Below the pieces are notes generated by a model. The model had not been told where the DNA came from, did not search any database, and saw only the letters and a list, made by a program, of their open reading frames with translations. 58,458 bases of DNA from Planctomycetales bacterium (lineage in GTDB: Bacteria; Planctomycetota; Planctomycetia; Planctomycetales; Planctomycetaceae). Numbering within the stretch: position 1 is the first letter of the stretch; every line of letters begins with the position of its first letter. The stretch is taken from contig JAPLOA010000005.1 in the NCBI GenBank assembly GCA_026400835.1, forward strand, positions 1 through 58,458. The letters are read 5' to 3'. The translations under genes and the position numbers were made by a program. Below, piece after piece: positions 1 through 58,458 of the stretch.

Positions 1-112
1 GTCATTTGTCATTTGTCATTTGTCATTTGTCATTGACCAATGACTCTTCTCCTCTTCGACCACTGACCACTGACGACTGACGACTGACCACTGACCAATG
101 ACCTGCGATTTC
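1..112. repeat. Heptamer array, mirrored (TTTGTCA then TGACCAA)
   Basis: The first 35 bases are tandem GTCATTT units; after a short C/T-rich break the polarity switches to CCACTGA, CGACTGA and CCAATGA units, which are the reverse complement type. The array ends a few bases before the first gene. The switch means the two halves can pair as an imperfect hairpin. The 7-bp period is seen directly. Confidence 0.9.
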
Positions 113-296
113 CCCCATGCTCCCCACTGACACATCCAGTCCGGAATATATTGCCGCCAGAAATGCGGCCATGTCTCGGGTGGACCTCAGCGCACTGGAC
201 GCGGGCGATCCGACCAGACCGTGTGGCCATGAGTACGGCCTTCGTGTGAGCACTCGACTGACAACCGACTATCGCACCACATGGAGGCCTCAGTCC

Positions 297-887
297 ATGG
301 ATGTTAAACCTGCGGAAGTGATGAGTTGTCTTCGAGACGCCGGCGTCGAGAACTGGTGTCTGATGGGGCTGCACGGTTATGTGGGATATCTGCCCATGCC
401 ACGAGCGACCCAGGATGTTGACGTCATGGTCCCGCACAATCAAAAACGAAAAGCCGTGAAGGCTATCAGCGAGCGATGGCCGGAGTTGACCAAAGAAGAG
501 TTTGAGCCGGTCGTCAGGTTTTATGATCCCGCCGAGGTCGATCTGAACGGCAATAGAATACCAGTTATTGATCTAATGCTCCCGTGGGGCAAATTTCAGG
601 AGACGATTCTTAAGGAACATGTCCTGACAGACAAGAAAACGGGAAGCAGATATCCGACTGCTGAAGCGGCTATCGTCGCAAAGTATGCGGCGTTGATCTC
701 GCCGGCGCGAAAGTTTGACAAGAAGCAGCAGGATGCGACAGACTTGGGGCGCCTCATTTGCTCAGTCCACCCCAACTTCAATGTCTTGAAGATTCAATCT
801 CTCGCGGGTCAGGTCTGGGAAGGCGGATCGGAAGAAGTTCTCCGCTTCATCGACTGTGCCCTCAACGAAAAGCCGTTTCCCGTCTGA
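297..887 (+). CDS. Nucleotidyltransferase-fold protein
   Basis: A 196-residue protein if started at the ATG at 297. Early in the protein is a segment with LMGLHGYVGYL followed by RATQDVDVMV, which has the layout of the minimal nucleotidyltransferase fold (glycine-rich strand and helix, then R-x-T-x-D-V-D with the metal-binding aspartates). This fold is found in MNT/AbiEii-like and DUF6036-like proteins; the substrate is unknown. The frame stays open upstream to an ATG at 117, right beside the heptamer array, but those 60 residues resemble nothing I know and both reverse frames are also open there, so I prefer 297. It stands alone between two repeat arrays and has no visible HEPN or AbiEi partner. 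A second, only distantly similar nucleotidyltransferase lies at 1522. Confidence 0.6.
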   Translation: MDVKPAEVMSCLRDAGVENWCLMGLHGYVGYLPMPRATQDVDVMVPHNQKRKAVKAISERWPELTKEEFEPVVRFYDPAEVDLNGNRIPVIDLMLPWGKFQETILKEHVLTDKKTGSRYPTAEAAIVAKYAALISPARKFDKKQQDATDLGRLICSVHPNFNVLKIQSLAGQVWEGGSEEVLRFIDCALNEKPFPV

Positions 888-892
888 GTCAG

Positions 893-1014
893 CAGTTTTT
901 TAGTCCTTGGTCCTTGGTTACTAAGCACTAAGCACTAAGCACTAAGCACCAAGCACCAAGCACCTGCGATTCAACTAAGCACCCTGCTTTTTCAACCAAG
1001 CACCAAGCACGTCA
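893..1014. repeat. Heptamer array, AAGCACT/AAGCACC type
   Basis: It starts with CCTTGGT units and changes to AAGCACT and AAGCACC units with 7-bp spacing, interrupted by CTGCGATTCAAC-like pieces. The word family differs from the TTTGTCA arrays but the period and the mirrored layout (CCTTGGT first, ACCAAGC last) are the same. It separates the nucleotidyltransferase gene from the four-helix-bundle gene. Confidence 0.8.
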
Positions 1015-1019
1015 ATTTC

Positions 1020-1388
1020 ATGAAGATTGAGCGATTCGAGGATATCGAAAGCTGGAAATTGGCGAGAGAGTTAACGCGTCTGGTTTATTCGGCCACGAAG
1101 CAGCCTGATTTCAGCAAAGACTTCGGACTGAAGGATCAGATTCAACGAGCAGCAGGCTCAGCGATGCACAACATTGCCGAAGGGTTTGATGGCGGCAGTG
1201 ACGCAGAGTTTATTAGGTTCCTGCGCTACGCTCAGCGTTCCTGCACAGAAGTCAAGAGTCAGCTCTATGCAGCCCTTGATCAGGACTACATATTTGACGA
1301 ACAGTTCCAACTCATCTACGAACAAGCAACACAAACCCACCGAAAAATCGGCGGCTTCATCCGCTATCTCGCTTCGCGAAGTCCTTAG
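1020..1388 (+). CDS. Four-helix-bundle protein (S23/IVP family)
   Basis: A 122-residue helical protein. The start FEDIESWKLAREL and the central QIQRAAGSAMHNIAEGF are diagnostic of the family first known from 23S rRNA intervening sequences (TIGR02436/PF05635), usually 115 to 130 residues. Members form pentameric four-helix bundles, and the Avd accessory protein of diversity-generating retroelements has the same fold; the role of stand-alone copies is unknown. No rRNA or reverse transcriptase is nearby. The last residues S-P and the TAG stop are written by the GTCCTTA units of the following array. Repeat arrays flank it on both sides, as they do the second family member at 44893. Confidence 0.85.
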   Translation: MKIERFEDIESWKLARELTRLVYSATKQPDFSKDFGLKDQIQRAAGSAMHNIAEGFDGGSDAEFIRFLRYAQRSCTEVKSQLYAALDQDYIFDEQFQLIYEQATQTHRKIGGFIRYLASRSP

Positions 1389-1518
1389 TCCTTAGTCACC
1401 TGCGATCCAACCAAGCACCAAGCACCTGCGTTTCTGACTACGCACCTGCTTCTTCCACCAAGCACTTGCGATTCAACCAAGCACCAGGCACCGGTGTTTT
1501 GACCAGGCACCTGCGATT
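1380..1518. repeat. Heptamer array, CCAAGCA type
   Basis: GTCCTTA units containing the stop codon of the upstream gene are followed by CCAAGCACCAAGCACC blocks alternating with CTGCGATTCAAC-like segments. It ends in CCTGCGATTCCC just before the GTG of the next gene; almost the same word, CCTGCGATTTCCCCC, precedes position 117, so the two nucleotidyltransferase loci share a boundary sequence. Confidence 0.8.
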
Positions 1519-1521
1519 CCC

Positions 1522-2133
1522 GTGGCCTCAACTTCTGATGACCCCGTTTTTCATCTCACTGGTGCCGCATTGTGGCAACGGATGGACCGCGCCGTGGAAA
1601 AAATCCAGCAGCGACTCGAAAGAACGGTCGCGGCGCTCAGCGCCGCAAACATTCCGTACGCGATCATTGGCGGCAATGCTGTTCGAGCCTGGGTGGCTCA
1701 GGTTGACGAAGCAGCCGTACGCACAACCCGTGATGTCGACATTTTAGTGCGGCGAGTAGATTTTGAACGAGTGCAGGAGGTCATGACCACTGCTGGATTC
1801 ACTTACCGGCATGTCAGAGGCATTGATATGTTCCTGGATGGCCCTGATGCAAAAGCTCGTGATGCGGTGCATATTTGCTTCGCCGCCGAAAAAGTTCACC
1901 CCGACAATTTTACGCCCGCACCGGACGTCACCGAAACCGTGCAAATCCAATCGCACAATACCTTGACCCTGGAAGCCCTGGTGCGCATGAAGCTCAACGC
2001 ATTTTGCGACAAAGATCGGATGCACCTGCGGGACATGTTGGATGTCGAGTTGATTGACGACGAATGGCCAAAGCGATTTCCGGCCCCGCTGTCCGAGCGA
2101 CTACAACAACTCATCGATAACCCCGATGGATGA
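1522..2133 (+). CDS. Nucleotidyltransferase-like protein
   Basis: A 203-residue protein with a GTG start immediately after the repeat array. Residues about 38 to 75 contain IPYAIIGGNAVRAW and, later, RTTRDVDILVRR, giving the GG-x-A and D-V-D pattern of a nucleotidyltransferase fold as in AbiEii/DUF6036-type proteins. The remainder is helical with LEALVRMKLNAF and DMLDVELID, matching the C-terminal part of such proteins where a charged helix follows the catalytic domain. Substrate and partner are unknown. It is a single gene, isolated by repeats on both sides, on the same strand as the polysaccharide genes but with no evident link to them. Confidence 0.7.
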   Translation: MASTSDDPVFHLTGAALWQRMDRAVEKIQQRLERTVAALSAANIPYAIIGGNAVRAWVAQVDEAAVRTTRDVDILVRRVDFERVQEVMTTAGFTYRHVRGIDMFLDGPDAKARDAVHICFAAEKVHPDNFTPAPDVTETVQIQSHNTLTLEALVRMKLNAFCDKDRMHLRDMLDVELIDDEWPKRFPAPLSERLQQLIDNPDG

Positions 2134-2139
2134 GAAGAA

Positions 2140-2411
2140 GTTCTTCGTCCTTCGTCATTGGTCCTTCGTCATTGGTTCTTCGTCATTGGTTCTTGGTTCT
2201 TGGTCACCAGGCACCCTGCGTTTCAACCGGGCACCAGGCACTTGCGATTCAACCAGGCACCAGGCACTAAGGACTACTGACGAATGACAACTGACTTTCG
2301 CCCTTCGCCCTTAGCTCTCCGCTCCTCGCCCAATGACAACTGACCAATGACCAATGACTAGTGACAACTGCCCAATGACAACTGCCCAATGACCAATGAC
2401 CAATGACAACC
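2140..2411. repeat. Long mirrored heptamer array upstream of wzt
   Basis: About 270 bp of mixed heptamers. The left half is GTCCTTC/GTCATTG, the middle is CACCAGG-type and CGCCCTT-type units, and the right half is CAATGAC/CAACTGAC. The last CCAATGA unit provides the ATG at 2403 of the ABC ATPase gene. This is the largest array in the window and shows at least three heptamer word families joined end to end. Confidence 0.9.
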
Positions 2412-3743
2412 GCAATTAAAATCGAATCCGTCTCGAAACTCTACCGCCTCGGCACAGTCGGTACGGGCACGATGGCCCACGACCTCAACCGCTGGTGGCA
2501 CACGATCCGAGGCAAAGAAGACCCGTATACGAAAGTGGGCCAACTCAACGACCGCACCCAATCCTCAACCAATGACCAGGGACAAAAGACTAAGGACGGC
2601 GCAGCCCCCGACTACGTCTGGGCACTCCGCGACATCAACCTTGAGGTCCAGCAGGGCGAGATCCTCGGCATTATCGGCCGCAACGGGGCAGGGAAGAGCA
2701 CGCTGCTGAAGCTGCTCTCCCGAGTCACCGCGCCGACGACGGGCAGCATCAAGACCAAAGGCCGCATAGCGAGTTTGCTGGAGGTTGGAACAGGCTTTCA
2801 TCCTGAGTTGACAGGCCGAGAGAACATCTACATCAATGGTGCCATTCTGGGAATGAAGCGACATGAGATAACCCGTCAACTCGACGCGATTATCGAATTC
2901 AGTGGCTGTGCGAAATATCTGGACACACCGGTTAAGCGATACAGCAGCGGCATGATGGTGCGGTTGGGATTTGCTGTGGCGGCTCACCTGCGTTGTGAAA
3001 TCCTGATTGTGGATGAAGTGCTTGCGGTCGGTGACGCCGAGTTTCAGGAAAAATGCATCTCAAAAATGAATGGCGTGGCAAAGTCCGGCAGGACAGTGCT
3101 GTTCGTTAGCCATAACATGCAGTCCATTCGCGGTTTGTGCCCAAAAGCATTACTTATGCGGAACGGCAGTGTTGAATTCTGTGCCGAAACGGACTTGGCA
3201 ATTGCCTCCTACCTGAAGAAGTCGTCCGACGCAGGGACGCACGCGACATGGGAAATAGACGCCGCGCCAGGCAATGCAACCGTCAAGCTAACTGGCGTTC
3301 GATTGATTGAGCAACCGAAGATGCCGCTTAATGAATTCATGACGGAATCACCCATTCAGATTGAGTTGACTTTGCACACGACGCGAGTCGATAGCTCACT
3401 CTGTGTTGGGTTCGATCTTGTTGACAGGTTCGGAAATACAGTACTCCGCAGCTACCAAACAGATCCGTCCCAGGAACTCTGGCCCCATTTAACCGTCGGC
3501 CTCAATAAGTTGGTTTGTGAGATCCCGAGTGGACTGCTTAATGGAGGCGAATATTCCGTCTTACCCAAGATCGGACTTCACAACTCAGAATGGATTGTGA
3601 ACCTCGATGAAGGGCCGAAGTTTTCAACAACATTGTCTCACAGCAGGTCACCGTTCTGGGCTGTTCTGAATAAACAAAACCGTCCTGGGTGTATTGCACC
3701 AATCCTCACATGGACCACGGCCGAGACCGGAAATCATGAGTAA
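2403..3743 (+). CDS. wzt: Polysaccharide ABC exporter ATP-binding protein (Wzt/TagH type)
   Basis: A 446-residue ATPase that would energise export of a completed lipid-linked glycan through an inner-membrane permease. Walker A GRNGAGKST is at 92-100, the signature is YSSGM at 180-184 (the S-S-G-M form is typical of Wzt/TagH), Walker B ILIVDE at 200-205 and the H-loop histidine at 237. After about residue 260 comes an extra beta-rich domain like the glycan-binding Wzt C-terminal domain. The ATG lies in the last CCAATGA heptamer. Residues 55-66 (STNDQGQKTKDG) are encoded by heptamers inserted in the linker before the first core strand. No Wzm permease is in the window; it may lie upstream. The next gene overlaps by 8 bp. 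Confidence 0.9.
   Translation: MTTAIKIESVSKLYRLGTVGTGTMAHDLNRWWHTIRGKEDPYTKVGQLNDRTQSSTNDQGQKTKDGAAPDYVWALRDINLEVQQGEILGIIGRNGAGKSTLLKLLSRVTAPTTGSIKTKGRIASLLEVGTGFHPELTGRENIYINGAILGMKRHEITRQLDAIIEFSGCAKYLDTPVKRYSSGMMVRLGFAVAAHLRCEILIVDEVLAVGDAEFQEKCISKMNGVAKSGRTVLFVSHNMQSIRGLCPKALLMRNGSVEFCAETDLAIASYLKKSSDAGTHATWEIDAAPGNATVKLTGVRLIEQPKMPLNEFMTESPIQIELTLHTTRVDSSLCVGFDLVDRFGNTVLRSYQTDPSQELWPHLTVGLNKLVCEIPSGLLNGGEYSVLPKIGLHNSEWIVNLDEGPKFSTTLSHSRSPFWAVLNKQNRPGCIAPILTWTTAETGNHE
2566..2597. repeat. Heptamers inside the wzt coding sequence
   Basis: CCAATGACCAGGGAC followed by AAAAGACTAAGGAC keeps the 7-bp rhythm and the TGACC polarity of the upstream array, yet it is in frame inside the ATPase gene and codes a polar linker, residues 55-66. 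Confidence 0.75.
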
Positions 3744-4659
3744 CTTGCAGAAAATTAAACAACGGTTTATTCAGGGACTTGGTAATTGGCAGTGGCGGAG
3801 AAAGCATGCAGCCAATGAACGTGAGGCCAACAAAAAGGAAGCATGGTGGAATGAGAAATTCGGCAGCGATGCAACCAAGATCTTCAATCTGGGTAGAAAA
3901 ATAAAATTGAAATTATACGCGGATTCAGTGCTTTGTAGGGTAATCGATACAAAACCTTTCGAACTCACAGAGCTGCGATTTATCGAAGCTTATTTAAGCC
4001 GCGGAGATATCTTCATTGATGTTGGAGCGAATATTGGCTTGTTCACTCTGCTTGCCGCCGAAATCGTTAAAGGCGCGGGGCAAGTTCACTGTTTTGAACC
4101 CTCTTCACGAACGTTTTCCCGTTTGACCGAGAATATCAGCCGCAACGGATTCAACAATGTTCACACCAATCAGTGTGCGTTATCAAATGAGGCTGGTGAA
4201 CTTCAACTCTACGTGTCAACCGATGGGCATGATGCCTGGAATTCACTCGCTGGTCAGTTAGCAGGGAATGAAGGGCGTACCGAAGTTGTTTCCGTGACCA
4301 CTATTGACGCATATTGTCAACGCCGAAAACTCACACCCACGATCATGAAAATTGACGTCGAAGGCTGGGAGAAGAACGTCATTCTTGGCGGGCGTGAAGT
4401 ATTTGGGCCAACGAACGCTCCTGATCTTCTGGTCGAATTCACCGAGGCTAATTGTATTGCAGCCGGAACTTCGGGTAAGGATTTGTTCAACACGATTGCA
4501 CAGCAAGGATATTCGCTTTTTCATCTGGGAGAAGACTTCAAGCTATCCACGGCCACAGCTGACGATGACTTTGGTTATAAAAATCTTCTAGCGACCAAAG
4601 ATTTGCGTCGCGTGCAGCAAAAACTCGCTGATAGCAATTTGGTGCCAGGAACGCGTTGA
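3736..4659 (+). CDS. FkbM-family methyltransferase
   Basis: A 307-residue S-adenosylmethionine-dependent methyltransferase, probably acting on a sugar hydroxyl. Motif I is FIDVGANIGLF at 93-103, the acidic residue after strand 2 lies in CFEPS at 109-113, and the family hallmark KIDVEGWE is at 195-202. I chose the ATG at 3736 because it overlaps the ABC gene end by 8 bp and gives a normal N-terminus; an upstream in-frame start at 3694 would lie deep inside wzt. About 90 residues precede the domain, more than in the two other FkbM proteins here. It is probably translationally coupled to the exporter ATPase. Confidence 0.85.
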   Translation: MSNLQKIKQRFIQGLGNWQWRRKHAANEREANKKEAWWNEKFGSDATKIFNLGRKIKLKLYADSVLCRVIDTKPFELTELRFIEAYLSRGDIFIDVGANIGLFTLLAAEIVKGAGQVHCFEPSSRTFSRLTENISRNGFNNVHTNQCALSNEAGELQLYVSTDGHDAWNSLAGQLAGNEGRTEVVSVTTIDAYCQRRKLTPTIMKIDVEGWEKNVILGGREVFGPTNAPDLLVEFTEANCIAAGTSGKDLFNTIAQQGYSLFHLGEDFKLSTATADDDFGYKNLLATKDLRRVQQKLADSNLVPGTR

Positions 4660-4662
4660 GTC

Positions 4663-5397
4663 ATGATAAAATCGCTCTTACGAAGACTCCGTAGTCGACA
4701 GTCGTCGAATACAGTTTCAAACTCCCATGTAGACACGCCCATTTTGAAGGCCCTGTTTGATTTATACGGAGTCGATTTCGTCATCGACGTCGGCGCCAAC
4801 AAAGGTCAATCTGGACTGGAGTACAGACAGTTTGGCTTCGAGGGACCCATACTATCACTTGAGCCGATCGGATACCTGTTTAAAGAATTGCAGTCAAACG
4901 CGGGCGGTGATCCCAAATGGAAGACAAGACAAGTTGCAGCTGGTAGCAAGCGAGGCTCTGCAACGATCAATGTGTCCGGCGGACATGCAGGAGCAAGTTC
5001 ACTAAGGACCATGACAGATAACGTGTTGCGAAACGCTCCCGACCAGGCAGTTGTGAGGCAGGAAGAAATTCAGGTGGATACCCTGCACAATATTCTGTCC
5101 GATGTCTACCCAAACGGCAGTCGAGCGTTCGCAAAGGTGGATGTGCAGGGGTTTGAGAACGAAGTACTCAACGGTCTCGCGGGGTCAGAACAGAAACTTG
5201 CTGGTATTCAAATCGAAGGATCTCTGATTTCGAATTATGACGGCGAGACATTACTCATCGAGATGATACCGCGAATTTATGCGATGGGATTTGCGCTGGT
5301 TAAGATCGAAGAAGCGTGGGGTAATCCGAAGACACGCGAAATCTATCAGCTAAATGCGGTGTTCTTTCGAACTGATAGACTGCAGCAACACTCTTAA
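4663..5397 (+). CDS. FkbM-family methyltransferase
   Basis: A 244-residue methyltransferase. IDVGANKGQ at 41-49 is the SAM-binding motif and KVDVQGFE at 158-165 the FkbM hallmark, with Q replacing the usual E. It starts 3 bp after the preceding FkbM gene, so the two are surely cotranscribed. It resembles the protein at 12591 (both share DVGAN, GDP-x-W, TIN-V and EEIQV blocks) more than its neighbour at 3736, so these two form a subfamily. Likely role is O-methylation of a sugar in the cluster's glycan; the acceptor is unknown. Confidence 0.85.
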   Translation: MIKSLLRRLRSRQSSNTVSNSHVDTPILKALFDLYGVDFVIDVGANKGQSGLEYRQFGFEGPILSLEPIGYLFKELQSNAGGDPKWKTRQVAAGSKRGSATINVSGGHAGASSLRTMTDNVLRNAPDQAVVRQEEIQVDTLHNILSDVYPNGSRAFAKVDVQGFENEVLNGLAGSEQKLAGIQIEGSLISNYDGETLLIEMIPRIYAMGFALVKIEEAWGNPKTREIYQLNAVFFRTDRLQQHS

Positions 5398-5438
5398 CTC
5401 GCTGAGTGCATGCTCATACTCCTCGTAATAATCCCCAC

Positions 5439-6218
5439 ATGAACACCAGCATTGACATTGTTTCAGTGACTCGCAACGATCTTGATGGGATCAAGCGAAC
5501 GCTGGCGAGTGCCCGGTCGGTACGGGTCGCTGCCGCGAAATGCGGAGTCACGATGAGACAATTCGTCGTTGACGGCAGCGGCCCTGAAATCTCGAAAGAC
5601 GTCCGGCGATGTGTTGAGGGTGAGCCGGGTGATGTTTCTTACCACCATTTGCCCCCCAACGGGATTTCTGCCGCATTCAACTTTGGGATCAGACAATCTC
5701 AAGCTGACTGGATTTGGATTCTTAATGGTGGCGATGAGGTCGTGCCAGATCCACCGATCGCGACGCTGTTTGAGATTCCAACAAGAACCGCATCCGAGGT
5801 GATCATTTTTTCCGGAACCGGTCCTGGCGGACGCGTTCACACTCGTCCGCTAGCGATGCTTTGGCCACCGGTCTATTGCTGGATCATGCACAACGCGACT
5901 TTAGTACGTCGCGACCTAATGAACGAGTTCGGCGGATACCGCGAGGACTATAAAATCGCGATGGACGCCGAACTTTGGATCCGAGTTTTTGGTTACTACA
6001 AACAAGCCGATGTGATTGATATTCCGCTAATCCATTTCGAAGGCGGCGGGGTCTCGGACGATGTACTCGGTCGTGCTCCCGAGAGCAAACGCATGTTGTG
6101 GGACAACAAACGGTTACTATACTCTCGGCTGTTCGATTACCCGAAGATCTGCTGGGAAGCCTGGCGGACCTATTGCCGAAACGAAAAAGCCTTGCGGAAA
6201 CGTGAACGCAGCAAATGA
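5439..6218 (+). CDS. Glycosyltransferase family 2 protein
   Basis: A 259-residue GT-A enzyme. It begins IDIVSVTRNDLDGIKRTL, typical of small GT2 enzymes of the WcaA/colanic-acid type; VVDGSG follows strand 2, and the metal-site segment is ILNGGDEV, where the canonical D-x-D is reduced to G-G-D as in this subgroup. The ATG at 5439 fits the domain; a further in-frame ATG at 5406 adds 11 residues without similarity. The stop overlaps the next start in an ATGA, indicating translational coupling. Expected reaction: transfer of a sugar from a nucleotide donor to the growing lipid-linked oligosaccharide at the cytoplasmic face. Confidence 0.8.
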   Translation: MNTSIDIVSVTRNDLDGIKRTLASARSVRVAAAKCGVTMRQFVVDGSGPEISKDVRRCVEGEPGDVSYHHLPPNGISAAFNFGIRQSQADWIWILNGGDEVVPDPPIATLFEIPTRTASEVIIFSGTGPGGRVHTRPLAMLWPPVYCWIMHNATLVRRDLMNEFGGYREDYKIAMDAELWIRVFGYYKQADVIDIPLIHFEGGGVSDDVLGRAPESKRMLWDNKRLLYSRLFDYPKICWEAWRTYCRNEKALRKRERSK

Positions 6219-7390
6219 CGTGGGATGTTGCCATTGTCGTCAACCGTGGTGGTACTCTTTCACCGACAGAAAGTGCCGGCAACAATGGCGTTTACGTGGC
6301 AAATCGCAATATCGCTCAGCAGCTTCAAAGTCATGGGAAGAAGGTTTGTCTCATCAGCGGGATGGAGGATGCAAAGGACTCCGATGTCGATGGAGTACCA
6401 ATATTCCACGTTGATGACGATTCAGACACGGCCCTTGCGGATTGCATTAGCGATCATGGCGGATGCGATGTGTTGGTTGAGAATACCAAGGCAACCGCTT
6501 TCCGGTTGCCGATTGCGAATCGACATCTCGTGATCATGCACAACCGCCATCACCTCTGGGGCGTTGAAACCTATGGCCGCAGTATCTACGGCTTAGTCCA
6601 ATCTGCGATTTGCGTATCGGAATTCTCTCGGGAAGAGAATATCAAATGGGGACTTCCACCAAAATTGGCCACCGTGATTCCGAACGGCGTTGACACAAAC
6701 TGCTTTTACCCGCGAAATGTCGAGCGACTACCTAAACGTCTGATCTACGCTGGCTATTGTTCCCCTCGTAAGGGAATCCATCTGGCTCTTGAGGCGTTCG
6801 CAAAGCTCCGGAAGCTCGGACACCAAGACCTCGAATTATTAGTTTGCGGAAAACAAAGTCCCTGGGAATCGGGGACCGAATTCGAAAAATTCGAACACAA
6901 GGGTTGGCTTAACGAGCAACGGGAACTGGATTGGGAGAAAATTGAACGAGATTGCCCTGGAGTGATCTATCGAGGCGTTTGCACTCCCTCCGAGCTGGCA
7001 ACGGAATTCTCTCGGAGCTCATACTTAATCTTGCCTAGTCGAATGGACACTTTTGGGCTTGTAGCGATCGAAGCGCAGGCATGTGGTTGTGTTCCCATTC
7101 TTCCGATCGACGGGCCATTCCGCGAAATCACATTTGACAAAATTCGCCCGTTGCTGCACGACGGCTTGAATATGGATGCGCTCGTCGAGAGTTTGACGAT
7201 GGCATTCAATGCCCCGCCGTCCCATGGTTTGCGAACTCAAATGAGCGAAACAACTCGGACGCGTTTTACGTGGGAAGAGACCGGGAAGCGTTATCTTGAG
7301 TTGATCGAGAAAACTCCTCGGTTATCTAAAACCCGACGAAATCAATTCGCATTTATCCAAGCTGCGAAAAACGCACTTCATTACAAATGA
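6215..7390 (+). CDS. Glycosyltransferase family 4 protein
   Basis: A 391-residue GT-B retaining glycosyltransferase. The N-terminal half has the acceptor-side glycine loop region (SAGNNGVYVANRNIAQQL), the C-terminal half begins LIYAGYCSPRKGIHLALEAF and contains SRMDTFGLVAIEAQACG, where the E-x7-E-like site binds the nucleotide sugar. It overlaps the previous gene by ATGA and the next gene by ATGA, so three glycosyltransferases (5439, 6215, 7387) are coupled in a row. Sugar specificity cannot be read from the sequence. Confidence 0.85.
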   Translation: MTWDVAIVVNRGGTLSPTESAGNNGVYVANRNIAQQLQSHGKKVCLISGMEDAKDSDVDGVPIFHVDDDSDTALADCISDHGGCDVLVENTKATAFRLPIANRHLVIMHNRHHLWGVETYGRSIYGLVQSAICVSEFSREENIKWGLPPKLATVIPNGVDTNCFYPRNVERLPKRLIYAGYCSPRKGIHLALEAFAKLRKLGHQDLELLVCGKQSPWESGTEFEKFEHKGWLNEQRELDWEKIERDCPGVIYRGVCTPSELATEFSRSSYLILPSRMDTFGLVAIEAQACGCVPILPIDGPFREITFDKIRPLLHDGLNMDALVESLTMAFNAPPSHGLRTQMSETTRTRFTWEETGKRYLELIEKTPRLSKTRRNQFAFIQAAKNALHYK

Positions 7391-8577
7391 AACTTTTCAA
7401 ACCAGCGCCCCGGCGCGGGTTATCCAGGTTAATGTCTCTCGCGCGATTTATGAAAGATCGCCTGACTGCTTGTCCATCTCCGAGCGGTTATTGGTCGACG
7501 TTTGAGGCTTGGCAGAACTCACCGACGGCCCCCGGCAATGATTCGCGGGTGAAGTTTCATACGGCACATCCTGCTGAAATCCTGATTCGACAACCTCCGG
7601 TCTATCTCGAGTCAGAACTGCATCCGAAATTTGTTTGCGAGCTTCGCAAAGAATCGCCTCCGACATTTGTGGTCGAATATCTCGATGGCCGATGCTGGGG
7701 CAGGGCGGGAACAATTGTCGGGCCTGATAATCACGTACTTGCCGATATGTCGCATGAGTTTCGCGATCGGATTGAAGACTATGAGATTTTTCAACAGCCT
7801 TACATTGTCAGGCCGCAGCATCTGCACGGTACGGCTGTCGTATTGGCTGCGCCGGCAGGTCAGGTCTTCGGACACTTTTTGTTCGACGTTTTACCCAGGC
7901 TGGGCATTCTTGAGAAAGCTGGTTTCGACTGGCGATCTGCGGATCACTTTATCATCAGTGGGCCGTTTGCAAAGTTCCAAAAAGAAACACTCGAACTCCT
8001 TGGAATCGAATCTCCACGAATAGCGGACTGCTGCAAGCACGCTCATTGGACTGCTGACCGAATGCTGATTCCCTCGCGCCCAGGCATCAGCGGGAACTAC
8101 CCGCGCTGGGCTGTGGACTATGTTCGTGATTTACTGCTGCCTTTTGAAGGAAAAGTCCCGCAAGGTCTGGGCAGCAAATTGTTCGTCTCACGAGCCAACG
8201 CACCCGGTCGCAAGATCGCCAATGAAACTGAGATCATGCAAGTGCTGCAGCCGATGGGATTTTCCGTGGTTCGCAATGAAGAACTGACCATGCCAGAAAC
8301 AATTGCTGCCTATCAGCAGGCAGAATTTGTGGTCGGTCCCATGGGATCGAGCATGTGCAGTACATTGTTTTGCAAGCCGGGTACAAAAGTGATTGAGTTG
8401 TATCCTGACAGTTCTGTCAATGTCTTCACTTGGGCGTTTGGACAATTCATCCCGTTCAATTTTGGCTACTGCATTGGAACATCGCTCAACGAAGCACAGA
8501 CAAACCCACATGATTGGAACTATACGGTTGACGATAAACAATTAGGGGGATTGCTGGATATAATGGCAGAAACTTAA
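7387..8577 (+). CDS. Glycosyltransferase family 61 protein
   Basis: A 396-residue protein of the GT61/DUF563 family. Typical blocks are GQVFGHFLFDVLPRL in the middle, LFVSRANAPGRKIANE, and GPMGSSMCSTLFCKPGTKVIEL near the C-terminus. Bacterial GT61 members are found in capsule and O-antigen clusters; plant relatives are xylosyl- and arabinosyltransferases, so a pentose donor is possible but not shown. It is coupled to the upstream GT4 by an ATGA overlap. After its stop the operon is interrupted by about 180 bp and an insertion sequence. Confidence 0.8.
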   Translation: MKLFKPAPRRGLSRLMSLARFMKDRLTACPSPSGYWSTFEAWQNSPTAPGNDSRVKFHTAHPAEILIRQPPVYLESELHPKFVCELRKESPPTFVVEYLDGRCWGRAGTIVGPDNHVLADMSHEFRDRIEDYEIFQQPYIVRPQHLHGTAVVLAAPAGQVFGHFLFDVLPRLGILEKAGFDWRSADHFIISGPFAKFQKETLELLGIESPRIADCCKHAHWTADRMLIPSRPGISGNYPRWAVDYVRDLLLPFEGKVPQGLGSKLFVSRANAPGRKIANETEIMQVLQPMGFSVVRNEELTMPETIAAYQQAEFVVGPMGSSMCSTLFCKPGTKVIELYPDSSVNVFTWAFGQFIPFNFGYCIGTSLNEAQTNPHDWNYTVDDKQLGGLLDIMAET

Positions 8578-8635
8578 TTCGTGCTCTTCCCTTCATGCAC
8601 GTCCGCCGGAGAGGCGTGTGTTGTTCAATCGTTAA

Positions 8636-8647
8636 CCCCCCCCCCCC
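8636..8647. repeat. Poly-C tract (12 C)
   Basis: An uninterrupted run of twelve C in the spacer between the GT61 gene and the insertion sequence. It is not in a convincing gene. Such runs can change length by slippage, but they are also prone to sequencing error. A comparable run of ten C lies at 28595. Confidence 0.8.
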
Positions 8648-8768
8648 GTTTTGTGAACCGCAAAGAATCAGCATCGCCAAAAATTCCTCTGAAGTCGCAG
8701 GAATGTGGTCGCACGTAAACTCTCTCTCAGTGAATGTCCTCAGTACGTCAAATGTAGTAGAGGCCGTT

Positions 8769-9240
8769 TCAAAACCCCTTCAAGCACAACATCATGCAGG
8801 CGAGATGAAAGAAACCTTCGAAGAGATGAGCGTGTCGTTCGTGTCGGACAAGGAGCCGTCTTTGGTATTGAAGCCAGCTGATTGTTCGTTCGATTTTCCA
8901 GCGATGGAGATATCGGCGAAGCGATCTGCCGTCCTGACGTGGCGGCTTCTTTCGTCCCTTGCGATGCGGAGTGATTTGTTCGATACCGCGCCATGACAAC
9001 GAATCTCGTATCCAGTCTGCATCAGCGGCCTTGTCATAAATCAGTCGTTTCGGACGTCTTTTTGTTACACGAATATCGACAAGGGTTTCAATGGTGTGCA
9101 CCTCGGCAACCTGCGCCGACGTAGTCAAAGCAGAGATGGGTATCCCATGAGCTTCGGTCAGCAGCATGAGTTTTGTGCCTTTGCCTTTTTTGGTCTTACC
9201 CACCTCAAGCCCCCTTTTTTTGCAGGCGAAAAGGTGCCAT
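8769..9240 (-). CDS. IS5-family transposase, second frame (OrfB)
   Basis: The C-terminal part of the same transposase, in the -1 frame relative to OrfA. It continues GLEVGKTKKGKGTKLMLLT, has the second catalytic aspartate in LIYDKAADADWIRD and the catalytic glutamate in RWKIERTISWLQ. Its own open frame extends back to 9419, but that region overlaps OrfA and is not transposase-like. The fused product would be about 280 residues, normal for this group. Confidence 0.85.
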
Positions 9241-9607
9241 CCCCCATCGCCTGCGACCAGTCGAGCAACTTTCGCCGATCCATGATTCGAATCAATTTCT
9301 CCCAGGCCTTGAGCAGCACCCCAGCTTCGGTCCATGCCTTGTGTCGTCGCCAGCAGGTCGCAGGGGATGGATATCTTTCTGGTAAATCTTGCCAACGAGC
9401 TCCGTTCTTGAGCATCCACAAGATGCCTTCGAGACAGGCTCGAGCGTCAACTCGCGGACGCCCTCCTTCTGGCGAAGGATCGGGGTCTTCAAACAAATCC
9501 TTGATGATTCTCCACTGGGTGTCGGAAACAAATGGCTTTGGAGCCGTCCTGGATCCTGTGGTATTCGGTCGACGTCGTTTCGGCCAAGAGCACAATTTGA
9601 TTAACAT
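9158..9607 (-). CDS. IS5-family transposase, first frame (OrfA)
   Basis: The N-terminal part of the DDE transposase: FVSDTQWRIIKDLF, the DUF4096-like region with GGRPRVDARACLEGILWML and GARWQDLPERYPSPATCWRRH, and the first catalytic aspartate in AMGDGTFSPAKKGG. The ATG at 9607 is chosen because AGGAG stands about 8 bases upstream; an in-frame start at 9631 would lie before that site. Past the slip site at 9221-9215 the frame runs into a stop within about 20 codons (ending NSCC), so the full enzyme needs a -1 shift into the second frame. Confidence 0.85.
   Translation of the reverse strand: MLIKLCSWPKRRRPNTTGSRTAPKPFVSDTQWRIIKDLFEDPDPSPEGGRPRVDARACLEGILWMLKNGARWQDLPERYPSPATCWRRHKAWTEAGVLLKAWEKLIRIMDRRKLLDWSQAMGDGTFSPAKKGGLRWVRPKKAKAQNSCC
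9215..9221 (-). promoter_or_regulatory. Programmed -1 frameshift slip site (A7G)
   Basis: On the - strand the sequence is GCAAAAAAAGGGG, seven A followed by G, exactly where the OrfA reading (A-K-K-G-G) must change to the OrfB reading (K-K-R-G-L-E-V-G). A-AAA-AAG-type heptamers are the known -1 slip sites in IS elements. The position follows from where similarity changes frame. Confidence 0.75.
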
Positions 9608-9701
9608 GAGAGCTACTCCTTTCGCTCTCACACAAATGCAAACTCCCTGCCATTGAAATATCTACAATCAGGTTTTGAAACAGCCTCTAAGCAACCCGAT
9701 C

Positions 9702-10448
9702 ATGAAAAAGTATTGTCACAACGAAAGATACACTGTCGCTGGCGCGGAACGGGTCTTAAGAGTCTTGTTTGACAAGGTTGGGATCCCTGACTCAATGCTC
9801 GATATTGGTTGCGGCGTAGGAACATGGATGGCTGCAGCATTGAGTTTAGGCTGCTCGAAGGTCCATGGGCTTGAGGGGACGGTAGAAGCACAGGATCAGT
9901 TGTATGTTCCGCGAGAGTGCATTTCTCGTATCGACCTTGAAGGTGAGTGGCAGGTCAGCGGAAAATACGATCTTATAATTTCGATGGAAGTGGCGGAGCA
10001 CCTCACCGAAAGCGCGGCAAACCGTCTCATTGTGAACGCGTGTAATGCGACCGATCAGATTCTTTTTTCGGCAGCAATTCCGGGCCAGCCAGGGCAGCAT
10101 CATGTTAATTGCAAGTGGCAAGCGGATTGGGAGGCGGCCTTCAACAATCACAGCTTTCAGTGCCAAGATTTCATCCGTTGGGCGATATGGAATGATGATA
10201 GTGTGGAACCTTGGTATCGCCAAAACGCATTTCTTGCCCGTCGAACGAGTGGTAAAATTGAAACGGGATGCATTCCAAATGTGATACACCCAGAAGTAGC
10301 AAAATACATGGACGCCAGCCTTTCTGCGGAAACAAAAGCGGCAGTTGACAAAGAAATTCGTGAAGGAGGCAGAGCGGTGTCATGGTATCCAGCAGTGTTC
10401 TTCAGTGGAATGCTCTGTAAAGTTCGTCGCCGTTTGGGTTGGCGTTGA
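9702..10448 (+). CDS. SAM-dependent methyltransferase (class I)
   Basis: A 248-residue class I methyltransferase. MLDIGCGVGTWMAAAL is motif I, VHGLEGT ends strand 2, and YDLIISMEVAEHL is the motif II/post-I block of the UbiG/Methyltransf_11-like group. The C-terminal region (NCKWQADWEAAF, FQCQDFIRWAIW) is like enzymes that methylate small sugars in glycan clusters. The start at 9702 leaves only 14 bp to the insertion sequence; an in-frame start at 9675 would lie inside the element and add residues encoded by its terminal repeat. The native 5' region, and perhaps the promoter, has thus been displaced by the insertion. Confidence 0.75.
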   Translation: MKKYCHNERYTVAGAERVLRVLFDKVGIPDSMLDIGCGVGTWMAAALSLGCSKVHGLEGTVEAQDQLYVPRECISRIDLEGEWQVSGKYDLIISMEVAEHLTESAANRLIVNACNATDQILFSAAIPGQPGQHHVNCKWQADWEAAFNNHSFQCQDFIRWAIWNDDSVEPWYRQNAFLARRTSGKIETGCIPNVIHPEVAKYMDASLSAETKAAVDKEIREGGRAVSWYPAVFFSGMLCKVRRRLGWR

Positions 10449-10751
10449 TTTTACAAGGCAGTTAATTTGTTGCTGCAATCGGTGCTATGCGCCTACATCT
10501 ATTCGCGCAGCTTTCTTGGCTCTTTGAAGACCGCCGGATGCAAAAAAGTTGAATCCATGATAGTTCTGAAACAAAAACATAAAATGCCTATTTGTTCGGC
10601 GAGCCTAAATGCGGGCATATGCGTCAGTCGCGAATCGGATTACTGGAAATTCGTGGGCGTGCGACGAAACTAAGCTTTAGTAAGTTGCTTGAAGCGTGTA
10701 CCCCGACAACAACCCGTGACTGCGACGTCTTTGCCAAGGGAAAGAGTACGA
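10449..10751. other. Intergenic region, 303 bp, nothing recognised
   Basis: The spacer between two methyltransferase genes is slightly A/T-richer than its surroundings. Short open frames here have no recognisable motif. A GGGAAAG about 10 bases before the ATG at 10752 is a possible ribosome binding site. No hairpin terminator or repeat was noticed. Confidence 0.5.
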
Positions 10752-11432
10752 ATGACACTACAACTGTTTAGACGCCTACGCGAGCGAAGTGGGTATCGTC
10801 GGGTGCAAGCTCGATACCACGAGGTCTTCAATTTGCTAAAGGACTTCACTATGATTCCAAGAGAGGCTTACATCGCCAATCTGGAGTTAGCGCAGCGATT
10901 TTCTTGCATACAGGGTGCAATTGTTGAGTGTGGAACATGGAGGGGTGGGATGATTGCCGGTATTGGAAAGTTATTGGGTCCGGAAAGATCCTACTATCTC
11001 TTTGATAGTTTTGAGGGACTTCCACCAGCGAAAGAAATCGATGGAGCGGCGGCAATCGGCTGGCAGTCAAATACCTCGTCGGCCACTTACCATAATAACT
11101 GCACCGCATCTGAAGAAGACGCGGCCACTGCCATGAAGCGCGCAGGCATCAATTCAGCGAACATAACAAAGGGTTGGTTCTCAAACACTTTATCGACACA
11201 AGTCTTTCCGGACGGAATTTCGATCTTGCGAATGGATGCCGATTGGTACGACTCGACTATGGATATTCTTAACAATCTCTTTCGGATAGTGAATCCTGGT
11301 GGCGTATTAATAATTGACGACTATCACACTTGGGACGGATGTTCAAAAGCGGTACATGACTTTCTCTCGAAAGGCCAGCTTACTGAACGCATTAGTATGC
11401 ACAATGGGATTTGTTTCATCCAAAAGAAATAG
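10752..11432 (+). CDS. TylF/MycF-like O-methyltransferase
   Basis: A 226-residue enzyme of the macrocin-O-methyltransferase family (PF05711), which methylates sugar hydroxyls with SAM and Mg2+. Recognisable blocks are GAIVECGTWRGGMIAGI (motif I), YYLFDSFEGLPP, ILRMDADWYDSTMDIL and GGVLIIDDYHTWDGCSKAV, whose D residues are the metal ligands in characterised relatives. The ATG at 10752 has GGGAAAG upstream; an in-frame TTG at 10689 is weaker. With the FkbM enzymes it makes this glycan rich in O-methyl sugars. Confidence 0.85.
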   Translation: MTLQLFRRLRERSGYRRVQARYHEVFNLLKDFTMIPREAYIANLELAQRFSCIQGAIVECGTWRGGMIAGIGKLLGPERSYYLFDSFEGLPPAKEIDGAAAIGWQSNTSSATYHNNCTASEEDAATAMKRAGINSANITKGWFSNTLSTQVFPDGISILRMDADWYDSTMDILNNLFRIVNPGGVLIIDDYHTWDGCSKAVHDFLSKGQLTERISMHNGICFIQKK

Positions 11433-11535
11433 GATTGGGCCGAGAGCAGTGAAAACTTTGCGACTGATTCCTATTTGAGTACGCAGTCAACTTATAGCGT
11501 AGGCTATACGCTGGTTGTGATAGTCACAGGCATTC

Positions 11536-12564
11536 ATGATCATTAAAATCTCTTTTATTGTGTGTACACACAATGGCGATTGTCGAATTTCGAAGACGCT
11601 CCGCAGCATTGTGGATCAGAAATTTCAAAGCCAGTTTACAGTTGAAGTCATCGTGGTCGACAATGCCTCCACCGATGACACGGAACGCGTTGCAACGGAG
11701 TTTCTGAAGTCTTCAGGTGTCGAGTTTCGGGTTGTTTGTGAACAAACGCCCGGGTTATCCGCTGCAAGAATGACTGGCTTTAAGTCATCATGTGGTGACA
11801 TCATGGTTCTTGTGGATGATGACAACGAACTTAAGCCTGACTTTGCGCAGCAGGCCTGTGAGTTGGTTCAGGAGTTCCCGGAGTGCGGGATCTTCGGTGG
11901 TCTCAATACCGAAGTTTGCGACGTGCCGTTTCCGGATTGGTTTCAAACGCACAAACACTCGTTTGCCTGCGGCCCCCTCTGGCACAAAGCAGAAGATGAC
12001 GTGACCGAGACTAAAGGTTATGTTTTTGGTGCCGGAATGGTATTGCGAGGGGACGCGGTGCAGACCTTGCTCAGCACTGGCTGGACACCCGCCTCGTCAG
12101 ACCGAAAAGGGCAAAGCCTAAGTTCTGGAGGAGACGTCGAACTCTGCATCGCAATGCGTATGCTCGGTTATCGAATTCGGTACAGTGAGCGATTGCAGCT
12201 CAACCATTGGATGACCAAAGAACGCCTTTCTTTCGAATATCTTGTACGACTCTACCGCGGATTCTACAGTTGCCCCGAACTTGCATTTTACAACGAAGCA
12301 AATTTTGAAACTCGAAGGCCATTGCGGAGTGATCTTGCGGTCGAATTGTTTACTCTCGCCAAATGCTACTTGATGTTTCGAAGCGCGGTGCGAAAACATC
12401 CGCATTTGGCCGCCGAAAGGGCCAGCTGGCTGGGGCGAGCTCAGGCCACAGTTGCGAATCGAATAGGTGCCGGCCGACGCGCCGATATCGTGAGGAAGCG
12501 GACGGCAATTCTGCGAACCCATACTGCGAACAGCCCTCCGGCCACTGATCAAATAAAGCCCTGA
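11536..12564 (+). CDS. Glycosyltransferase family 2 protein
   Basis: A 342-residue GT-A enzyme. FIVCTHNGDCRISKTL opens strand 1, VVDNASTDDT at 40-49 follows strand 2, and LVDDDNEL at 92-99 holds the D-x-D metal site. Later blocks GAGMVLRGDA and GGDVELCIAMRMLGYRI with a conserved E-D-like pair are the acceptor side, and the C-terminus has LNHWMTKERLSFEYLVRL, typical of GT2 enzymes of exopolysaccharide clusters. It begins 103 bp after the TylF-like gene and is followed by an FkbM gene 26 bp downstream. Confidence 0.85.
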   Translation: MIIKISFIVCTHNGDCRISKTLRSIVDQKFQSQFTVEVIVVDNASTDDTERVATEFLKSSGVEFRVVCEQTPGLSAARMTGFKSSCGDIMVLVDDDNELKPDFAQQACELVQEFPECGIFGGLNTEVCDVPFPDWFQTHKHSFACGPLWHKAEDDVTETKGYVFGAGMVLRGDAVQTLLSTGWTPASSDRKGQSLSSGGDVELCIAMRMLGYRIRYSERLQLNHWMTKERLSFEYLVRLYRGFYSCPELAFYNEANFETRRPLRSDLAVELFTLAKCYLMFRSAVRKHPHLAAERASWLGRAQATVANRIGAGRRADIVRKRTAILRTHTANSPPATDQIKP

Positions 12565-12590
12565 TCTGTCCGAAAGAGAATGAAACCGTA

Positions 12591-13319
12591 ATGTCGCTTT
12601 CAAAAATGCGTAACGTTCTGCATCGCATCGGTTTCGATTTTCATCGTTATCCGGCCACCCGAATGACCGTCATTCGGCGTCGAGGCCTGCTGCAATCGAT
12701 GGGAATTAAAACTTTCCTTGATGTCGGAGCGAACACAGGGGAGTTTGCTCAGGAGGTGCGTGCTGATGGTTTCAAAGGTTCAATCATTTCGTTTGAGCCG
12801 CTGTCGGAGGCTTTTAAACAGCTGAGTCAGCGAGCTGACGGTGACCCACAGTGGACGTGCTTAAACTGTGCCATCGGAAGTGAAACTGGCACTGCAACAA
12901 TCAACGTTGCTGGAAATTCGGTCAGCAGTTCACTTTTGCCGATGGCCAGTTTGCATTCTGACTCGGCACCCGATTCGGCCATTACGCGGTCAGAAGAAAT
13001 TCAGGTCAAACGACTAAGTGATCTGTGTGAGCAGTTGAAAACAGAGTTTCCGGCCTACTTGAAGATTGATACTCAGGGTTTCGAACTGGAAGTGCTGAAA
13101 AGTGCTCAGACGTTGTTGTCGCAGATACCAGCCATTGAGTTGGAGATGTCCATCTCCGAACTCTATGAAGGCCAGCCTCTGTTTCCGGAAGTCCACAACT
13201 ATCTGGAAGGGCAGGGCTACTACCTACATTCGATCGAAGAAGGCTTTGTGGATCGCCGCATGGATCGCATCCTGCAAATTGAATGTATTTATATTCACGG
13301 GAATCGGGACTTGGTTTGA
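12591..13319 (+). CDS. FkbM-family methyltransferase
   Basis: A 242-residue enzyme with FLDVGANTGEF at 42-52 and KIDTQGFE at 158-165. It is the closest relative in the window of the FkbM protein at 4663: both have a one-residue-equivalent layout, the block G(D/G)DP-x-W, TINV and SEEIQV/QEEIQV. The stop overlaps the next start as TGATG, so the downstream glycosyltransferase is coupled to it. Predicted to O-methylate a sugar of the cluster glycan. Confidence 0.85.
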   Translation: MSLSKMRNVLHRIGFDFHRYPATRMTVIRRRGLLQSMGIKTFLDVGANTGEFAQEVRADGFKGSIISFEPLSEAFKQLSQRADGDPQWTCLNCAIGSETGTATINVAGNSVSSSLLPMASLHSDSAPDSAITRSEEIQVKRLSDLCEQLKTEFPAYLKIDTQGFELEVLKSAQTLLSQIPAIELEMSISELYEGQPLFPEVHNYLEGQGYYLHSIEEGFVDRRMDRILQIECIYIHGNRDLV

Positions 13320-14254
13320 TGGATTGCCCCCCAATTATATTCCTGGTCTTCAACCGGCCAGAGCAAACTCGCCGCGTTTTCGAACGGATCCGTGCAGCGC
13401 GGCCAAAGAAATTGCTTGTCGCGGCAGATGGCCCGCGCGGGAACAATTCTAACGACGCATTACGATGTGCTGAAGTGCGTAGGATCTTCAACAACATCGA
13501 TTGGGAATGTGAGGTTACCCGTGCTTTTTCGGATGTGAACAAAGGATGTGCACGAGCGGTTTCGGAGTCCATCACATACGGTATGGATCTGTTTGGTGAG
13601 GCGATCATCCTGGAAGATGATTGTCTTCCTGATCTAAGCTTCTTTTCTTATTGCGCCGAGCTACTAGAGGTATACCGAAACGACAATCGAGTCATTTGCA
13701 TCAGTGGGAACAACTATCAAAATGGAAACTGGCGCGGCGACGGAAGTTTCTACTTCTCCAAGTACCCCCACTGTTGGGGATGGGCGACTTGGGAGCGGTC
13801 ATGGAAGCATTTCGACTTGAACATGCGGTTCTGGCCGTCTTATCGCGATTCAGAGAGGCTGGCGGCACGGTGCCCGCTTCGAGAAGAGCGCGACTTCTGG
13901 ATTCGTATGGGAGACCGTTGCTTTAGATCAGAAATTGACACTTGGGATATCCAGTGGTTGCTGTCATGCTGGCATGCAGACGGCCTTGCTGCTCTGCCAA
14001 ACCGAAATCTAGTTGAAAACATCGGATTTGGCCCCGACGCCACTCACACGGTTTCAACAAATTCGCAGCTACAGCAATCTGCATTGCGTCTGGATAACCT
14101 AACCCATCCCACAGTCGTTGCTGCCTGCCACGAAGCGGATAACTTTACATTTCTTCACCATTATCGAATTCCCGTATTTCGCCCGACATTTCTTCAGAGC
14201 ATCAGAATGAAGCTTGGAGCATGGAAACAAGCATTCTTGAATGCGCGTCAGTGA
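13319..14254 (+). CDS. GT-A glycosyltransferase, HlpA-like
   Basis: A 311-residue protein often annotated as hemolytic protein HlpA-like or sugar transferase. It has IIFLVFNRPEQTRRVFERI at the start, LLVAADGPR, then AIILEDDCLPD at 95-105 with the E-D-D metal site, and the signature HCWGWATWERSW at 151-162. The fold is GnT-I-like. The ATG at 13319 shares its A with the upstream TGA; an in-frame start at 13283 would overlap the FkbM gene by 37 bases and is less likely. Donor and acceptor are unknown. Confidence 0.8.
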   Translation: MDCPPIIFLVFNRPEQTRRVFERIRAARPKKLLVAADGPRGNNSNDALRCAEVRRIFNNIDWECEVTRAFSDVNKGCARAVSESITYGMDLFGEAIILEDDCLPDLSFFSYCAELLEVYRNDNRVICISGNNYQNGNWRGDGSFYFSKYPHCWGWATWERSWKHFDLNMRFWPSYRDSERLAARCPLREERDFWIRMGDRCFRSEIDTWDIQWLLSCWHADGLAALPNRNLVENIGFGPDATHTVSTNSQLQQSALRLDNLTHPTVVAACHEADNFTFLHHYRIPVFRPTFLQSIRMKLGAWKQAFLNARQ

Positions 14255-14309
14255 TTAGAAACCTCCAGTTGCAGTTGTTTCGGCCAGTGGACCTGATCGG
14301 CAATACAAG

Positions 14310-15368
14310 ATGAAGATCCTCTACGATGGAGATTCTCTCGATAACCTGGGTTCAGGTGTAGGTCGTTACTTTCGTTACCTGATGCACGGACTTCAGCATA
14401 CTCACGAAGTCACACTTCTCGATTCCGCTGGACGCTGGGATTTTGTTGACAGAACAATCCCTCGCATCGCAACCCGGCCAACCTTCGCAAAAAAGATTGC
14501 CAGAAAGCTTGGTAAAGCGGAACAACCGTTGGCGGGTTTTGGTATCTCGCACACTACGTTTTTCAGGAAGACGGTTGCTGTGTCCTGTCCGGAAGTTGTC
14601 ACTGTGTATGACATGGTGACCGAATGCTTTCCTGAATTCTGCCGTCCCTGGGGAAGTCAGCAGGCTGACGAAAAAGCGGCCGCCATTGAACGTGCCGACG
14701 CATGCATCGCAATCAGTGCTGAAACTGCGCGTAAGATGGCGATTCTGTATCCAGAGTCGGCCGCGAAAACCACAGTCATTCATCTCGGAAGCGAGCACGT
14801 TGACGATTGGGGTTTCACCAAAAGCGAGTCGACGAGATCAGCGCCGTACGTGGCCTATGTGGGCGGCAGAGTCGGATACAAGAACTTTCGCACGCTGGCT
14901 GAGGCTACCGGTTCAAAGGAATGGCCGGCTAATGTCACTCTAAAGGTGGCGGGAGGTGCTTTCTCCAGAGACGAAGAACTGATGTTGAAAGTAATCGGCA
15001 ACCGCGACCGAATAGAGAACGTGGGCCACCTTAGCGATTCGTCGCTGGCAGGGTTGTACGCAGGCAGTCTTGGCGTTGTGTTCCCATCACTTGATGAAGG
15101 CTTTGGACTGCCGATCGTTGAAGCACAAAGGCTGAGAACTGTGGTGCTTTGCAGCGATATTCCCATCTTTCACGAGATCGCCGGAGATGGTGCAATTTAT
15201 TTTGATCCAAGAAACGCAGAAAGTATTGCGAGCAAGATTTCCAGTTTAGAAAACAGTGTTAATGGGCGCGATCAATTTCTGAAAGTCGGGATAATGAACG
15301 CAAGTCGCTTCTCATGGGCTTGCTGCATTAATTCAACAAGAAATCTTTACGATACGATTGTGTCTTAA
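14310..15368 (+). CDS. Glycosyltransferase family 4 protein
   Basis: A 352-residue GT-B enzyme of the mannosyltransferase-like branch. LGSGVGRYFRYLMHGL at 13-28 is the N-terminal glycine loop, VVTVYDMVTECFPEF is the interdomain strand motif seen in WbdA/MtfB-type enzymes, YVAYVGGRVGYKNF opens the donor domain, and DEGFGLPIVEA at 262-272 is the nucleotide-sugar site. A mannosyl or rhamnosyl donor would fit the branch but is inferred only. Confidence 0.85.
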   Translation: MKILYDGDSLDNLGSGVGRYFRYLMHGLQHTHEVTLLDSAGRWDFVDRTIPRIATRPTFAKKIARKLGKAEQPLAGFGISHTTFFRKTVAVSCPEVVTVYDMVTECFPEFCRPWGSQQADEKAAAIERADACIAISAETARKMAILYPESAAKTTVIHLGSEHVDDWGFTKSESTRSAPYVAYVGGRVGYKNFRTLAEATGSKEWPANVTLKVAGGAFSRDEELMLKVIGNRDRIENVGHLSDSSLAGLYAGSLGVVFPSLDEGFGLPIVEAQRLRTVVLCSDIPIFHEIAGDGAIYFDPRNAESIASKISSLENSVNGRDQFLKVGIMNASRFSWACCINSTRNLYDTIVS

Positions 15369-15454
15369 GTTCGGTTATCAGTGACACTGACTTCAAATCG
15401 ACTGATTGGACCAACATTCGACAAGTTACGTAATCGAGTTTAGTTCGCATCCGA

Positions 15455-16372
15455 ATGCCCAGGCTATCAATCATCATTCCGTCCTTCCAGCAGCGGGACT
15501 ACCTTGCGGAATGTCTTGCATCCGCCGTCGCATCATCAACAGCCAAGGTGGAGCTGATTGTCGTTGATGGTGGAAGCACTGATGGGTCGGTTGGTGTGAT
15601 TAAAGAATTCGAGCCACACCTCGCCTGGTGGGTTTCGGAGCCCGACAAGGGCCAGACAGATGCCATCAACAAAGGACTGAGGCGAGCAACAGGTGATGTC
15701 TGGGCTTACCTGAACAGCGATGACCTGCTTCAGCCGGGCGGACTGGATATCGTCGCAAAGTTCTTCACCGATAATCCCGATGCCGATTGGCTTTCCGGCG
15801 GCTGCCGAGTCTTTGGCGAAGACATTGAGGACTGGTACCTGAACCCGGTTGGCATCACCAATGACCGAGAAATCCTGACACCTTGGGACCGGCCGCATCC
15901 TTATGTCTTCCCTCAATCCGGTGCCTGTTTCATGCGGCGGCATGTGATCGACAAGATCGGTTATTTTGACCCATCGTATCACTACTCCATGGATATGGAG
16001 TATTATACTCGAGCAGCAATTAAGGGTAAGATAGCTCAGCACATCACAGGCGAGTGTCTTGCTGCCTGGCGACTGCACACTGAGGCCAAGAGCTTTCAGC
16101 GAGGCGTCGCGTACGCTTTCCGTGAAGATGAGATACGCATTGCGGAAACCTATCTGGATTGTCTTGATCCACACGATCAGCAATTGCTCAAGCACCAGTT
16201 GACCGATCAGAAACGAGAACTGTTCCTGCGCAAGGCGATGTGGAACCATCGCGCCGGAGACGGAAAAACGGCTCGTTCGTTTTTGTGGCAGGCACTGCAA
16301 TTTTCTCCCAGTTGTCTGCTGCATCGTCCGTGGCTCGGTGCCGCTCGGCGAATCCTTTTGGGGAGTCGTTAG
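15455..16372 (+). CDS. Glycosyltransferase family 2 protein
   Basis: A 305-residue GT-A enzyme. LSIIIPSFQQRDYLAECLAS starts the fold, VVDGGSTDGS at 36-45 follows, SEPDKGQTDAINKGL at 61-75 is the typical GT2 helix of this subgroup, and AYLNSDD at 84-90 is the metal site. DMEYYTRAAIKGKI near residue 188 supplies the catalytic-base region. The C-terminal 60 residues are helical. Its neighbours are a GT4 gene upstream and a membrane acyltransferase downstream. Confidence 0.85.
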   Translation: MPRLSIIIPSFQQRDYLAECLASAVASSTAKVELIVVDGGSTDGSVGVIKEFEPHLAWWVSEPDKGQTDAINKGLRRATGDVWAYLNSDDLLQPGGLDIVAKFFTDNPDADWLSGGCRVFGEDIEDWYLNPVGITNDREILTPWDRPHPYVFPQSGACFMRRHVIDKIGYFDPSYHYSMDMEYYTRAAIKGKIAQHITGECLAAWRLHTEAKSFQRGVAYAFREDEIRIAETYLDCLDPHDQQLLKHQLTDQKRELFLRKAMWNHRAGDGKTARSFLWQALQFSPSCLLHRPWLGAARRILLGSR

Positions 16373-16398
16373 TGGTTCACGCATCCCTCATGGCTAAA

Positions 16399-16458
16399 GG
16401 TTGGATGGGCATTCTTGCCCTTCGAATCACAGTCGGACAGGAATGTCCAACCTACGTT
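16399..16458. repeat. Dispersed palindromic repeat (GGATGGGCATTCTTGCCC)
   Basis: GGTTGGATGGGCATTCTTGC...GTCGGACAGGAATGTCCAACC: two small hairpins within a larger inverted repeat (GGTTGGA/TCCAACC). A near-identical copy lies at 48210-48270. Repeats of this look are common between planctomycete genes. It ends just before the start of the acyltransferase gene. Confidence 0.75.
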
Positions 16459-16469
16459 GAAGAGTGTGG

Positions 16470-17651
16470 ATGGCGAAGGTAATTCAAAAATCCAATGTTG
16501 ATTGGGCACTTCGGCCTTCACAGCATATTGTCGGCCATCATGCGCTGCGAGGGATCGCCTCCGTTTCGGTCGCGATCATGCATCTTCAGATGGCAACGCG
16601 GCTGGGTTTTCCGTCTCTACAGACGCATTTGGCATTCTTCGCTAATGAAGCCGTTGATTTATTCTTCATACTCAGCGGGTTCATCTTTGCCTACGTCTAT
16701 GCCGGTGAAGGGCGTATCGACTGGAAAGATTTTTTCGTTGCTCGGTTCGCCAGGATCTATCCGGTTTATCTGCTTTCGATGCTGGTCGTCATGGCTTTGG
16801 ATGCGGTCACGTTACTACGTTATGGGGTGGCCTATCGGTCGCTGAGTCCGCTCCGTATCCTTCTGAACGTGCTGGGAGTTCAGGCTTGGTTTGGTCATGC
16901 GACCTCCGAGTCCATCAATCTGCCCGCTTGGTCCGTTTCTGTCGAGATTTTTCTGTATCTGGCGACTTTTCCGCTAATGATCGCGGTGTTTGGAAGAAAG
17001 CTCAAGGCCGGATTTGGATTATTACTTCCAGTATGCTGTGCTTGTTCTCTGATCACCGCTTGGTGCTATGTGGCTTTTGAGGGCGGTGATTTGCACTCGC
17101 CGCCTCGCCCAGTGCTGCGTGGGATAGCGGGGTTTGTTGCGGGATTTGTGATGTGTGGCTTTCTACGAGGACGCAATTGGCGAGTCTCCTGGTCCTCTTT
17201 GTGGTTTTGCATCGGAACTTTCGGGCTCGTACTTGTACTGCACCCGACGTTCGCCAGCGGTACCTTTGCTGCTCGAGTGGCGGCGTGGGCTTTCATGGCG
17301 ATGATTGTTTACGGCACTTTTGACAACAAAAGTCTGCCGGGGCGATGGTTCTCTTGGCGGGTGTTCGATGTGTTGGGAACTCTTTCGTTTTCGCTCTATC
17401 TTTGGCACATCCCAGTCGAAACCGTGCTTCGTAGAGTCCTGAAGTTTGTCACCCACGATTCTGAGGTTGAATCGAGTCGTCAGTTTGCCTGGATGCTATT
17501 GATTATGTTGAGTCTTGTTTCCATCGTTTCCTATTACGGGATTGAAGATCCGGCCCGCCGCAGAATTCGGATGTATTTTGGAGCAAAGAAGAATCGCGTG
17601 CCAGACGATAGTCCTCAAGACGACAGCGTCCCTGCTCATGGAGCACGCTGA
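16470..17651 (+). CDS. Acyltransferase 3 family membrane protein (OafA-like)
   Basis: A 393-residue integral membrane acyltransferase with about ten hydrophobic segments. The N-terminal HHALRGIASVSVAIMH carries the R-x10-H-like pair needed for acyl transfer, followed by FANEAVDLFFILSGFIFAYV and FFVARFARIYPVYLLSM, both hallmarks of PF01757. These enzymes move acetyl or other acyl groups across the membrane onto glycans. GAAGAG just upstream of the ATG at 16470 supports this start; the GTG at 16464 is an alternative. The stop overlaps the next start as TGATG. Confidence 0.9.
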   Translation: MAKVIQKSNVDWALRPSQHIVGHHALRGIASVSVAIMHLQMATRLGFPSLQTHLAFFANEAVDLFFILSGFIFAYVYAGEGRIDWKDFFVARFARIYPVYLLSMLVVMALDAVTLLRYGVAYRSLSPLRILLNVLGVQAWFGHATSESINLPAWSVSVEIFLYLATFPLMIAVFGRKLKAGFGLLLPVCCACSLITAWCYVAFEGGDLHSPPRPVLRGIAGFVAGFVMCGFLRGRNWRVSWSSLWFCIGTFGLVLVLHPTFASGTFAARVAAWAFMAMIVYGTFDNKSLPGRWFSWRVFDVLGTLSFSLYLWHIPVETVLRRVLKFVTHDSEVESSRQFAWMLLIMLSLVSIVSYYGIEDPARRRIRMYFGAKKNRVPDDSPQDDSVPAHGAR

Positions 17652-18538
17652 TGATTGGTCGGCTGATCCTGAAATTCCGCCAGAAGTTTCAACACGGACT
17701 TCGCACGGCATGGTTTCGAGATGTCTTACGACCTCGAATTCTGAAAACCGATCCGATTGAGGCTGACGACCGATCCGTTTGCGAAATCCATGTGATGACC
17801 TCAGACTCAGACTGGCTCAACCTGATCTGGACACTCAAATCCTTCTACCAAGGTTCAGGTCGTCGCTACGCGCTCTGCCTTCATGACGACGGCACGCTTT
17901 CCGCAACGGCCAGAGAGACGCTGCAATCGCATTTTCCGATGGCTCGGATCGTTAGTCGCAGTCAGGCAGATGCTGAAGTTCTGCCAACGCTGATTAGTTT
18001 TCCAAAATGCGGCGAGTTTCGACGGTCCAATCTGCTGGCACCGAAAGTGTTTGACTTTCGCCACTACCTGAAAGCAGATCGCATGCTGCTGCTCGATAGC
18101 GATGTGCTATTCTTCACAGAACCCTTGGAGCTGCTACGGCGTCTTGAAACGCCCGAGTATCGTCTTAACTGCGTGAACGGGGATATCAAGTCAGCCTACA
18201 CTGTGACTCCAGAGTTAGCTCGGCAACATTGTGATGTCCGTTTGATAGAACGATTCAATTCTGGCCTGGGCGTGATTCATCGGGAGTCTCTGAATCTGGA
18301 CTGGATCGAAGAGTTCCTCGCCATCCCGGGGATCATCGGGAACTTTTGGCTGATCGAACAGACGCTCTATGCATTGTGCAGCAGCCGCTTTGGTGTGGAA
18401 CTCCTGCCGGCGGAATACGATGTGTTTCTAAAGGGCGAGGCTGATGATCGACCGTCTCGACATTACGTCGGGGCGATTCGACATTTGATGTACAAAGAGG
18501 GGATGCGGAAGTTGGTTGTGGATATGCGGGGGTGGTGA
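17651..18538 (+). CDS. Putative GT-A glycosyltransferase
   Basis: A 295-residue protein with a nucleotide-diphospho-sugar transferase look: EIHVMTSDSDWLNLIWTLKSF near the start, YALCLHDDGTL, and MLLLDSDVLFF at 145-155 with a D-S-D metal site as in GT8-like enzymes. FNSGLGVIHRESL and a final HYVGAIRHLMYKEGM, where the histidine could complete the metal site, also fit. I cannot assign a named family. It is coupled to the acyltransferase by TGATG and its end runs into a heptamer array. Confidence 0.65.
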   Translation: MIGRLILKFRQKFQHGLRTAWFRDVLRPRILKTDPIEADDRSVCEIHVMTSDSDWLNLIWTLKSFYQGSGRRYALCLHDDGTLSATARETLQSHFPMARIVSRSQADAEVLPTLISFPKCGEFRRSNLLAPKVFDFRHYLKADRMLLLDSDVLFFTEPLELLRRLETPEYRLNCVNGDIKSAYTVTPELARQHCDVRLIERFNSGLGVIHRESLNLDWIEEFLAIPGIIGNFWLIEQTLYALCSSRFGVELLPAEYDVFLKGEADDRPSRHYVGAIRHLMYKEGMRKLVVDMRGW

Positions 18539-18540
18539 GT

Positions 18541-18632
18541 TTGGTCATTTGTCATTTGTCATTTGTCATTTGTCAGTTGTCATTGGTCATTTGTCAGAGG
18601 GTAGAGGGTAGAGGGCAGAGGGCAGGAAGAAG
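18541..18632. repeat. Heptamer array (TTTGTCA then AGAGGGC)
   Basis: GTCATTT units continue with GTCAGTT and then change to AGAGGGT/AGAGGGC units, also of 7 bp. The TTTGTCA half follows the upstream gene end; the half nearest the next gene is here AGAGGGC rather than TGACCAA, so it is an exception to the mirrored layout. A similar composite array is at 19726. Confidence 0.9.
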
Positions 18633-18634
18633 TC

Positions 18635-19723
18635 GTGGGAGATGGCAAACTGTTGACTGAGGATGTTGCTGGCGAACGTCGATTGACGGTCGTGCATTTG
18701 CCGTTCTACAGCGAAAATCCGTATCAGCCTTTGTTGATGCAGGCGCAGCGAGAGCTGGGGCTGAATGTTCGCGAGGGGGGTGGCGGAGGGAATTTTCTGC
18801 GGTCCGCTTTATTCCGCTGGAAAGCCGACGTCATTCATTTTCACTGGCTGCATCCCTACATGATCCGGCCCACGGCTATCGGCACCTTTGTGCGTTCCCT
18901 GCGGTTCCTGGTGGAACTGCTGCTGCTGCGGCTGGCTGGCAAACGGCTGATCTGGACGATGCATAATGAAGGCAACCATGATCGCCGACATCCGCATCTG
19001 GAAAAATTCTTCCGAAGCCTGATTATCCCCGTGTTTCATCAGGTGGTCGTGCATTCCGAGTTCGCTCGCCAGCGTTTTGCATATCACTTTGGGCAGTCGC
19101 GCAACGTCTCCGTCTATCCGCATCCCTGGTACGAAAACGCTTATCCTGACACCATTAGTCGTCAGGAAGCCCGTGCGGCTCTGGGGCTTGCCGAGGAAGA
19201 AACCGTCTTTCTGTTCCTCGGTCGAATTCTGGCCTACAAAGGCGTCCTGCAGTTGATCGATGCCTTTCGATCCATGCCTCAACGATCTCTACGTTTGGTC
19301 ATTGCAGGGGGTATCGGGGACAAGGCCGAGCTGGCTCGTGTGCAAGAGGCAGCTCAGGGTGATGCTCGCATCCTGATGCACCCGTCTTATGTGCCGGCGG
19401 AGAAAATGCAGGTGTACTTTAAGTCGGCTGACGCCGTTGTGTTTCCGTTTCGCGACATCCTGACCTCCGGCAGTGTGGTTCTGGCGATGGGTTTTGCTCG
19501 AGCTGTCATCGTCCCGTCCTGCGGCGGAATTCTGGAGGTCCTGCCGAAGGACTATCGACTGATCTTTTCTCCTAATCAGACGGACGATCTGCGGCGCCTG
19601 CTTGGTGTCGCGGCCGAGGATCGAGAAGAACTGACCGAGCTTGGCGTCGCCTGTCGCAACAGCGTCATGCCCTATACGTGGGCTGGATATGCGCGGCTGC
19701 TGATGACGTTGTATAGAGAGTAG
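18635..19723 (+). CDS. Glycosyltransferase family 4 protein
   Basis: A 362-residue GT-B enzyme with a GTG start just after the array. VVHLPFYSENPYQPLL opens the fold, ADVIHFHWLHPY is the family block before the first helix pair, VFLFLGRILAYKGVLQLIDAF starts the donor domain and FPFRDILTSGSVVLAMGF is the nucleotide-sugar site, with R-D-I-L-T-S-G replacing the usual EGFG motif. The protein at 19872 has the same features, so the two are probably diverged duplicates. Sugar donor unknown. Confidence 0.85.
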   Translation: MGDGKLLTEDVAGERRLTVVHLPFYSENPYQPLLMQAQRELGLNVREGGGGGNFLRSALFRWKADVIHFHWLHPYMIRPTAIGTFVRSLRFLVELLLLRLAGKRLIWTMHNEGNHDRRHPHLEKFFRSLIIPVFHQVVVHSEFARQRFAYHFGQSRNVSVYPHPWYENAYPDTISRQEARAALGLAEEETVFLFLGRILAYKGVLQLIDAFRSMPQRSLRLVIAGGIGDKAELARVQEAAQGDARILMHPSYVPAEKMQVYFKSADAVVFPFRDILTSGSVVLAMGFARAVIVPSCGGILEVLPKDYRLIFSPNQTDDLRRLLGVAAEDREELTELGVACRNSVMPYTWAGYARLLMTLYRE

Positions 19724-19725
19724 GG

Positions 19726-19798
19726 TATTTGTCGTTTGTCAGTTGTCATTTGTCATTTGTCATTTGTCATTGGGCAGAGGGCAGAGGGCAGAGGGCAC
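19726..19798. repeat. Heptamer array (TTTGTCA then AGAGGGC)
   Basis: It has the same composite structure as the array at 18541: TTTGTCG/TTTGTCA units directly after a stop codon, then AGAGGGC units. Two arrays with the same order of two word families, around one GT4 gene, suggest that the array was duplicated with the gene or copied between the two boundaries. Confidence 0.9.
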
Positions 19799-19871
19799 GA
19801 TTTGGGGTCAAAGGCTCAGCGATTAACCTGGGTTGGGGCATCGCCCCGGGAAAACTGAAAAATATGACGGG

Positions 19872-20930
19872 ATGGGTTTTGTGAGAGTGCTGTCGGTACC
19901 TGACTGGCGCGCAGGGAATTCCTACCAGCAGTTACTCGCTGATGCCTTGAAATCGCAGGGTATCGAGACGATCTTTTCGCCCGGATATCGTCGAGGTCTT
20001 CCTCTGTTTCGCATGTGCCGTGACCTGCAGCCGGATTTGATTCATTTGCATTGGCCAGAGGCGTTTTTGGGAAGTTCGACTTCTGACGCTTACCGCACGT
20101 GGCGATTTCCAATCGATTTGGCCCTATGCTGTCGCAGAATTCCACTGGTCTACACGTCTCACAATCTTCGACCCCATAACTCAAAATCCAGTTGGCACAT
20201 CAGTCGAGTTTATCAGTCGATCGTCCGATCGGCCGGAGTCGTCATTGCGCATTCCCGAGGCGCCGGTGAAGCAGTGGTCGCCGAGTTTCCGGACGCCGCT
20301 ACAAAGATTCATGTGATCCCTCACGGGGACTTGTCGTCAACGCTGCCCGCAGCGATGTCTCGGCAGGCGTCTCGCGATGCCCTGCAACTTTCTGAGACTC
20401 CCGTCTGTCTGATGTTTGGCGCTGTGGAACCCTACAAGGGGATTGAGGACGTTTTAAAGTTCTGGAATCATTACAAACCCGGCATCCGACTTGTCATTGC
20501 CGGGCGAGTATCGGACGAAAGCTATGAGACGTCTCTTCGGTCACTGGCGGCTGGAAATCCGTCGATCGATCTTCGTTTTGGCTGGCTGTCTGACGCGGAG
20601 CTGCGACAGTGGCTGTCCGCAGCGGACGTCGTTCTTTTCAACTATCGCACGATCCTGACGTCCGGCGCTGCCTGTCTGGCTCGATCGCTGGGCATTCCGA
20701 TTGTGCTTCCGTCGCGGTTAACCACCGTTGACCTGGGTGAACCTCACAGTCATGTGATTCGATTTCAGAGTTCAGACGAAAAGTTAACGGCCGCGCTGGA
20801 GGCCGCACTGAAAGTAGGCGTGAATTGGGACAGCGCGGCTTTGTGGCGTGAACAGACCAGTTGGTCCAATGTGGCGCAACTTACGGCTAAAGCTTATCAC
20901 GTGGCCAGGGCTTCATTCGGTAATGTTTAA
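19872..20930 (+). CDS. Glycosyltransferase family 4 protein
   Basis: A 352-residue GT-B enzyme related to the gene at 18635: VRVLSVPDWRAGNSYQQLL at the start, PDLIHLHWPEAF, VYTSHNLRPH, CLMFGAVEPYKGIEDVL at the start of the donor domain and FNYRTILTSGAACLARSLG at the donor site, again with T-I-L-T-S-G in place of EGFG. The ATG at 19872 is preferred; the frame is open to a TTG at 19833 but that part has no similarity to its paralogue. The gene is followed by a long non-coding region. Confidence 0.85.
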   Translation: MGFVRVLSVPDWRAGNSYQQLLADALKSQGIETIFSPGYRRGLPLFRMCRDLQPDLIHLHWPEAFLGSSTSDAYRTWRFPIDLALCCRRIPLVYTSHNLRPHNSKSSWHISRVYQSIVRSAGVVIAHSRGAGEAVVAEFPDAATKIHVIPHGDLSSTLPAAMSRQASRDALQLSETPVCLMFGAVEPYKGIEDVLKFWNHYKPGIRLVIAGRVSDESYETSLRSLAAGNPSIDLRFGWLSDAELRQWLSAADVVLFNYRTILTSGAACLARSLGIPIVLPSRLTTVDLGEPHSHVIRFQSSDEKLTAALEAALKVGVNWDSAALWREQTSWSNVAQLTAKAYHVARASFGNV

Positions 20931-20949
20931 ACTCCCGGTGCTCTGTAAA

Positions 20950-21033
20950 GGCTCAGAAAAGGGGTCAGGAACCAATAGCCAAATGGCCCGCAGGGTGCTG
21001 CGCACTATTGGTTCCTGACCCCTTTTCTGAGCC
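20950..21033. repeat. Large palindrome copy 1 of 5 (84 bp)
   Basis: Left arm GGCTCAGAAAAGGGGTCAGG continuing AACCAATAG, 29 bases, is matched perfectly by the right arm. The 26-base centre contains CCAAATGGCCCGCAGGG. The other copies are at 31605, 46002, 53337 and 56229. Transcripts from either strand would form a very stable hairpin with U-rich arms, so bidirectional termination is possible. Confidence 0.95.
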
Positions 21034-21067
21034 ACACCTGAGGGTGTAGTGGCGATTGATTGTGAAA

Positions 21068-21214
21068 GTAGGTCCTTTCTGCCGGAAAGGACTTTCGTGT
21101 TGCCGCAAGGCGAACCATGTGTGCAACTGGCTGAGGATCGCAACGGGCTTTATCAATCCAATTGCACAGATGTCGCGGCCAGCCGCGAAATCCTCCTCGG
21201 CAAGGAGGACCTAC
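21068..21214. repeat. Paired REP-like hairpins
   Basis: GTAGGTCCTTTCTGCCGG with its own hairpin (GTCCTTTC/GAAAGGAC) at 21068-21098 faces a second hairpin (TCCTCC/GGAGGA) ending in GACCTAC at 21185-21214. The two units are inverted relative to one another and begin with the same GTAGGTCCT, so they look like a REP doublet in which each stem kept its own pairing. Confidence 0.65.
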
Positions 21215-21691
21215 CGAAATCGCCGACTGCATCCCTCACCTGGGGCGGCGTTGTCCATGTTCGTGGATTCTCTTGCCCCAAGCTAATGTGTATGGGCCTT
21301 TCAGGCTAAATCGCTACCGTGTCAAAGAGCACTTCATTTCGCGCGTAGCCACAAAAACCGGCAAAGTGAATGTCAAAGTCGATATCCCATGCAAAAGATC
21401 ATCCAACATGTGGGTATCCGGCTCGATGGTCGCTCGGCCTTCGGGAGCGGAGTTGAGGAGAAATGATGATCTGCGCTTGGTGCAAGTCTGGTCTGGACGG
21501 GTGGTCAGTTGTTGGGCGTGAATCTGGCAATTGAAAGGCACGACGAAAAACAAGACCACTAAAGCAACCGTTTGCTATTGGGTGTAATGTCAAAGAAAGT
21601 ACCTCCCGAGGGAAAATATTTTTCACCGCGGGTTGAGATGCTGATATAAGGAGTAGTGGAGGACTGTCCTGAGTCTCAGCATCCGGCAAAT

Positions 21692-21781
21692 ATGCTGATT
21701 TGGTGGACTTCGTGTTCTTTAGTGTTGCTACTCTCTGTGGCGGGTTGCCTGAGGCAGGCACCATTTCAGCGTGACCGCTGA
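21692..21781 (+). CDS. Possible tiny lipoprotein (29 aa)
   Basis: This 29-codon frame starts with ATG and reads as a compact lipoprotein signal: MLIW, a hydrophobic core (LVLLLSV) and a lipobox V-A-G-C at residues 16-19, followed by only ten residues ending QRDR. It lies 35 bp before asnB on the same strand. Small lipoproteins of this style are known (entericidin-like). There is no good ribosome binding site nearby and the length is small, so chance is a real alternative. Confidence 0.3.
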   Translation: MLIWWTSCSLVLLLSVAGCLRQAPFQRDR

Positions 21782-21816
21782 ACCCCGGCCAAGGTTTTGT
21801 TAGGTGTTTCGTTCCC

Positions 21817-23700
21817 ATGTGTGGCATTGCTGGGTTTGTCAGTTCCGCCGTGACCGACAGTGCGGCCGGGCAGGAACTTACTGCACGAATGCTGGATCAG
21901 ATCGTCCACCGGGGCCCCGACGATCGTGGGATACTGCAGGTCCCGTCGGTTGGTTTCTTTGGCGGCATGCAGCGGTTAAGTATTATCGACCTGTGTACGG
22001 GGCAGCAGCCGGTCTGGAACGAAGATCAGACGGTGGCGGTACTGTTCAATGGAGAGATCTACAACTATGTGGAACTGCGAAGTGAGCTGATTTCAAAAGG
22101 CCACGTCTTTCATACGGGATCAGACACGGAGGTGCTGGTTCACCTGTATGAAGAAATGGGCGCGGCGATGCCCGAGCGGCTGCGTGGCATGTTCGGTTTC
22201 GCAATTCTGGACCTGAAAAAAAATCGCTGCCTGATTGCTCGCGATCATTTTGGTCAGAAGCCCATGTATTGGTGGGCTTCCGGTCAGCGATTGGCGTTTG
22301 CCTCAGAGATTAAATCGTTGCTGGTGCTTCCGTTTGTGCCGTGCGAGTCCGATCCGGAAGCGTTTCTCGACTATGTGACGTGGCTGCGTCTGCCCGCACC
22401 TCAAACGCACTTCAAGGACATCTTTCGGCTTGGGCCTGGCGAATTGCTGGACATTGATCTGGCTCAGCCCTCGGCTGCGAAGCCCACGGTGTGGTGGAAG
22501 TTTCAATTTGCCGAGCATCCGCAATTTGTAAGCATGTCAGAAGCTTCGGCGGCTTTAGAACAGGCTTTAGACGAATCTGTTCGGCTGCATTTGCGAAGTG
22601 ATGTACCCATCGGGGTGATGTTAAGTGGCGGTCTGGACAGCCGAGTGATCGGTGGATTTGCAAAACAGCACGTTCAGACGCAGTTGCAGACGTTTTCGGT
22701 GGAGTTCGACGGGGAAGACTCTGAAGGGCCCGCCGCGCTGGAGTCGGCTCGATGGTTGGGCAGCCAGCATCATGCGGTAAAAGTTACTGCCGAAGACCTT
22801 GGCCAGACGATTCGCGACGTAGCCTGGCACTTGGATGAGCCGGTCGCGGACCCGGCTGCCTTTGCCGTGCTGAAGTTATGCCGCATGGCTCGAGAGCATG
22901 TGAAAGTGTTGTTGGGTGGAGAAGGTGCTGACGAACTATTTGCAGGGTATGCTGGTCGCTATCAGTCGATGATGAGCCAGGTAGGCAGGAGCCGCTTTCT
23001 AAGGGCGGTTTCTTGCTTGATTCCAAAGGCCGACCTGACGGCCCAGGCCAGTCGGGTCATGCGGGCTCGCTATCGTGCAGGACGAACGCTGAATGCAGAG
23101 TTGGTGGAATGTCGAATCGAAGGGTTGCCCGGTGGTTCCCTGGCACAGTGGGGGCTGACTGCCGCCCAGTTGAAGCGACTGAGTGTGCGATCCCAGCAGT
23201 ACGCGACACAACTGATTCCGAACGCGGGTCCTATTCTGGATCGCATGCAAATGCTGGATGTAAGATGGCAATTGGCGGAGTCGTTGCTGTTGAAGAGTGA
23301 CAAAATGAGTATGGCTGCGTCATTGGAACTGCGATGTCCGTTTCTGGATTCGGGCGTGGCGGCGGTGGCGAGTCAGATGCCGGCCATGCTAAGGACGGGT
23401 GCCACGGGACCGGGAAAACTGGTACTGCGAGACGTCGCTCAACGGCGATTTGGCGTGGGATCGCAGATCCCCAAGAAAGGCTTCCCGATTCCGCTTGGCG
23501 ACTGGCTGCGAGGCCCATTGCGAGAACAATGTGAGGCCGCCATATTGGGAACAGGTTCACCGTTGGGCTCGCTGCTGGACGCAACACGATTAAGCGAGCT
23601 GTGGGCAGAGTTTCAGTGCGGAGCTCCGCTGGAGGTTTCGCTCTATTCGCTGTGGCTTTACAGTGAATGGGCTGCGACGTTTCTGTACGGTCGTAGTTAG
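21817..23700 (+). CDS. asnB: Asparagine synthase (glutamine-hydrolysing)
   Basis: A 627-residue two-domain amidotransferase. MCGIAGF places the catalytic cysteine at residue 2; HRGPDDRG and FNGEIYNY are glutaminase-domain blocks. The synthetase domain has VMLSGGLDS (the ATP-pyrophosphatase loop) at about 267-275, LLGGEGADELFAGY, and RCPFLDSGVAAVAS. The exopolysaccharide-associated AsnB proteins (XrtA-type amidotransferases) are of this size and are thought to amidate a uronic acid or another carboxylate of the glycan rather than make free asparagine. Its position inside the glycosyltransferase cluster favours that role, by inference. Confidence 0.9.
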   Translation: MCGIAGFVSSAVTDSAAGQELTARMLDQIVHRGPDDRGILQVPSVGFFGGMQRLSIIDLCTGQQPVWNEDQTVAVLFNGEIYNYVELRSELISKGHVFHTGSDTEVLVHLYEEMGAAMPERLRGMFGFAILDLKKNRCLIARDHFGQKPMYWWASGQRLAFASEIKSLLVLPFVPCESDPEAFLDYVTWLRLPAPQTHFKDIFRLGPGELLDIDLAQPSAAKPTVWWKFQFAEHPQFVSMSEASAALEQALDESVRLHLRSDVPIGVMLSGGLDSRVIGGFAKQHVQTQLQTFSVEFDGEDSEGPAALESARWLGSQHHAVKVTAEDLGQTIRDVAWHLDEPVADPAAFAVLKLCRMAREHVKVLLGGEGADELFAGYAGRYQSMMSQVGRSRFLRAVSCLIPKADLTAQASRVMRARYRAGRTLNAELVECRIEGLPGGSLAQWGLTAAQLKRLSVRSQQYATQLIPNAGPILDRMQMLDVRWQLAESLLLKSDKMSMAASLELRCPFLDSGVAAVASQMPAMLRTGATGPGKLVLRDVAQRRFGVGSQIPKKGFPIPLGDWLRGPLREQCEAAILGTGSPLGSLLDATRLSELWAEFQCGAPLEVSLYSLWLYSEWAATFLYGRS

Positions 23701-23734
23701 ACAGTTATCGGGTTAGCCGAATACCGATTAGTGG

Positions 23735-24526
23735 GTGCTTACTAAGGTCGTCCAGTTGCTTACATTCCTTATTCCACTTCAGAGTCCCGAGGCATCGAAG
23801 GACTGGGCTTCTGTGCAGAGGCTGTCAAGGCGGACATTGCGATCCATTGCCCAGCAGACAAGTAACGAATTTCGAATCATTCTAGTTTGCAATAAATCTC
23901 CGGGCGGGATTCAAGATCTGCCGAATCTTACTGTGATTGAAGAGCCGTTTCCGCTTCCGGAACGTACCACGACTGCTCGGATGACCGACAAGTGGTCCAA
24001 GGTCAAACGGGGGCTTATAGCAGCTCGGGAGCAGGGCGCCGGATACATTATGATTTGTGATGCCGATGACTGTGTCAGTCGGCGGCTTGCGGCGTTCTGT
24101 AACGCAGCTCCTCCCTGCTCAGGCTGGAGTTTCGACCGCGCTTTTGTGCATGACGAAAACTCACGCTGGCTGTTCCTGCGAGACAATTTTTCCCAGCTGT
24201 GTGGCACTTCAGCAATCGTGTGGGCCGAACTACACGATCTTCCGCAGTCGATGGAGCAGCGAATTGACGATTTTTTTCTTCTGTGCCACGGACATGGAGT
24301 CATTTCTGATTACATGGTCAAGGTCGGTCGCCCGCTTGTATCCTTACCTTTTCCGGGAGCCGTGTATTGCACGGGAACAGGCGAGAACGATAGCGGCTTT
24401 CGGTTCGCAAATTGGCGCAGCCGTCGTCTGGCTCTGCAGAAGCTGTGGAAGAGTCGTTACCTGTCGAAACGCCGGATCGCGGAGTTTGGCTTGTTTCCTT
24501 TAGAGTGTTTCGGCGATAGCGAATAA
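23735..24526 (+). CDS. Putative glycosyltransferase (rhamnosyltransferase-like)
   Basis: A 263-residue GT-A-like protein with a GTG start. LLTFLIPLQSPEASKDW and LRSIAQQTSNEFRIILVCNK are the start of the fold, and YIMICDADDCVSRRL holds the D-A-D-D metal site. It resembles the group annotated as putative rhamnosyl transferases, which are shorter and lack the usual VVDDGS block. The gene follows asnB after 34 bp and has two GT2 genes behind it. Family assignment is moderate, the function inferred. Confidence 0.65.
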   Translation: MLTKVVQLLTFLIPLQSPEASKDWASVQRLSRRTLRSIAQQTSNEFRIILVCNKSPGGIQDLPNLTVIEEPFPLPERTTTARMTDKWSKVKRGLIAAREQGAGYIMICDADDCVSRRLAAFCNAAPPCSGWSFDRAFVHDENSRWLFLRDNFSQLCGTSAIVWAELHDLPQSMEQRIDDFFLLCHGHGVISDYMVKVGRPLVSLPFPGAVYCTGTGENDSGFRFANWRSRRLALQKLWKSRYLSKRRIAEFGLFPLECFGDSE

Positions 24527-24592
24527 ACGAACAGTCATTGTCTTGGTCTTGCGTATCCGTGTGATTACAAGAATAGTGTTGTGACTAGTAGC

Positions 24593-25531
24593 ATGGCTGC
24601 GGTTTCTATTCTGATACCCTGTTTCAATGCGAGGCAATGGGTGGCCGTGGCGGTCGAATCGGCACTCGGCCATACTTGCGATAGCGTCGAGGTGATTGTT
24701 ATTGATGATGGGTCCACCGATGGAAGTCCAGAAGTTATTCAGGCTTACGGGGATCGTATTCGGTCGGTTTGTCGACAGAATCGCGGCGGCAATCCGACGC
24801 GAAATGAATTGCTGGCGATGGCGACCGGAGAATGGGTTCAGTTCCTCGACGCTGACGACTATTTGCAGCCCGAAAAAGTGGCCAATCAATTGAATTCAAC
24901 CGGACAGGCCTGCGGTACGGTGGATGCGATTTATTCTCCTCACATTACAGAAGTATGGCGAGACGGTAGAGTTGTCGAACAGTCGACCTCTGTGATCGAT
25001 TCCGCAATGAGCCTCGAAGAGCAGTGGATTCGCTGGCAGGTAGCTCAGACGGGAGCTGTCCTGTGGCGTCGGGAATCGCTGTTGGCTATTGGCGGCTGGA
25101 ATGAGGCCTATCCATGCTGTCAGGACAATGAAGTGACACTGCGTGCAATTCAACATGGACTCAAGTTTCATTTCTGCCCCGACGCAGGCGCCGTCTACCG
25201 CATTTGGTCGCAGGCCACCGTATGTCGCAAAGACCCGTTTCGCGTCATTGAAAAGAAGACGCACCTGATTGATCAGATGAAGAATTGGCTGCAGCAGCAA
25301 AATCGCTGGACGCCAGCTTTGGCAGCCGCTGCAGGACAGGCGTTTTTCGAAATGTCGCGCACCATGGCGGCCTACGATTTGCCGCTTGCAGTCGACTATC
25401 AGCAGGAACGTCGCAAGATCGGAGATTATCAAGTCTGTGGACCGGCCGCTCCGCTTTCCTATCGCGTGATGCACCGTGTTGCCGGATTTGAATTGGCCGA
25501 GCGTGTTGCTCGCTGGCGTCGGGGCTCCTGA
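24593..25531 (+). CDS. Glycosyltransferase family 2 protein
   Basis: A 312-residue GT-A enzyme: VSILIPCFNARQWVAVAVES, VIDDGSTDGS, NRGGNPTRNELLAMATGEW and FLDADDYLQPEK in canonical order, then GAVLWRRESLLAIGGWNE with the acceptor-side acidic residues in QDNEVTLRAI. The ATG at 24593 is preferred to an in-frame GTG four codons earlier. The stop shares bases with the next ATG (TGATG), so the two GT2 genes are coupled. Confidence 0.9.
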   Translation: MAAVSILIPCFNARQWVAVAVESALGHTCDSVEVIVIDDGSTDGSPEVIQAYGDRIRSVCRQNRGGNPTRNELLAMATGEWVQFLDADDYLQPEKVANQLNSTGQACGTVDAIYSPHITEVWRDGRVVEQSTSVIDSAMSLEEQWIRWQVAQTGAVLWRRESLLAIGGWNEAYPCCQDNEVTLRAIQHGLKFHFCPDAGAVYRIWSQATVCRKDPFRVIEKKTHLIDQMKNWLQQQNRWTPALAAAAGQAFFEMSRTMAAYDLPLAVDYQQERRKIGDYQVCGPAAPLSYRVMHRVAGFELAERVARWRRGS

Positions 25532-26469
25532 TGACGTCACCTTTTTTTTCTGTCGTCATCCCGACGTACAATCGCGAATCCACTTTGGCGGAAACGCTTG
25601 CCTCTGTGGCCGCACAGGAGTTTCAGGACTTCGAATGCATCGTTGTGGACGATGGGTCGACCGATGGCACGGTTGCAATTGCTCAGTCGTTTCCTTTCGT
25701 TCGCGTGATTTGTCAACAGAACTCTGGTCCTGGGGTGGCTCGGAATACGGGCGTCAATGCTGCAAAAGGCCAGTACATGGCCTTTTTAGACAGCGATGAT
25801 GTCTGGTTTCCTTTGACTCTGTCGAACTATGCGAACGTGATCTCTCAATGCAAGAGCCCGGCATTTGTGACGGGCAAGCCTCAATTGTTCTATCAACCCG
25901 AGGAACTTTCGATCTGCGTGGAGCATCCCGTCGAGTTTGAATCGTTTGCGGATTACTTTTCGTCCGGCGATGAATGGCGGTGGTTTGGCGTATCATCTTT
26001 TGTGATTCGTCGCGACCTGTTTCTCCAGGTCGGCGGATTTGCCGATGGACGCATCAACGGAGAGGATGCTGATCTTGCTATGCGACTTGGGATTGCACCA
26101 GGGTTTGTGCACGTCACAAGCCCCACACAGTTTGGCTATCGCGTTCATGAAGGCAATGTCACGAACGATACGACAAAGTCGCAGGCCGGATTGCAGTTGC
26201 TACTGAACGGTGAAGGGGAAGGGCTTTATCCAGGCGGTCATCAGCGGGCCGGAGAACGAGCCCGAATCATCGCCCGCCATGTTCGCCCCTTTGCAATCAG
26301 TCTGGCACAATCCGGACGCGCATGGACGGCATTTCGGTTTTATCGTGCTGTGCTTGGTGAAGCTCTTCAGAATCATCGGTGGAAGTTCCTGTTGGGCTTA
26401 CCACTCCTTGCGATTTCGGGGTTGATGCGACGTTCCTTGCGAGCAGGGCGAGTTTCCTTCGGATGCTGA
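25531..26469 (+). CDS. Glycosyltransferase family 2 protein
   Basis: A 312-residue GT-A enzyme with FSVVIPTYNRESTLAETLAS, VVDDGSTDGT, NSGPGVARNTGVNAAKGQY and FLDSDDVW. The acceptor side has SFVIRRDLFLQVGGF and GEDADLAMRLG, which holds the catalytic base region. It is linked to the upstream GT2 by TGATG and overlaps the acetyltransferase gene by 7 bp. The two GT2 proteins have equal length and similar block order, but are clearly diverged. Confidence 0.9.
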   Translation: MTSPFFSVVIPTYNRESTLAETLASVAAQEFQDFECIVVDDGSTDGTVAIAQSFPFVRVICQQNSGPGVARNTGVNAAKGQYMAFLDSDDVWFPLTLSNYANVISQCKSPAFVTGKPQLFYQPEELSICVEHPVEFESFADYFSSGDEWRWFGVSSFVIRRDLFLQVGGFADGRINGEDADLAMRLGIAPGFVHVTSPTQFGYRVHEGNVTNDTTKSQAGLQLLLNGEGEGLYPGGHQRAGERARIIARHVRPFAISLAQSGRAWTAFRFYRAVLGEALQNHRWKFLLGLPLLAISGLMRRSLRAGRVSFGC

Positions 26470-27005
26470 TCGCGCTGTTTCAGGGAGTTCTTCGACGTGT
26501 TCGTCAGGTCTGGTTGCAGTTTCGGGGCCTCCGATGTCATGGCCGCTGCTGGTTGCAGTCCGTTGAGATCCCGCGCAACCATGCAGACATTGAACTGCAA
26601 GCAGGTGTGGCCTTGGATTGTGGTGTGATCCTGCTGTCGACCGGCACAGCCACAAGTTCGCCCCGAATTCATATTGGCAGCGGCACTTACATTAACCGAC
26701 ATACGATGATTGATGCGTCCGAGCGAATCGAAATCGGGGCTCACTGTATGATTGGGCCATTCTGTTACATCACCGACCATGATCATGGCACGAAACTGGG
26801 GCTTCCCATCGCTGAACAGCCTCTGTTCGGTTCTGCCGTCATTATTGAAGATGGTTGCTGGATCGGAGCCCATGTGACGATCCTCAAAGGTGTCCGCATC
26901 GGTGCCGGGGCGATTGTCGGAGCCGGTGCTGTGGTGAATCGTGATGTCGCCCGGAACTCGATCGTCGTCGGTGTTCCGGCCAGGGAGATCGGTCTCCGAA
27001 GTTGA
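26463..27005 (+). CDS. Left-handed beta-helix acetyltransferase
   Basis: A 180-residue hexapeptide-repeat acyltransferase. From about residue 60 the protein is built of hexapeptide turns: IHIGSGTYINRHTMIDAS, IEIGAHCMIGPFCYITDHDH (the histidine-rich loop with the likely catalytic histidine), VIIEDGCWIGAHVTILKGV and VRIGAGAIVGAGAVVNRDV, ending in VVGVPAREIG as in WcaF/MaT-type enzymes. It probably O-acetylates a sugar or a nucleotide sugar. The ATG at 26463 overlaps the GT2 stop by 7 bp and was preferred to in-frame starts inside the upstream gene. Confidence 0.9.
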   Translation: MLIALFQGVLRRVRQVWLQFRGLRCHGRCWLQSVEIPRNHADIELQAGVALDCGVILLSTGTATSSPRIHIGSGTYINRHTMIDASERIEIGAHCMIGPFCYITDHDHGTKLGLPIAEQPLFGSAVIIEDGCWIGAHVTILKGVRIGAGAIVGAGAVVNRDVARNSIVVGVPAREIGLRS

Positions 27006-27071
27006 ATTCGCTGTAGAGAAATCTTTAATGCCAGTCAGCCTTGAGTCTCACACAAAACTTCCCCAAACCAT

Positions 27072-27971
27072 ATGACCGAATCCGTTGATGTATCAGTGGT
27101 CATTCCCACCTTCCGACGTCATGAATCCTTGCGCACGACACTTCAAGCGGTTGGAGTATGTGACCCCGCGCCTCAAGAAATACTCGTTCATATTGACTTT
27201 GGAGATAACGACACGGAACTATTTCTGCGGCGTGAGTTTCCTGCGGTTCGCGTGCTAAGATCAGACCGAACGCTCGGTCCCGGCGGAGCGCGGAACCGTT
27301 TGATCGCTGCGGCGGAGTTTGAATGCGTCGTAAGTCTTGATGATGACTCTTGGCCAACGAACAGCAATTTCTTCGCCTTGGCGAAGCAAACATTGGCGGA
27401 CCATCCCAACGCTGGAGTGGTTGCGTGTGATATTCACGAAAAGTCTGATCCTAAACTAGTTTCCCATCAGAGCAACCCCTTAGCGCGAGAATGCCAAGAG
27501 GCGTTTGAAGTGCAATCCTTTGTGGGCTGCGGTACCATCCTTCGGAAGAACGCATTCCTCAAGACGAAAGGTTACCTACCATTGAGGTTCGCATATGGCA
27601 TGGAAGAGCTGGATGTCTCCCTTCAGTTATTGGATTTAGGGTACGACATTCTGAAACGATTCGATCTGCAAGTCTATCACGACTGCGATCGAGATCAGCA
27701 TCATGCTGATCCGAGAATCAATGCCGCACAGATTCGAAACACAGCACTTTTGGCCTTTCTAAGATATCCTGTCAGGTATTTTCCATTAGGAGTTCTTCAG
27801 ACGGCGAACCGCGTGCTTTTTGCGGTCCGGAAAGGCAGGTGGGCTGGGATCGCTGCGGGCGTATTTTCGACTTCAACAATCCTGGGATACTTCCACCTTA
27901 GAGCTGCAGTGTCGGTGCATACCCTCAGCCGGTTTCGCAGGCTGGCTCTTGGGACAAAGCGTAACGCTTGA
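27072..27971 (+). CDS. Glycosyltransferase family 2 protein
   Basis: A 299-residue GT-A enzyme: VSVVIPTFRRHESLRTTL, then DFGDNDTE in place of the usual DDGSTD block, LGPGGARNRLIAAAEFE, and VVSLDDDSW with the metal site. GCGTILRKNAFLKTKGYLP and YGMEELDVSLQLLDLGY are the acceptor-side blocks. The C-terminal 60 residues are amphipathic. Remnants of a related gene follow immediately (27972-28224), suggesting that a second GT2 gene of this type once stood here. Confidence 0.85.
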   Translation: MTESVDVSVVIPTFRRHESLRTTLQAVGVCDPAPQEILVHIDFGDNDTELFLRREFPAVRVLRSDRTLGPGGARNRLIAAAEFECVVSLDDDSWPTNSNFFALAKQTLADHPNAGVVACDIHEKSDPKLVSHQSNPLARECQEAFEVQSFVGCGTILRKNAFLKTKGYLPLRFAYGMEELDVSLQLLDLGYDILKRFDLQVYHDCDRDQHHADPRINAAQIRNTALLAFLRYPVRYFPLGVLQTANRVLFAVRKGRWAGIAAGVFSTSTILGYFHLRAAVSVHTLSRFRRLALGTKRNA

Positions 27972-28224
27972 TGCCCGATCCGTCATAAATCTGGGAGACC
28001 GAATGCTGCATCGGAACGGCACACGCCATTCGTCGCGACGTGTTCCTCAAGCTGGGTGGGTACCGCGAGTTTTTATTTTATCAGGGACAGGATTGCTCAT
28101 GGGCTACCGCGATGCGTTTCGCTACCGATCGCATCGCCGAGCGGTCTCGGTGAAGACATATCTGACCTTTCGTCGTCTACGGAAGACAAAGGCGATTCCG
28201 CTCAGAGAGCTGGAGACACGGTGA
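27972..28224 (+). pseudogene. Remnant of a GT2 glycosyltransferase
   Basis: One frame reads C-I-G-T-A-H-A-I-R-R followed by DVFLKLGGYREFLFYQGQD (from about 28008), the typical acceptor-side segment of a GT2 enzyme. The next part reads in another frame as GYRDAFRYRSHRRAVSVKTY then LTFRRLRKTKAIPL, a plausible C-terminus of the same protein. The N-terminal domain is missing and the two pieces are joined out of frame with material deleted between them. I read this as a decayed gene. Confidence 0.55.
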
Positions 28225-28455
28225 TTGGTGTGAGTTTTCCGAGGAACAACCGTGGGATCGCTCTCGCCCGATGATATCGGGCAGCATTCAGGAGTTGCCA
28301 GTGGTTCATGCGCAGTTGAGACAACTGCTCTACAATGGAGAACGATTGTCCCAATCGTTCACAAGCCGCAAGAACGACCCCTCACCTTGTCCCTCTCCCC
28401 TGATGCAGGGGAGAGGGGATTGATCTTGGTTTCTTCCCCACTGATGCAGTTTCGT

Positions 28456-28535
28456 AGGCCGGACAGAGCGCCAGCGAGTTCCGGCAATTCCGCACCCATT
28501 GATTAAGCCGGAACTCGCTTCGCTTGGTCCGGCCT
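28456..28535. repeat. Palindromic repeat (AGGCCGGAC...GTCCGGCCT)
   Basis: AGGCCGGACAGAGCGCCAGC plus GAGTTCCGGC forms a left arm of 30 bases that is nearly complementary to the right arm starting GCCGGAACTCGCTTCGC. Mispairs occur only in the middle of the stem. The look is that of dispersed REP-like elements; no second copy is in this window. Confidence 0.75.
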
Positions 28536-28594
28536 GCATCTACCTGCCGACCGGCAAAGGGCGTGAGTGAGCGGCGGTATCAGGGGATTGACAT

Positions 28595-28604
28595 CCCCCC
28601 CCCC
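28595..28604. repeat. Poly-C tract (10 C)
   Basis: A run of ten C, 55 bp before the ATG of the first Wzy-like gene. The position would suit a length-variable promoter or leader element, but nothing in the sequence proves variation. Confidence 0.75.
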
Positions 28605-28658
28605 GCTCGCCGGAAGAGTGTTTTGAACCCGCGAGAAGAATAAGAAAAGTCAGTTCAC

Positions 28659-30032
28659 ATGGATGGATCTGTTGGTGTTTCCGCTCTTCCTGCGTTTTCG
28701 CTGCTGATGGTGGTAATTGGGATCATTGCCATCCACTGTCAGCGGGATATCCGGCAGCTTGTTTCCGCGAGGAACGTATTCCTGCTGACGATCATGGCGT
28801 GGTTTCTGCTGGAGGCGTGCCTGTTGCCGGATGCGGTCCTGAAGTATTCTCAGGGTGCGCACTTAATGGGGCTCCTGTCCGTCTTTCTGTGTATTGGCAG
28901 TTTTCTTGCGGCCTACCATTCCACAAAGGGCGGGCTCTTTGACTCGACCTTCAAGCGACTCGTAAGCATCGAGAGTCCGCGGCTGATCTGGGGCGTCTTT
29001 CTCTTTGCCGTCTTCGTGGGCTTCCTGCCACTTATGGTGATCGCAAAGGGGAATGTCCTGCTGATTCTCGAAGATGCGTTTATGTCTCGTGGCCGATGGT
29101 CGAGTATCTTTCAAAGAGGACGCTTTGGTGGCGTTCGTGACGCGTTTTTGGAATTGCAACTATTCCTGCGAGCGGCTCTGCCCTTGGCTGCAGCCATCAT
29201 GGTTCAGAAGAAGCAAGGGCACTTCAGGAAACTTGTTGTGGTGTTGTTCCTGACTTATATGAGTTTCCGAGCAATCAATGATGGCACCCGATCCAAAGTG
29301 ATTGAGGTATTTCTACCCCTCGCCGCCGCGATCTACTGGCGTTTTAGTCCTTCCCTGAAGCAAAAGGCGCTTTTGTTTGGACTTCCAACACTTATGATTT
29401 TGGGTTTCCTCTGGTCGGCCGCCAGCGTCATTGGCCGAAATGAAGGTCGGCTGGATTGGGAAGGGGCATTGGAGGCGGACTACGTCGGTTTCGAAATGTT
29501 CCGCGAGTTGCTTTATTTGCAGAAAGTGATCCCGGACAAATCGCCTTATCAATTTGGGCACACGTATCTCGTGCAAGTTGTAAACCCGATTCCCAGATTT
29601 CTTTGGCCAGGTAAGCCGTCTGGCGATGCCGGATTGCTGATGGCAGAACTCCAGGACACGGTCGCTCAAGGCGCTGACTTGACCGTTTCGCCCGGGCTTA
29701 TTGGTGAGATGTACTGGAATGGCGGGCTCCCCGGGATCCTGTTTGTAAGTGTCTTCCTGGGGTATGTTGCAAAGTCCTGGGACAGAGCAAGGCCATTGGC
29801 ACAGCAGTCGATTCTGGCCTTTACCGTTTTTGCAGCAGGCTTAGCAATTATCTTTGTAAGTGGCCGGTCGATCAACATGAGCACGGCCTATGGAATGCTC
29901 GGGCTTTATGTCATCCTGATCCTTTTCTCTCGCAAGGGACGGCGCGTTGTTCCCGTTGCCCGCGGTTCGGTGATTCCAACGCCTGGTGCGGACAGGAATG
30001 CCCCTGAACTTCGATTGCCAGGCTCACGATGA
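28659..30032 (+). CDS. Wzy-like O-antigen/polysaccharide polymerase
   Basis: A 457-residue membrane protein with about ten to twelve hydrophobic segments. It has the features of oligosaccharide repeat-unit polymerases: QLVSARNVFLLT in the first membrane region, a large periplasmic loop with YVGFEMFRELLYL, then VVNPIPRFLWPGKP and PGLIGEMYWNGGLPGI, which are recurrent in planctomycete and exopolysaccharide Wzy-type proteins. It would join lipid-linked repeat units at the outer face of the inner membrane. The next gene is a clear paralogue with all these blocks. No catalytic residues are proven for this branch; an arginine pair in the loops is expected. Confidence 0.75.
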   Translation: MDGSVGVSALPAFSLLMVVIGIIAIHCQRDIRQLVSARNVFLLTIMAWFLLEACLLPDAVLKYSQGAHLMGLLSVFLCIGSFLAAYHSTKGGLFDSTFKRLVSIESPRLIWGVFLFAVFVGFLPLMVIAKGNVLLILEDAFMSRGRWSSIFQRGRFGGVRDAFLELQLFLRAALPLAAAIMVQKKQGHFRKLVVVLFLTYMSFRAINDGTRSKVIEVFLPLAAAIYWRFSPSLKQKALLFGLPTLMILGFLWSAASVIGRNEGRLDWEGALEADYVGFEMFRELLYLQKVIPDKSPYQFGHTYLVQVVNPIPRFLWPGKPSGDAGLLMAELQDTVAQGADLTVSPGLIGEMYWNGGLPGILFVSVFLGYVAKSWDRARPLAQQSILAFTVFAAGLAIIFVSGRSINMSTAYGMLGLYVILILFSRKGRRVVPVARGSVIPTPGADRNAPELRLPGSR

Positions 30033-30297
30033 CAACGCGAACGCGCTTCCGGGGATGTTTATTTTCGATCGTGACAGATCTGTGTTCAGATAAGGGCTGC
30101 TTTTTCTACTATTCTGTTGGCCGTTACTGGCACTAACAGAAGTGGGACATGCACCCTTGGTATTCGCTTCTTCACTGATTCCCCGTTCTATGCGGAAGCC
30201 CGTCCCGATTCTGTTTGCCGTTCTTCGTTCCCGTGGAGAAAACGGAGGCTGATACGCCTCAAATCTCACTGTCCGCCACTTATGCAAAGATCTGTCT
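30033..30297. other. Spacer between the Wzy paralogues, no gene seen
   Basis: This 265-bp spacer holds no recognisable gene, terminator or repeat. The upstream paralogue's stop and the TTG-initiated start of the second gene define it. No duplicated non-coding sequence was noticed, so the gene duplication is old or the spacer has been replaced. Confidence 0.5.
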
Positions 30298-31590
30298 TTG
30301 ACTGCTTCCATCGTTGCGTGTTTCTTCTTAGCAGGTGTGTTGGGTCTTGTCGCCTTCGACTGCCGACGAGAAGTTCTCCAGCTTGTTTCGGCGCGCAATG
30401 TCTTCCTGCTGACGATGTGCTTTTGGTATCTGGCGGAGACCATACTGCAGCCGTCAGCCATTCACGAATACAGCCAAACGGAGGCGATATCAGCTCTGGC
30501 CTGCGTGCTCTTGTGCCTTGTCACTTTTGGGCTTGCCTATCAAAGACTGTACCTGAGTCGGCGAGAGGGCAATCATTCCGCTTTGCCGGAGCTTAATCAG
30601 CCCCAATTCCTCTGGCATGCGTTCTGGGTTACCGCATTGATCGGATTTGTGCCTTTGCTGGTGCTCAGCCGTGGCAATATCTGGACAATTTTCGAAGATG
30701 CGTTCTATCCGAAGCCTCGCTGGTCGAGCCTGTTTCAGAGAGGACGTTACGGCGATGGACGCGATGCTCTGCTGGAGATGCAGATGTTTCTTCGCGCGGC
30801 GACTCCACTGGCGGCAGCGATCGTTTTAGGCCACGGTCACAAAGCATGGCAGAGAAGTCTGGCTGGCCTGCTCCTGATTTATATGGTTGCACGGGGACTT
30901 CATGATGGTTCGCGCTTCAGACTGGTCGAAGCTGTTGTTCCGATAGCAGCCGCCTTCTTTTGGCGGGTACCGTTTCGATGGAAGCGGCCTGCGTTATTGC
31001 TGGCTCTTCCGGTGGTGTTCACGGTCAGTTTGGTATGGGCTGCCGCAGCGGTTCGCGGGCGAGATGAAGGCCGCTTCGCCTGGCGTGATGCTTTTTCAGT
31101 GCAGTACGTCGGTTTTGAAATGTTCCGGGAGTTGCTGTTTCTGCGGCGAACCGTGCCCAACACAAGTCCATGGCAGTGGGGCTACACTTATTACGTTCAG
31201 GCGATTAATCCCATTCCGCGATTCCTGTGGACGTCGAAACCTATTGAAGATGCCGGGCTGCAACTGGCAGTGCTCCAAAAGGCTGTCGTCGATGGTGAGC
31301 CGAAACTGACGATAGCCCCCGGTCTGATTGGTGAGATGTACTGGAACTTTGGCATACCGGGCATTGCCATCCTGTCTGCGTTGCTGGGAATGATACTGCG
31401 ATGGTGGGATGCGGTGGGAATTCAGGCCCGGCAGTCATTGCCGCTCTATACCGTGTTTGCATCGGGACTCTATGTCGTCTTTGCTACCGGTCGTTCCGTA
31501 AACCTGTCGACAGCTTATGGCTTGCTGTCACTCTACGCCACGGTCAAAGTCCTGTGTTGGTGGAAGGCACGCGAAGCCACTGGTTCCTGA
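30298..31590 (+). CDS. Wzy-like polymerase, second copy
   Basis: A 430-residue paralogue of the protein at 28659. Matched blocks are QLVSARNVFLLT, GNIWTIFEDAF (against GNVLLILEDAF), RWSSLFQRGRYG, YVGFEMFRELLFL, INPIPRFLWTSKP and PGLIGEMYWNFGIPGI. Differences are spread over the membrane segments, which suggests two functional enzymes rather than one decaying copy. It has a TTG start at 30298; no in-frame ATG gives a full first membrane segment. It could polymerise a second repeat unit, control another linkage, or act as a ligase. Confidence 0.75.
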   Translation: MTASIVACFFLAGVLGLVAFDCRREVLQLVSARNVFLLTMCFWYLAETILQPSAIHEYSQTEAISALACVLLCLVTFGLAYQRLYLSRREGNHSALPELNQPQFLWHAFWVTALIGFVPLLVLSRGNIWTIFEDAFYPKPRWSSLFQRGRYGDGRDALLEMQMFLRAATPLAAAIVLGHGHKAWQRSLAGLLLIYMVARGLHDGSRFRLVEAVVPIAAAFFWRVPFRWKRPALLLALPVVFTVSLVWAAAAVRGRDEGRFAWRDAFSVQYVGFEMFRELLFLRRTVPNTSPWQWGYTYYVQAINPIPRFLWTSKPIEDAGLQLAVLQKAVVDGEPKLTIAPGLIGEMYWNFGIPGIAILSALLGMILRWWDAVGIQARQSLPLYTVFASGLYVVFATGRSVNLSTAYGLLSLYATVKVLCWWKAREATGS

Positions 31591-31604
31591 AAGCCCGGTT
31601 TGCC

Positions 31605-31685
31605 GCTCAGAAAAGGGGTCAGGAACGAATAGTGCGCAGCACCCTCCGGGCCATTTGGCTATTGGTTCCTGACCCCTTTTCTGAG
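31605..31685. repeat. Large palindrome copy 2 of 5
   Basis: It has the same arms as copy 1 (one changed base, GAACGAATAG for GAACCAATAG), but the centre is in the reverse orientation, reading TGCGCAGCACCCTCCGGG. The element therefore lies inverted relative to the other four copies. It stands between the second Wzy gene and the DUF1549 gene. Confidence 0.95.
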
Positions 31686-31722
31686 GCGTGACGAAGCACT
31701 AGTCGCGTTCACGCAAAGGAAT

Positions 31723-33840
31723 GTGTTGTTGAGCGTTTGCCTGATCTTTGTTCGGTCGTGCTTAATGTGTCTCGTCCTCCTCGGTGCCTCCAATCCTGCG
31801 ATGGGCGGCAACAAGGAGAGCCTGCCTGCGCTCAGTCTCCCGGATGCATCGAAATGTGATGATCTCACGTATCTCAGGCGTGTCTGGGTTGTGCTTGCCG
31901 GCAGGACAGCCCCCGCCGCCGAAGTTGTGCAGGTGCTGAATCAGCAGCAACCTCTGGATCGCCATAGTCTGGTAGATCGGCTGCTGAATTCGCCTCAGTA
32001 CGCGGAGACATGGGGGCGCTGGCTCACCTATTTGACAGGATGCGATGACGAGCTGCTTTCGCCTGGTGGATTTGCGATGCAGGTTCCACGCGAACGTCTG
32101 TTCTGGCTGTGGCAAAAGTGGCTGCAGGATCAGGTTGCTGAAGATACTGGATATGACCAGATCATCCGGGACCTGATAGTCTCGGACAGTCGAGCCCCTT
32201 CCGAAACGTTGAGTACGTACACAGCTCGATACAGCAAATATGCCGGAGCGATGCGAAATGGTTATGGGGGCTGGGAAGATTTTAAAAAGGGGCCCAATGA
32301 TCTCTTTTGGAAGACCTATCGCACGCCGTCTGACAATGCGGAATTGATCTGTAGAAACCTGCTGGGGTTCCGCATGGAGTGCGCTCGTTGTCATGATCAC
32401 CCGCTGGCTGCCTGGACAATGGACGACCACAAAGGGCTGTCTGCGATCTTTCAGCGGGTGGTATATGCCGAACTGCCGGTGACCCGTGAAGAGAAACGAC
32501 GTCTCTTTGTTGGGTTTAGCCTTGCAGGGGTCGCCACAGAACTTTCGTTGATTGGTCTTGCCCTGGTGATGCGGCACCGCCGTTACACTTTGCTTGCAAC
32601 GCTGGCGACCATAGTCGCCAGTCTGACCGCAGCAGTTGCTTCCTACGCAGTCTTTAACCATCTCCATTTGCTGACCGATGTGACGCGTTGGGAGTCCGGC
32701 AGACTGATACTTGAGTTGCCGAGATACTCGCAAACACTGACATGGATTGTCACGGGGATCCTGAGCCTGACAGGGATCGCGTTACTGATTGGTCAGTCCA
32801 TTCAGTTTCGCAGGTCTACCCAAATGCGACCGATCGTGCTGTCGTTCCTGACGGGTATCGTGGGCGCAGTATTGCTGATGGTGTCGATGGATCTCGGCTT
32901 TGCTGCAATTCGCCCGCAGCAGGCGGCTGAAGGCTCTTTGACGTCAGTTGTGATTCGCAATATTCGATCCAGGTTACTAACGGACGCTCAACCGGCGGTT
33001 CGTGAGGTGTATGACGATACGAATGGAAACTATCATTACCTGGGGGCTCCGCGTTTACTGGATGGGACACGCCTGCCGGATTCTGCCGACGATCATCCCC
33101 GGGAACAGTTTGCGGACTGGTTGCTGACGGGATCCGATCATCAATTGGCACGCAGTCTGGTCAACCGCGCGCTGTTTCGAGTCCTGAACTCAGCCTGCGC
33201 ATTGCCAGTCGACGATTTTCGTCCAGGTATTCAACTGCAGGAACCAGAGCTGCTGGAGCAGATGACATCAGGTTTTGTTCAGCAGGGATATTCAATTAAA
33301 TGGTTGCTGAGAGAATTGGTCCTGTCCGATCGTTTTCAGGTTGTCTCTGGTGAAGTGTCTAACAGTGTTGTGTTCAGATCTCGACACCTGACGGGGGAAG
33401 AGATTCTGGCCTCGTGCAATCAGCTTCACCGGACTGTGCAGTTGGCTCTGGCCGACCGCTGGACTCCAACGCCCGGCAATCCCTATTCATGCGGTTCGTT
33501 TGAGCCGAACTATGGAACCGTGGCCGACCAGTTGGTGTCTGCTTCGCTTCTGCAGAAGCACGACTCCAATTTGCCTTTTCAGGCAGTTTCTGTCTTGCTG
33601 GTGGGGCCTGACGTTCTGGACTATGCCACGCGACTTTCCGCCGCGCTGTGTCAAGATCGTGAGCGAATGCCGCCGAGCTTTAACGATGTTTGCCTGGGCC
33701 TGTGGGGCAGGCCCTGCACGACGTCGGAAGCAGATCTGCTTATGGCAGAAGAGTCCGATCATTCAGCGGGAGACGGTGAAGGCTTGGCGACTGCGATCTG
33801 GGTGGCGATGAACTGTTCTGATTTCCTGACACTGGATTAA
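31723..33840 (+). CDS. DUF1549/DUF1553 protein with inserted membrane domain
   Basis: A 705-residue protein with a GTG start and an N-terminal hydrophobic signal (residues 4-27). Residues 45-240 match DUF1549 (LLNSPQYAETWGRWLTYL) and include CARCH at 220-224, a C-x-x-C-H haem-type motif normal for the family. From about 470 it matches DUF1553 (REQFADWLLTG, ARSLVNRALFRVLN, SGFVQQGYSIKWLLREL). Between them, about residues 261-393, are four predicted membrane helices, an insertion I do not know from usual members, which are soluble exported proteins. It pairs with the DUF1501 gene downstream as is usual in planctomycetes. The function of this pair is unknown. Confidence 0.8.
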   Translation: MLLSVCLIFVRSCLMCLVLLGASNPAMGGNKESLPALSLPDASKCDDLTYLRRVWVVLAGRTAPAAEVVQVLNQQQPLDRHSLVDRLLNSPQYAETWGRWLTYLTGCDDELLSPGGFAMQVPRERLFWLWQKWLQDQVAEDTGYDQIIRDLIVSDSRAPSETLSTYTARYSKYAGAMRNGYGGWEDFKKGPNDLFWKTYRTPSDNAELICRNLLGFRMECARCHDHPLAAWTMDDHKGLSAIFQRVVYAELPVTREEKRRLFVGFSLAGVATELSLIGLALVMRHRRYTLLATLATIVASLTAAVASYAVFNHLHLLTDVTRWESGRLILELPRYSQTLTWIVTGILSLTGIALLIGQSIQFRRSTQMRPIVLSFLTGIVGAVLLMVSMDLGFAAIRPQQAAEGSLTSVVIRNIRSRLLTDAQPAVREVYDDTNGNYHYLGAPRLLDGTRLPDSADDHPREQFADWLLTGSDHQLARSLVNRALFRVLNSACALPVDDFRPGIQLQEPELLEQMTSGFVQQGYSIKWLLRELVLSDRFQVVSGEVSNSVVFRSRHLTGEEILASCNQLHRTVQLALADRWTPTPGNPYSCGSFEPNYGTVADQLVSASLLQKHDSNLPFQAVSVLLVGPDVLDYATRLSAALCQDRERMPPSFNDVCLGLWGRPCTTSEADLLMAEESDHSAGDGEGLATAIWVAMNCSDFLTLD

Positions 33841-33963
33841 CTGGGTTCTGAAAGCTCGTGATTCATTGTTTGGCTCACGCCTTTGTCGGCTGGTGCCGCG
33901 AGTAGTTTGTTGACGTGTTCCGCGGTTAAGCTGATGTTGGGTTGATGTGGTGGGTAGAATTCT

Positions 33964-35241
33964 ATGATGAGCGGCACAATCGAAAAGCTGAACGAGACAC
34001 GACGAGGGTTGATGCAGCAAGCGTTCATTTCCCTGGGGATGAGTGTGTCGTCACTGCGGATCGATTCCACTCGACGTTGTGAGGCCGGGGTATCCGAAGC
34101 GCTCATGCCTGGGGCGAATAGTGTGATCTGTTTCTTTCTGGACGGCGGGCTCACACATCTGGATTCTTTTGATCCTAAACCGTTAGCTCCACGCGAGATA
34201 CGGGGTGAATTTTCAGCCATAGCGACGAGTGTTCCGGGGTTGCAGTTTTCAGAAAACTGGCCGCAGATGTCACGCTGGGCGAATCAGTTGACCGTGTTGC
34301 GTTCCGTAAGTCATCGTCATATGGAGCATGGTAATGCGACCCGGTGCATGCATGCGATGAAGGAAGCTGTGGATCAGCGAACGCCGGCCCTGGGAGCGGT
34401 TTTGGAATGGCAGTTGAAGAGCGAGTTGCCGCAGTATGTCAGCATTCCGTCTTTGCGTGATTACAGCGGTGCATTGGGCGCGGAGTATCAGTCGTATGCA
34501 GTTCTGGGTCCCGTGGGGCAATCTCTAAAGAATGACGCCGTCGCTTCAGGTGGCTTTCGCCATCGATTGAACCTTCTGGATAAGCTGCGGTTATTGCAGC
34601 AGAAAAGTCCTGAGACAGGCGACTCTGTTTCTCTGGTGAACCAGCAGCGAAAAGTGCGTGCCGTGCTGGAATCCGAGGCTTTTCAGCGAATAGTTCAAGT
34701 GGACAGCTCTGACCATCAGGACCGAGAGCTTTTTGGTAACAGCGAAACGGCAAAGATGGCCGTGATGGCGAGAAACGCTAACAGGGAAGGCGTTCGGTTT
34801 GTCGTTGTCAATCTGCCCGGGTGGGACATGCATGGAAACCTGATTGATTCGTCCCGGCGCATGATGCCCGACGTGGATCGTGCGGTGTCCGGCATCCTGG
34901 AGGACCTGAAAAACTCCGGTCGACTGGAAACAACCCTTGTCTTAATCATGTCGGAGTTTGGTCGGTCGCCTGAAATGGATACCTCAGGGCCTACACCCGG
35001 CAGGCACCACTGGCCTCGTGCGATGAGTCTGATTGTTTCTGGTGGACCGGTCCCCAAAGGACAGGTCATTGGAGATACTGGCGCATATGGTCATGAAAGT
35101 GAGATCATTCGGCATAAGCCCGACGATTTATCCGCCACACTCTACAAATGGTTGGGATTGGATCGAGATATTTTCTTACCCGGTGAGGGTGCTCTCCTTA
35201 ATACTGCGGGATCAGTCATTTCTGAACTTGGTCTATCGTGA
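33964..35241 (+). CDS. DUF1501 protein, Tat-like exported
   Basis: A 425-residue member of DUF1501, a sulfatase/phosphatase-like fold. The N-terminus carries TRRGLMQQAFISLGM, an imperfect twin-arginine signal. Domain blocks are SVICFFLDGGLTHLDSFD, VLRSVSHRHMEHGNATRCMH, GWDMHGNLI, IMSEFGRSPEMD and GRHHWPRAMSLIVSGGP. Histidines and aspartates in these blocks are the presumed metal ligands. It is the normal partner of the DUF1549 gene upstream. Its presence inside a glycan cluster suggests action on an exported polymer, but this is inference. A heptamer array begins shortly after the stop. Confidence 0.85.
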   Translation: MMSGTIEKLNETRRGLMQQAFISLGMSVSSLRIDSTRRCEAGVSEALMPGANSVICFFLDGGLTHLDSFDPKPLAPREIRGEFSAIATSVPGLQFSENWPQMSRWANQLTVLRSVSHRHMEHGNATRCMHAMKEAVDQRTPALGAVLEWQLKSELPQYVSIPSLRDYSGALGAEYQSYAVLGPVGQSLKNDAVASGGFRHRLNLLDKLRLLQQKSPETGDSVSLVNQQRKVRAVLESEAFQRIVQVDSSDHQDRELFGNSETAKMAVMARNANREGVRFVVVNLPGWDMHGNLIDSSRRMMPDVDRAVSGILEDLKNSGRLETTLVLIMSEFGRSPEMDTSGPTPGRHHWPRAMSLIVSGGPVPKGQVIGDTGAYGHESEIIRHKPDDLSATLYKWLGLDRDIFLPGEGALLNTAGSVISELGLS

Positions 35242-35254
35242 ATCCGCATCGCCA

Positions 35255-35322
35255 CCCACTGACTCTCAGCCCTTCGCCCTTCGCCCACTGACCACAGCCC
35301 ACTGACCAATGACCAATGACCA
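35255..35322. repeat. Heptamer array upstream of GT4 gene
   Basis: CGCCCTT units turn into CCCACTGA and CCAATGA units. Only the TGACCAA half is present, pointing at the next gene, and the last CCAATGA unit supplies its ATG at 35316. Confidence 0.85.
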
Positions 35323-36545
35323 CTAGCACCTCAGTCACCGTCTCTCACTCCGGCAAACAACATGCGTATCGGCATGCTCTGTCGCTGCAGCAACTTGGGC
35401 TATTGCGTCGGTTTGTGACAAGTACTTATTACAAGAGGGATCGCTGGCCTGACCAAATTGCACAGTGGTTCCCGCGACTTGATCGAGGATTGCAGAAGCG
35501 GTGGTTGGACGGTGTGGACTCGTCATTGGTCACTCGTCATTTGTCATTGGAGGTGCCGGAACTTTTCTATAGGAATGTGCTGAAGAATCCGCAACGGGCA
35601 GAGCTGGCGATGTTTGAACGAGATGCAGCCTTTGATCGGTGGGTGGCATCTCGTTTTGCGTTTGAAAGCGACATCTTCTGGGGTTTTCAGGGTAGTTGCC
35701 TGGAAAGCCTGAAAGCCGCTCGTTCGGCCGGAAAGATGGCGGTCTGTGAGTTTGCAACCGCTCATGTGACGGCCGCCATTCGTATTCTTTCCGAAGAAGC
35801 CGAGAAGCATCCGGAGTGGGCTGCGACGATTAGCAATCTGCATTTCCCTGACTGGTATCGCGAACGGTTAGAACAGGAGCCACATCAGGCCGACGTCTGT
35901 GTAGCAGCCAGTGGGTTTACTCAACGGTCTCTTGAAGAAGTTGGCATCCCGCCAGAACGCATTCAACTTCTGCCGCTGGCCGCTGATGTCGACCAGTTTC
36001 AGTTTGCCGAACGGCGCACGGATGGTCCATTGAAAGTGTTGTTCGTCGGAGGCATCGGACAGCGGAAGGGAATCAAGTACCTGCTTGAAGCGGTTCAACA
36101 ACTGAATTCCGCCCATGTCGAATTGTCTCTGCTTGGACCAGCCCCCGCGGATGCTCGTCCACTGGAAGCCTACTCGAAATGGTATCGTTATCTGGGGCGT
36201 ACGGATCAGGCGGGAGTTGTGCGGAAGATGCAGCAAGCTGACGTACTGGTGCTGCCGTCTGTCTTTGAAGGATTTGGATTAGTGATTATTGAAGCGATGG
36301 CCACCGGGTTGCCCGTGATCACCAGTACTCACAGCTGTGGCCCGGAAGTGATCCGTGAGGCAGTTGATGGTTTTGTTCTGGCTCCGGATGATGTGACAGG
36401 ACTTGCTCAGAAGATTGCCTGGTGTGCAGAACATAGAACACAACTCACGGAAATGGGCCGTTCAGCACATGAACAGGCGAAGAAATTTTCGTGGGATGCT
36501 CATCGAGAGCGCCTCAAGCAATTGTTAATCGAGATTGCAAGATAG
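35316..36545 (+). CDS. Glycosyltransferase family 4 protein
   Basis: A 409-residue GT-B enzyme. VTVSHSGKQHAYRHALSLQQ begins the acceptor domain, PLKVLFVGGIGQRKGIKYLL opens the donor domain and VLPSVFEGFGLVIIEAMATG is the nucleotide-sugar site with the E-x7-E pair. The ATG and the following two codons lie in the last heptamer units of the upstream array. Residues 68-79 (DSSLVTRHLSLE) are encoded by heptamers of the opposite polarity inserted in the coding sequence at 35517-35552. The stop TAG is the start of the next array. The enzyme otherwise looks complete. Confidence 0.85.
   Translation: MTTSTSVTVSHSGKQHAYRHALSLQQLGLLRRFVTSTYYKRDRWPDQIAQWFPRLDRGLQKRWLDGVDSSLVTRHLSLEVPELFYRNVLKNPQRAELAMFERDAAFDRWVASRFAFESDIFWGFQGSCLESLKAARSAGKMAVCEFATAHVTAAIRILSEEAEKHPEWAATISNLHFPDWYRERLEQEPHQADVCVAASGFTQRSLEEVGIPPERIQLLPLAADVDQFQFAERRTDGPLKVLFVGGIGQRKGIKYLLEAVQQLNSAHVELSLLGPAPADARPLEAYSKWYRYLGRTDQAGVVRKMQQADVLVLPSVFEGFGLVIIEAMATGLPVITSTHSCGPEVIREAVDGFVLAPDDVTGLAQKIAWCAEHRTQLTEMGRSAHEQAKKFSWDAHRERLKQLLIEIAR
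35517..35552. repeat. Heptamers inside a GT4 coding sequence
   Basis: CGTCATTGGTCACTCGTCAT followed by TTGTCATTGG has the GTCATTT polarity, complementary to the array that contains this gene's start codon 200 bp upstream. It is in frame and encodes a variable-loop segment. Confidence 0.85.
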
Positions 36546-36598
36546 TCATTTGTCATTTGACGACTGACCAATGACGACTGACCAATGACGACTGACCA
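36543..36598. repeat. Mirrored heptamer array between two GT4 genes
   Basis: TAG-TCATTTGTCATTTG, beginning with the stop codon of the upstream gene, switches to ACGACTGACCAATGACGACTG. The ATG at 36585 of the next gene lies in the last CCAATGA unit. This 56-bp spacer is the shortest complete example of the mirrored layout. Confidence 0.9.
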
Positions 36599-37733
36599 AC
36601 TAAAAATCACCTTCCTCACCGTGATGCCTTCGCCGTACGTGCAGGATCTGTTTGCTGCGATGTCGGCTGATGCCCGGATCGATTTGACGGTTTGGTATCT
36701 GGAACAAGTGGCGCCGGATACGTACTGGGGTGAGCAGGCGATGCCGGGGTATGCACGCGTCCTGCCGGGCCGCTGGTATGGTTTCTCTGGGGCTCGTGTG
36801 CATTGGAATCCGGGAATAAGAAAACTCATTGAGAATAGCGAAGCCGACCTATTTGTCATTGTCGGCTATATAGGGCTTACTAACCAGGTCGCGATGCGGA
36901 CATTGAATCGACTGGGCCGGAAGTGGGTGTTCTGGGGTGAAGTGCCGGGCCTGCATCAGCGTGGGTGGCTTGGATCCCGGATTCGCCGCTTGCTGCAGAA
37001 GCCACTTTTGAAGGCTGTCGGGATTGCGGCTGTGGGTTCTCGCGCCATGACTGCCTATCAGGCTTTGATTCAAGCCGGTAATCCACGTTGTGTTTTTCGC
37101 AACATTCCCTATCACTGTCGATTGGATGAATTTGAAGCACAGGCAGCGGAGCAGGGGAGTAGGCGGGCGGAGGGGAGCGAGTGCGAAGGCGGGTTGCGTT
37201 TTTTGTATTGTGGGCAGTTGATTGAACGGAAGGGCGTGGATCTGTTGTGCCGTGCGTTTTGTCGCCTTGTGGCGTCGGGGGCTCATGCCACCTTAACGCT
37301 GGCTGGAGAAGGACCATTGAAGGGGCAATTGGAACAAAGCCTCACAGACGAATGTCGGACTCGAGTGCATTTCATCGGGTTCCAGCGAGTCGAAGCATTG
37401 CCCGCGATCTTTGGACAGGCCGATTGTTTTGTCCTGCCGTCGCGACACGATGGCTGGGGAGTTGTCATCAATCAGGCCGTGGCCGCTGGACTTGCCATTG
37501 TTGTTACTGATACGGTTGGTGCCAGTCACGATCTGGTAGAGAATGGAGTTAACGGCATAGTGATAGCTTCGGAATCAGAGGATGCGATTCTGGCCGCTCT
37601 TCAAGTTCTGATGAACTCACCGGAAAAAATTCGACGGATGGCGACTCGATCGTCTGAAATTTCAGAGAGGATTTCAGCGAAGAGATCCATTGACGACTGG
37701 TGTGATCTTTTCTCCGAAGTGACAGTGCGGTGA
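36585..37733 (+). CDS. Glycosyltransferase family 4 protein
   Basis: A 382-residue GT-B enzyme. ITFLTVMPSPYVQDLFAAM opens the fold; GLRFLYCGQLIERKGVDLL starts the donor domain; FVLPSRHDGWGVVINQAVAA is the donor site with DGWG in place of EGFG. The first five codons (MTTDQ) are repeat-derived. Residues about 188-199, before the donor domain, form a G/R/E-rich low-complexity stretch encoded by purine-rich DNA (near 37145-37195) that looks inserted. It is followed by 225 bp without a gene. Confidence 0.85.
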   Translation: MTTDQLKITFLTVMPSPYVQDLFAAMSADARIDLTVWYLEQVAPDTYWGEQAMPGYARVLPGRWYGFSGARVHWNPGIRKLIENSEADLFVIVGYIGLTNQVAMRTLNRLGRKWVFWGEVPGLHQRGWLGSRIRRLLQKPLLKAVGIAAVGSRAMTAYQALIQAGNPRCVFRNIPYHCRLDEFEAQAAEQGSRRAEGSECEGGLRFLYCGQLIERKGVDLLCRAFCRLVASGAHATLTLAGEGPLKGQLEQSLTDECRTRVHFIGFQRVEALPAIFGQADCFVLPSRHDGWGVVINQAVAAGLAIVVTDTVGASHDLVENGVNGIVIASESEDAILAALQVLMNSPEKIRRMATRSSEISERISAKRSIDDWCDLFSEVTVR

Positions 37734-37958
37734 ATGGTCTCTTTTTTATTAACATGTTCATTCGCTTTATTCTTCGGGCGGCATAAATTGAGGCTCGGGT
37801 TTGGCGGGATACATAATCCAAATCATGACCTCAATCGCGGCCGCGCACTGAATAAATGTCAACTCTCATCTTCCTTTCAGTACGATGCTTAATTCCTTGA
37901 TTCGCTCTGTCTGCGAGTCTTCTTTTTGAATAGGCCCTCAGGTTGAGGTGAAAAAACT

Positions 37959-38735
37959 ATGCAGGTCGTCATTCTCTGCGGAGGTTTAGGAACTCGGCTT
38001 CGTGAAGAGACGGAGTATCGCCCCAAACCGATGGTGTTTGTTGGTGGACGCCCGATTCTCTGGCATATTATGAAAACCTACGCGATGCATGGGCATAAGG
38101 AGTTTATCCTCTGCCTGGGCTACAAAGGGGAAGTGATCAAGGATTATTTTCTTAATTATCAATCCCGAAGCAGCGATGTGACTCTGCGGCTGGGTCAAAG
38201 ACAGTCCATTGAATATCATTCGAACCATGACGAGGAAGACTGGACGGTCACTATGGTTGATACTGGACTTAAATCAATGACGGGAAGTCGGTTACGAAGA
38301 GTGATTCCTTACCTTCGTGAAGAAACGTTTCTTATGACCTATGGGGACGGACTGACTGACTCAGATGTTAATGCCTCTGTGGCATTTCATCATCAACATG
38401 GTGGTATTGCAACTCTTACGGCTGTTCCACCGCTGAATCGTTTTGGGCATCTGGCACTAAACGGGTCTCGCGTCGCGCACTTCGAGGAAAAGCCGCTCAG
38501 CAGTCATGATTTTGTTAATGGTGGCTACTTTGTCTTTGATCGCAGGATCGTCAATTATCTTGATGAGGGCGATGACTGTGTGCTGGAGCAGGCCCCCTTA
38601 AGCAAGCTCGCTCATGATAGTGAGTTGCATGCATTTCGGCATACTGGTTTTTGGCAATGTATGGACACGCTTCGTGAATTGGAACTTCTGAATCGCCTAT
38701 GGGAAAGCGGTGAACCACCGTGGAGAATATGGTAA
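37959..38735 (+). CDS. rfbF: Glucose-1-phosphate cytidylyltransferase
   Basis: A 258-residue enzyme that makes CDP-glucose from CTP and glucose 1-phosphate. The nucleotidyl-transfer loop is GGLGTRLREETEYRPKPM at 8-25, followed by GGRPILWHIMKTYAMHGH; the GDGLTDSDV block carries the metal-binding aspartate and FVNGGYFVF and FWQCMDTLREL are family blocks. Length and motif order match RfbF closely. It starts the CDP-sugar module: its end overlaps the CDP-glucose dehydratase gene. Confidence 0.95.
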   Translation: MQVVILCGGLGTRLREETEYRPKPMVFVGGRPILWHIMKTYAMHGHKEFILCLGYKGEVIKDYFLNYQSRSSDVTLRLGQRQSIEYHSNHDEEDWTVTMVDTGLKSMTGSRLRRVIPYLREETFLMTYGDGLTDSDVNASVAFHHQHGGIATLTAVPPLNRFGHLALNGSRVAHFEEKPLSSHDFVNGGYFVFDRRIVNYLDEGDDCVLEQAPLSKLAHDSELHAFRHTGFWQCMDTLRELELLNRLWESGEPPWRIW

Positions 38736-39850
38736 CTTCATATAATGATTTCTATCGTGGTAAGCGGGTACTAGTGACTGGTCACACTGGGTTTAAGGGG
38801 AGTTGGCTAAGCCTTTGGCTGCGACAGCTGGGGGCTGAAGTGTTCGGCTACTCACTCCCCCCGGTATCTGCCAGGAATCTTTACGAAATTATTCAACCTG
38901 GGGCTTTTGAAGCGGAATGGTTGAACGATATACGAGATCAGGTCGCTTTGGGGACGGCTATTACGGGCGCGCGGCCTGACCTTATCTTCCATCTGGCGGC
39001 ACAGCCACTTGTACAGGAGTCTTATCGTGATCCATCAGGAACGTTTGAGACTAATGCAATGGGTACGGTTAACCTGTTGGAGGTGGTCAGGAGGCAGTGC
39101 CTGCCTTGCACTGTCGTAGTCGTAACGAGTGATAAATGCTATGCCAATCAAGAGTGGGACTTTGGATACAGAGAGAACGATAAGCTTGGCGGTCATGATG
39201 TATATTCCATGAGCAAAGCTGTCCAGGAGTTGATTACTGCTTCATGGCGGGATTCGTTCTTTTCGTCGAATGAAAAGTTAGGACATCTGGTATCAGGGCG
39301 CGCAGGGAATGTGATTGGGGGCGGCGATTTCGCCAAAGATAGAATCCTGCCGGATTGTATTCAGGCTTTGGCTGCCAGTCGGCCCATTGTTGTTCGAAAT
39401 CCTGAGTCGGTGCGTCCGTGGCAGCACGTGCTGGACTGCCTGAGTGGTTATCTGTGGCTTGGGGCTCGGGTCTCACAAGTGCCCAAGAATTCCGCGTTAG
39501 TATCGTCGTTTAACTTTGGGCCGACTGCCCAGGATTTTCGAACGGTCCGGTTATTGGTTGAGGAGATACTGCTCCATTGGCGAGGTTCGTGGGAGACTGT
39601 GCCATCTTCATCGTTTGGTCGGGAGGCTGGCAGACTTCGTTTAGCCATTGACAAGGCGACGGAACTCCTCGGCTGGCAGCCGACGTGGGGATTTGCTGAG
39701 GCCGTGTCAAAAAGTGTGGAGTGGTATCGCGCACATCAGTCTGCATCGTGCGTTGAGATGCGTGATCTGACATTGGCACAAATTTCCTCCTTTGAGCGAA
39801 GCGCGATCTCAAAAGGTAGTTTGTGGGCCACGGGTGATGTGTCAGCATGA
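38729..39850 (+). CDS. rfbG: CDP-glucose 4,6-dehydratase
   Basis: A 373-residue extended SDR enzyme converting CDP-glucose to CDP-4-dehydro-6-deoxyglucose. VLVTGHTGFKGSWLSLWLRQ is the NAD-binding motif in the form specific to RfbG, FHLAAQPLVQESYRDP follows, and V-Y-S-M-S-K gives the catalytic Y-x3-K. SGRAGNVIGGGDFA and VRPWQHVLDCLSGYLWL are substrate-site blocks. The ATG at 38729 overlaps rfbF by 7 bp; an in-frame GTG at 38720 is also possible. It overlaps the next gene by ATGA. Confidence 0.95.
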   Translation: MVTSYNDFYRGKRVLVTGHTGFKGSWLSLWLRQLGAEVFGYSLPPVSARNLYEIIQPGAFEAEWLNDIRDQVALGTAITGARPDLIFHLAAQPLVQESYRDPSGTFETNAMGTVNLLEVVRRQCLPCTVVVVTSDKCYANQEWDFGYRENDKLGGHDVYSMSKAVQELITASWRDSFFSSNEKLGHLVSGRAGNVIGGGDFAKDRILPDCIQALAASRPIVVRNPESVRPWQHVLDCLSGYLWLGARVSQVPKNSALVSSFNFGPTAQDFRTVRLLVEEILLHWRGSWETVPSSSFGREAGRLRLAIDKATELLGWQPTWGFAEAVSKSVEWYRAHQSASCVEMRDLTLAQISSFERSAISKGSLWATGDVSA

Positions 39851-40806
39851 GCACTTACGACAGCCATTCTGTGCTGATTACCGGAGGAAGTGGTTTCATC
39901 GGGAGGGCTTTTGCGGAAGCTGGGCGGCTGAGATCTGCGAGAATGCAGTTCATCCAGCGACGGCCATATCATGTGCCGGACGTGATCGTCGAAAATGCCG
40001 ATTTGACGCAGCTGACTGTTAGTCAATGGCGAGAGATCCTGGGTCGTTTGCGGCCAGATACGATCGTGCATCTAGCTGCTGCGGGTGTGAGTTATGGGTC
40101 TTCTGACATTGGTGAATTGATTCGGACAAATGTGACTCCTTTTGCCATGATGCTGGAGGCAGCCTCTGCAATGGTTAACCCTCCGAGGGTCGTAGCAATC
40201 GGTTCTGGTTTTGAGTATCAGCCCATTGATCGACCACGTAAAGAAACCGATCCGTGTCTCCCCAACTCTCTCTACGGTGCCAGTAAGTTATCAGCAACCG
40301 CTATAGCGGCCGCTTTCGCTTCCCGACTGTCGATCACGATACTTCGGCCATTTAGTCTTTACGGTCCATTCGAGCCAGAAGGTCGGTTGGCACCATACTT
40401 GATTCTGAGTGCATTTCGAGGTGAATCCATTGAACTGACGCCCGGCGAGCAGATACGTGATTACACCGAAGTGAGTGATGTGGCAGAAGTCATCTGGAGA
40501 GTCGTTGAATCGCCCGCAGCATCAGGGGTTCTTAGAGTACTCAATGTTGGAAGTGGCTTGTGCGTTTCACTTCGATCGTATGTTGAGACAATAGCTCGAT
40601 GTCTCTCTTCGTACGGATTTGTTCCGGACATTCGTTTTGGAGCAAGACCTTACAGGAAAGATGAAATGATGAACTATTCGGCGGACGTCTCAATGTTGCG
40701 ATCGGTTATTGGATGGATCCCGGATACTCCTTTGGAGACGGGGATCAATCGCCAGATCAAACATTTTTTGGAACGAGATCCACGTGGCAATACAACAGCG
40801 GATTAA
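39847..40806 (+). CDS. NAD-dependent epimerase/dehydratase (SDR)
   Basis: A 319-residue extended SDR protein. VLITGGSGFIGRAFAEA is the dinucleotide-binding motif, IVHLAAAGVSYGSSD follows, and Y-G-A-S-K holds the catalytic Y-x3-K. It is coupled to rfbG by ATGA. In this place it most likely reduces or epimerises the CDP-4-dehydro-6-deoxy sugar, like abequose, paratose or 6-deoxyhexose synthases. Since no RfbH-type 3-dehydrase is present, a 6-deoxy rather than a 3,6-dideoxy product is more likely. Confidence 0.85.
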   Translation: MSTYDSHSVLITGGSGFIGRAFAEAGRLRSARMQFIQRRPYHVPDVIVENADLTQLTVSQWREILGRLRPDTIVHLAAAGVSYGSSDIGELIRTNVTPFAMMLEAASAMVNPPRVVAIGSGFEYQPIDRPRKETDPCLPNSLYGASKLSATAIAAAFASRLSITILRPFSLYGPFEPEGRLAPYLILSAFRGESIELTPGEQIRDYTEVSDVAEVIWRVVESPAASGVLRVLNVGSGLCVSLRSYVETIARCLSSYGFVPDIRFGARPYRKDEMMNYSADVSMLRSVIGWIPDTPLETGINRQIKHFLERDPRGNTTAD

Positions 40807-41191
40807 GATCTATCCCCGGCAACGTAGAAGTGATGATCGAGGCTGGCTCCTGAAGGTTCTTGATGGCGGGGAAGCCGATCTCCCTGATCAGACCGGAGAG
40901 TGCTATCTTGTTTCTGCATTTGCAGGTAAGCTTCGAGGCGCACATTTTCATCGTTTGGCAGCGGAATGGTTTACCGTCGTAGCTGGTAGCGCCACATTGT
41001 TACTCGCTGATCCCGGGACAGGTGAACGGTTTGAACTGTTCTTGGATTCACTTGAGCCAGTGACAGTGCATGTCCCGGCCGGGATCGCGCATGCTTTTCG
41101 CGTCGATTCAGGATCTGAGCAAATGTTGTTGGTGGCATATTCTGATCGCCGATATGACCCGCAAGATACCATCCAATTCAGTTTCGTCTGA
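40784..41191 (+). CDS. RmlC/QdtA-like cupin sugar isomerase or epimerase
   Basis: A 135-residue single-domain cupin with a GTG start, overlapping the SDR gene by 23 bp. DDRGWLLKVLDGG, SAFAGKLRGAHFHRLAAEWF and VVAGSATLLLADP are those of WxcM/FdtA/QdtA and RmlC-like sugar enzymes, with the H-x-H pair in the beta-barrel; TVHVPAGIAHAF is the second cupin motif. It would act on the 4-dehydro sugar nucleotide before reduction, either by 3- or 5-epimerisation or 3,4-isomerisation. Which reaction is not decidable by eye. Confidence 0.8.
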   Translation: MAIQQRIKIYPRQRRSDDRGWLLKVLDGGEADLPDQTGECYLVSAFAGKLRGAHFHRLAAEWFTVVAGSATLLLADPGTGERFELFLDSLEPVTVHVPAGIAHAFRVDSGSEQMLLVAYSDRRYDPQDTIQFSFV

Positions 41192-41192
41192 C

Positions 41193-42176
41193 ATGCCTTC
41201 CGTCCCGGACCTCTCTATCTGCATACCAACATTTCAGCGATCGCATTTGCTGTCGCGGACGTTGGAAAGAATCGCTGCATGCGTCATCCACGCGGGTTGG
41301 CAAAGCCGTGTAGAACTTTGTGTGAGTGATAACGCCTCCGGTGATTCCACTCCAGAAGTTCTCGCAGCGTTTCGCTCACCCGGACTTCAGTTTCGAAGTT
41401 CCAGAAATGCTCAGAATCTGGGCTTTTCCAGAAATCTTCGGCAAGTGGCTAAACTGGCGCAGGGAAAGTACATCTTGTTTGTTGGTGACGATGATCTGTT
41501 GTGCTGGGATGCACTGCTGAACCTTGATGGTGTATTCGCCCTTGAACCTGAAATAGCTCTCTTTCCAACACTTCCGGATTTGCCTCTGGATTTGACAACA
41601 TGGGATCTCAGAACGCAGCCTCATTGGCTGGAAGGTGGTCGCTCGGTACTACGCGAGCTTGGGTTGTTTCAGCTTACTTTTCTCGGCAACTTCATCGTTC
41701 GTCGTGACACCTACCTTGCAAATGATACTGAGAGATATGCTGCCTCTTTATATCCTCACGCCGCCATAATTTTCCGCATACTTCAGACTTCAAGGGCTTT
41801 CTTCTCCCCAACGTCATTGTTTGAGTTTGACGAGCCTGTGCGAGGTTGGAACCAGCCATTGCTGACAGCTATCGACCTTGCGAGAATCATTACAGAGGAA
41901 GTGCTCATTCCAGTTGCAGATCAAGGCCTTGCTCGCGACGTGTACAGCAAGACGGTTCGAAGCATTGTACGTGCATTAATCAATCGCAGGAAGGGCCGCA
42001 CTGATGAGGTCGGCAATCCGTTTGCGGACTTGAGTCTGCGAAATGTGCTGCAGTGCTACAGGGCGTCACGTGCCTTTCAGATACAAGCTGCAGCTTTCTG
42101 GGCGGCTGGTGCTTACATTCCGCTGGCGATGTTGCTGAAATTGATTGGTGAAAAGCCCAGAAAAGTGAATTTTTGA
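41193..42176 (+). CDS. Glycosyltransferase family 2 protein
   Basis: A 327-residue GT-A enzyme starting 1 bp after the cupin stop. LSICIPTFQRSHLLSRTL, VELCVSDNASGDST, NLGFSRNLRQVAKLAQGKY and LFVGDDDLLCWDAL are the canonical blocks. It resembles the RfbV/abequosyltransferase-type GT2 enzymes that use CDP-sugars, and the direct link to the CDP-sugar module supports that it transfers the sugar made by that module. That pairing is inferred from neighbourhood. Confidence 0.85.
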   Translation: MPSVPDLSICIPTFQRSHLLSRTLERIAACVIHAGWQSRVELCVSDNASGDSTPEVLAAFRSPGLQFRSSRNAQNLGFSRNLRQVAKLAQGKYILFVGDDDLLCWDALLNLDGVFALEPEIALFPTLPDLPLDLTTWDLRTQPHWLEGGRSVLRELGLFQLTFLGNFIVRRDTYLANDTERYAASLYPHAAIIFRILQTSRAFFSPTSLFEFDEPVRGWNQPLLTAIDLARIITEEVLIPVADQGLARDVYSKTVRSIVRALINRRKGRTDEVGNPFADLSLRNVLQCYRASRAFQIQAAAFWAAGAYIPLAMLLKLIGEKPRKVNF

Positions 42177-42312
42177 TCATGCGATTTGGTCAATCCCGGC
42201 TGGCATAATCACTCATGCCCTCTTCACTCCCGTCGGCGTCTCTAGTGTTGTGCATAATTCGGCGTCAATTGCAGCACAAGTATCCCGCCGAAAAAGAGGT
42301 GCGTGGAGTCTA

Positions 42313-43518
42313 ATGAAGATTTTACTTGTATCGTCATCTTCAGGATCTCATGGGGGTGGGGAGTATTATCTGCTGGAGCTTGCGACATCGCTGCAGGCGC
42401 TGGGACACGAGGTCGTCACATGGGTCTCTCTTCATTCGCAAATGGAGCCTTTGGTTCAGTTGTTTCTGCAACGTGGATTGACTGTGCATCGGTTTGGATA
42501 CACAAATACTTATCATCGACGACTGCGATCTCTGGGGGCCATCGGCGACTGGTCGCTGCAGCAGGAGCTGGCCGGGCAATTCCGTCAGTCCTCAGCCGAC
42601 ATCATTCACATCAACCAACAGTGCGTCGAAGATGGCCTTGATCTCGTTAAGGCTGTCGCCCTGTGTAACTGCCCTGCCTTGTCGACAATTCACGTAACAA
42701 GATCAGCCACATCGCTTGGAGCAAAACTTGCGTGGCTCAGAGACATGGTCTCCAAAAACACCTTGCGCAAAACTCGCCTTCCTTTGGTCGGAATTTCAAA
42801 AACATCGGCGTGTGATCTGACCGAATTTGTGAACGGAAATCGTGAACTTCAGGATGTGTCTGCACCAGCGACGACTGCGCTAAGGGCAAGATATTGTCCA
42901 GTGTATGCGGTGGCAAATGGTGTGAGTGTGCCGGCGGGGGCAGATCGTCACGATCTAAGATCGTCAGTTGGGGTAGGTCCGTCCGATGTGGTGCTTGGCG
43001 TAGTGGCAAGAATTGAACATCAGAAAAATCCACTGTTTCTCTGCCAGGTCTTGAGCGCCCTGCCGAGTTTCGTCCATTGCATTTGGGTAGGAGATGGACG
43101 ACTCAGGTCTGAATTGCAGCATGAGATTACGCGACGGGAGCTTTCAGGGCGATTTCACCTTACCGGGTGGCAGGATCAAGCGGCTGGCTGGATGTCTGCA
43201 TTCGATATGTTTACCCTCGGCTCTCTTTATGAAGGTCTGCCGCTAGCACTACTTGAAGCTATGGCGTCTGGTTTGGCGTGCGTGGCTTCTAATGTTGATG
43301 GAATGCAGGACGTGATTGAGCATGGGGTAAATGGCTTTCTTTGTTCAGTCAACGACGTTGATTCCTGGGTAAAAGTTCTTATGCCTCTGATCGAGTCTCC
43401 TGCAACTCGCTCTCAAATCGGTGCAGCGGCCCGAAGACGTTACGAAGCAGAATTCAGTATCGAAGCGATGGCAAAACGCACGATTGCTGTTTATGAGGAT
43501 GTGATCAGGCGGGGTTAG
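42313..43518 (+). CDS. Glycosyltransferase family 4 protein
   Basis: A 401-residue GT-B enzyme. MKILLVSSSSGSHGGGEYYL is a classical N-terminus with the glycine loop, IIHINQQCVEDGLDL follows, VVLGVVARIEHQKNPLFL opens the donor domain, and FTLGSLYEGLPLALLEAMA is the donor site with the E-x7-E pair. The ATG at 42313 is chosen for this N-terminus; the frame is open to 42250 without similarity. The TAG stop is the first base triplet of a heptamer array. Confidence 0.9.
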   Translation: MKILLVSSSSGSHGGGEYYLLELATSLQALGHEVVTWVSLHSQMEPLVQLFLQRGLTVHRFGYTNTYHRRLRSLGAIGDWSLQQELAGQFRQSSADIIHINQQCVEDGLDLVKAVALCNCPALSTIHVTRSATSLGAKLAWLRDMVSKNTLRKTRLPLVGISKTSACDLTEFVNGNRELQDVSAPATTALRARYCPVYAVANGVSVPAGADRHDLRSSVGVGPSDVVLGVVARIEHQKNPLFLCQVLSALPSFVHCIWVGDGRLRSELQHEITRRELSGRFHLTGWQDQAAGWMSAFDMFTLGSLYEGLPLALLEAMASGLACVASNVDGMQDVIEHGVNGFLCSVNDVDSWVKVLMPLIESPATRSQIGAAARRRYEAEFSIEAMAKRTIAVYEDVIRRG

Positions 43519-43618
43519 TCATTTGGCATTTGGCATTTGTCATTTGTCATTTGTCATTTGTCATTTGTCATTTGTCATTTGCCCACTGCCCACTGCCCAC
43601 TGCCCAATGACCAATGAC
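43516..43618. repeat. Mirrored heptamer array between two GT4 genes
   Basis: It begins with the stop codon TAG, continues with TCATTTG units (about nine), then CCCACTG units (four) and ends in CCAATGACCAATGACC, whose last ATG at 43614 starts the next gene. This is the clearest full-length example of the polarity switch. Confidence 0.95.
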
Positions 43619-44786
43619 CAAAGTTCTGCACCTCATCCCTTACATGCATCCTTCTGCTGGTGGTCCACCGGTGGTTGTGGATCAGTGGTGCGCGGAGCTG
43701 CGGCGGCGAGGTGTTGAGGCAGAGGTTCTGACGACGGATGCTTATGCGTCGGCTGATGATGACGCATGGCAGGCGGAGTATGCCGCCCGGTATCCGCTGA
43801 CGGTGGTGAAATGCGTCGGGCCTCGTGGCTTTGGGTATTCGACTCAGCTTCGGTCCGTGCTTGCAGACCGGGTGAAGCACGTTGATCTGGTCCATGTGCA
43901 TAACGTTTGGGGTTATGCGAACCGACTGGCCGCGAGCCTTTGCCCGAAATGTGATGTTCCGTTTGTTGTCAGCACGCATGGCATGCTGGATCCGCATTCG
44001 ATGGGACGTAAGGCGTGGAAGAAACGGCTCTACGGTCGCTTGTTCGAATTTCCCGCGTTGCGACAAGCATCAGGGTTGATCTTCACCCATGCGGAAGAAG
44101 AGCGACTGGCTCGCGAAACTTGTGGTACGTTGCCAATGGGTTACGTGGTACCGCTCGGCACGAGCGACCCACCCGCTGAATCGCGATCCGAGTTGGCTTC
44201 GCAGTTCCTCCGTCAGTTTCATGCAACGGCCCGCGGACCACGCGTTGTGTTCTTAAGCCGGCTGCATGAGAAGAAGGGGCTCGATCTGTTACTGCCGGCA
44301 TTTCAACGCGTGCTGCAGAAACACTCGTCCAGTCAGCTGGTGCTCGTCGGGCCGGGAGAAAAAGACTACGTTCAGGAGTTGCGGTCCCGAGCGAACTCGC
44401 TCGGCATATCGGAGCAGACGCATTTCATCGGCTCGCTGCATGGCGAACAGAAGTGGGCCGCTCTGGCTGCTGCGGATGTGTATGTTTTGCCGTCCTATCA
44501 GGAGAATTTTGCCATTGCCCTCGTCGAAGCGCTGCGAGTGGGCACACCGGTGGTTTGCAGTCAGCGAGTCAACATCTGGTCGGATCTCGCGAATGCTGGT
44601 GCGGCGACGGTTTGTAAATTGACTGTGGAAAGTGTGGCGGAATCCATCCTTCGGTTGTTAGATGATCGAAGTGGAGCGGAGGAGCAGGGCGGCAGGGGGG
44701 CGGCGTTCGCGGCGGAAAACTATACGTGGGTGAAGAGTGTGGAGAGGTTGGCTGATGTTTACAAGAGAGTTGTCAGTGGTCATTAG
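43614..44786 (+). CDS. Glycosyltransferase family 4 protein
   Basis: A 390-residue GT-B enzyme. HLIPYMHPSAGGPPVVVDQW starts the acceptor domain, LVHVHNVWGYANRLAASL and VVSTHGMLDPHSM are typical of this WbuB/PelF-like branch, RVVFLSRLHEKKGLDLLLPA opens the donor domain, and VLPSYQENFAIALVEALRVG is the donor site. Both the ATG (M-T) and the last residues S-G-H with the TAG stop are written by heptamers, so the gene is embedded in arrays at both ends. A G-rich low-complexity stretch (AEEQGGRGAAF) lies near the C-terminus. Confidence 0.9.
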   Translation: MTKVLHLIPYMHPSAGGPPVVVDQWCAELRRRGVEAEVLTTDAYASADDDAWQAEYAARYPLTVVKCVGPRGFGYSTQLRSVLADRVKHVDLVHVHNVWGYANRLAASLCPKCDVPFVVSTHGMLDPHSMGRKAWKKRLYGRLFEFPALRQASGLIFTHAEEERLARETCGTLPMGYVVPLGTSDPPAESRSELASQFLRQFHATARGPRVVFLSRLHEKKGLDLLLPAFQRVLQKHSSSQLVLVGPGEKDYVQELRSRANSLGISEQTHFIGSLHGEQKWAALAAADVYVLPSYQENFAIALVEALRVGTPVVCSQRVNIWSDLANAGAATVCKLTVESVAESILRLLDDRSGAEEQGGRGAAFAAENYTWVKSVERLADVYKRVVSGH

Positions 44787-44885
44787 TCATTAGTCATTTG
44801 TCATTTGTCAGTGGTCATTTGTCAGTAGTCATTTGTCAGTAGTAATTGGGCAGTGGTCATTTGTCAGTAGTCATTGGGCAGGGAG
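44771..44885. repeat. Heptamer array, TTTGTCA polarity only
   Basis: It starts within the last codons of the GT4 gene (GTCAGTGGTCATTAGTC) and alternates GTCATTT, GTCAGTA and GTCAGTG units. There is no TGACCAA half before the following four-helix-bundle gene, one of the exceptions to the mirrored layout. Confidence 0.9.
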
Positions 44886-44892
44886 GCGGGGT

Positions 44893-45282
44893 GTGGGGAA
44901 GAAGACGAGGGGGTTTGAGGATTTGCGTGTGTACCAGTTGGCGGAAGAAATTGGTGACGCCATTTGGGAAATCGTATTGGGCTGGGGGCAATTGGCGAAG
45001 GATACGGTCGGCAAGCAAGTTATTCGGTCAGCTGACAGTATTGGGGCCAATATTGCCGAGGGGGCTGGACGCGGTTCGTATCAGGACAATCGCAGGTTTG
45101 TAAGGATTGCCCGAGGTTCGCTGCTTGAAACACGACACTGGCTACGGCGAGCCCATCGCCGTAGTTTACTCAGTCCTGAACAAACCACCGCACTCAAGCG
45201 ACTCATCGACGAACTCTCGCCAAAACTCAACGCCTACCTCAACTCCATCGGCCCCACCGAAACCCCCGACGGTGACCACTGA
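44893..45282 (+). CDS. Four-helix-bundle protein (S23/IVP family)
   Basis: A 129-residue member of TIGR02436/PF05635: FEDLRVYQLAEEI at the start and QVIRSADSIGANIAEGAGR in the middle. The GTG at 44893 is chosen because earlier in-frame codons, back to a TTG at 44833, are heptamer repeats. The end reads P-D-G-D-H-stop, with the TGA inside CCACTGACGACTG of the next array. It is quite diverged from the copy at 1020, so they are not recent duplicates, yet both lie between heptamer arrays. The role is unknown; there is no rRNA or reverse transcriptase nearby. Confidence 0.85.
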   Translation: MGKKTRGFEDLRVYQLAEEIGDAIWEIVLGWGQLAKDTVGKQVIRSADSIGANIAEGAGRGSYQDNRRFVRIARGSLLETRHWLRRAHRRSLLSPEQTTALKRLIDELSPKLNAYLNSIGPTETPDGDH

Positions 45283-45449
45283 CGACTGACAACTGACCAA
45301 TGACAACTGACAACCCCCGTAATTTAGCCGCCTACGACAACTCCATCGGCCCCACCGAAACGCCCGACGGTGACCACTCACACCTGACACCTGACCAATG
45401 ACACCTGACCAATGACAACTGACCTCCCCCGTAATTTAGCCGCCTACGA
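45240..45449. repeat. Tandem duplication with captured gene ends (98 + 112 bp)
   Basis: Unit 1 (45240-45337) and unit 2 (45338-45449) each consist of the last codons of the four-helix-bundle gene, a heptamer array and the first codons of the acetyltransferase gene. The gene-derived parts differ at one base; the arrays have five and seven heptamers, explaining the 14-bp length difference. The junction is CAACTCCA, present in both genes. Unit 1 contains a decoy start at 45300 giving a 33-residue chimeric frame to 45401. Confidence 0.9.
45273..45425. repeat. Heptamer arrays in the duplication, TGAC polarity
   Basis: Two blocks of GACGACT, GACAACT, GACCAAT and GACACCT units, separated by the duplicated gene fragments. 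All point toward the acetyltransferase gene, and its ATG at 45412 is in the last CCAATGA unit. Confidence 0.9.
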
Positions 45450-45909
45450 CAACTCCAGCTTCAACCCTGGCCGAGGAACGATCGTTCGCATCGTTTGGTA
45501 CTTCCTGAGTTTGCTGATCTTTGAAAGTGGTTGGCTTCCGGTGTCTTCGTTGAAGTGTCGGCTGCTACGGATGTTTGGAGCGACGATCGGGCAGGGCGTG
45601 GTGATCAAGCCGCATGTTCGGATCAAGTATCCGTGGAAGTTGGTTGTGGGCGATCATTGCTGGATTGGGCAGGAAGCCTGGATTGACAATCTGGATCAGG
45701 TGACTCTGGAAAGCGATGTGTGTCTGTCACAGGGCGTTTATTTGTGTACGGGCAGTCATGATCATCGATCGCCGACGTTTGAATTGAAGACAGCTCCGAT
45801 TGTCGTGAAGCATGGAGCCTGGATCGCAGCTCGGGCTATTGTCCTTGGTGGTGCGGTTGTTGAATGTGGAGAAGTGGTCGGAGCGGGAGTGGTGAGGAGA
45901 AGGGGGTAG
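45412..45909 (+). CDS. WcaF-like acetyltransferase, C-terminally shortened
   Basis: A 165-residue hexapeptide acyltransferase: [38 protein letters not shown], and hexapeptide turns such as [19 protein letters not shown] and [10 protein letters not shown], then [12 protein letters not shown] with the catalytic-site histidine. This is the WcaF colanic-acid acetyltransferase type. The end, [11 protein letters not shown]-stop, breaks off where relatives continue with VVTKDIP...GNPAKVI, so about 20 residues are replaced by four codons running into a heptamer array. Whether it is still active is unclear. The M-T-T-D start is repeat-encoded. Confidence 0.8.
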
Positions 45910-45999
45910 TCAGTGGTCATTTGTCATTTGTCATTTGTCAGTAGTCATTTGTCAGTTGTCATTTGTCAGTAGTCATTTGTCAGTAGTCATTTGTCAGTA
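45907..45999. repeat. Heptamer array after the acetyltransferase gene
   Basis: It begins in the TAG stop and consists of GTCATTT, GTCAGTA and GTCAGTT units, TTTGTCA polarity only. It abuts the third large palindrome. Confidence 0.9.
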
Positions 46000-46001
46000 G
46001 G

Positions 46002-46077
46002 GGCTCAGAAAAGGGGTCAGGAACCAATAGCCAAATGGCCCGAAGGGTGCTGCGCACTATTGCCCCTTTTCTGAGCC
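46002..46077. repeat. Large palindrome copy 3 of 5, right arm deleted by 9 bp
   Basis: Left arm and centre as in copy 1, but the right arm reads CTATTGCCCCTTTTCTGAG, lacking GGTTCCTGA. It joins a heptamer array on its left and a 5'-truncated gene on its right, so it marks a rearrangement junction. Confidence 0.9.
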
Positions 46078-46093
46078 GGCGGACTCGCTGGTC

Positions 46094-46630
46094 TTGGTGG
46101 CCGAACCTGTAGTACTGACCACTTTGATCGAGGATGAAATTCACGAGGCTCGTCTTGAAGTCATCGATACTCACCAGCACACCGTTGTCACCGTTATCGA
46201 ATTGCTCAGTCCGACGAACAAGATCAGTGCTTCCCGGGGTCGAGCCAGCTACGAACAGAAGCGTCGTGAAGTGATGACGTCTTCCAGTCATTTCGTGGAA
46301 ATCGATCTGCTTCGGGACGGCAACCATTTGCATACACGTGAGCTATTGCCACCCGGCGAATACTTCGTGCATGTCTCCCGAAAAGATCGTCGGCCGAAAG
46401 GTTACGTCTGGCCGATTTTGCTACCACAGCGACTGCCGGTGATTGGAATCCCTCTGAAAGAAGGGGATGGTGACGTGGAATTGGACCTTCAGATGGTTCT
46501 GGCCACTGCATACGATCGAGCTGCGTATGATTTGGAAGTCGACTACCGGTCGGAACCGATCCCTCCATTGAGTCATCCGCATGCAGAATGGGCCAATACT
46601 CTCTTGATCGCCGAGGGATTGCGGAGCTAA
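46094..46630 (+). pseudogene. DUF4058 protein, 5'-truncated
   Basis: 178 codons match the C-terminal two thirds of DUF4058 proteins: HTVVTVIELLSPTNKI, GRASYEQKRREVMTSSSHFV, EIDLLRDG and YLVHVSRKDRRP-like blocks (here YFVHVSRKDRRPKGYVWPI), ending in HAEWANTLLI. Full members are about 250 residues and begin with a conserved MPSPFPGMDPYLE-like stretch, which is missing; the upstream sequence is instead the large palindrome and a heptamer array. A TTG at 46094 could still serve as a start, but the gene is most likely a remnant. The family's function is unknown. Confidence 0.7.
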
Positions 46631-46725
46631 TCCAGTCGGCGGAGCGACTGGTGTACTTTACACCTGGATCAATTTCGCTCTGCACCCACCGCCCGCCGCT
46701 CCCCGCACCTGCCATGCAAATCAGC

Positions 46726-46773
46726 ACAACTGACAACTGACCAATGACAACTGACCAATGACCAATGACAATC
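46726..46773. repeat. Heptamer array, TGACCAA polarity
   Basis: ACTGACAACTGACCAATGAC units point toward the PEP-CTERM gene but end about 170 bp before its start, so the array does not supply that start codon. Confidence 0.85.
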
Positions 46774-46942
46774 CGTCCACTATCCCGATTTTTCCGCTTT
46801 GGTAATTTGGGATGAATCTTCGGAAGTTTCGACGTTTTCTTTGCCTACCCCTGTGGGGGGTAGCTATTGTGCGGTTTGGACCGGCAGATTCTGCCGTTTC
46901 AGGTTTGCAAACCAAGGTGTTCTTGAACAAGGGGTAAGAGAT

Positions 46943-47608
46943 ATGAAAACCATTATGAGGGGCCTGACCCTCGCTGCGGTCTTGTTGACCGGGGCTGTAA
47001 CTCAGGCGGAAATAGTTATTGACTCCTTTGCAGGGGGCGCTGCTGCTACCGTTCTCGGTGGCGTTGGCTCGGACGTGGACCGCGCCATTGGTAATGGCGT
47101 TACCCGAACAACAACTGTGGGTGGTTCGAATGGATCGATTGACATTGGGGCGACCCCGGGAGCTTCGTCCGCCTTTCTGAACGGCAATGGCTCTTATATT
47201 GAACTGGCATATAATCTGACGGGCGCTTCAATTGGTCGAAATTTCTTTGTCGACCAAGTGCTTCGAACCGGCTTTGTAGTAACTAGCGGCTCGAACAACT
47301 TCACCACAAGCCTAACGGCAACTAGCGGTGGTGCGACGACTGCCAATGCTTCGTGGGCCGGGGTGATCCCCAGCCAATTCAATATGCTCGAGAGAGTATC
47401 GAACTCGGGAAATGGCCACCTCGCAGCGTTTGCCAATGTGGATATTCTTACCATTCGGTTTACGAAAATTGGTGGCGGAAACGTCTTCTTTGACTCAACA
47501 ACGGGAATTCGTGCCATTCCAGAACCAGCAACAATGTCCCTGCTTGGCTTGACAGCAATCGGTGGCATCTTTGCTCACCGTCGTCGTAAGAATCAGTTGG
47601 CTGCCTAG
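46943..47608 (+). CDS. PEP-CTERM sorting-domain protein
   Basis: A 221-residue secreted protein. It has a signal peptide (MKTIMRGLTLAAVLLTGAVT-Q-A), a low-complexity beta-rich middle rich in G, N, S and T, and a C-terminal sorting signal: IPEPATMSLLGLTAIGG then a basic HRRRK tail. Exosortases recognise P-E-P, cut nearby and attach or release such proteins at the envelope. The ATG at 46943 follows GGGGTAAGAG. The exosortase gene is 0.8 kb downstream. A terminator follows at 47641. Confidence 0.9.
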   Translation: MKTIMRGLTLAAVLLTGAVTQAEIVIDSFAGGAAATVLGGVGSDVDRAIGNGVTRTTTVGGSNGSIDIGATPGASSAFLNGNGSYIELAYNLTGASIGRNFFVDQVLRTGFVVTSGSNNFTTSLTATSGGATTANASWAGVIPSQFNMLERVSNSGNGHLAAFANVDILTIRFTKIGGGNVFFDSTTGIRAIPEPATMSLLGLTAIGGIFAHRRRKNQLAA

Positions 47609-47640
47609 TTTCACTGACTGTTCTATCGATTGAAATCTCG

Positions 47641-47680
47641 AAACCGCAGGCGTGAAAGCGTCTGCGGTTTTGTTGTTTTG
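47641..47680 (+). terminator. Rho-independent terminator after PEP-CTERM gene
   Basis: AAACCGCAGGCG-TGAAAG-CGTCTGCGGTTT forms a 12-bp stem with one G-U pair and is followed by TGTTGTTTT. It lies 33 bp after the stop codon. Confidence 0.8.
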
Positions 47681-48099
47681 CAGCTTGGCATCTGCGGTGC
47701 AACGACTGATTTTTTTCGGTCGGGTCTGTCTGGCAAGACGTCGCGGTTCGCTGGGCTCCGAGCACAAATCACCGACCAGAATCCTCCGCACTTCTCATGG
47801 TTTTGCCCTGCGGCGAAGCTCATTTCCATCGGCACAGAGTACTTGAACATTTGTTGACTCGATCTGTCGATCAGCCTCCTTGCTAATTGTTCTTCTGGGG
47901 ATTCACCCGTACTGACGAGACTAAACGATTCCTGAATGGATCGATTGTTCTTTACCTGGTTCTAAGGTTCGCCAAAATTCTGCTCGAAGCCTGTTGTGGC
48001 GATTGCGGCCGGTCGTCATTCTGGAAAAGTTAGACTTAGTGAATTCATCAGCCGCCGGGCGATAGCGGCGTGATGATTTAACTGGGTATTGAGCATTTT

Positions 48100-48166
48100 C
48101 GTTTAACGGCGAGCCGCAGGCGTAGGCGAAATCGGGCGACGACGCCTACGGCTTGCCGTTAAACGA
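48100..48166. repeat. Palindromic repeat (CGTTTAACGGC...GCCGTTAAACG)
   Basis: Left arm CGTTTAACGGCGAGCCGCAG and right arm ending GGCTTGCCGTTAAACG pair over about 24 bases including GGCGTAGGCG/CGCCTACG. It is typical of planctomycete intergenic REP-like elements; this is the only copy in the window. Confidence 0.75.
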
Positions 48167-48209
48167 CTAAATCAACAATTCGCTAGTGCTTCGTCAAGTC
48201 TTCATTATT

Positions 48210-48270
48210 GGGTAGGATGGGCATTCTTGCCCGTCTCTGGATTGTCGGACAAGAATGTCCAACCTACGTT
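48210..48270. repeat. Dispersed palindromic repeat, second copy
   Basis: GGTAGGATGGGCATTCTTGC...GTCGGACAAGAATGTCCAACC, the same element as at 16399-16458 in the same orientation with a few changed bases. Confidence 0.8.
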
Positions 48271-48381
48271 TTTCGATCTCACGCAGCATTCCTGCGCGTT
48301 CCGGCTGATGGAATCAACCCAACTTGTCCTGTTCATGAAATGCATTGTGGGTAACAGTTTTCTTTGTTGAACGGCTTGTGA

Positions 48382-50016
48382 ATGAAGTTCTCTCTGAATC
48401 AAAGATGGATCCTTCTGTCGACTGTCGTCGTGTTGATCCATTTCCATTTTTTGTGGCAGTGGGGCCATTGGATGTGGGGCCGAGAACACTATCAGTTCTT
48501 CCCCATGATTCTGGCCGGGTTTGGATGGTTAGCCTGGCAAGCGACAGCAGAGATCCGCTGGCCGTCGATTCCCGCCTGTTCAATGCGTGCCTGGGTTTAT
48601 TTGGTTGCGTCCGCGAGTGCCTATGCTCTGGCCGCATATACGGGTAGTCATTGGATAGGGTTGATTTCGTGCTTGATGTCTATGTGGACAGTGACATGGT
48701 TTCTGGGTGGAGTCGTCGCGGCCGATCTGCTTCGCGGGCCAATGCTCTTTCTGGCACTGCTGATTCCGCTACCCATCAATCTCGATCTCCAGTTGATTGT
48801 CTCGCTTCAAAAATTTGCCACGTGGTTTGCCAGCGGCGGTTTGGATCTGGCCGGAATTCGTCACACGGTTTCCGGGGTGGCGATCCGGACTGCACTTAAA
48901 GCCTACATGGTTGAGGAAGCCTGCAGCGGAATTCATTCTTTGTTCTCGGCGGTTTCGGCGATGATCTTCTTCGGAGTCTACTGCCGTTACGGGGTTCCAC
49001 GACTGGTTCTGACCCTGGTGCAGACCCTCTTCTGGGTTGTCGCCGCCAATGCATTTCGGGTCTTTCTGATCGTCTATGCGGATTCCCGTTTTCAGATCCA
49101 ACTGGATACCGGGTGGCGTCATGACATGCTGGGTTTTGCCATCTACGGGTTGGTTCTGGTGAGTGCACTCAGCTTTGATCAGCTTCTGAGGTTTTTGTTT
49201 CCGATGTCACGAGGAGCGGTGATCTCGGCTCGTGAAGAGCTGGACGAGGTGATACTGAAGCCATTCCGCATGTTTGTTGATGAAGTGATTGATCGACCGC
49301 GTCTCAAGGGGCGTCAGGCGGTGATTCTTCCGATCGCAGCCGCACTTCTGGTTTACCTGCCCAGCGTTGGCGTGGCCGTTGTTCGACAATGGAAGAATTC
49401 GTCTGTACCGACCGGACAATCAATCGAGGCTGTCGGGGCCGTTACACAGTTTAAAGAGGATTCTTTGTCAACTTCGGCTGGGGCATTCACGAAGGCGGGG
49501 TTTGAGTCGATCTCCAGAGACCCTTCGGACCCATTTGGAATGAGTTCGTCTATTTGGCAGTTCAATGGTCATGGTCTTTCGGCCAGTGTTTCGGTTGACG
49601 GCATGTATTCAGAGTTTCACGACCTTGCTTATTGCTATACCGGATCTGGCTGGAAGTTAGAGGCGGCTGAGAATGGCTTCCTGATGCAGAATGGATTGGC
49701 GATTCCACATACGCGGATGAAGTTGTACAAGAATTCTGGTGAGCAGGCGGTTGTTTACTTTTCCTGTTTCGATTCCATGCGGAAGCCGGTCGATCCGCCT
49801 GATGTCTCCGGTAGCATTTTGCGAATGCTAAAGAATCGCCTCGTTTCTGGCGGACTGATGGGAAGTCCCAAAGCCCCAATCGTGCCGCCCGTTTTTCAGG
49901 TGCAGTTGATGGTGGCCTCCGGAAAAGAATTGCTGCCTCATGAACTCAGCGTTCTCGAACAATTGTTTAACGACACTCGTGCTCAGATTCTCACACAGCT
50001 ATCGGCAGGTCAGTAA
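48382..50016 (+). CDS. Exosortase with C-terminal EpsI-like domain (XrtU-like)
   Basis: A 544-residue protein. Residues 1-285 are the multi-spanning exosortase/archaeosortase core with the catalytic triad visible: C181 in EEACSGIHSLFS, R226 in NAFRVFLI, and H247 in GWRHDMLGFAIYG. A further membrane helix (about 313-335) leads to a periplasmic EpsI-like domain (to 544) containing AYCYTGSGWKLE and VVYFSCFD. This fusion and the planctomycete setting suggest the exosortase U type; that label is from memory of the family, not a search. It processes PEP-CTERM proteins, three of which are within 7 kb. It is coupled to the TPR gene by TAATG. Confidence 0.9.
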   Translation: MKFSLNQRWILLSTVVVLIHFHFLWQWGHWMWGREHYQFFPMILAGFGWLAWQATAEIRWPSIPACSMRAWVYLVASASAYALAAYTGSHWIGLISCLMSMWTVTWFLGGVVAADLLRGPMLFLALLIPLPINLDLQLIVSLQKFATWFASGGLDLAGIRHTVSGVAIRTALKAYMVEEACSGIHSLFSAVSAMIFFGVYCRYGVPRLVLTLVQTLFWVVAANAFRVFLIVYADSRFQIQLDTGWRHDMLGFAIYGLVLVSALSFDQLLRFLFPMSRGAVISAREELDEVILKPFRMFVDEVIDRPRLKGRQAVILPIAAALLVYLPSVGVAVVRQWKNSSVPTGQSIEAVGAVTQFKEDSLSTSAGAFTKAGFESISRDPSDPFGMSSSIWQFNGHGLSASVSVDGMYSEFHDLAYCYTGSGWKLEAAENGFLMQNGLAIPHTRMKLYKNSGEQAVVYFSCFDSMRKPVDPPDVSGSILRMLKNRLVSGGLMGSPKAPIVPPVFQVQLMVASGKELLPHELSVLEQLFNDTRAQILTQLSAGQ

Positions 50017-51620
50017 TGTTTGGTGGCTTTAAGAAATACTGGAAGTATACGTACCGCAGGATGCGGCAAGATGGTGTCCTGACATGGGGTTGGTGGAGAT
50101 CACTCATCCCATTCTGGATGACACCCGCCTTCTACTGGGCGATCATTGCATTTCCATTCCGTTGGTTCTTTGCTGCCTGGCAGGATCGGCGGATGAAGAA
50201 CCTCTTTTGGGGTGTGCCTGCAATTCTGCTTTTAGTACTGGTGGCACTGGCCGTGCATCGGATCCGGCAGTTGCAGGTCAGCGTCGGCAGCACATATTGG
50301 GATTTGGCTCAGGAAGCGATGTTGGTCAAAGACTACGCTCTCGCCGAAATGCTGCTGGATCGGATTCTGCAGGACAACAAGGCCCATGTTGAGGATGCTC
50401 GCTACGGGCTAGCCACAGTTTTCGAAGAAACTGGAAACGCGGAGCGTGCGGAACTGTTGTTTAATGCGTTGGCTCCTGACGATCAGCGTGGTTACCGCGA
50501 TGCTCATCGTCGGCTGGCGATGATTCTCTCAGGCACGGTTAACGAACAAAGCACGGTCGAGCAGATCAATCGGTTGAAGTGGCACTTGGACGCATCGCTC
50601 GATGAGCAGTCGGCACGCATGTGTTTTGCCTGGGGCCGGTATGCGATCGCCACTCGGGATCTGGAAGGCGCCAGAAAATACCTGGAAATTGCCGCCGTCG
50701 AATTTCCGGAGTTGTGGATTACGCTGGGTGAAGTCAATACGCGACTCGGGAACACAGAGCAGGCGTTGTCCAGCTATGAAAAGGCCACAAAGTTTCTTGC
50801 CGGACAGTTGGTATCAAAATCTCAGGATCGGCTCGTGCGAGTCGACTACGCGACAGTCCTGATGCGGCTGGGAAGATTGGACGAGGCGAAGGTCGTGCTT
50901 GAGGAGGGTCTCAAGCGTGATCCGGAGGGGGAGTGGCATCAACTGTTGGCCGCACTCTATGTCAATTACCACGACCTGTTGTCAATTCAGGGGGGGCATC
51001 AGATCAGTGAGTTGCTGGGGCCTATTGCTCAGGCTTTGGATCAGGAACCGAACTTTGGGCCGGCACTCAATCGTCTGATGGCTTATGCCACGGCAAAAGT
51101 GGAAGGAAATGTAGAGCTGAAGAAAGTGCTGGCTCGTGTTGTGGCTGAGGGTAAGCAGCCAGCTTTGGCTCACCTTGCTTTGGGCAACGTCTGCTGGATG
51201 GAAGAAGATAAAGAGGGAGCGATCTTTCACTTCGAACGATCGCTGAGTATTAATTCCAAGTTGGCCGTCGTGATGAATAATCTCGCCTGGTTGGTTTCGC
51301 ATGATGAAAAGAAACCGGATTTCGAGCGTGCTCTGGCGATGATTGATTCCGCACTTGTGGAAGAGCCTGAGAATGGCAGTTTCCTGGATACTCGCGGTAC
51401 CATTTACATGATGATGGACAAGAACAAAGAAGCCCTGGATGACTTGGAAAAGGCTTTGCAGTCAGTAAAAGATGTGGCCGCAGTGCATGCGAAGCTTGCT
51501 ACATTGAATGAGAAGTTGGGTCGAGCAGAGATGGCGGAACAACACAAACTGCTGGAACAGGAAATCAGGGGCGCCGCAGAGAAGCTCAAGGAGGGTGCCG
51601 CTGTGCCCAACCCGCGATGA
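50016..51620 (+). CDS. TPR-repeat membrane protein
   Basis: A 534-residue protein with a basic N-terminus, hydrophobic segments at about 33-52 and 65-83, and then about 430 residues of tetratricopeptide helices, for example YGLATVFEETGNAERAELLF, TLGEVNTRLGNTEQALSSYE and ALGNVCWMEEDKEGAIFHFE, ending with a charged coiled helix. Such proteins stand next to exosortases and EpsI in exopolysaccharide loci (PrsT-like), where they may be scaffolds for export or sorting. The start overlaps the exosortase stop as TAATG, so the two form an operon. Confidence 0.85.
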   Translation: MFGGFKKYWKYTYRRMRQDGVLTWGWWRSLIPFWMTPAFYWAIIAFPFRWFFAAWQDRRMKNLFWGVPAILLLVLVALAVHRIRQLQVSVGSTYWDLAQEAMLVKDYALAEMLLDRILQDNKAHVEDARYGLATVFEETGNAERAELLFNALAPDDQRGYRDAHRRLAMILSGTVNEQSTVEQINRLKWHLDASLDEQSARMCFAWGRYAIATRDLEGARKYLEIAAVEFPELWITLGEVNTRLGNTEQALSSYEKATKFLAGQLVSKSQDRLVRVDYATVLMRLGRLDEAKVVLEEGLKRDPEGEWHQLLAALYVNYHDLLSIQGGHQISELLGPIAQALDQEPNFGPALNRLMAYATAKVEGNVELKKVLARVVAEGKQPALAHLALGNVCWMEEDKEGAIFHFERSLSINSKLAVVMNNLAWLVSHDEKKPDFERALAMIDSALVEEPENGSFLDTRGTIYMMMDKNKEALDDLEKALQSVKDVAAVHAKLATLNEKLGRAEMAEQHKLLEQEIRGAAEKLKEGAAVPNPR

Positions 51621-51819
51621 CAGCGTCCGGGTGGTTGATCATGGTAGGGAAGCGTTATGGGCAAAAAGATGGCCAGTATTTTTTGCCCTCCCATTTTTGT
51701 GCCGAGAACTGCTCACTTCGCACGCTCGGATTCCCGAGCTTGGCCCTGCGGCGGGTTGCTGCTAAAAAATCGCGGAGTCCAAGCATAACGCCCGGCGGCT
51801 CGGCTTGTGTCGGGGCGGT

Positions 51820-51859
51820 AAAAAAAACCTGGGGTACGCCGCAGCGTGGCGACCCCAGG
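51820..51859 (-). terminator. Rho-independent terminator of the - strand PEP-CTERM gene
   Basis: On the - strand CCTGGGGTCGCC and GGCGTACCCCAGG form a strong stem, with a short loop, and are followed by eight T. It lies about 30 bases after the stop codon of the gene that ends at 51889. The strand is decided by the T run. Confidence 0.9.
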
Positions 51860-51888
51860 CCTTGCTGTGAAACCCAGTCTGGGTTGCA

Positions 51889-52671
51889 TCACAGCGAAAG
51901 AGTACGGAAGCGGCGAATCAGGACTGTCGACAGTCCTGTCAGCAGAAGTGCGAAGGTGCCTGGTTCCGGAACGGCAGCGGGTGCTGCGGCGAACGTCGCG
52001 GTGATGGTGAAGTCATCGATTGCCAGACCGTCGTCATTGCCAGTAGCATTAAAGCCCATCCACCGGATCCAGAGCGTATTGCCTGTCGTTAAATTCAGGC
52101 TCGTGATGCTGCCCGATCGGTCCGACTGATTTGATCCCAGGTTTCCGTTGATGGCTCCTACGACTCCCGTGGTGATCGGGCTTAGAAAATTCAGGCTGCT
52201 GACTGAGGTCCAGGATCCGGTCGTCAGGCTGGACGCATTGAGACTGTACTGAAAGTTCAGACGATCGGTTCTGGCTGCTCCGTTATTTCCAATTCGCCAT
52301 TGCTCCCCCGTGTATTCGATCGACACGGATTGAATTGCGGTCGATCCATCGTTTTCAAACTGAGCACCGAAAGTGGATGCGAACGTGAGCGTCGTCAGTT
52401 CTCCGAATGCTCGGTCGGTGTTTGTGCCTGTCCCAAAGCTGTACGTGTCGCCCACGTTGCTGCTGCCAGTTCCGGCCGCGTAGAGTCCACTCAGGCCGTT
52501 CTCGACAAATGACCAGCCAACAGGAGTTGCGCTGCTGGTTCCGGACGCTGCCAACGAATCGAAGTTCTGTGAATAACCGGGCGTGCCGTTGGAGAGCGTG
52601 ATCACAGCGGCCGGTGCATTGCAAGCACCCACGGAGACAAAAAGAAGAACTACGAGCAGGTGTTTTGCCAT
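51889..52671 (-). CDS. PEP-CTERM sorting-domain protein
   Basis: A 260-residue secreted protein on the opposite strand. It has a signal peptide (MAKHLLVVLLFVSVGACNAPAA), a beta-rich domain with GYSQNFDSLAASGTSSATP, WSFVENGLSGLYAAGTGSSN and an IDDFTITATF strand near the end, as in jelly-roll proteins of exported PEP-CTERM families, and the sorting signal VPEPGTFALLLTGLSTVLIR followed by RFR. The ATG at 52671 has GGGG upstream; a TTG five codons earlier is weaker. It is convergent with the exosortase operon. Confidence 0.9.
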   Translation of the reverse strand: MAKHLLVVLLFVSVGACNAPAAVITLSNGTPGYSQNFDSLAASGTSSATPVGWSFVENGLSGLYAAGTGSSNVGDTYSFGTGTNTDRAFGELTTLTFASTFGAQFENDGSTAIQSVSIEYTGEQWRIGNNGAARTDRLNFQYSLNASSLTTGSWTSVSSLNFLSPITTGVVGAINGNLGSNQSDRSGSITSLNLTTGNTLWIRWMGFNATGNDDGLAIDDFTITATFAAAPAAVPEPGTFALLLTGLSTVLIRRFRTLSL

Positions 52672-53006
52672 GCGTTGATACCCCAAGTTGTGTCGTCCTG
52701 GGTGTGAGGAAAAGCAGCACCTTTGTATCAGGCAAATTCAAGAGGATTCAACCTCAAGCAGAGAATTCCTAAGATATCTAAAGACTTCGCATGATACGTA
52801 AACATATGAATACACATGTGTTGTCGATTTCAAGGCGAAGACGTTTATTTGTGGCATCCTTGTGCATGGAGACCGACTGGCGGGCAGCCCCCTGCGGCCA
52901 TGGTTTGGCTTTCAGAGACGCTGTGCTGTTCCCGTGAAAATCCGTGTTTTCTGTGGTTCGCGTTGCGATTGGCGAAGATCTGTTTCAGACAGGAACGCTG
53001 AAATCC

Positions 53007-53203
53007 GTTCACCACAGAGGTCACAGAGAGCGCGGAGGGGAATCGCAAAGTGCTGCTCGAGAAAGGTCTGAACGCAGAGGCCGCAGAGGGACGCAGAGAG
53101 TCAAATGTCCAGTCGTCACCTCGTTGTGCTTTCCTTGGCGTCCCTCAGTGACCTCTGCGTTCAGAAACTCAGTGTTTGTTCTGTGATCTCTGTGGTGAAA
53201 CCT
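53007..53203. repeat. Mirrored CACAGAGG/CCTCTGTG repeats
   Basis: Left: TTCACCACAGAGGTCACAGA and GAACGCAGAGGCCGCAGAGG. Right: the reverse complement types, GTCCCTCAGTGACCTCTGCG and TGTGATCTCTGTGGTGAAAC. Together they form an imperfect inverted repeat about 197 bp long with the same mirrored layout as the heptamer arrays but an unrelated word. Confidence 0.8.
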
Positions 53204-53336
53204 GCGATTCACGTGGCAAGCGTGTGGGACTCGGTTGATCGCCCCTTGGGAGAGTGTCTGGAAATTGTGGAATCCTTGGAGGGAATCACTTTTCAAAGGG
53301 CTTGGGGCATGTCAAGAATACCGTGGGTTCAGAAAT

Positions 53337-53417
53337 GAGAAAAGGGGTCAGGAACCAATAGCCAAATGGCCCGAAGGGTGCTGTGCACTATTGGTTCCTG
53401 ACCCCTTTTCTGAGCCC
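53337..53417. repeat. Large palindrome copy 4 of 5
   Basis: GAGAAAAGGGGTCAGGAACC on the left, where the outermost bases differ from the GGCTCAG of other copies, and a complete right arm ending TTTTCTGAGCCC. The centre has CCGAAGGGTGCTGTGCA. Confidence 0.95.
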
Positions 53418-53506
53418 AGGGCGTTTTTAAGCTGTGTGACTAAGTCGAGGGGCCAACCGACTTGGTCGTCTGTCATTGTCAATTCTGGAATACTGGACGA
53501 TCACTT

Positions 53507-54649
53507 ATGCAGACGCGAAATGTTGGCATGCGGCGAGTTGCTCCCCGCTCGGGATTTACACTCATTGAGTTGCTCGTGGTGATCTCCATCATCGCCACGC
53601 TGATGGCCTTGATCCTCCCCGCGATCCAGCAAGCCCGCGAAGCCGCCAGAAGAACTCAGTGCCAGAATAATTTGAAGAACATTACCTTGGCTGCGATTAG
53701 TTTTGCGGAGTCCCGAAGAGGTGTGTTGCCGGCGTCTGGGACGTACCCTCTTGGCGGAATGTTTGGTTCGTTGCGGGCTAGTCACAGTTGGGTTGTTGAC
53801 TTGCTACCTGCTTTAGATCAGCAGGCAATCTATGAGCGTTGGAATTTTCAATTTGCTTATGATCAGGGCAGCAACCGTCCACTGTCACTCTACAGTATTC
53901 CTGTCCTCGCTTGTCCAAATGATGATTCAGCCGTTGGCGTCGACGGTGGGTTAACCTATGTTGCCAATTGTGGTGTTGGCGATGCTGACATTGATCTGAA
54001 GAATCTTACGCCGACGACTGCTGCCGACTTCGGGCATTCTTTTGCGGTGGAGCCGCTTGGGTGGGCAGATGGTGGAACTGCTGCCTCAAATGCGAATTCC
54101 GAAGTAGCTAAGAACACTGGGGTATTCTGGTCCAGTATCGCGAGAAATGTTCAGGTAAATTCGACAGCTCCACTTGTAGATACTGCAACAGCGAACGCTA
54201 GTTCGAATATTGGCAGAATCTACGATGGAGCAGGAAACACCATCATGTTCACAGAGAACGTAAATGCGGGTAAGGATATTGTGAGCGGCGGTGCAACATG
54301 GGCAAATCCGTCAACGCGAAGTTGCGGGTTCATCTTTGGTGTCAACTCAGGCACTCCGGCGACCTTCGGTCAACTTCAGAACATCCCGTTCAGCCCACCG
54401 GTAGCAAACAGTTTGAGCGCGAATCGCTTTATCAATCAGGAAAAGAACGGGGTCGACGGGGCTGCTCCTTACCCGAATAGTCGTCATATCGGATTGGTTG
54501 TTGCGTCGTTCTGTGACGGAACGGTCAAGACTTTGAGTGAGAATATGGATCGGGGCGTGTACGTTCGTCTCATCACACCGGGCGGTGCTCGACCCCGTTC
54601 GATCGCGGGGTTTGTGCCAGAATCCCCGCTCGGTGGAAACGAGTTTTAG
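53507..54649 (+). CDS. DUF1559 prepilin-like protein
   Basis: A 380-residue protein of the large planctomycete DUF1559 family. The N-terminus has the type IV prepilin cleavage and methylation site, RSGFTLIELLVVISIIATLM, cut after G by a prepilin peptidase. Next come the family blocks LLPAIQQAREAARRTQCQNN and DLLPALDQQAIYERW (DUF1559 core). The C-terminus holds RHIGLVVASFCDGTVKTLSE, the H-X9-D-G ending typical of the family, where H and D-G are exactly nine residues apart. Members are secreted and cell-surface associated; the role is unknown. The ATG at 53507 is preferred over an in-frame TTG at 53462. Confidence 0.9.
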   Translation: MQTRNVGMRRVAPRSGFTLIELLVVISIIATLMALILPAIQQAREAARRTQCQNNLKNITLAAISFAESRRGVLPASGTYPLGGMFGSLRASHSWVVDLLPALDQQAIYERWNFQFAYDQGSNRPLSLYSIPVLACPNDDSAVGVDGGLTYVANCGVGDADIDLKNLTPTTAADFGHSFAVEPLGWADGGTAASNANSEVAKNTGVFWSSIARNVQVNSTAPLVDTATANASSNIGRIYDGAGNTIMFTENVNAGKDIVSGGATWANPSTRSCGFIFGVNSGTPATFGQLQNIPFSPPVANSLSANRFINQEKNGVDGAAPYPNSRHIGLVVASFCDGTVKTLSENMDRGVYVRLITPGGARPRSIAGFVPESPLGGNEF

Positions 54650-54846
54650 TCCTTAAAACGTCGATTCTTTGTTCAGATGAAGAGCTTCCTGTTGCTCTTT
54701 TGTTCAGTGCTTCTTGATGCCGAAAAAAATTGGGAAAAATGATACTAATAGAACTCCTATTGATTCTCTTTGCTAGCTTAGAGCGTTAACTTGGGGCGAG
54801 TTTACGGGTTGCATTGAATGTGACGCTGTCTTTTGGGGGGGCGATT

Positions 54847-55413
54847 ATGCATAGGTGGGTTTGGCTTGTTGTGATGTTGGTTATTTCTCAGGCGGGTAAG
54901 TCCGACGCCGCAGTCATCGATTTTGATGGTGCCCCTGTGACTACTCCGTTGGTCTATGGTGATTTTACCTTTAGTGCGACGACGCCTGCTTCGGCTGGTA
55001 GGACTCTTGCGGGAAACGTAACAGGGAATAACGGAACGAATGCGTTTGCTTTTTCTGCAGGAAACACCGTTACAGTGACCTACACAGGGCTTGGTACGTT
55101 CACATTAAACAGTTTGGCCTTGGGACGCACGACTTCTTCAGTCTCAGATCCGACATTCACGATTACTGGTTCTGGTCCCGGCGTTAACTTTGGACCTTTT
55201 GCTACACTTACTCCAACAGCGTTTGGCGCGACATTCTCTAACATTACGAGCTTGGTGATCGCGGCCACGCAAGAGGCTGCTTTTGATAATTTCGATTACA
55301 CGATAAACGGAGCAGCAGCAGTTCCAGAACCGGCCTCTGCGGCGTTTCTTGGGTTGGGCTCATTGGCGTTGGTTGTTAGACGTCTTCGTCGTCGAAACTC
55401 GGTCGTTGCCTGA
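54847..55413 (+). CDS. PEP-CTERM sorting-domain protein
   Basis: A 188-residue secreted protein: signal peptide (WVWLVVMLVISQAGKSDAA), a short beta-rich domain (VIDFDGAPVTTPLVYGDFTF and later AAFDNFDYTI, the usual last strand) and the sorting signal VPEPASAAFLGLGSLALVV followed by RRLRRR. The ATG at 54847 has seven G six to twelve bases upstream, a strong ribosome-binding site; an in-frame TTG at 54814 would precede it. A perfect terminator follows. Confidence 0.9.
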   Translation: MHRWVWLVVMLVISQAGKSDAAVIDFDGAPVTTPLVYGDFTFSATTPASAGRTLAGNVTGNNGTNAFAFSAGNTVTVTYTGLGTFTLNSLALGRTTSSVSDPTFTITGSGPGVNFGPFATLTPTAFGATFSNITSLVIAATQEAAFDNFDYTINGAAAVPEPASAAFLGLGSLALVVRRLRRRNSVVA

Positions 55414-55446
55414 ACTCGTAAACTGGGTCGGGTTAGAATGATCTCC

Positions 55447-55477
55447 AGAGGACTGCTTTTGCAGTCCTCTTTTTTTA
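55447..55477 (+). terminator. Rho-independent terminator
   Basis: AGAGGACTGC-TTTT-GCAGTCCTCT is a perfect 10-bp stem followed by T7. It lies 33 bases after the PEP-CTERM stop. Confidence 0.92.
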
Positions 55478-55618
55478 CGCGCTGAGCGTTTCTTCCAGCT
55501 CAATTCACGGGGACGTGTGGTTGGCTTATTTGGCTGGTCGCGGCCAAAGCGCGTAACGCACAATCCGCTGTGATTTGGCCCCTACCCAACATCCTCGACA
55601 TTTGCGACAAGGTCGAGT

Positions 55619-55694
55619 GGACCACGAAGTACACGAATAGTCGAAGTGCTTCAGCGTGAGTTCGATGTGATTCTTTCGTGGCTTTCGTGGTTTC
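55619..55694. repeat. Mirrored CCACGAA/TTCGTGG repeats
   Basis: GGACCACGAAGTACACGAAT on the left and ATTCTTTCGTGGCTTTCGTG on the right are reverse complements with a few mismatches, separated by about 30 bases. A third repeat family with the mirrored layout. Confidence 0.75.
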
Positions 55695-55960
55695 AAAAAG
55701 ACACTGGCCCAACTTCCCCTGGGCAATTCTCAAAGTAGCCGTCTCGCTCCGTCGAGACGAGTCCTTGCAGACAGCCCATCGCTGAAGAAACTCCGAGCCA
55801 TTCCCGTTGATAGCCTGCGTTGACGCCGCGGTGAAACGCATCGATCTTCCCCGGAGTCCGAAAACTGCGGTGCCTCGTTGCTATACCGGGTCGTGCAAAC
55901 GATTTTGCGTAGAGCCGCACAATTTGCCTTGAATGGCAGCACAAAAAAACTTGTGGAATG

Positions 55961-56073
55961 CCGGCGAGCGGTATAGCGTCAGCTATCCGTGTCTCTGCGA
56001 TTTCTCGCGATGGTCAAGTTATAGAAAACAGATGGGGACTGACACGGAGGGCTGACGCCCAACCGCTCGCCGG
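55961..56073. repeat. Palindromic repeat (CCGGCGAGCGG...CCGCTCGCCGG)
   Basis: CCGGCGAGCGGTATAGCGTC and its complement ending CAACCGCTCGCCGG, extended inward by TCCGTGTC/GACACGGA, pair over about 30 bases around a 48-base loop. Confidence 0.75.
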
Positions 56074-56228
56074 TTCAGCTAATCAGGGGTGGCGTTCATC
56101 CATGTTTTTGAACGTAGCAACACATTGCTTTCGCCGTTTCACGGCTTAATGTTCATTTTCAAACGTCTTCCCCAGGCTAAAGCCTGGGGCTACCTGCTGC
56201 CGCCTCTCCGAGGCAAAATCAGAGCGAA

Positions 56229-56311
56229 GGCTCAGAAAAGGGGTCGGGAACCAATAGCCAAATGGCCCGCAGGGTGCTGCGCACTATTGGTTCCTGACCC
56301 CTTTTCTGAGC
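56229..56311. repeat. Large palindrome copy 5 of 5
   Basis: GGCTCAGAAAAGGGGTCGGG plus AACCAATAG on the left, one base different from copy 1, and a perfect right arm. Its centre is identical to copy 1 as far as I can align it by eye. It lies 30 bp from the stop of the NusG-like gene. Confidence 0.95.
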
Positions 56312-56341
56312 ACCATTCCTTGTTCGATGATTGACAGAGCC

Positions 56342-56896
56342 CTACAGCAACTCCACGTCAGCTTCATCCACCAGCACAGAAGCACCTTGCTGCATGAAGT
56401 TGACGATGACGGTCAGGCGATGCTGCGAGTGGACTTTGGAGATGGTGCCACGTAGTCCAGCCATGGCCCCTGTCTTCACGATGGCCGCACGCCCCAGCAG
56501 CGGCTTCGGCTCGGGCTGAACATCGTTGCCTTTCTCCAGCACAAGACGGATGCGTTTCAGGTCTTCAAGCAACTGCTCAGACTCTGTCACTGGCAGACAG
56601 CGGGATATACATCCGGTTGAGACGGCATTGTGTCGAGCGATCTCGTCACCACGCATGAAGACATAGCCAGTAAACAGTGGCATGTAGCTGGTGCGAATTC
56701 TTCCTTGCGGCGATCGTTTTCTTTGCTGCACCATGGGGCCGTAATGGGCAATCTCCAATGGTCGGAGTTTTCGCATAAACTCCTTCTCATGGCGTGCCAA
56801 CGTGTACATGGCAAACCACGATTCATCGATCCCCGCTGCTGGATCATCCAGCAGGGTTTCAGGGAACATATCGGGTTCTTTGGCAAGGATGGGCAT
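56342..56896 (-). CDS. NusG/RfaH-family transcription antiterminator
   Basis: A 184-residue protein. WFAMYTLARHEKEFMRKL at 27-44 starts the NGN domain, which binds RNA polymerase; YMPLFTGYVFMRGD is a typical NGN strand pair; GRAAIVKTGAMAGLRGTISK near 135-154 is the KOW motif. Specialised NusG paralogues (RfaH, LoaP, UpxY) help polymerase read through long operons such as polysaccharide loci, and this one lies beside such a cluster. It is on the - strand and upstream, in its own direction, stands a heptamer array of TGACAAC polarity, as for the + strand genes. Its targets are inferred only. Confidence 0.85.
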   Translation of the reverse strand: MPILAKEPDMFPETLLDDPAAGIDESWFAMYTLARHEKEFMRKLRPLEIAHYGPMVQQRKRSPQGRIRTSYMPLFTGYVFMRGDEIARHNAVSTGCISRCLPVTESEQLLEDLKRIRLVLEKGNDVQPEPKPLLGRAAIVKTGAMAGLRGTISKVHSQHRLTVIVNFMQQGASVLVDEADVELL

Positions 56897-56901
56897 TTTT
56901 T

Positions 56902-56952
56902 AGTGGCTAGTTGTCAGTTGTCAGTTGTCAGGTGTCAGGTGTCAGGTGTCAG
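56902..56952. repeat. Heptamer array upstream of the NusG-like gene
   Basis: AGTTGTC and AGGTGTC units on the + strand; on the - strand they read TGACACC and TGACAAC toward the gene start. The polarity rule therefore holds for a gene on the other strand. The array ends about 6 bp before the ATG. Confidence 0.9.
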
Positions 56953-57333
56953 AGAGCTAAGGAGCAGTCCCGAAATAACATCCGGTTTTTAATGTGGCGA
57001 AAAATCACAACCCGACACGTCAGTGAGGGATAAAAGTTGGTTCGTTTTTCAACAACAATCCCTCGCTGACGCAGCGGGTTTGGATTAAATCAACAGGCTG
57101 GTAAACCCGGTGGGGAACGAAACTTCGCTTGCTTGAAGGCTAGCACGAAACTGACGACTCTAACGGTTAAGAAGACATGGGGACGGTAGCAAGTTTCGGT
57201 CGCTTTTCGTTAACTTCTCGCGTCCTTTGAAACGAACTGTTACGCTCATCGGCTGATGGACGAAATTGGCTGAACACGAAACATGGTGTGCAGCCATCTT
57301 CCTTTTTGATTCGGTCCTTTTTGCTGGTGTCGA
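56953..57333. other. Divergent intergenic region
   Basis: Contains the palindrome at 57009-57080 and a GGGGACGGTAGCAAG word at 57179-57193 that resembles the ops element of RfaH-controlled operons. It must hold the promoters for the NusG-like gene and for the reductase gene at 57334; I could not place either with confidence. Confidence 0.5.
57009..57080. repeat. Palindromic repeat (AACCCGACACGTCAG...CGCAGCGGGTT)
   Basis: AACCCGACACGTCAGTGAGG pairs with CCCTCGCTGACGCAGCGGGTT over about 23 bases with a few mismatches around a 26-base loop. REP-like and non-coding. Confidence 0.75.
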
Positions 57334-58197
57334 ATGATTCTGCTTCTTGGAGGTAACGGCTACGTCGGAAGTGCCATTCAGAAAAATCTGACTGGGCGAG
57401 GCTTGCCGTTTACCGTGGCTTCGAGAGCTTCTTCCGATTATTCCAGTCTCCCTGTGCTGGTCAAGATGTTGCGTGAGTTGCGGCCGGAGTTCCTGATCAA
57501 CGCAGCTGGCTATACGGGCAAGCCCAACGTCGACGCCTGTGAAATTCATCGCACCGAATGTCTCGATGGAAACGCTGTTCTTCCGGGAGTGATTCGGGAA
57601 GCCTGCGAGCAGACTCAAACTCCCTGGGGGCATGTTTCTTCAGGTTGCATTTTCACGGGTGCCAAAGCTGATGGAAGCGGCTTTAAAGAGAGTGATGCTC
57701 CCAACTTTTCTTTCCGCCAGGACAATTGCAGCTTCTATTCGGGGTGCAAGGCTCTCGGGGAAGAGGTTCTAAGCGGTGCCGAGAACTGCTTTATCTGGCG
57801 ATTGCGGATTCCGTTCAACAACATCAACAGCGCACGTAATTACATCAGCAAAATGATGCGTTATGATCGACTGCTGATGGCGACCAACAGTCTTTCGCAA
57901 CTGGATGAGTTTGCCGATGCCTGCGTGGCCAGTTGGACTCAGCGAGTTCCGTTCGGAACTTACAACCTGACGAATCCCGGCAGCGTGACGACTCGCGATG
58001 TCGTGCGATTGATCCAGAAGCATGGATTGTCGAATCGGGATTTTCAGTTCTTTGAGTCTGACGATCAGTTTATGAAGCTTGCTGCGAAGACTCCTCGTTC
58101 CAACTGCGTGCTGGACAGTACCAAAGCCATCGCCGCCGGCTTGCCGCTCAGCCCCATCGAAGACGCGCTTGAGAGTGCGATGAAGCACTGGATCTAA
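57334..58197 (+). CDS. RmlD-like sugar-nucleotide reductase
   Basis: A 287-residue SDR protein. MILLLGGNGYVGSAIQKNL is the NAD(P)-binding motif, FLINAAGYTGKPNVDACEIH is the block typical of 4-reductase domains of the RmlD and plant NRS/ER (dTDP- or UDP-rhamnose 3,5-epimerase/4-reductase) kind, YSGCKALGEEVL carries the Y-x3-K pair and WRLRIPFNN follows. It may make a deoxy sugar nucleotide for the cluster, with the matching dehydratase outside this window. The gene's last codons are duplicated in the following repeat. Confidence 0.8.
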   Translation: MILLLGGNGYVGSAIQKNLTGRGLPFTVASRASSDYSSLPVLVKMLRELRPEFLINAAGYTGKPNVDACEIHRTECLDGNAVLPGVIREACEQTQTPWGHVSSGCIFTGAKADGSGFKESDAPNFSFRQDNCSFYSGCKALGEEVLSGAENCFIWRLRIPFNNINSARNYISKMMRYDRLLMATNSLSQLDEFADACVASWTQRVPFGTYNLTNPGSVTTRDVVRLIQKHGLSNRDFQFFESDDQFMKLAAKTPRSNCVLDSTKAIAAGLPLSPIEDALESAMKHWI

Positions 58198-58458
58198 AAA
58201 AGGGGTCAGGTCTCTTTTCGGGGAAGCAGAACAGAAACCTGTTTCGGAAGCCCGACGTTTTGAGACAGAAGAATGATGACAAAATAATGTGGATTTCATC
58301 GCTGACGAAACGCGCCCCACTGTCGCACGCCATCATTTTGGATCTAAAAAGGGGTCAGGTCTCTTTTCGGGGAAGCAGAACAGAAACCTGTTTCGGAAGC
58401 CCGACGTTTTGAGACAGAAGAATGATGACAAAATAATGTGGATTTCAACGCTGACAAA
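58189..58458. repeat. Direct tandem repeat, 149-bp period
   Basis: TGGATCTAAAAAAGGGGTCA at 58189 recurs as TGGATCTAAAAAGGGGTCAG at 58339, followed by more than 100 nearly identical bases (GTCTCTTTTCGGGGAAGC and on). The first copy overlaps the end of the reductase gene, so the last codons (W-I-stop) seem to be inside the repeated unit. The words AAAAGGGGTCAGG are shared with the arms of the large palindromes. The second copy runs to the end of the window, so more copies may follow. Confidence 0.9.

Follow-up and report, generated by a model that had tools for sequence, protein, structure and literature searches.

The window, meaning the whole 58,458-nt stretch of DNA that was analysed (Planctomycetales bacterium, assembly GCA_026400835.1, contig JAPLOA010000005.1, positions 1 to 58,458), carries tandem arrays of degenerate 7-bp units at its gene boundaries. 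A scan of periods 4 to 15 located 17 period-7 regions and, apart from the multiple 14, no region at any other period, while 20 shuffles of the window yielded none at period 7, confirming the heptamer arrays that an initial annotation had placed there. Period-7 arrays occupy 11 of the 50 predicted gene junctions; in unselected sequence from elsewhere in the genome, one such region was found in 168 kb (L017, of 239 bp, was left out of the period scan). The main unit is TGACNAN, with AGAGGGC units found only at 18.6 and 19.8 kb, and the strict pattern TGACNAH x3 TGAC gives 59 overlapping matches genome-wide, 42 of them on this 58 kb contig and the remainder confined to two other contigs. The features are as follows, with strand given for genes and the arrays unstranded.

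1-109: mirrored spacer at the start of the contig; one arm GTCATTT (1-35), the other TGACNAN (64-105), pairing with z -7.3 relative to base shuffles
903-1010: spacer of other units; a short TTGGTCC piece, then an ACTAAGC/CCAAGCA array (915-967)
1020-1388, + strand: S23p/IVP gene 1 (23S rRNA intervening-sequence protein, PF05635), Pfam E 1e-30
2139-2415: long mirrored spacer; TTCGTCA/TTGGTCC side, CAGGCAC, TTCGCCC and CCAATGA side; pairing z -8.3
18535-18633: one-sided spacer; GTCATTT then AGAGGGC/T, spanning stop (18538) to start (18635)
19724-19802: one-sided spacer; GTCATTT then AGAGGGC, beginning at the stop at 19723
35268-35331: half array TTCGCCC/TGACCAA, preceding the gene at 35316
36543-36599: mirrored spacer with two units of GTCATTT and six of TGACGAC/TGACCAA; weak pairing, z -3.1
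43511-43627: mirrored spacer that takes up the gap between stop 43518 and start 43614; one arm GTCATTT, the other TGCCCAC/TGACCAA
44764-44876: left (GTCA) arm of the second S23p element, running from the stop codon of the glycosyltransferase gene upstream
44893-45282, + strand: S23p/IVP gene 2, between inverted arms; Pfam E 8e-28 on 44833-45279
45270-45426: right (TGAC) arm of the second S23p element, including a 98-bp tandem duplication that repeats the S23p gene end
45901-46000: left (GTCA) arm ahead of the DUF4058 fragment, beginning at the stop of gene 45412-45909
46097-46630, + strand: DUF4058 gene fragment between arms (profile positions 88-253 of 254)
46726-46772: right (TGAC) arm behind the DUF4058 fragment, ahead of a PEP-CTERM gene
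56899-56958: half array (GTTGTCA/GTGTCAG on +), preceding the - strand NusG-like gene 56342-56896

One S23p-bearing armed element is present, at about 44764-45315, its gene having flank scores of 52 inverted and 12 direct. The array at 44771 had been described as lacking its second half; it and the array at 45270 are in fact the two sides of this one S23p gene, and the supposed half arrays at 45907 and 46726 are likewise the two sides of a single DUF4058 fragment (inverted flank score 58), whose left and right arms pair with a z of -9.4. The AGAGGGC units singled out as exceptions at 18541 and 19726 are indeed there, in spacers that are one-sided, not mirrored, because AGAGGGC, a G-rich unit, shares its strand side with GTCATTT. 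S23p gene 1 is atypical as an armed copy, scoring 27 inverted, which equals the threshold used, and 75 direct. The window thus holds an S23p element, a DUF4058 fragment bracketed in the same way, and gene-less mirrored spacers with the same units in the same order.

Runs of at least three TGAC/GTCA units number 18 in the window, one of them intragenic; 13 of the remaining 17 fit the proposed polarity rule, GTCA following a stop and TGAC preceding a start, and four do not (1-32, 44856, 45273 and 46731), the first lying at the contig edge and the other three flanking the S23p/IVP gene 44893-45282 or the DUF4058 fragment. With contig C84 included, the rule fits 15/20 runs (two-sided p 0.04, on counts that are not independent). 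The rule itself stands for most runs; its tie to gene direction does not, as the same left/right order arises in co-directional, convergent and divergent spacers, so that the rule describes an inverted-repeat spacer with GTCA in its left half and TGAC in its right, whatever the gene orientation. Among neighbouring opposite arms in the window, GTCA precedes TGAC in four cases; in the single case with TGAC first, the arms are separated by 201 bp. For relatives, the polarity counts cover only sequence surrounding strict pattern matches (20 contigs among the matches listed for G010; contig C180 left out for G049): G049 has the opposite polarity in 40/45 (3' TGAC 23/25, 5' GTCA 17/20), and the rule fits 14/28 runs in G083. 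Opposite-arm pairs run TGAC then GTCA in 13/15 cases in G083 and 17/17 in G049, which means that TGACNAN hairpins include some outside the S23p type. A gene-direction signal was accordingly dropped, given the reduction to left/right order and the opposite polarity of G049; a terminator function was dropped as well, 9 of the 28 counted G083 runs lying in divergent spacers, where terminators have no obvious use.

Short tandem heptamers between genes also make up the STRR of heterocystous cyanobacteria, which differ from the window arrays in unit and host, and for which a titles-level search of the literature found no account of inverted arms or of S23p. A relation to heptamer repeats known from other bacteria had been rightly suspected; the polarity, thought to be undescribed, is already in print (Rehm 2015; MacGregor 2015). 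In the available part of Rehm 2015 (PMC4692102), G-rich heptamers lie on the sense strand within 50 bp of a stop, or on the antisense strand within 50 bp ahead of a start, close convergent pairs number 70 and 75 in two Xanthomonas genomes, and the GGGNATC arrays of Xanthomonas and Nostoc are generally not tied to mobile elements. Those arrays resemble the 13/17 window runs in hugging gene ends under a matching strand rule, with GTCA as counterpart strand, but differ in their G-tract unit, which is explained there by quadruplexes with S23p unmentioned in the portion available. The TAACTGA sets of Beggiatoaceae, cyanobacteria and Bacteroidetes are likewise intergenic and strongly oriented, 147/170 pointing to a start codon (MacGregor 2015; PMC4679880), although they are essentially one-sided and built from a single unit that is not found as the window unit; the available text mentions neither S23p nor an intervening sequence.

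The new point is what lies between the arms, namely S23p in many bacteria. Among the best 80 of at least 561 confirmed S23p loci, 79 were scored for inverted flanks (one flank being too short) at a threshold of 27 or more, and 58/79 have inverted, mostly heptamer, arms around S23p, compared with 1/285 pseudo-windows in the same loci and 0/26 PIN genes; a looser length limit gave 57 inverted and 10 direct among these best 80. Inverted flanks were also found at 17/26 planctomycete-family S23p loci and at 11/16 further loci of relatives (scored from 20, one being in the earlier set and three below the family cut-off), at 2/89 unselected genes of the own genome (7 stretches), and at 2/25 DUF4058 loci, one of which is the window's own and the other borderline, so that DUF4058 was rejected as a general cargo. 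Short flanks reduced the planctomycete-family S23p, PIN and DUF4058 samples from 30 to 26, 26 and 25, respectively. Period-7 arrays lie within 300 bp of S23p at 41 of the best 80 loci, on both sides in 20, and in 19/274 control windows, while periods 5, 6 and 8-12 each occur at no more than three of these loci per side; neither array nor inverted flanks were detected at 15/79.

The arms share a consistent geometry. Within the best 80 of at least 561 loci, 24/27 left arms have their start between -7 and +16 bp of the end of an ORF (random positions, 38/540), S23p is co-directional with both neighbours in 54/71, and base composition is skewed, with G>C in 24/28 left arms and C>G in 26/34 right arms. 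Heptamer units differ between loci, yet the two arms within a locus match each other, and TGACNAN arms bracket S23p also in G018 (L323) and G083 (L316). Three folded examples, the second S23p element of the window (z -4.0), L288 (-6.4) and L263 (-4.9), form a long stem with the gene in its loop. RNA duplex energy did not separate S23p from PIN, 13 of the best 80 S23p loci and 6/26 PIN genes passing the cut, a failure put down to G+C differences that confound the comparison. In the 40 of the 80 loci searched with Rfam, no rRNA reached the gathering score; the sole hits were a group II intron and a pan motif.

At each of four Nostocales plasmid junctions, one plasmid has S23p together with its arms and a related plasmid has neither; the empty form is 3 bp wide at three of the four, and an arms-only form occurs at one (L294). 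As the empty junctions have neither arms nor gene, the two evidently come and go together. A possible 5-bp target-site duplication is seen at one of the four insertion sites (L328), and none at the other three. At the L288 junction, 8/28 other plasmids (L289 aside) are not all alike. The elements are MITE-like in being small, inverted at their ends and present or absent at a site, but their heptamer arms vary in sequence from copy to copy with no constant terminal inverted repeats in common, and they have neither a constant target duplication nor an identified parent transposase. To our knowledge no mobility gene is known for S23p-type hairpin elements. S23p may be linked to Avd of diversity-generating retroelements; in the PDB its profile found 2gsc and 2rld and, at E values up to 10, no chain under the name Avd. 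Reverse transcriptase (PF00078) has three matches at two places in the own genome, none on the window's contig.

The closest described counterpart is the intervening sequence (IVS) in helix 45 of Coxiella burnetii 23S rRNA, which is present or absent, holds an S23p gene in a stem loop, carries two to three tandem heptamers of strain-variable copy number just ahead of the S23p start, and has been shown to be excised by RNase III (PMC4990558, as far as available). Genes 1020-1388 and 44893-45282 encode the same protein (PF05635), which the gene-less spacers do not, and an ORF in the loop of an inverted-end stem recurs at 58/79 of the best loci and in the three folds, 1020-1388 being borderline; the window copies, in contrast, lie between protein genes and not in 23S rRNA. 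Only PMC4990558 was found to join S23p and heptamers, for the Coxiella 23S IVS alone, and the available parts of PMC4853749, PMC5041132 and PMC3542288 do not join them.

We consider it probable that the window arrays are the arms of IVS-like, S23p-type hairpin elements, many of them gene-less. The heptamer blocks would pair up as arms of small inverted-repeat elements occupying the stop-to-start gap between genes, the left arm rich in G/T and the right arm in A/C. The best-defined members carry S23p between the arms, mostly in the direction of both neighbours, and the gene-less mirrored spacers would belong to the same class, against which the weak pairing of 36543-36599 and 43511-43627 (z -2.2 and -1.6 in two tests for the latter) has to be set. 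Two further points weigh against this reading: TGACNAN arrays do not track S23p number across genomes, G010 having 393 pattern matches and no S23p found and G001 eight S23p matches and zero pattern matches; and in the own genome a clear pass of the inverted test is limited to 2/7 S23p loci, 44893-45282 and L144 (score 37), while L140, L142, L145 and L146 fail. By analogy with the 23S rRNA IVS, the element may act in RNA, its stem being one that RNase III could excise from the transcript, which would make insertion between genes tolerable; arm copy number would change by 7-bp slippage.

A less likely account, though one to be taken seriously, is that the arrays are stand-alone hairpins born by polymerase slippage and template switching at junctions, with S23p merely preferring or sharing such sites. 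It is favoured by the abundance of arrays in G010, in which no S23p was found; by gene-less hairpins of both arm orders; and by the fact that in many genomes no class of long repeats is more frequent than heptamers (Mrazek 2007, cited in PMC4679880). The empty plasmid junctions argue against it, lacking the arms as well as the gene, as do PIN genes and, bar the window's own and one borderline locus, DUF4058, which are without such arms. It is very improbable that the arrays are one-directional regulatory signals, whether for translation control (MacGregor, TAACTGA) or quadruplex-type control (Rehm, GGGNATC): their polarity towards starts and stops would suit such signals, but it amounts to left/right symmetry and is opposite in G049, units vary between loci, TGACNAN is without G-tracts, and Rehm et al. 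found no regulatory role in the part available (PMC4692102). That each glycosyltransferase gene is a cassette between terminal inverted repeats, swapped between polysaccharide clusters, is scarcely credible, since the inverted flanks of 43614-44786 and 45412-45909 (37 and 57) are explained by adjoining S23p or DUF4058 elements, only 5/51 window genes pass the inverted test (S23p genes and the DUF4058 fragment included), and 43614-44786 has a higher score in direct orientation (80). The viral contigs searched hold no relative of glycosyltransferase 42250-43518.

Extending the S23p-element reading, we tentatively suggest, as quite possible if not yet probable, a class of mobile intervening sequences of mRNA, spread across phyla, in which S23p occupies the loop of a heptamer-armed hairpin, enters operons sense-wise at stop/start junctions, may be excised like the 23S rRNA IVS, and could be the source of many STRR-, TAACTGA- and GGGNATC-like arrays, the rRNA IVS being a special case whose site of insertion was 23S rRNA. 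No function is known for S23p/IVP, as the available part of PMC4990558 also states, and its tie to the arms would give it a natural partner, its own stem, making of an rRNA curiosity a widespread operon element. Heptamer arrays have long been reported with no agreed origin; the S23p tie offers a candidate source, and the filled and empty plasmid junctions make the link directly testable. Mirrored heptamer runs between genes, an old and puzzling repeat, would thereby gain a likely and testable origin as the arms of hairpin elements in many bacteria.

Contig C23 of the Planctomycetales assembly (7.58 Mb, 112 contigs) comprises the entire window, where the Pfam families found among 20 scanned proteins (DUF1501, DUF1559/SBP_bac_10, exosortase, PEP-CTERM and several glycosyltransferases) have a planctomycetal look and point to an exopolysaccharide cluster. 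Tandem Repeats Finder and a separate period scan confirmed the intergenic heptamer arrays reported by the initial annotation, each located where they had been placed; the scan returned 17 regions at period 7, period 14 was the only other period between 4 and 15 to yield any, and 20 shuffles of the window contained none. One period-7 region was present in 168 kb of unselected stretches of the same genome. The chief unit in the window is TGACNAN with its reverse complement, accompanied by AGAGGGC, ACTAAGC, CAGGCAC and TTCGCCC. Both the window (1-34) and a second contig, C84 (3-76), start within TGACAAA arrays, indicating that the arrays break assembly and that genome counts are likely too low.

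The arrays had been proposed to follow gene direction, with GTCA-type units after stops and TGAC-type units before starts. This rule is obeyed by 13/17 window runs (at least three units, assigned by nearest gene edge; one additional such run is intragenic), and by 15/20 runs when C84 is included (p 0.04, the counts not being independent). Under such a rule, however, GTCA units must stand left and TGAC units right on the + strand for co-directional, convergent and divergent gene pairs alike, such that the rule describes inverted-repeat spacers of one handedness and reduces to left/right order, with no need for gene direction. Three of the four window exceptions arise because the arms enclose genes, as listed below, while the fourth (run 1-32) lies at the contig edge; the array said to lack its second half is accounted for likewise, its partner arm standing beyond the enclosed gene.

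Window genes enclosed by inverted heptamer arms
44764-44876, GTCA units, arm of the S23p/IVP gene
44893-45282, S23p/IVP gene, 23S rRNA intervening-sequence protein (PF05635, E 8e-28)
from 45270, TGAC units, arm of the S23p/IVP gene
45901-46000, GTCA units, arm of the DUF4058 gene
46097-46630, DUF4058 gene, N-terminal third missing, between inverted TGACNAN arms
46726-46772, TGAC units, arm of the DUF4058 gene

Apart from one borderline locus, DUF4058 loci elsewhere carry no such arms. A 98-bp tandem duplication (45231-45409) copies the 3' end of the second S23p gene plus part of its right arm. The first S23p gene (1020-1388) has a flank score at the threshold and an arm order reverse of the norm, in a spacer built of other heptamers, ACTAAGC and CCAAGCA; a 79-83% identical copy of window 102-1366 lies in C84 (L078, 4278-5025), where only the opening part (102-499) of the window's first gene remains, fused directly to this S23p gene; the remainder of that first gene and the spacer are absent. 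The genome holds seven PF05635 matches, with arrays by eye on both sides of four and on one side of a fifth; automatic scanning detected both sides at two and one side at two, and only two of the seven clearly pass the inverted-flank score.

Among the 30 best S23p loci of the family (29 same-family genomes plus this one), 26 had full flanks, and an array lay within 250 bp of S23p in 14/26, compared with 0/26 PIN control loci (Fisher p 1e-5). A wider scan of GTDB species genomes confirmed at least 561 S23p loci, the best 80 of which span, by record titles, Chloroflexota, Planctomycetota, Bacteroidota, Proteobacteria, Acidobacteriota, cyanobacteria, Clostridia and others. Period-7 arrays occur within 300 bp at 41 of these best 80 (20 two-sided), against 19/274 control windows, with periods 5, 6 and 8-12 almost absent. 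When left flanks were compared with the reverse complement of right flanks, matches beyond the 99th percentile of cross-locus pairs were found at 57/80 loci, versus 10/80 in direct orientation; an inverted score of at least 27 was reached by 58/79 of the same set, 1/285 pseudo-windows and 0/26 PIN loci, and 11 of 16 further loci of relatives pass. Arm units vary between loci (for example GGGGCGA, GAGAGTT, AGTGGGT, GGTGGAC and GGGAACA), and what S23p loci have in common is thus architecture, not sequence. At 24/27 loci the left arm begins within -7 to +16 bp of where an ORF ends, against 38/540 random positions, and S23p is co-directional with both neighbours at 54/71 (neighbours being the longest ORF, uncurated).

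Filled and empty versions of the same junctions were found on plasmids. In Nostoc C052 and CCNP1411 (L288, L289), S23p with GGGAACA/TGTTCCC arms separates a TraM-recognition gene from the gene that follows, the right arms differing by one 7-bp unit. Among seven compared of eight other plasmids having that junction, four have a bare ~50-bp spacer without arms (L292, L293, L296 and L304, with 96, 95, 79 and 74% identity over the matched parts), two a different, AATTCAA-type insert (L295, L297), and one (L294) an identical left junction with related arms and no S23p remnant. In Calothrix NIES-22 plasmids 1 and 2 (L286, L287), S23p with GGGTGTA arms stands between an integrase gene and the next ATG; the junction query matched 41 records, two spanning it entirely, and of five other records compared, three have a 3-bp gap (L299-L301), while in two Nostoc plasmids (L302, L303) the site is taken up by a different small gene that lacks heptamer arms. 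Two homologous operons on Nostoc ATCC 53789 plasmids (L327, L328) bear S23p elements at different junctions, each a 3-bp gap in the partner. One of these four sites may show a 5-bp duplication that takes in some of the stop codon. There is a strong case that S23p genes are tied to heptamer-armed, insertable hairpins at gene junctions, an association for which the literature searched yielded no description beyond a remark in a Coxiella burnetii intervening-sequence paper (PMC4990558).

Gene-less mirrored spacers resemble S23p elements in their units, order and placement; on these grounds, and on that of a single locus (L294), they probably derive from such elements. Comparison genome G010 has abundant arrays and no S23p, implying that gene-less arrays can multiply without a resident S23p; G001 has S23p and no arrays. 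In stretches chosen at pattern matches, the rule is followed by 12/15 runs in G018, 12/18 in G010 (among the matches listed), 14/28 in G083 and only 5/45 in G049 (contig C180 left out). Arm pairs in G083 are mostly tight hairpins, the TGAC arm leading in 13/15, as it does in 17/17 pairs in G049; this opposite order shows at least one further kind of heptamer hairpin. On the complete G083 chromosome (L060-L076), many tight, short-looped TGACGAA hairpins lead with the TGAC arm in every gene context, and one S23p gene on it (L316) has the same unit in reversed order. The G049 spacers (L100-L128; TGACAAA ... TTTGTCA, bodies ~45-170 bp, often AATTGG at the start and CCAA at the end) have strong polarity opposite to the window's. 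Polarity of this sort had been considered undescribed, yet earlier reports already set it out for GGGNATC heptamers (PMC4692102) and TAACTGA repeats (PMC4679880), the latter describing orientation as not clear for 24 sets in a Microcystis sample.

RNA folding of three S23p examples placed the arms in a long stem with the gene in the loop (z -4.9, -4.0 and -6.4), as in the 23S rRNA intervening sequence; the arms of two gene-less window spacers pair weakly. The usual order, with a G-rich left arm, may reflect a ribosome-binding site upstream of the gene together with stop codons where the gene ends. The 23S rRNA intervening sequence is excised by RNase III; in Coxiella (PMC4990558) it has two to three tandem heptamers, variable between strains, immediately 5' of the S23p start. 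S23p elements in operons would, by analogy, be processed in the same manner, through RNase III excision.
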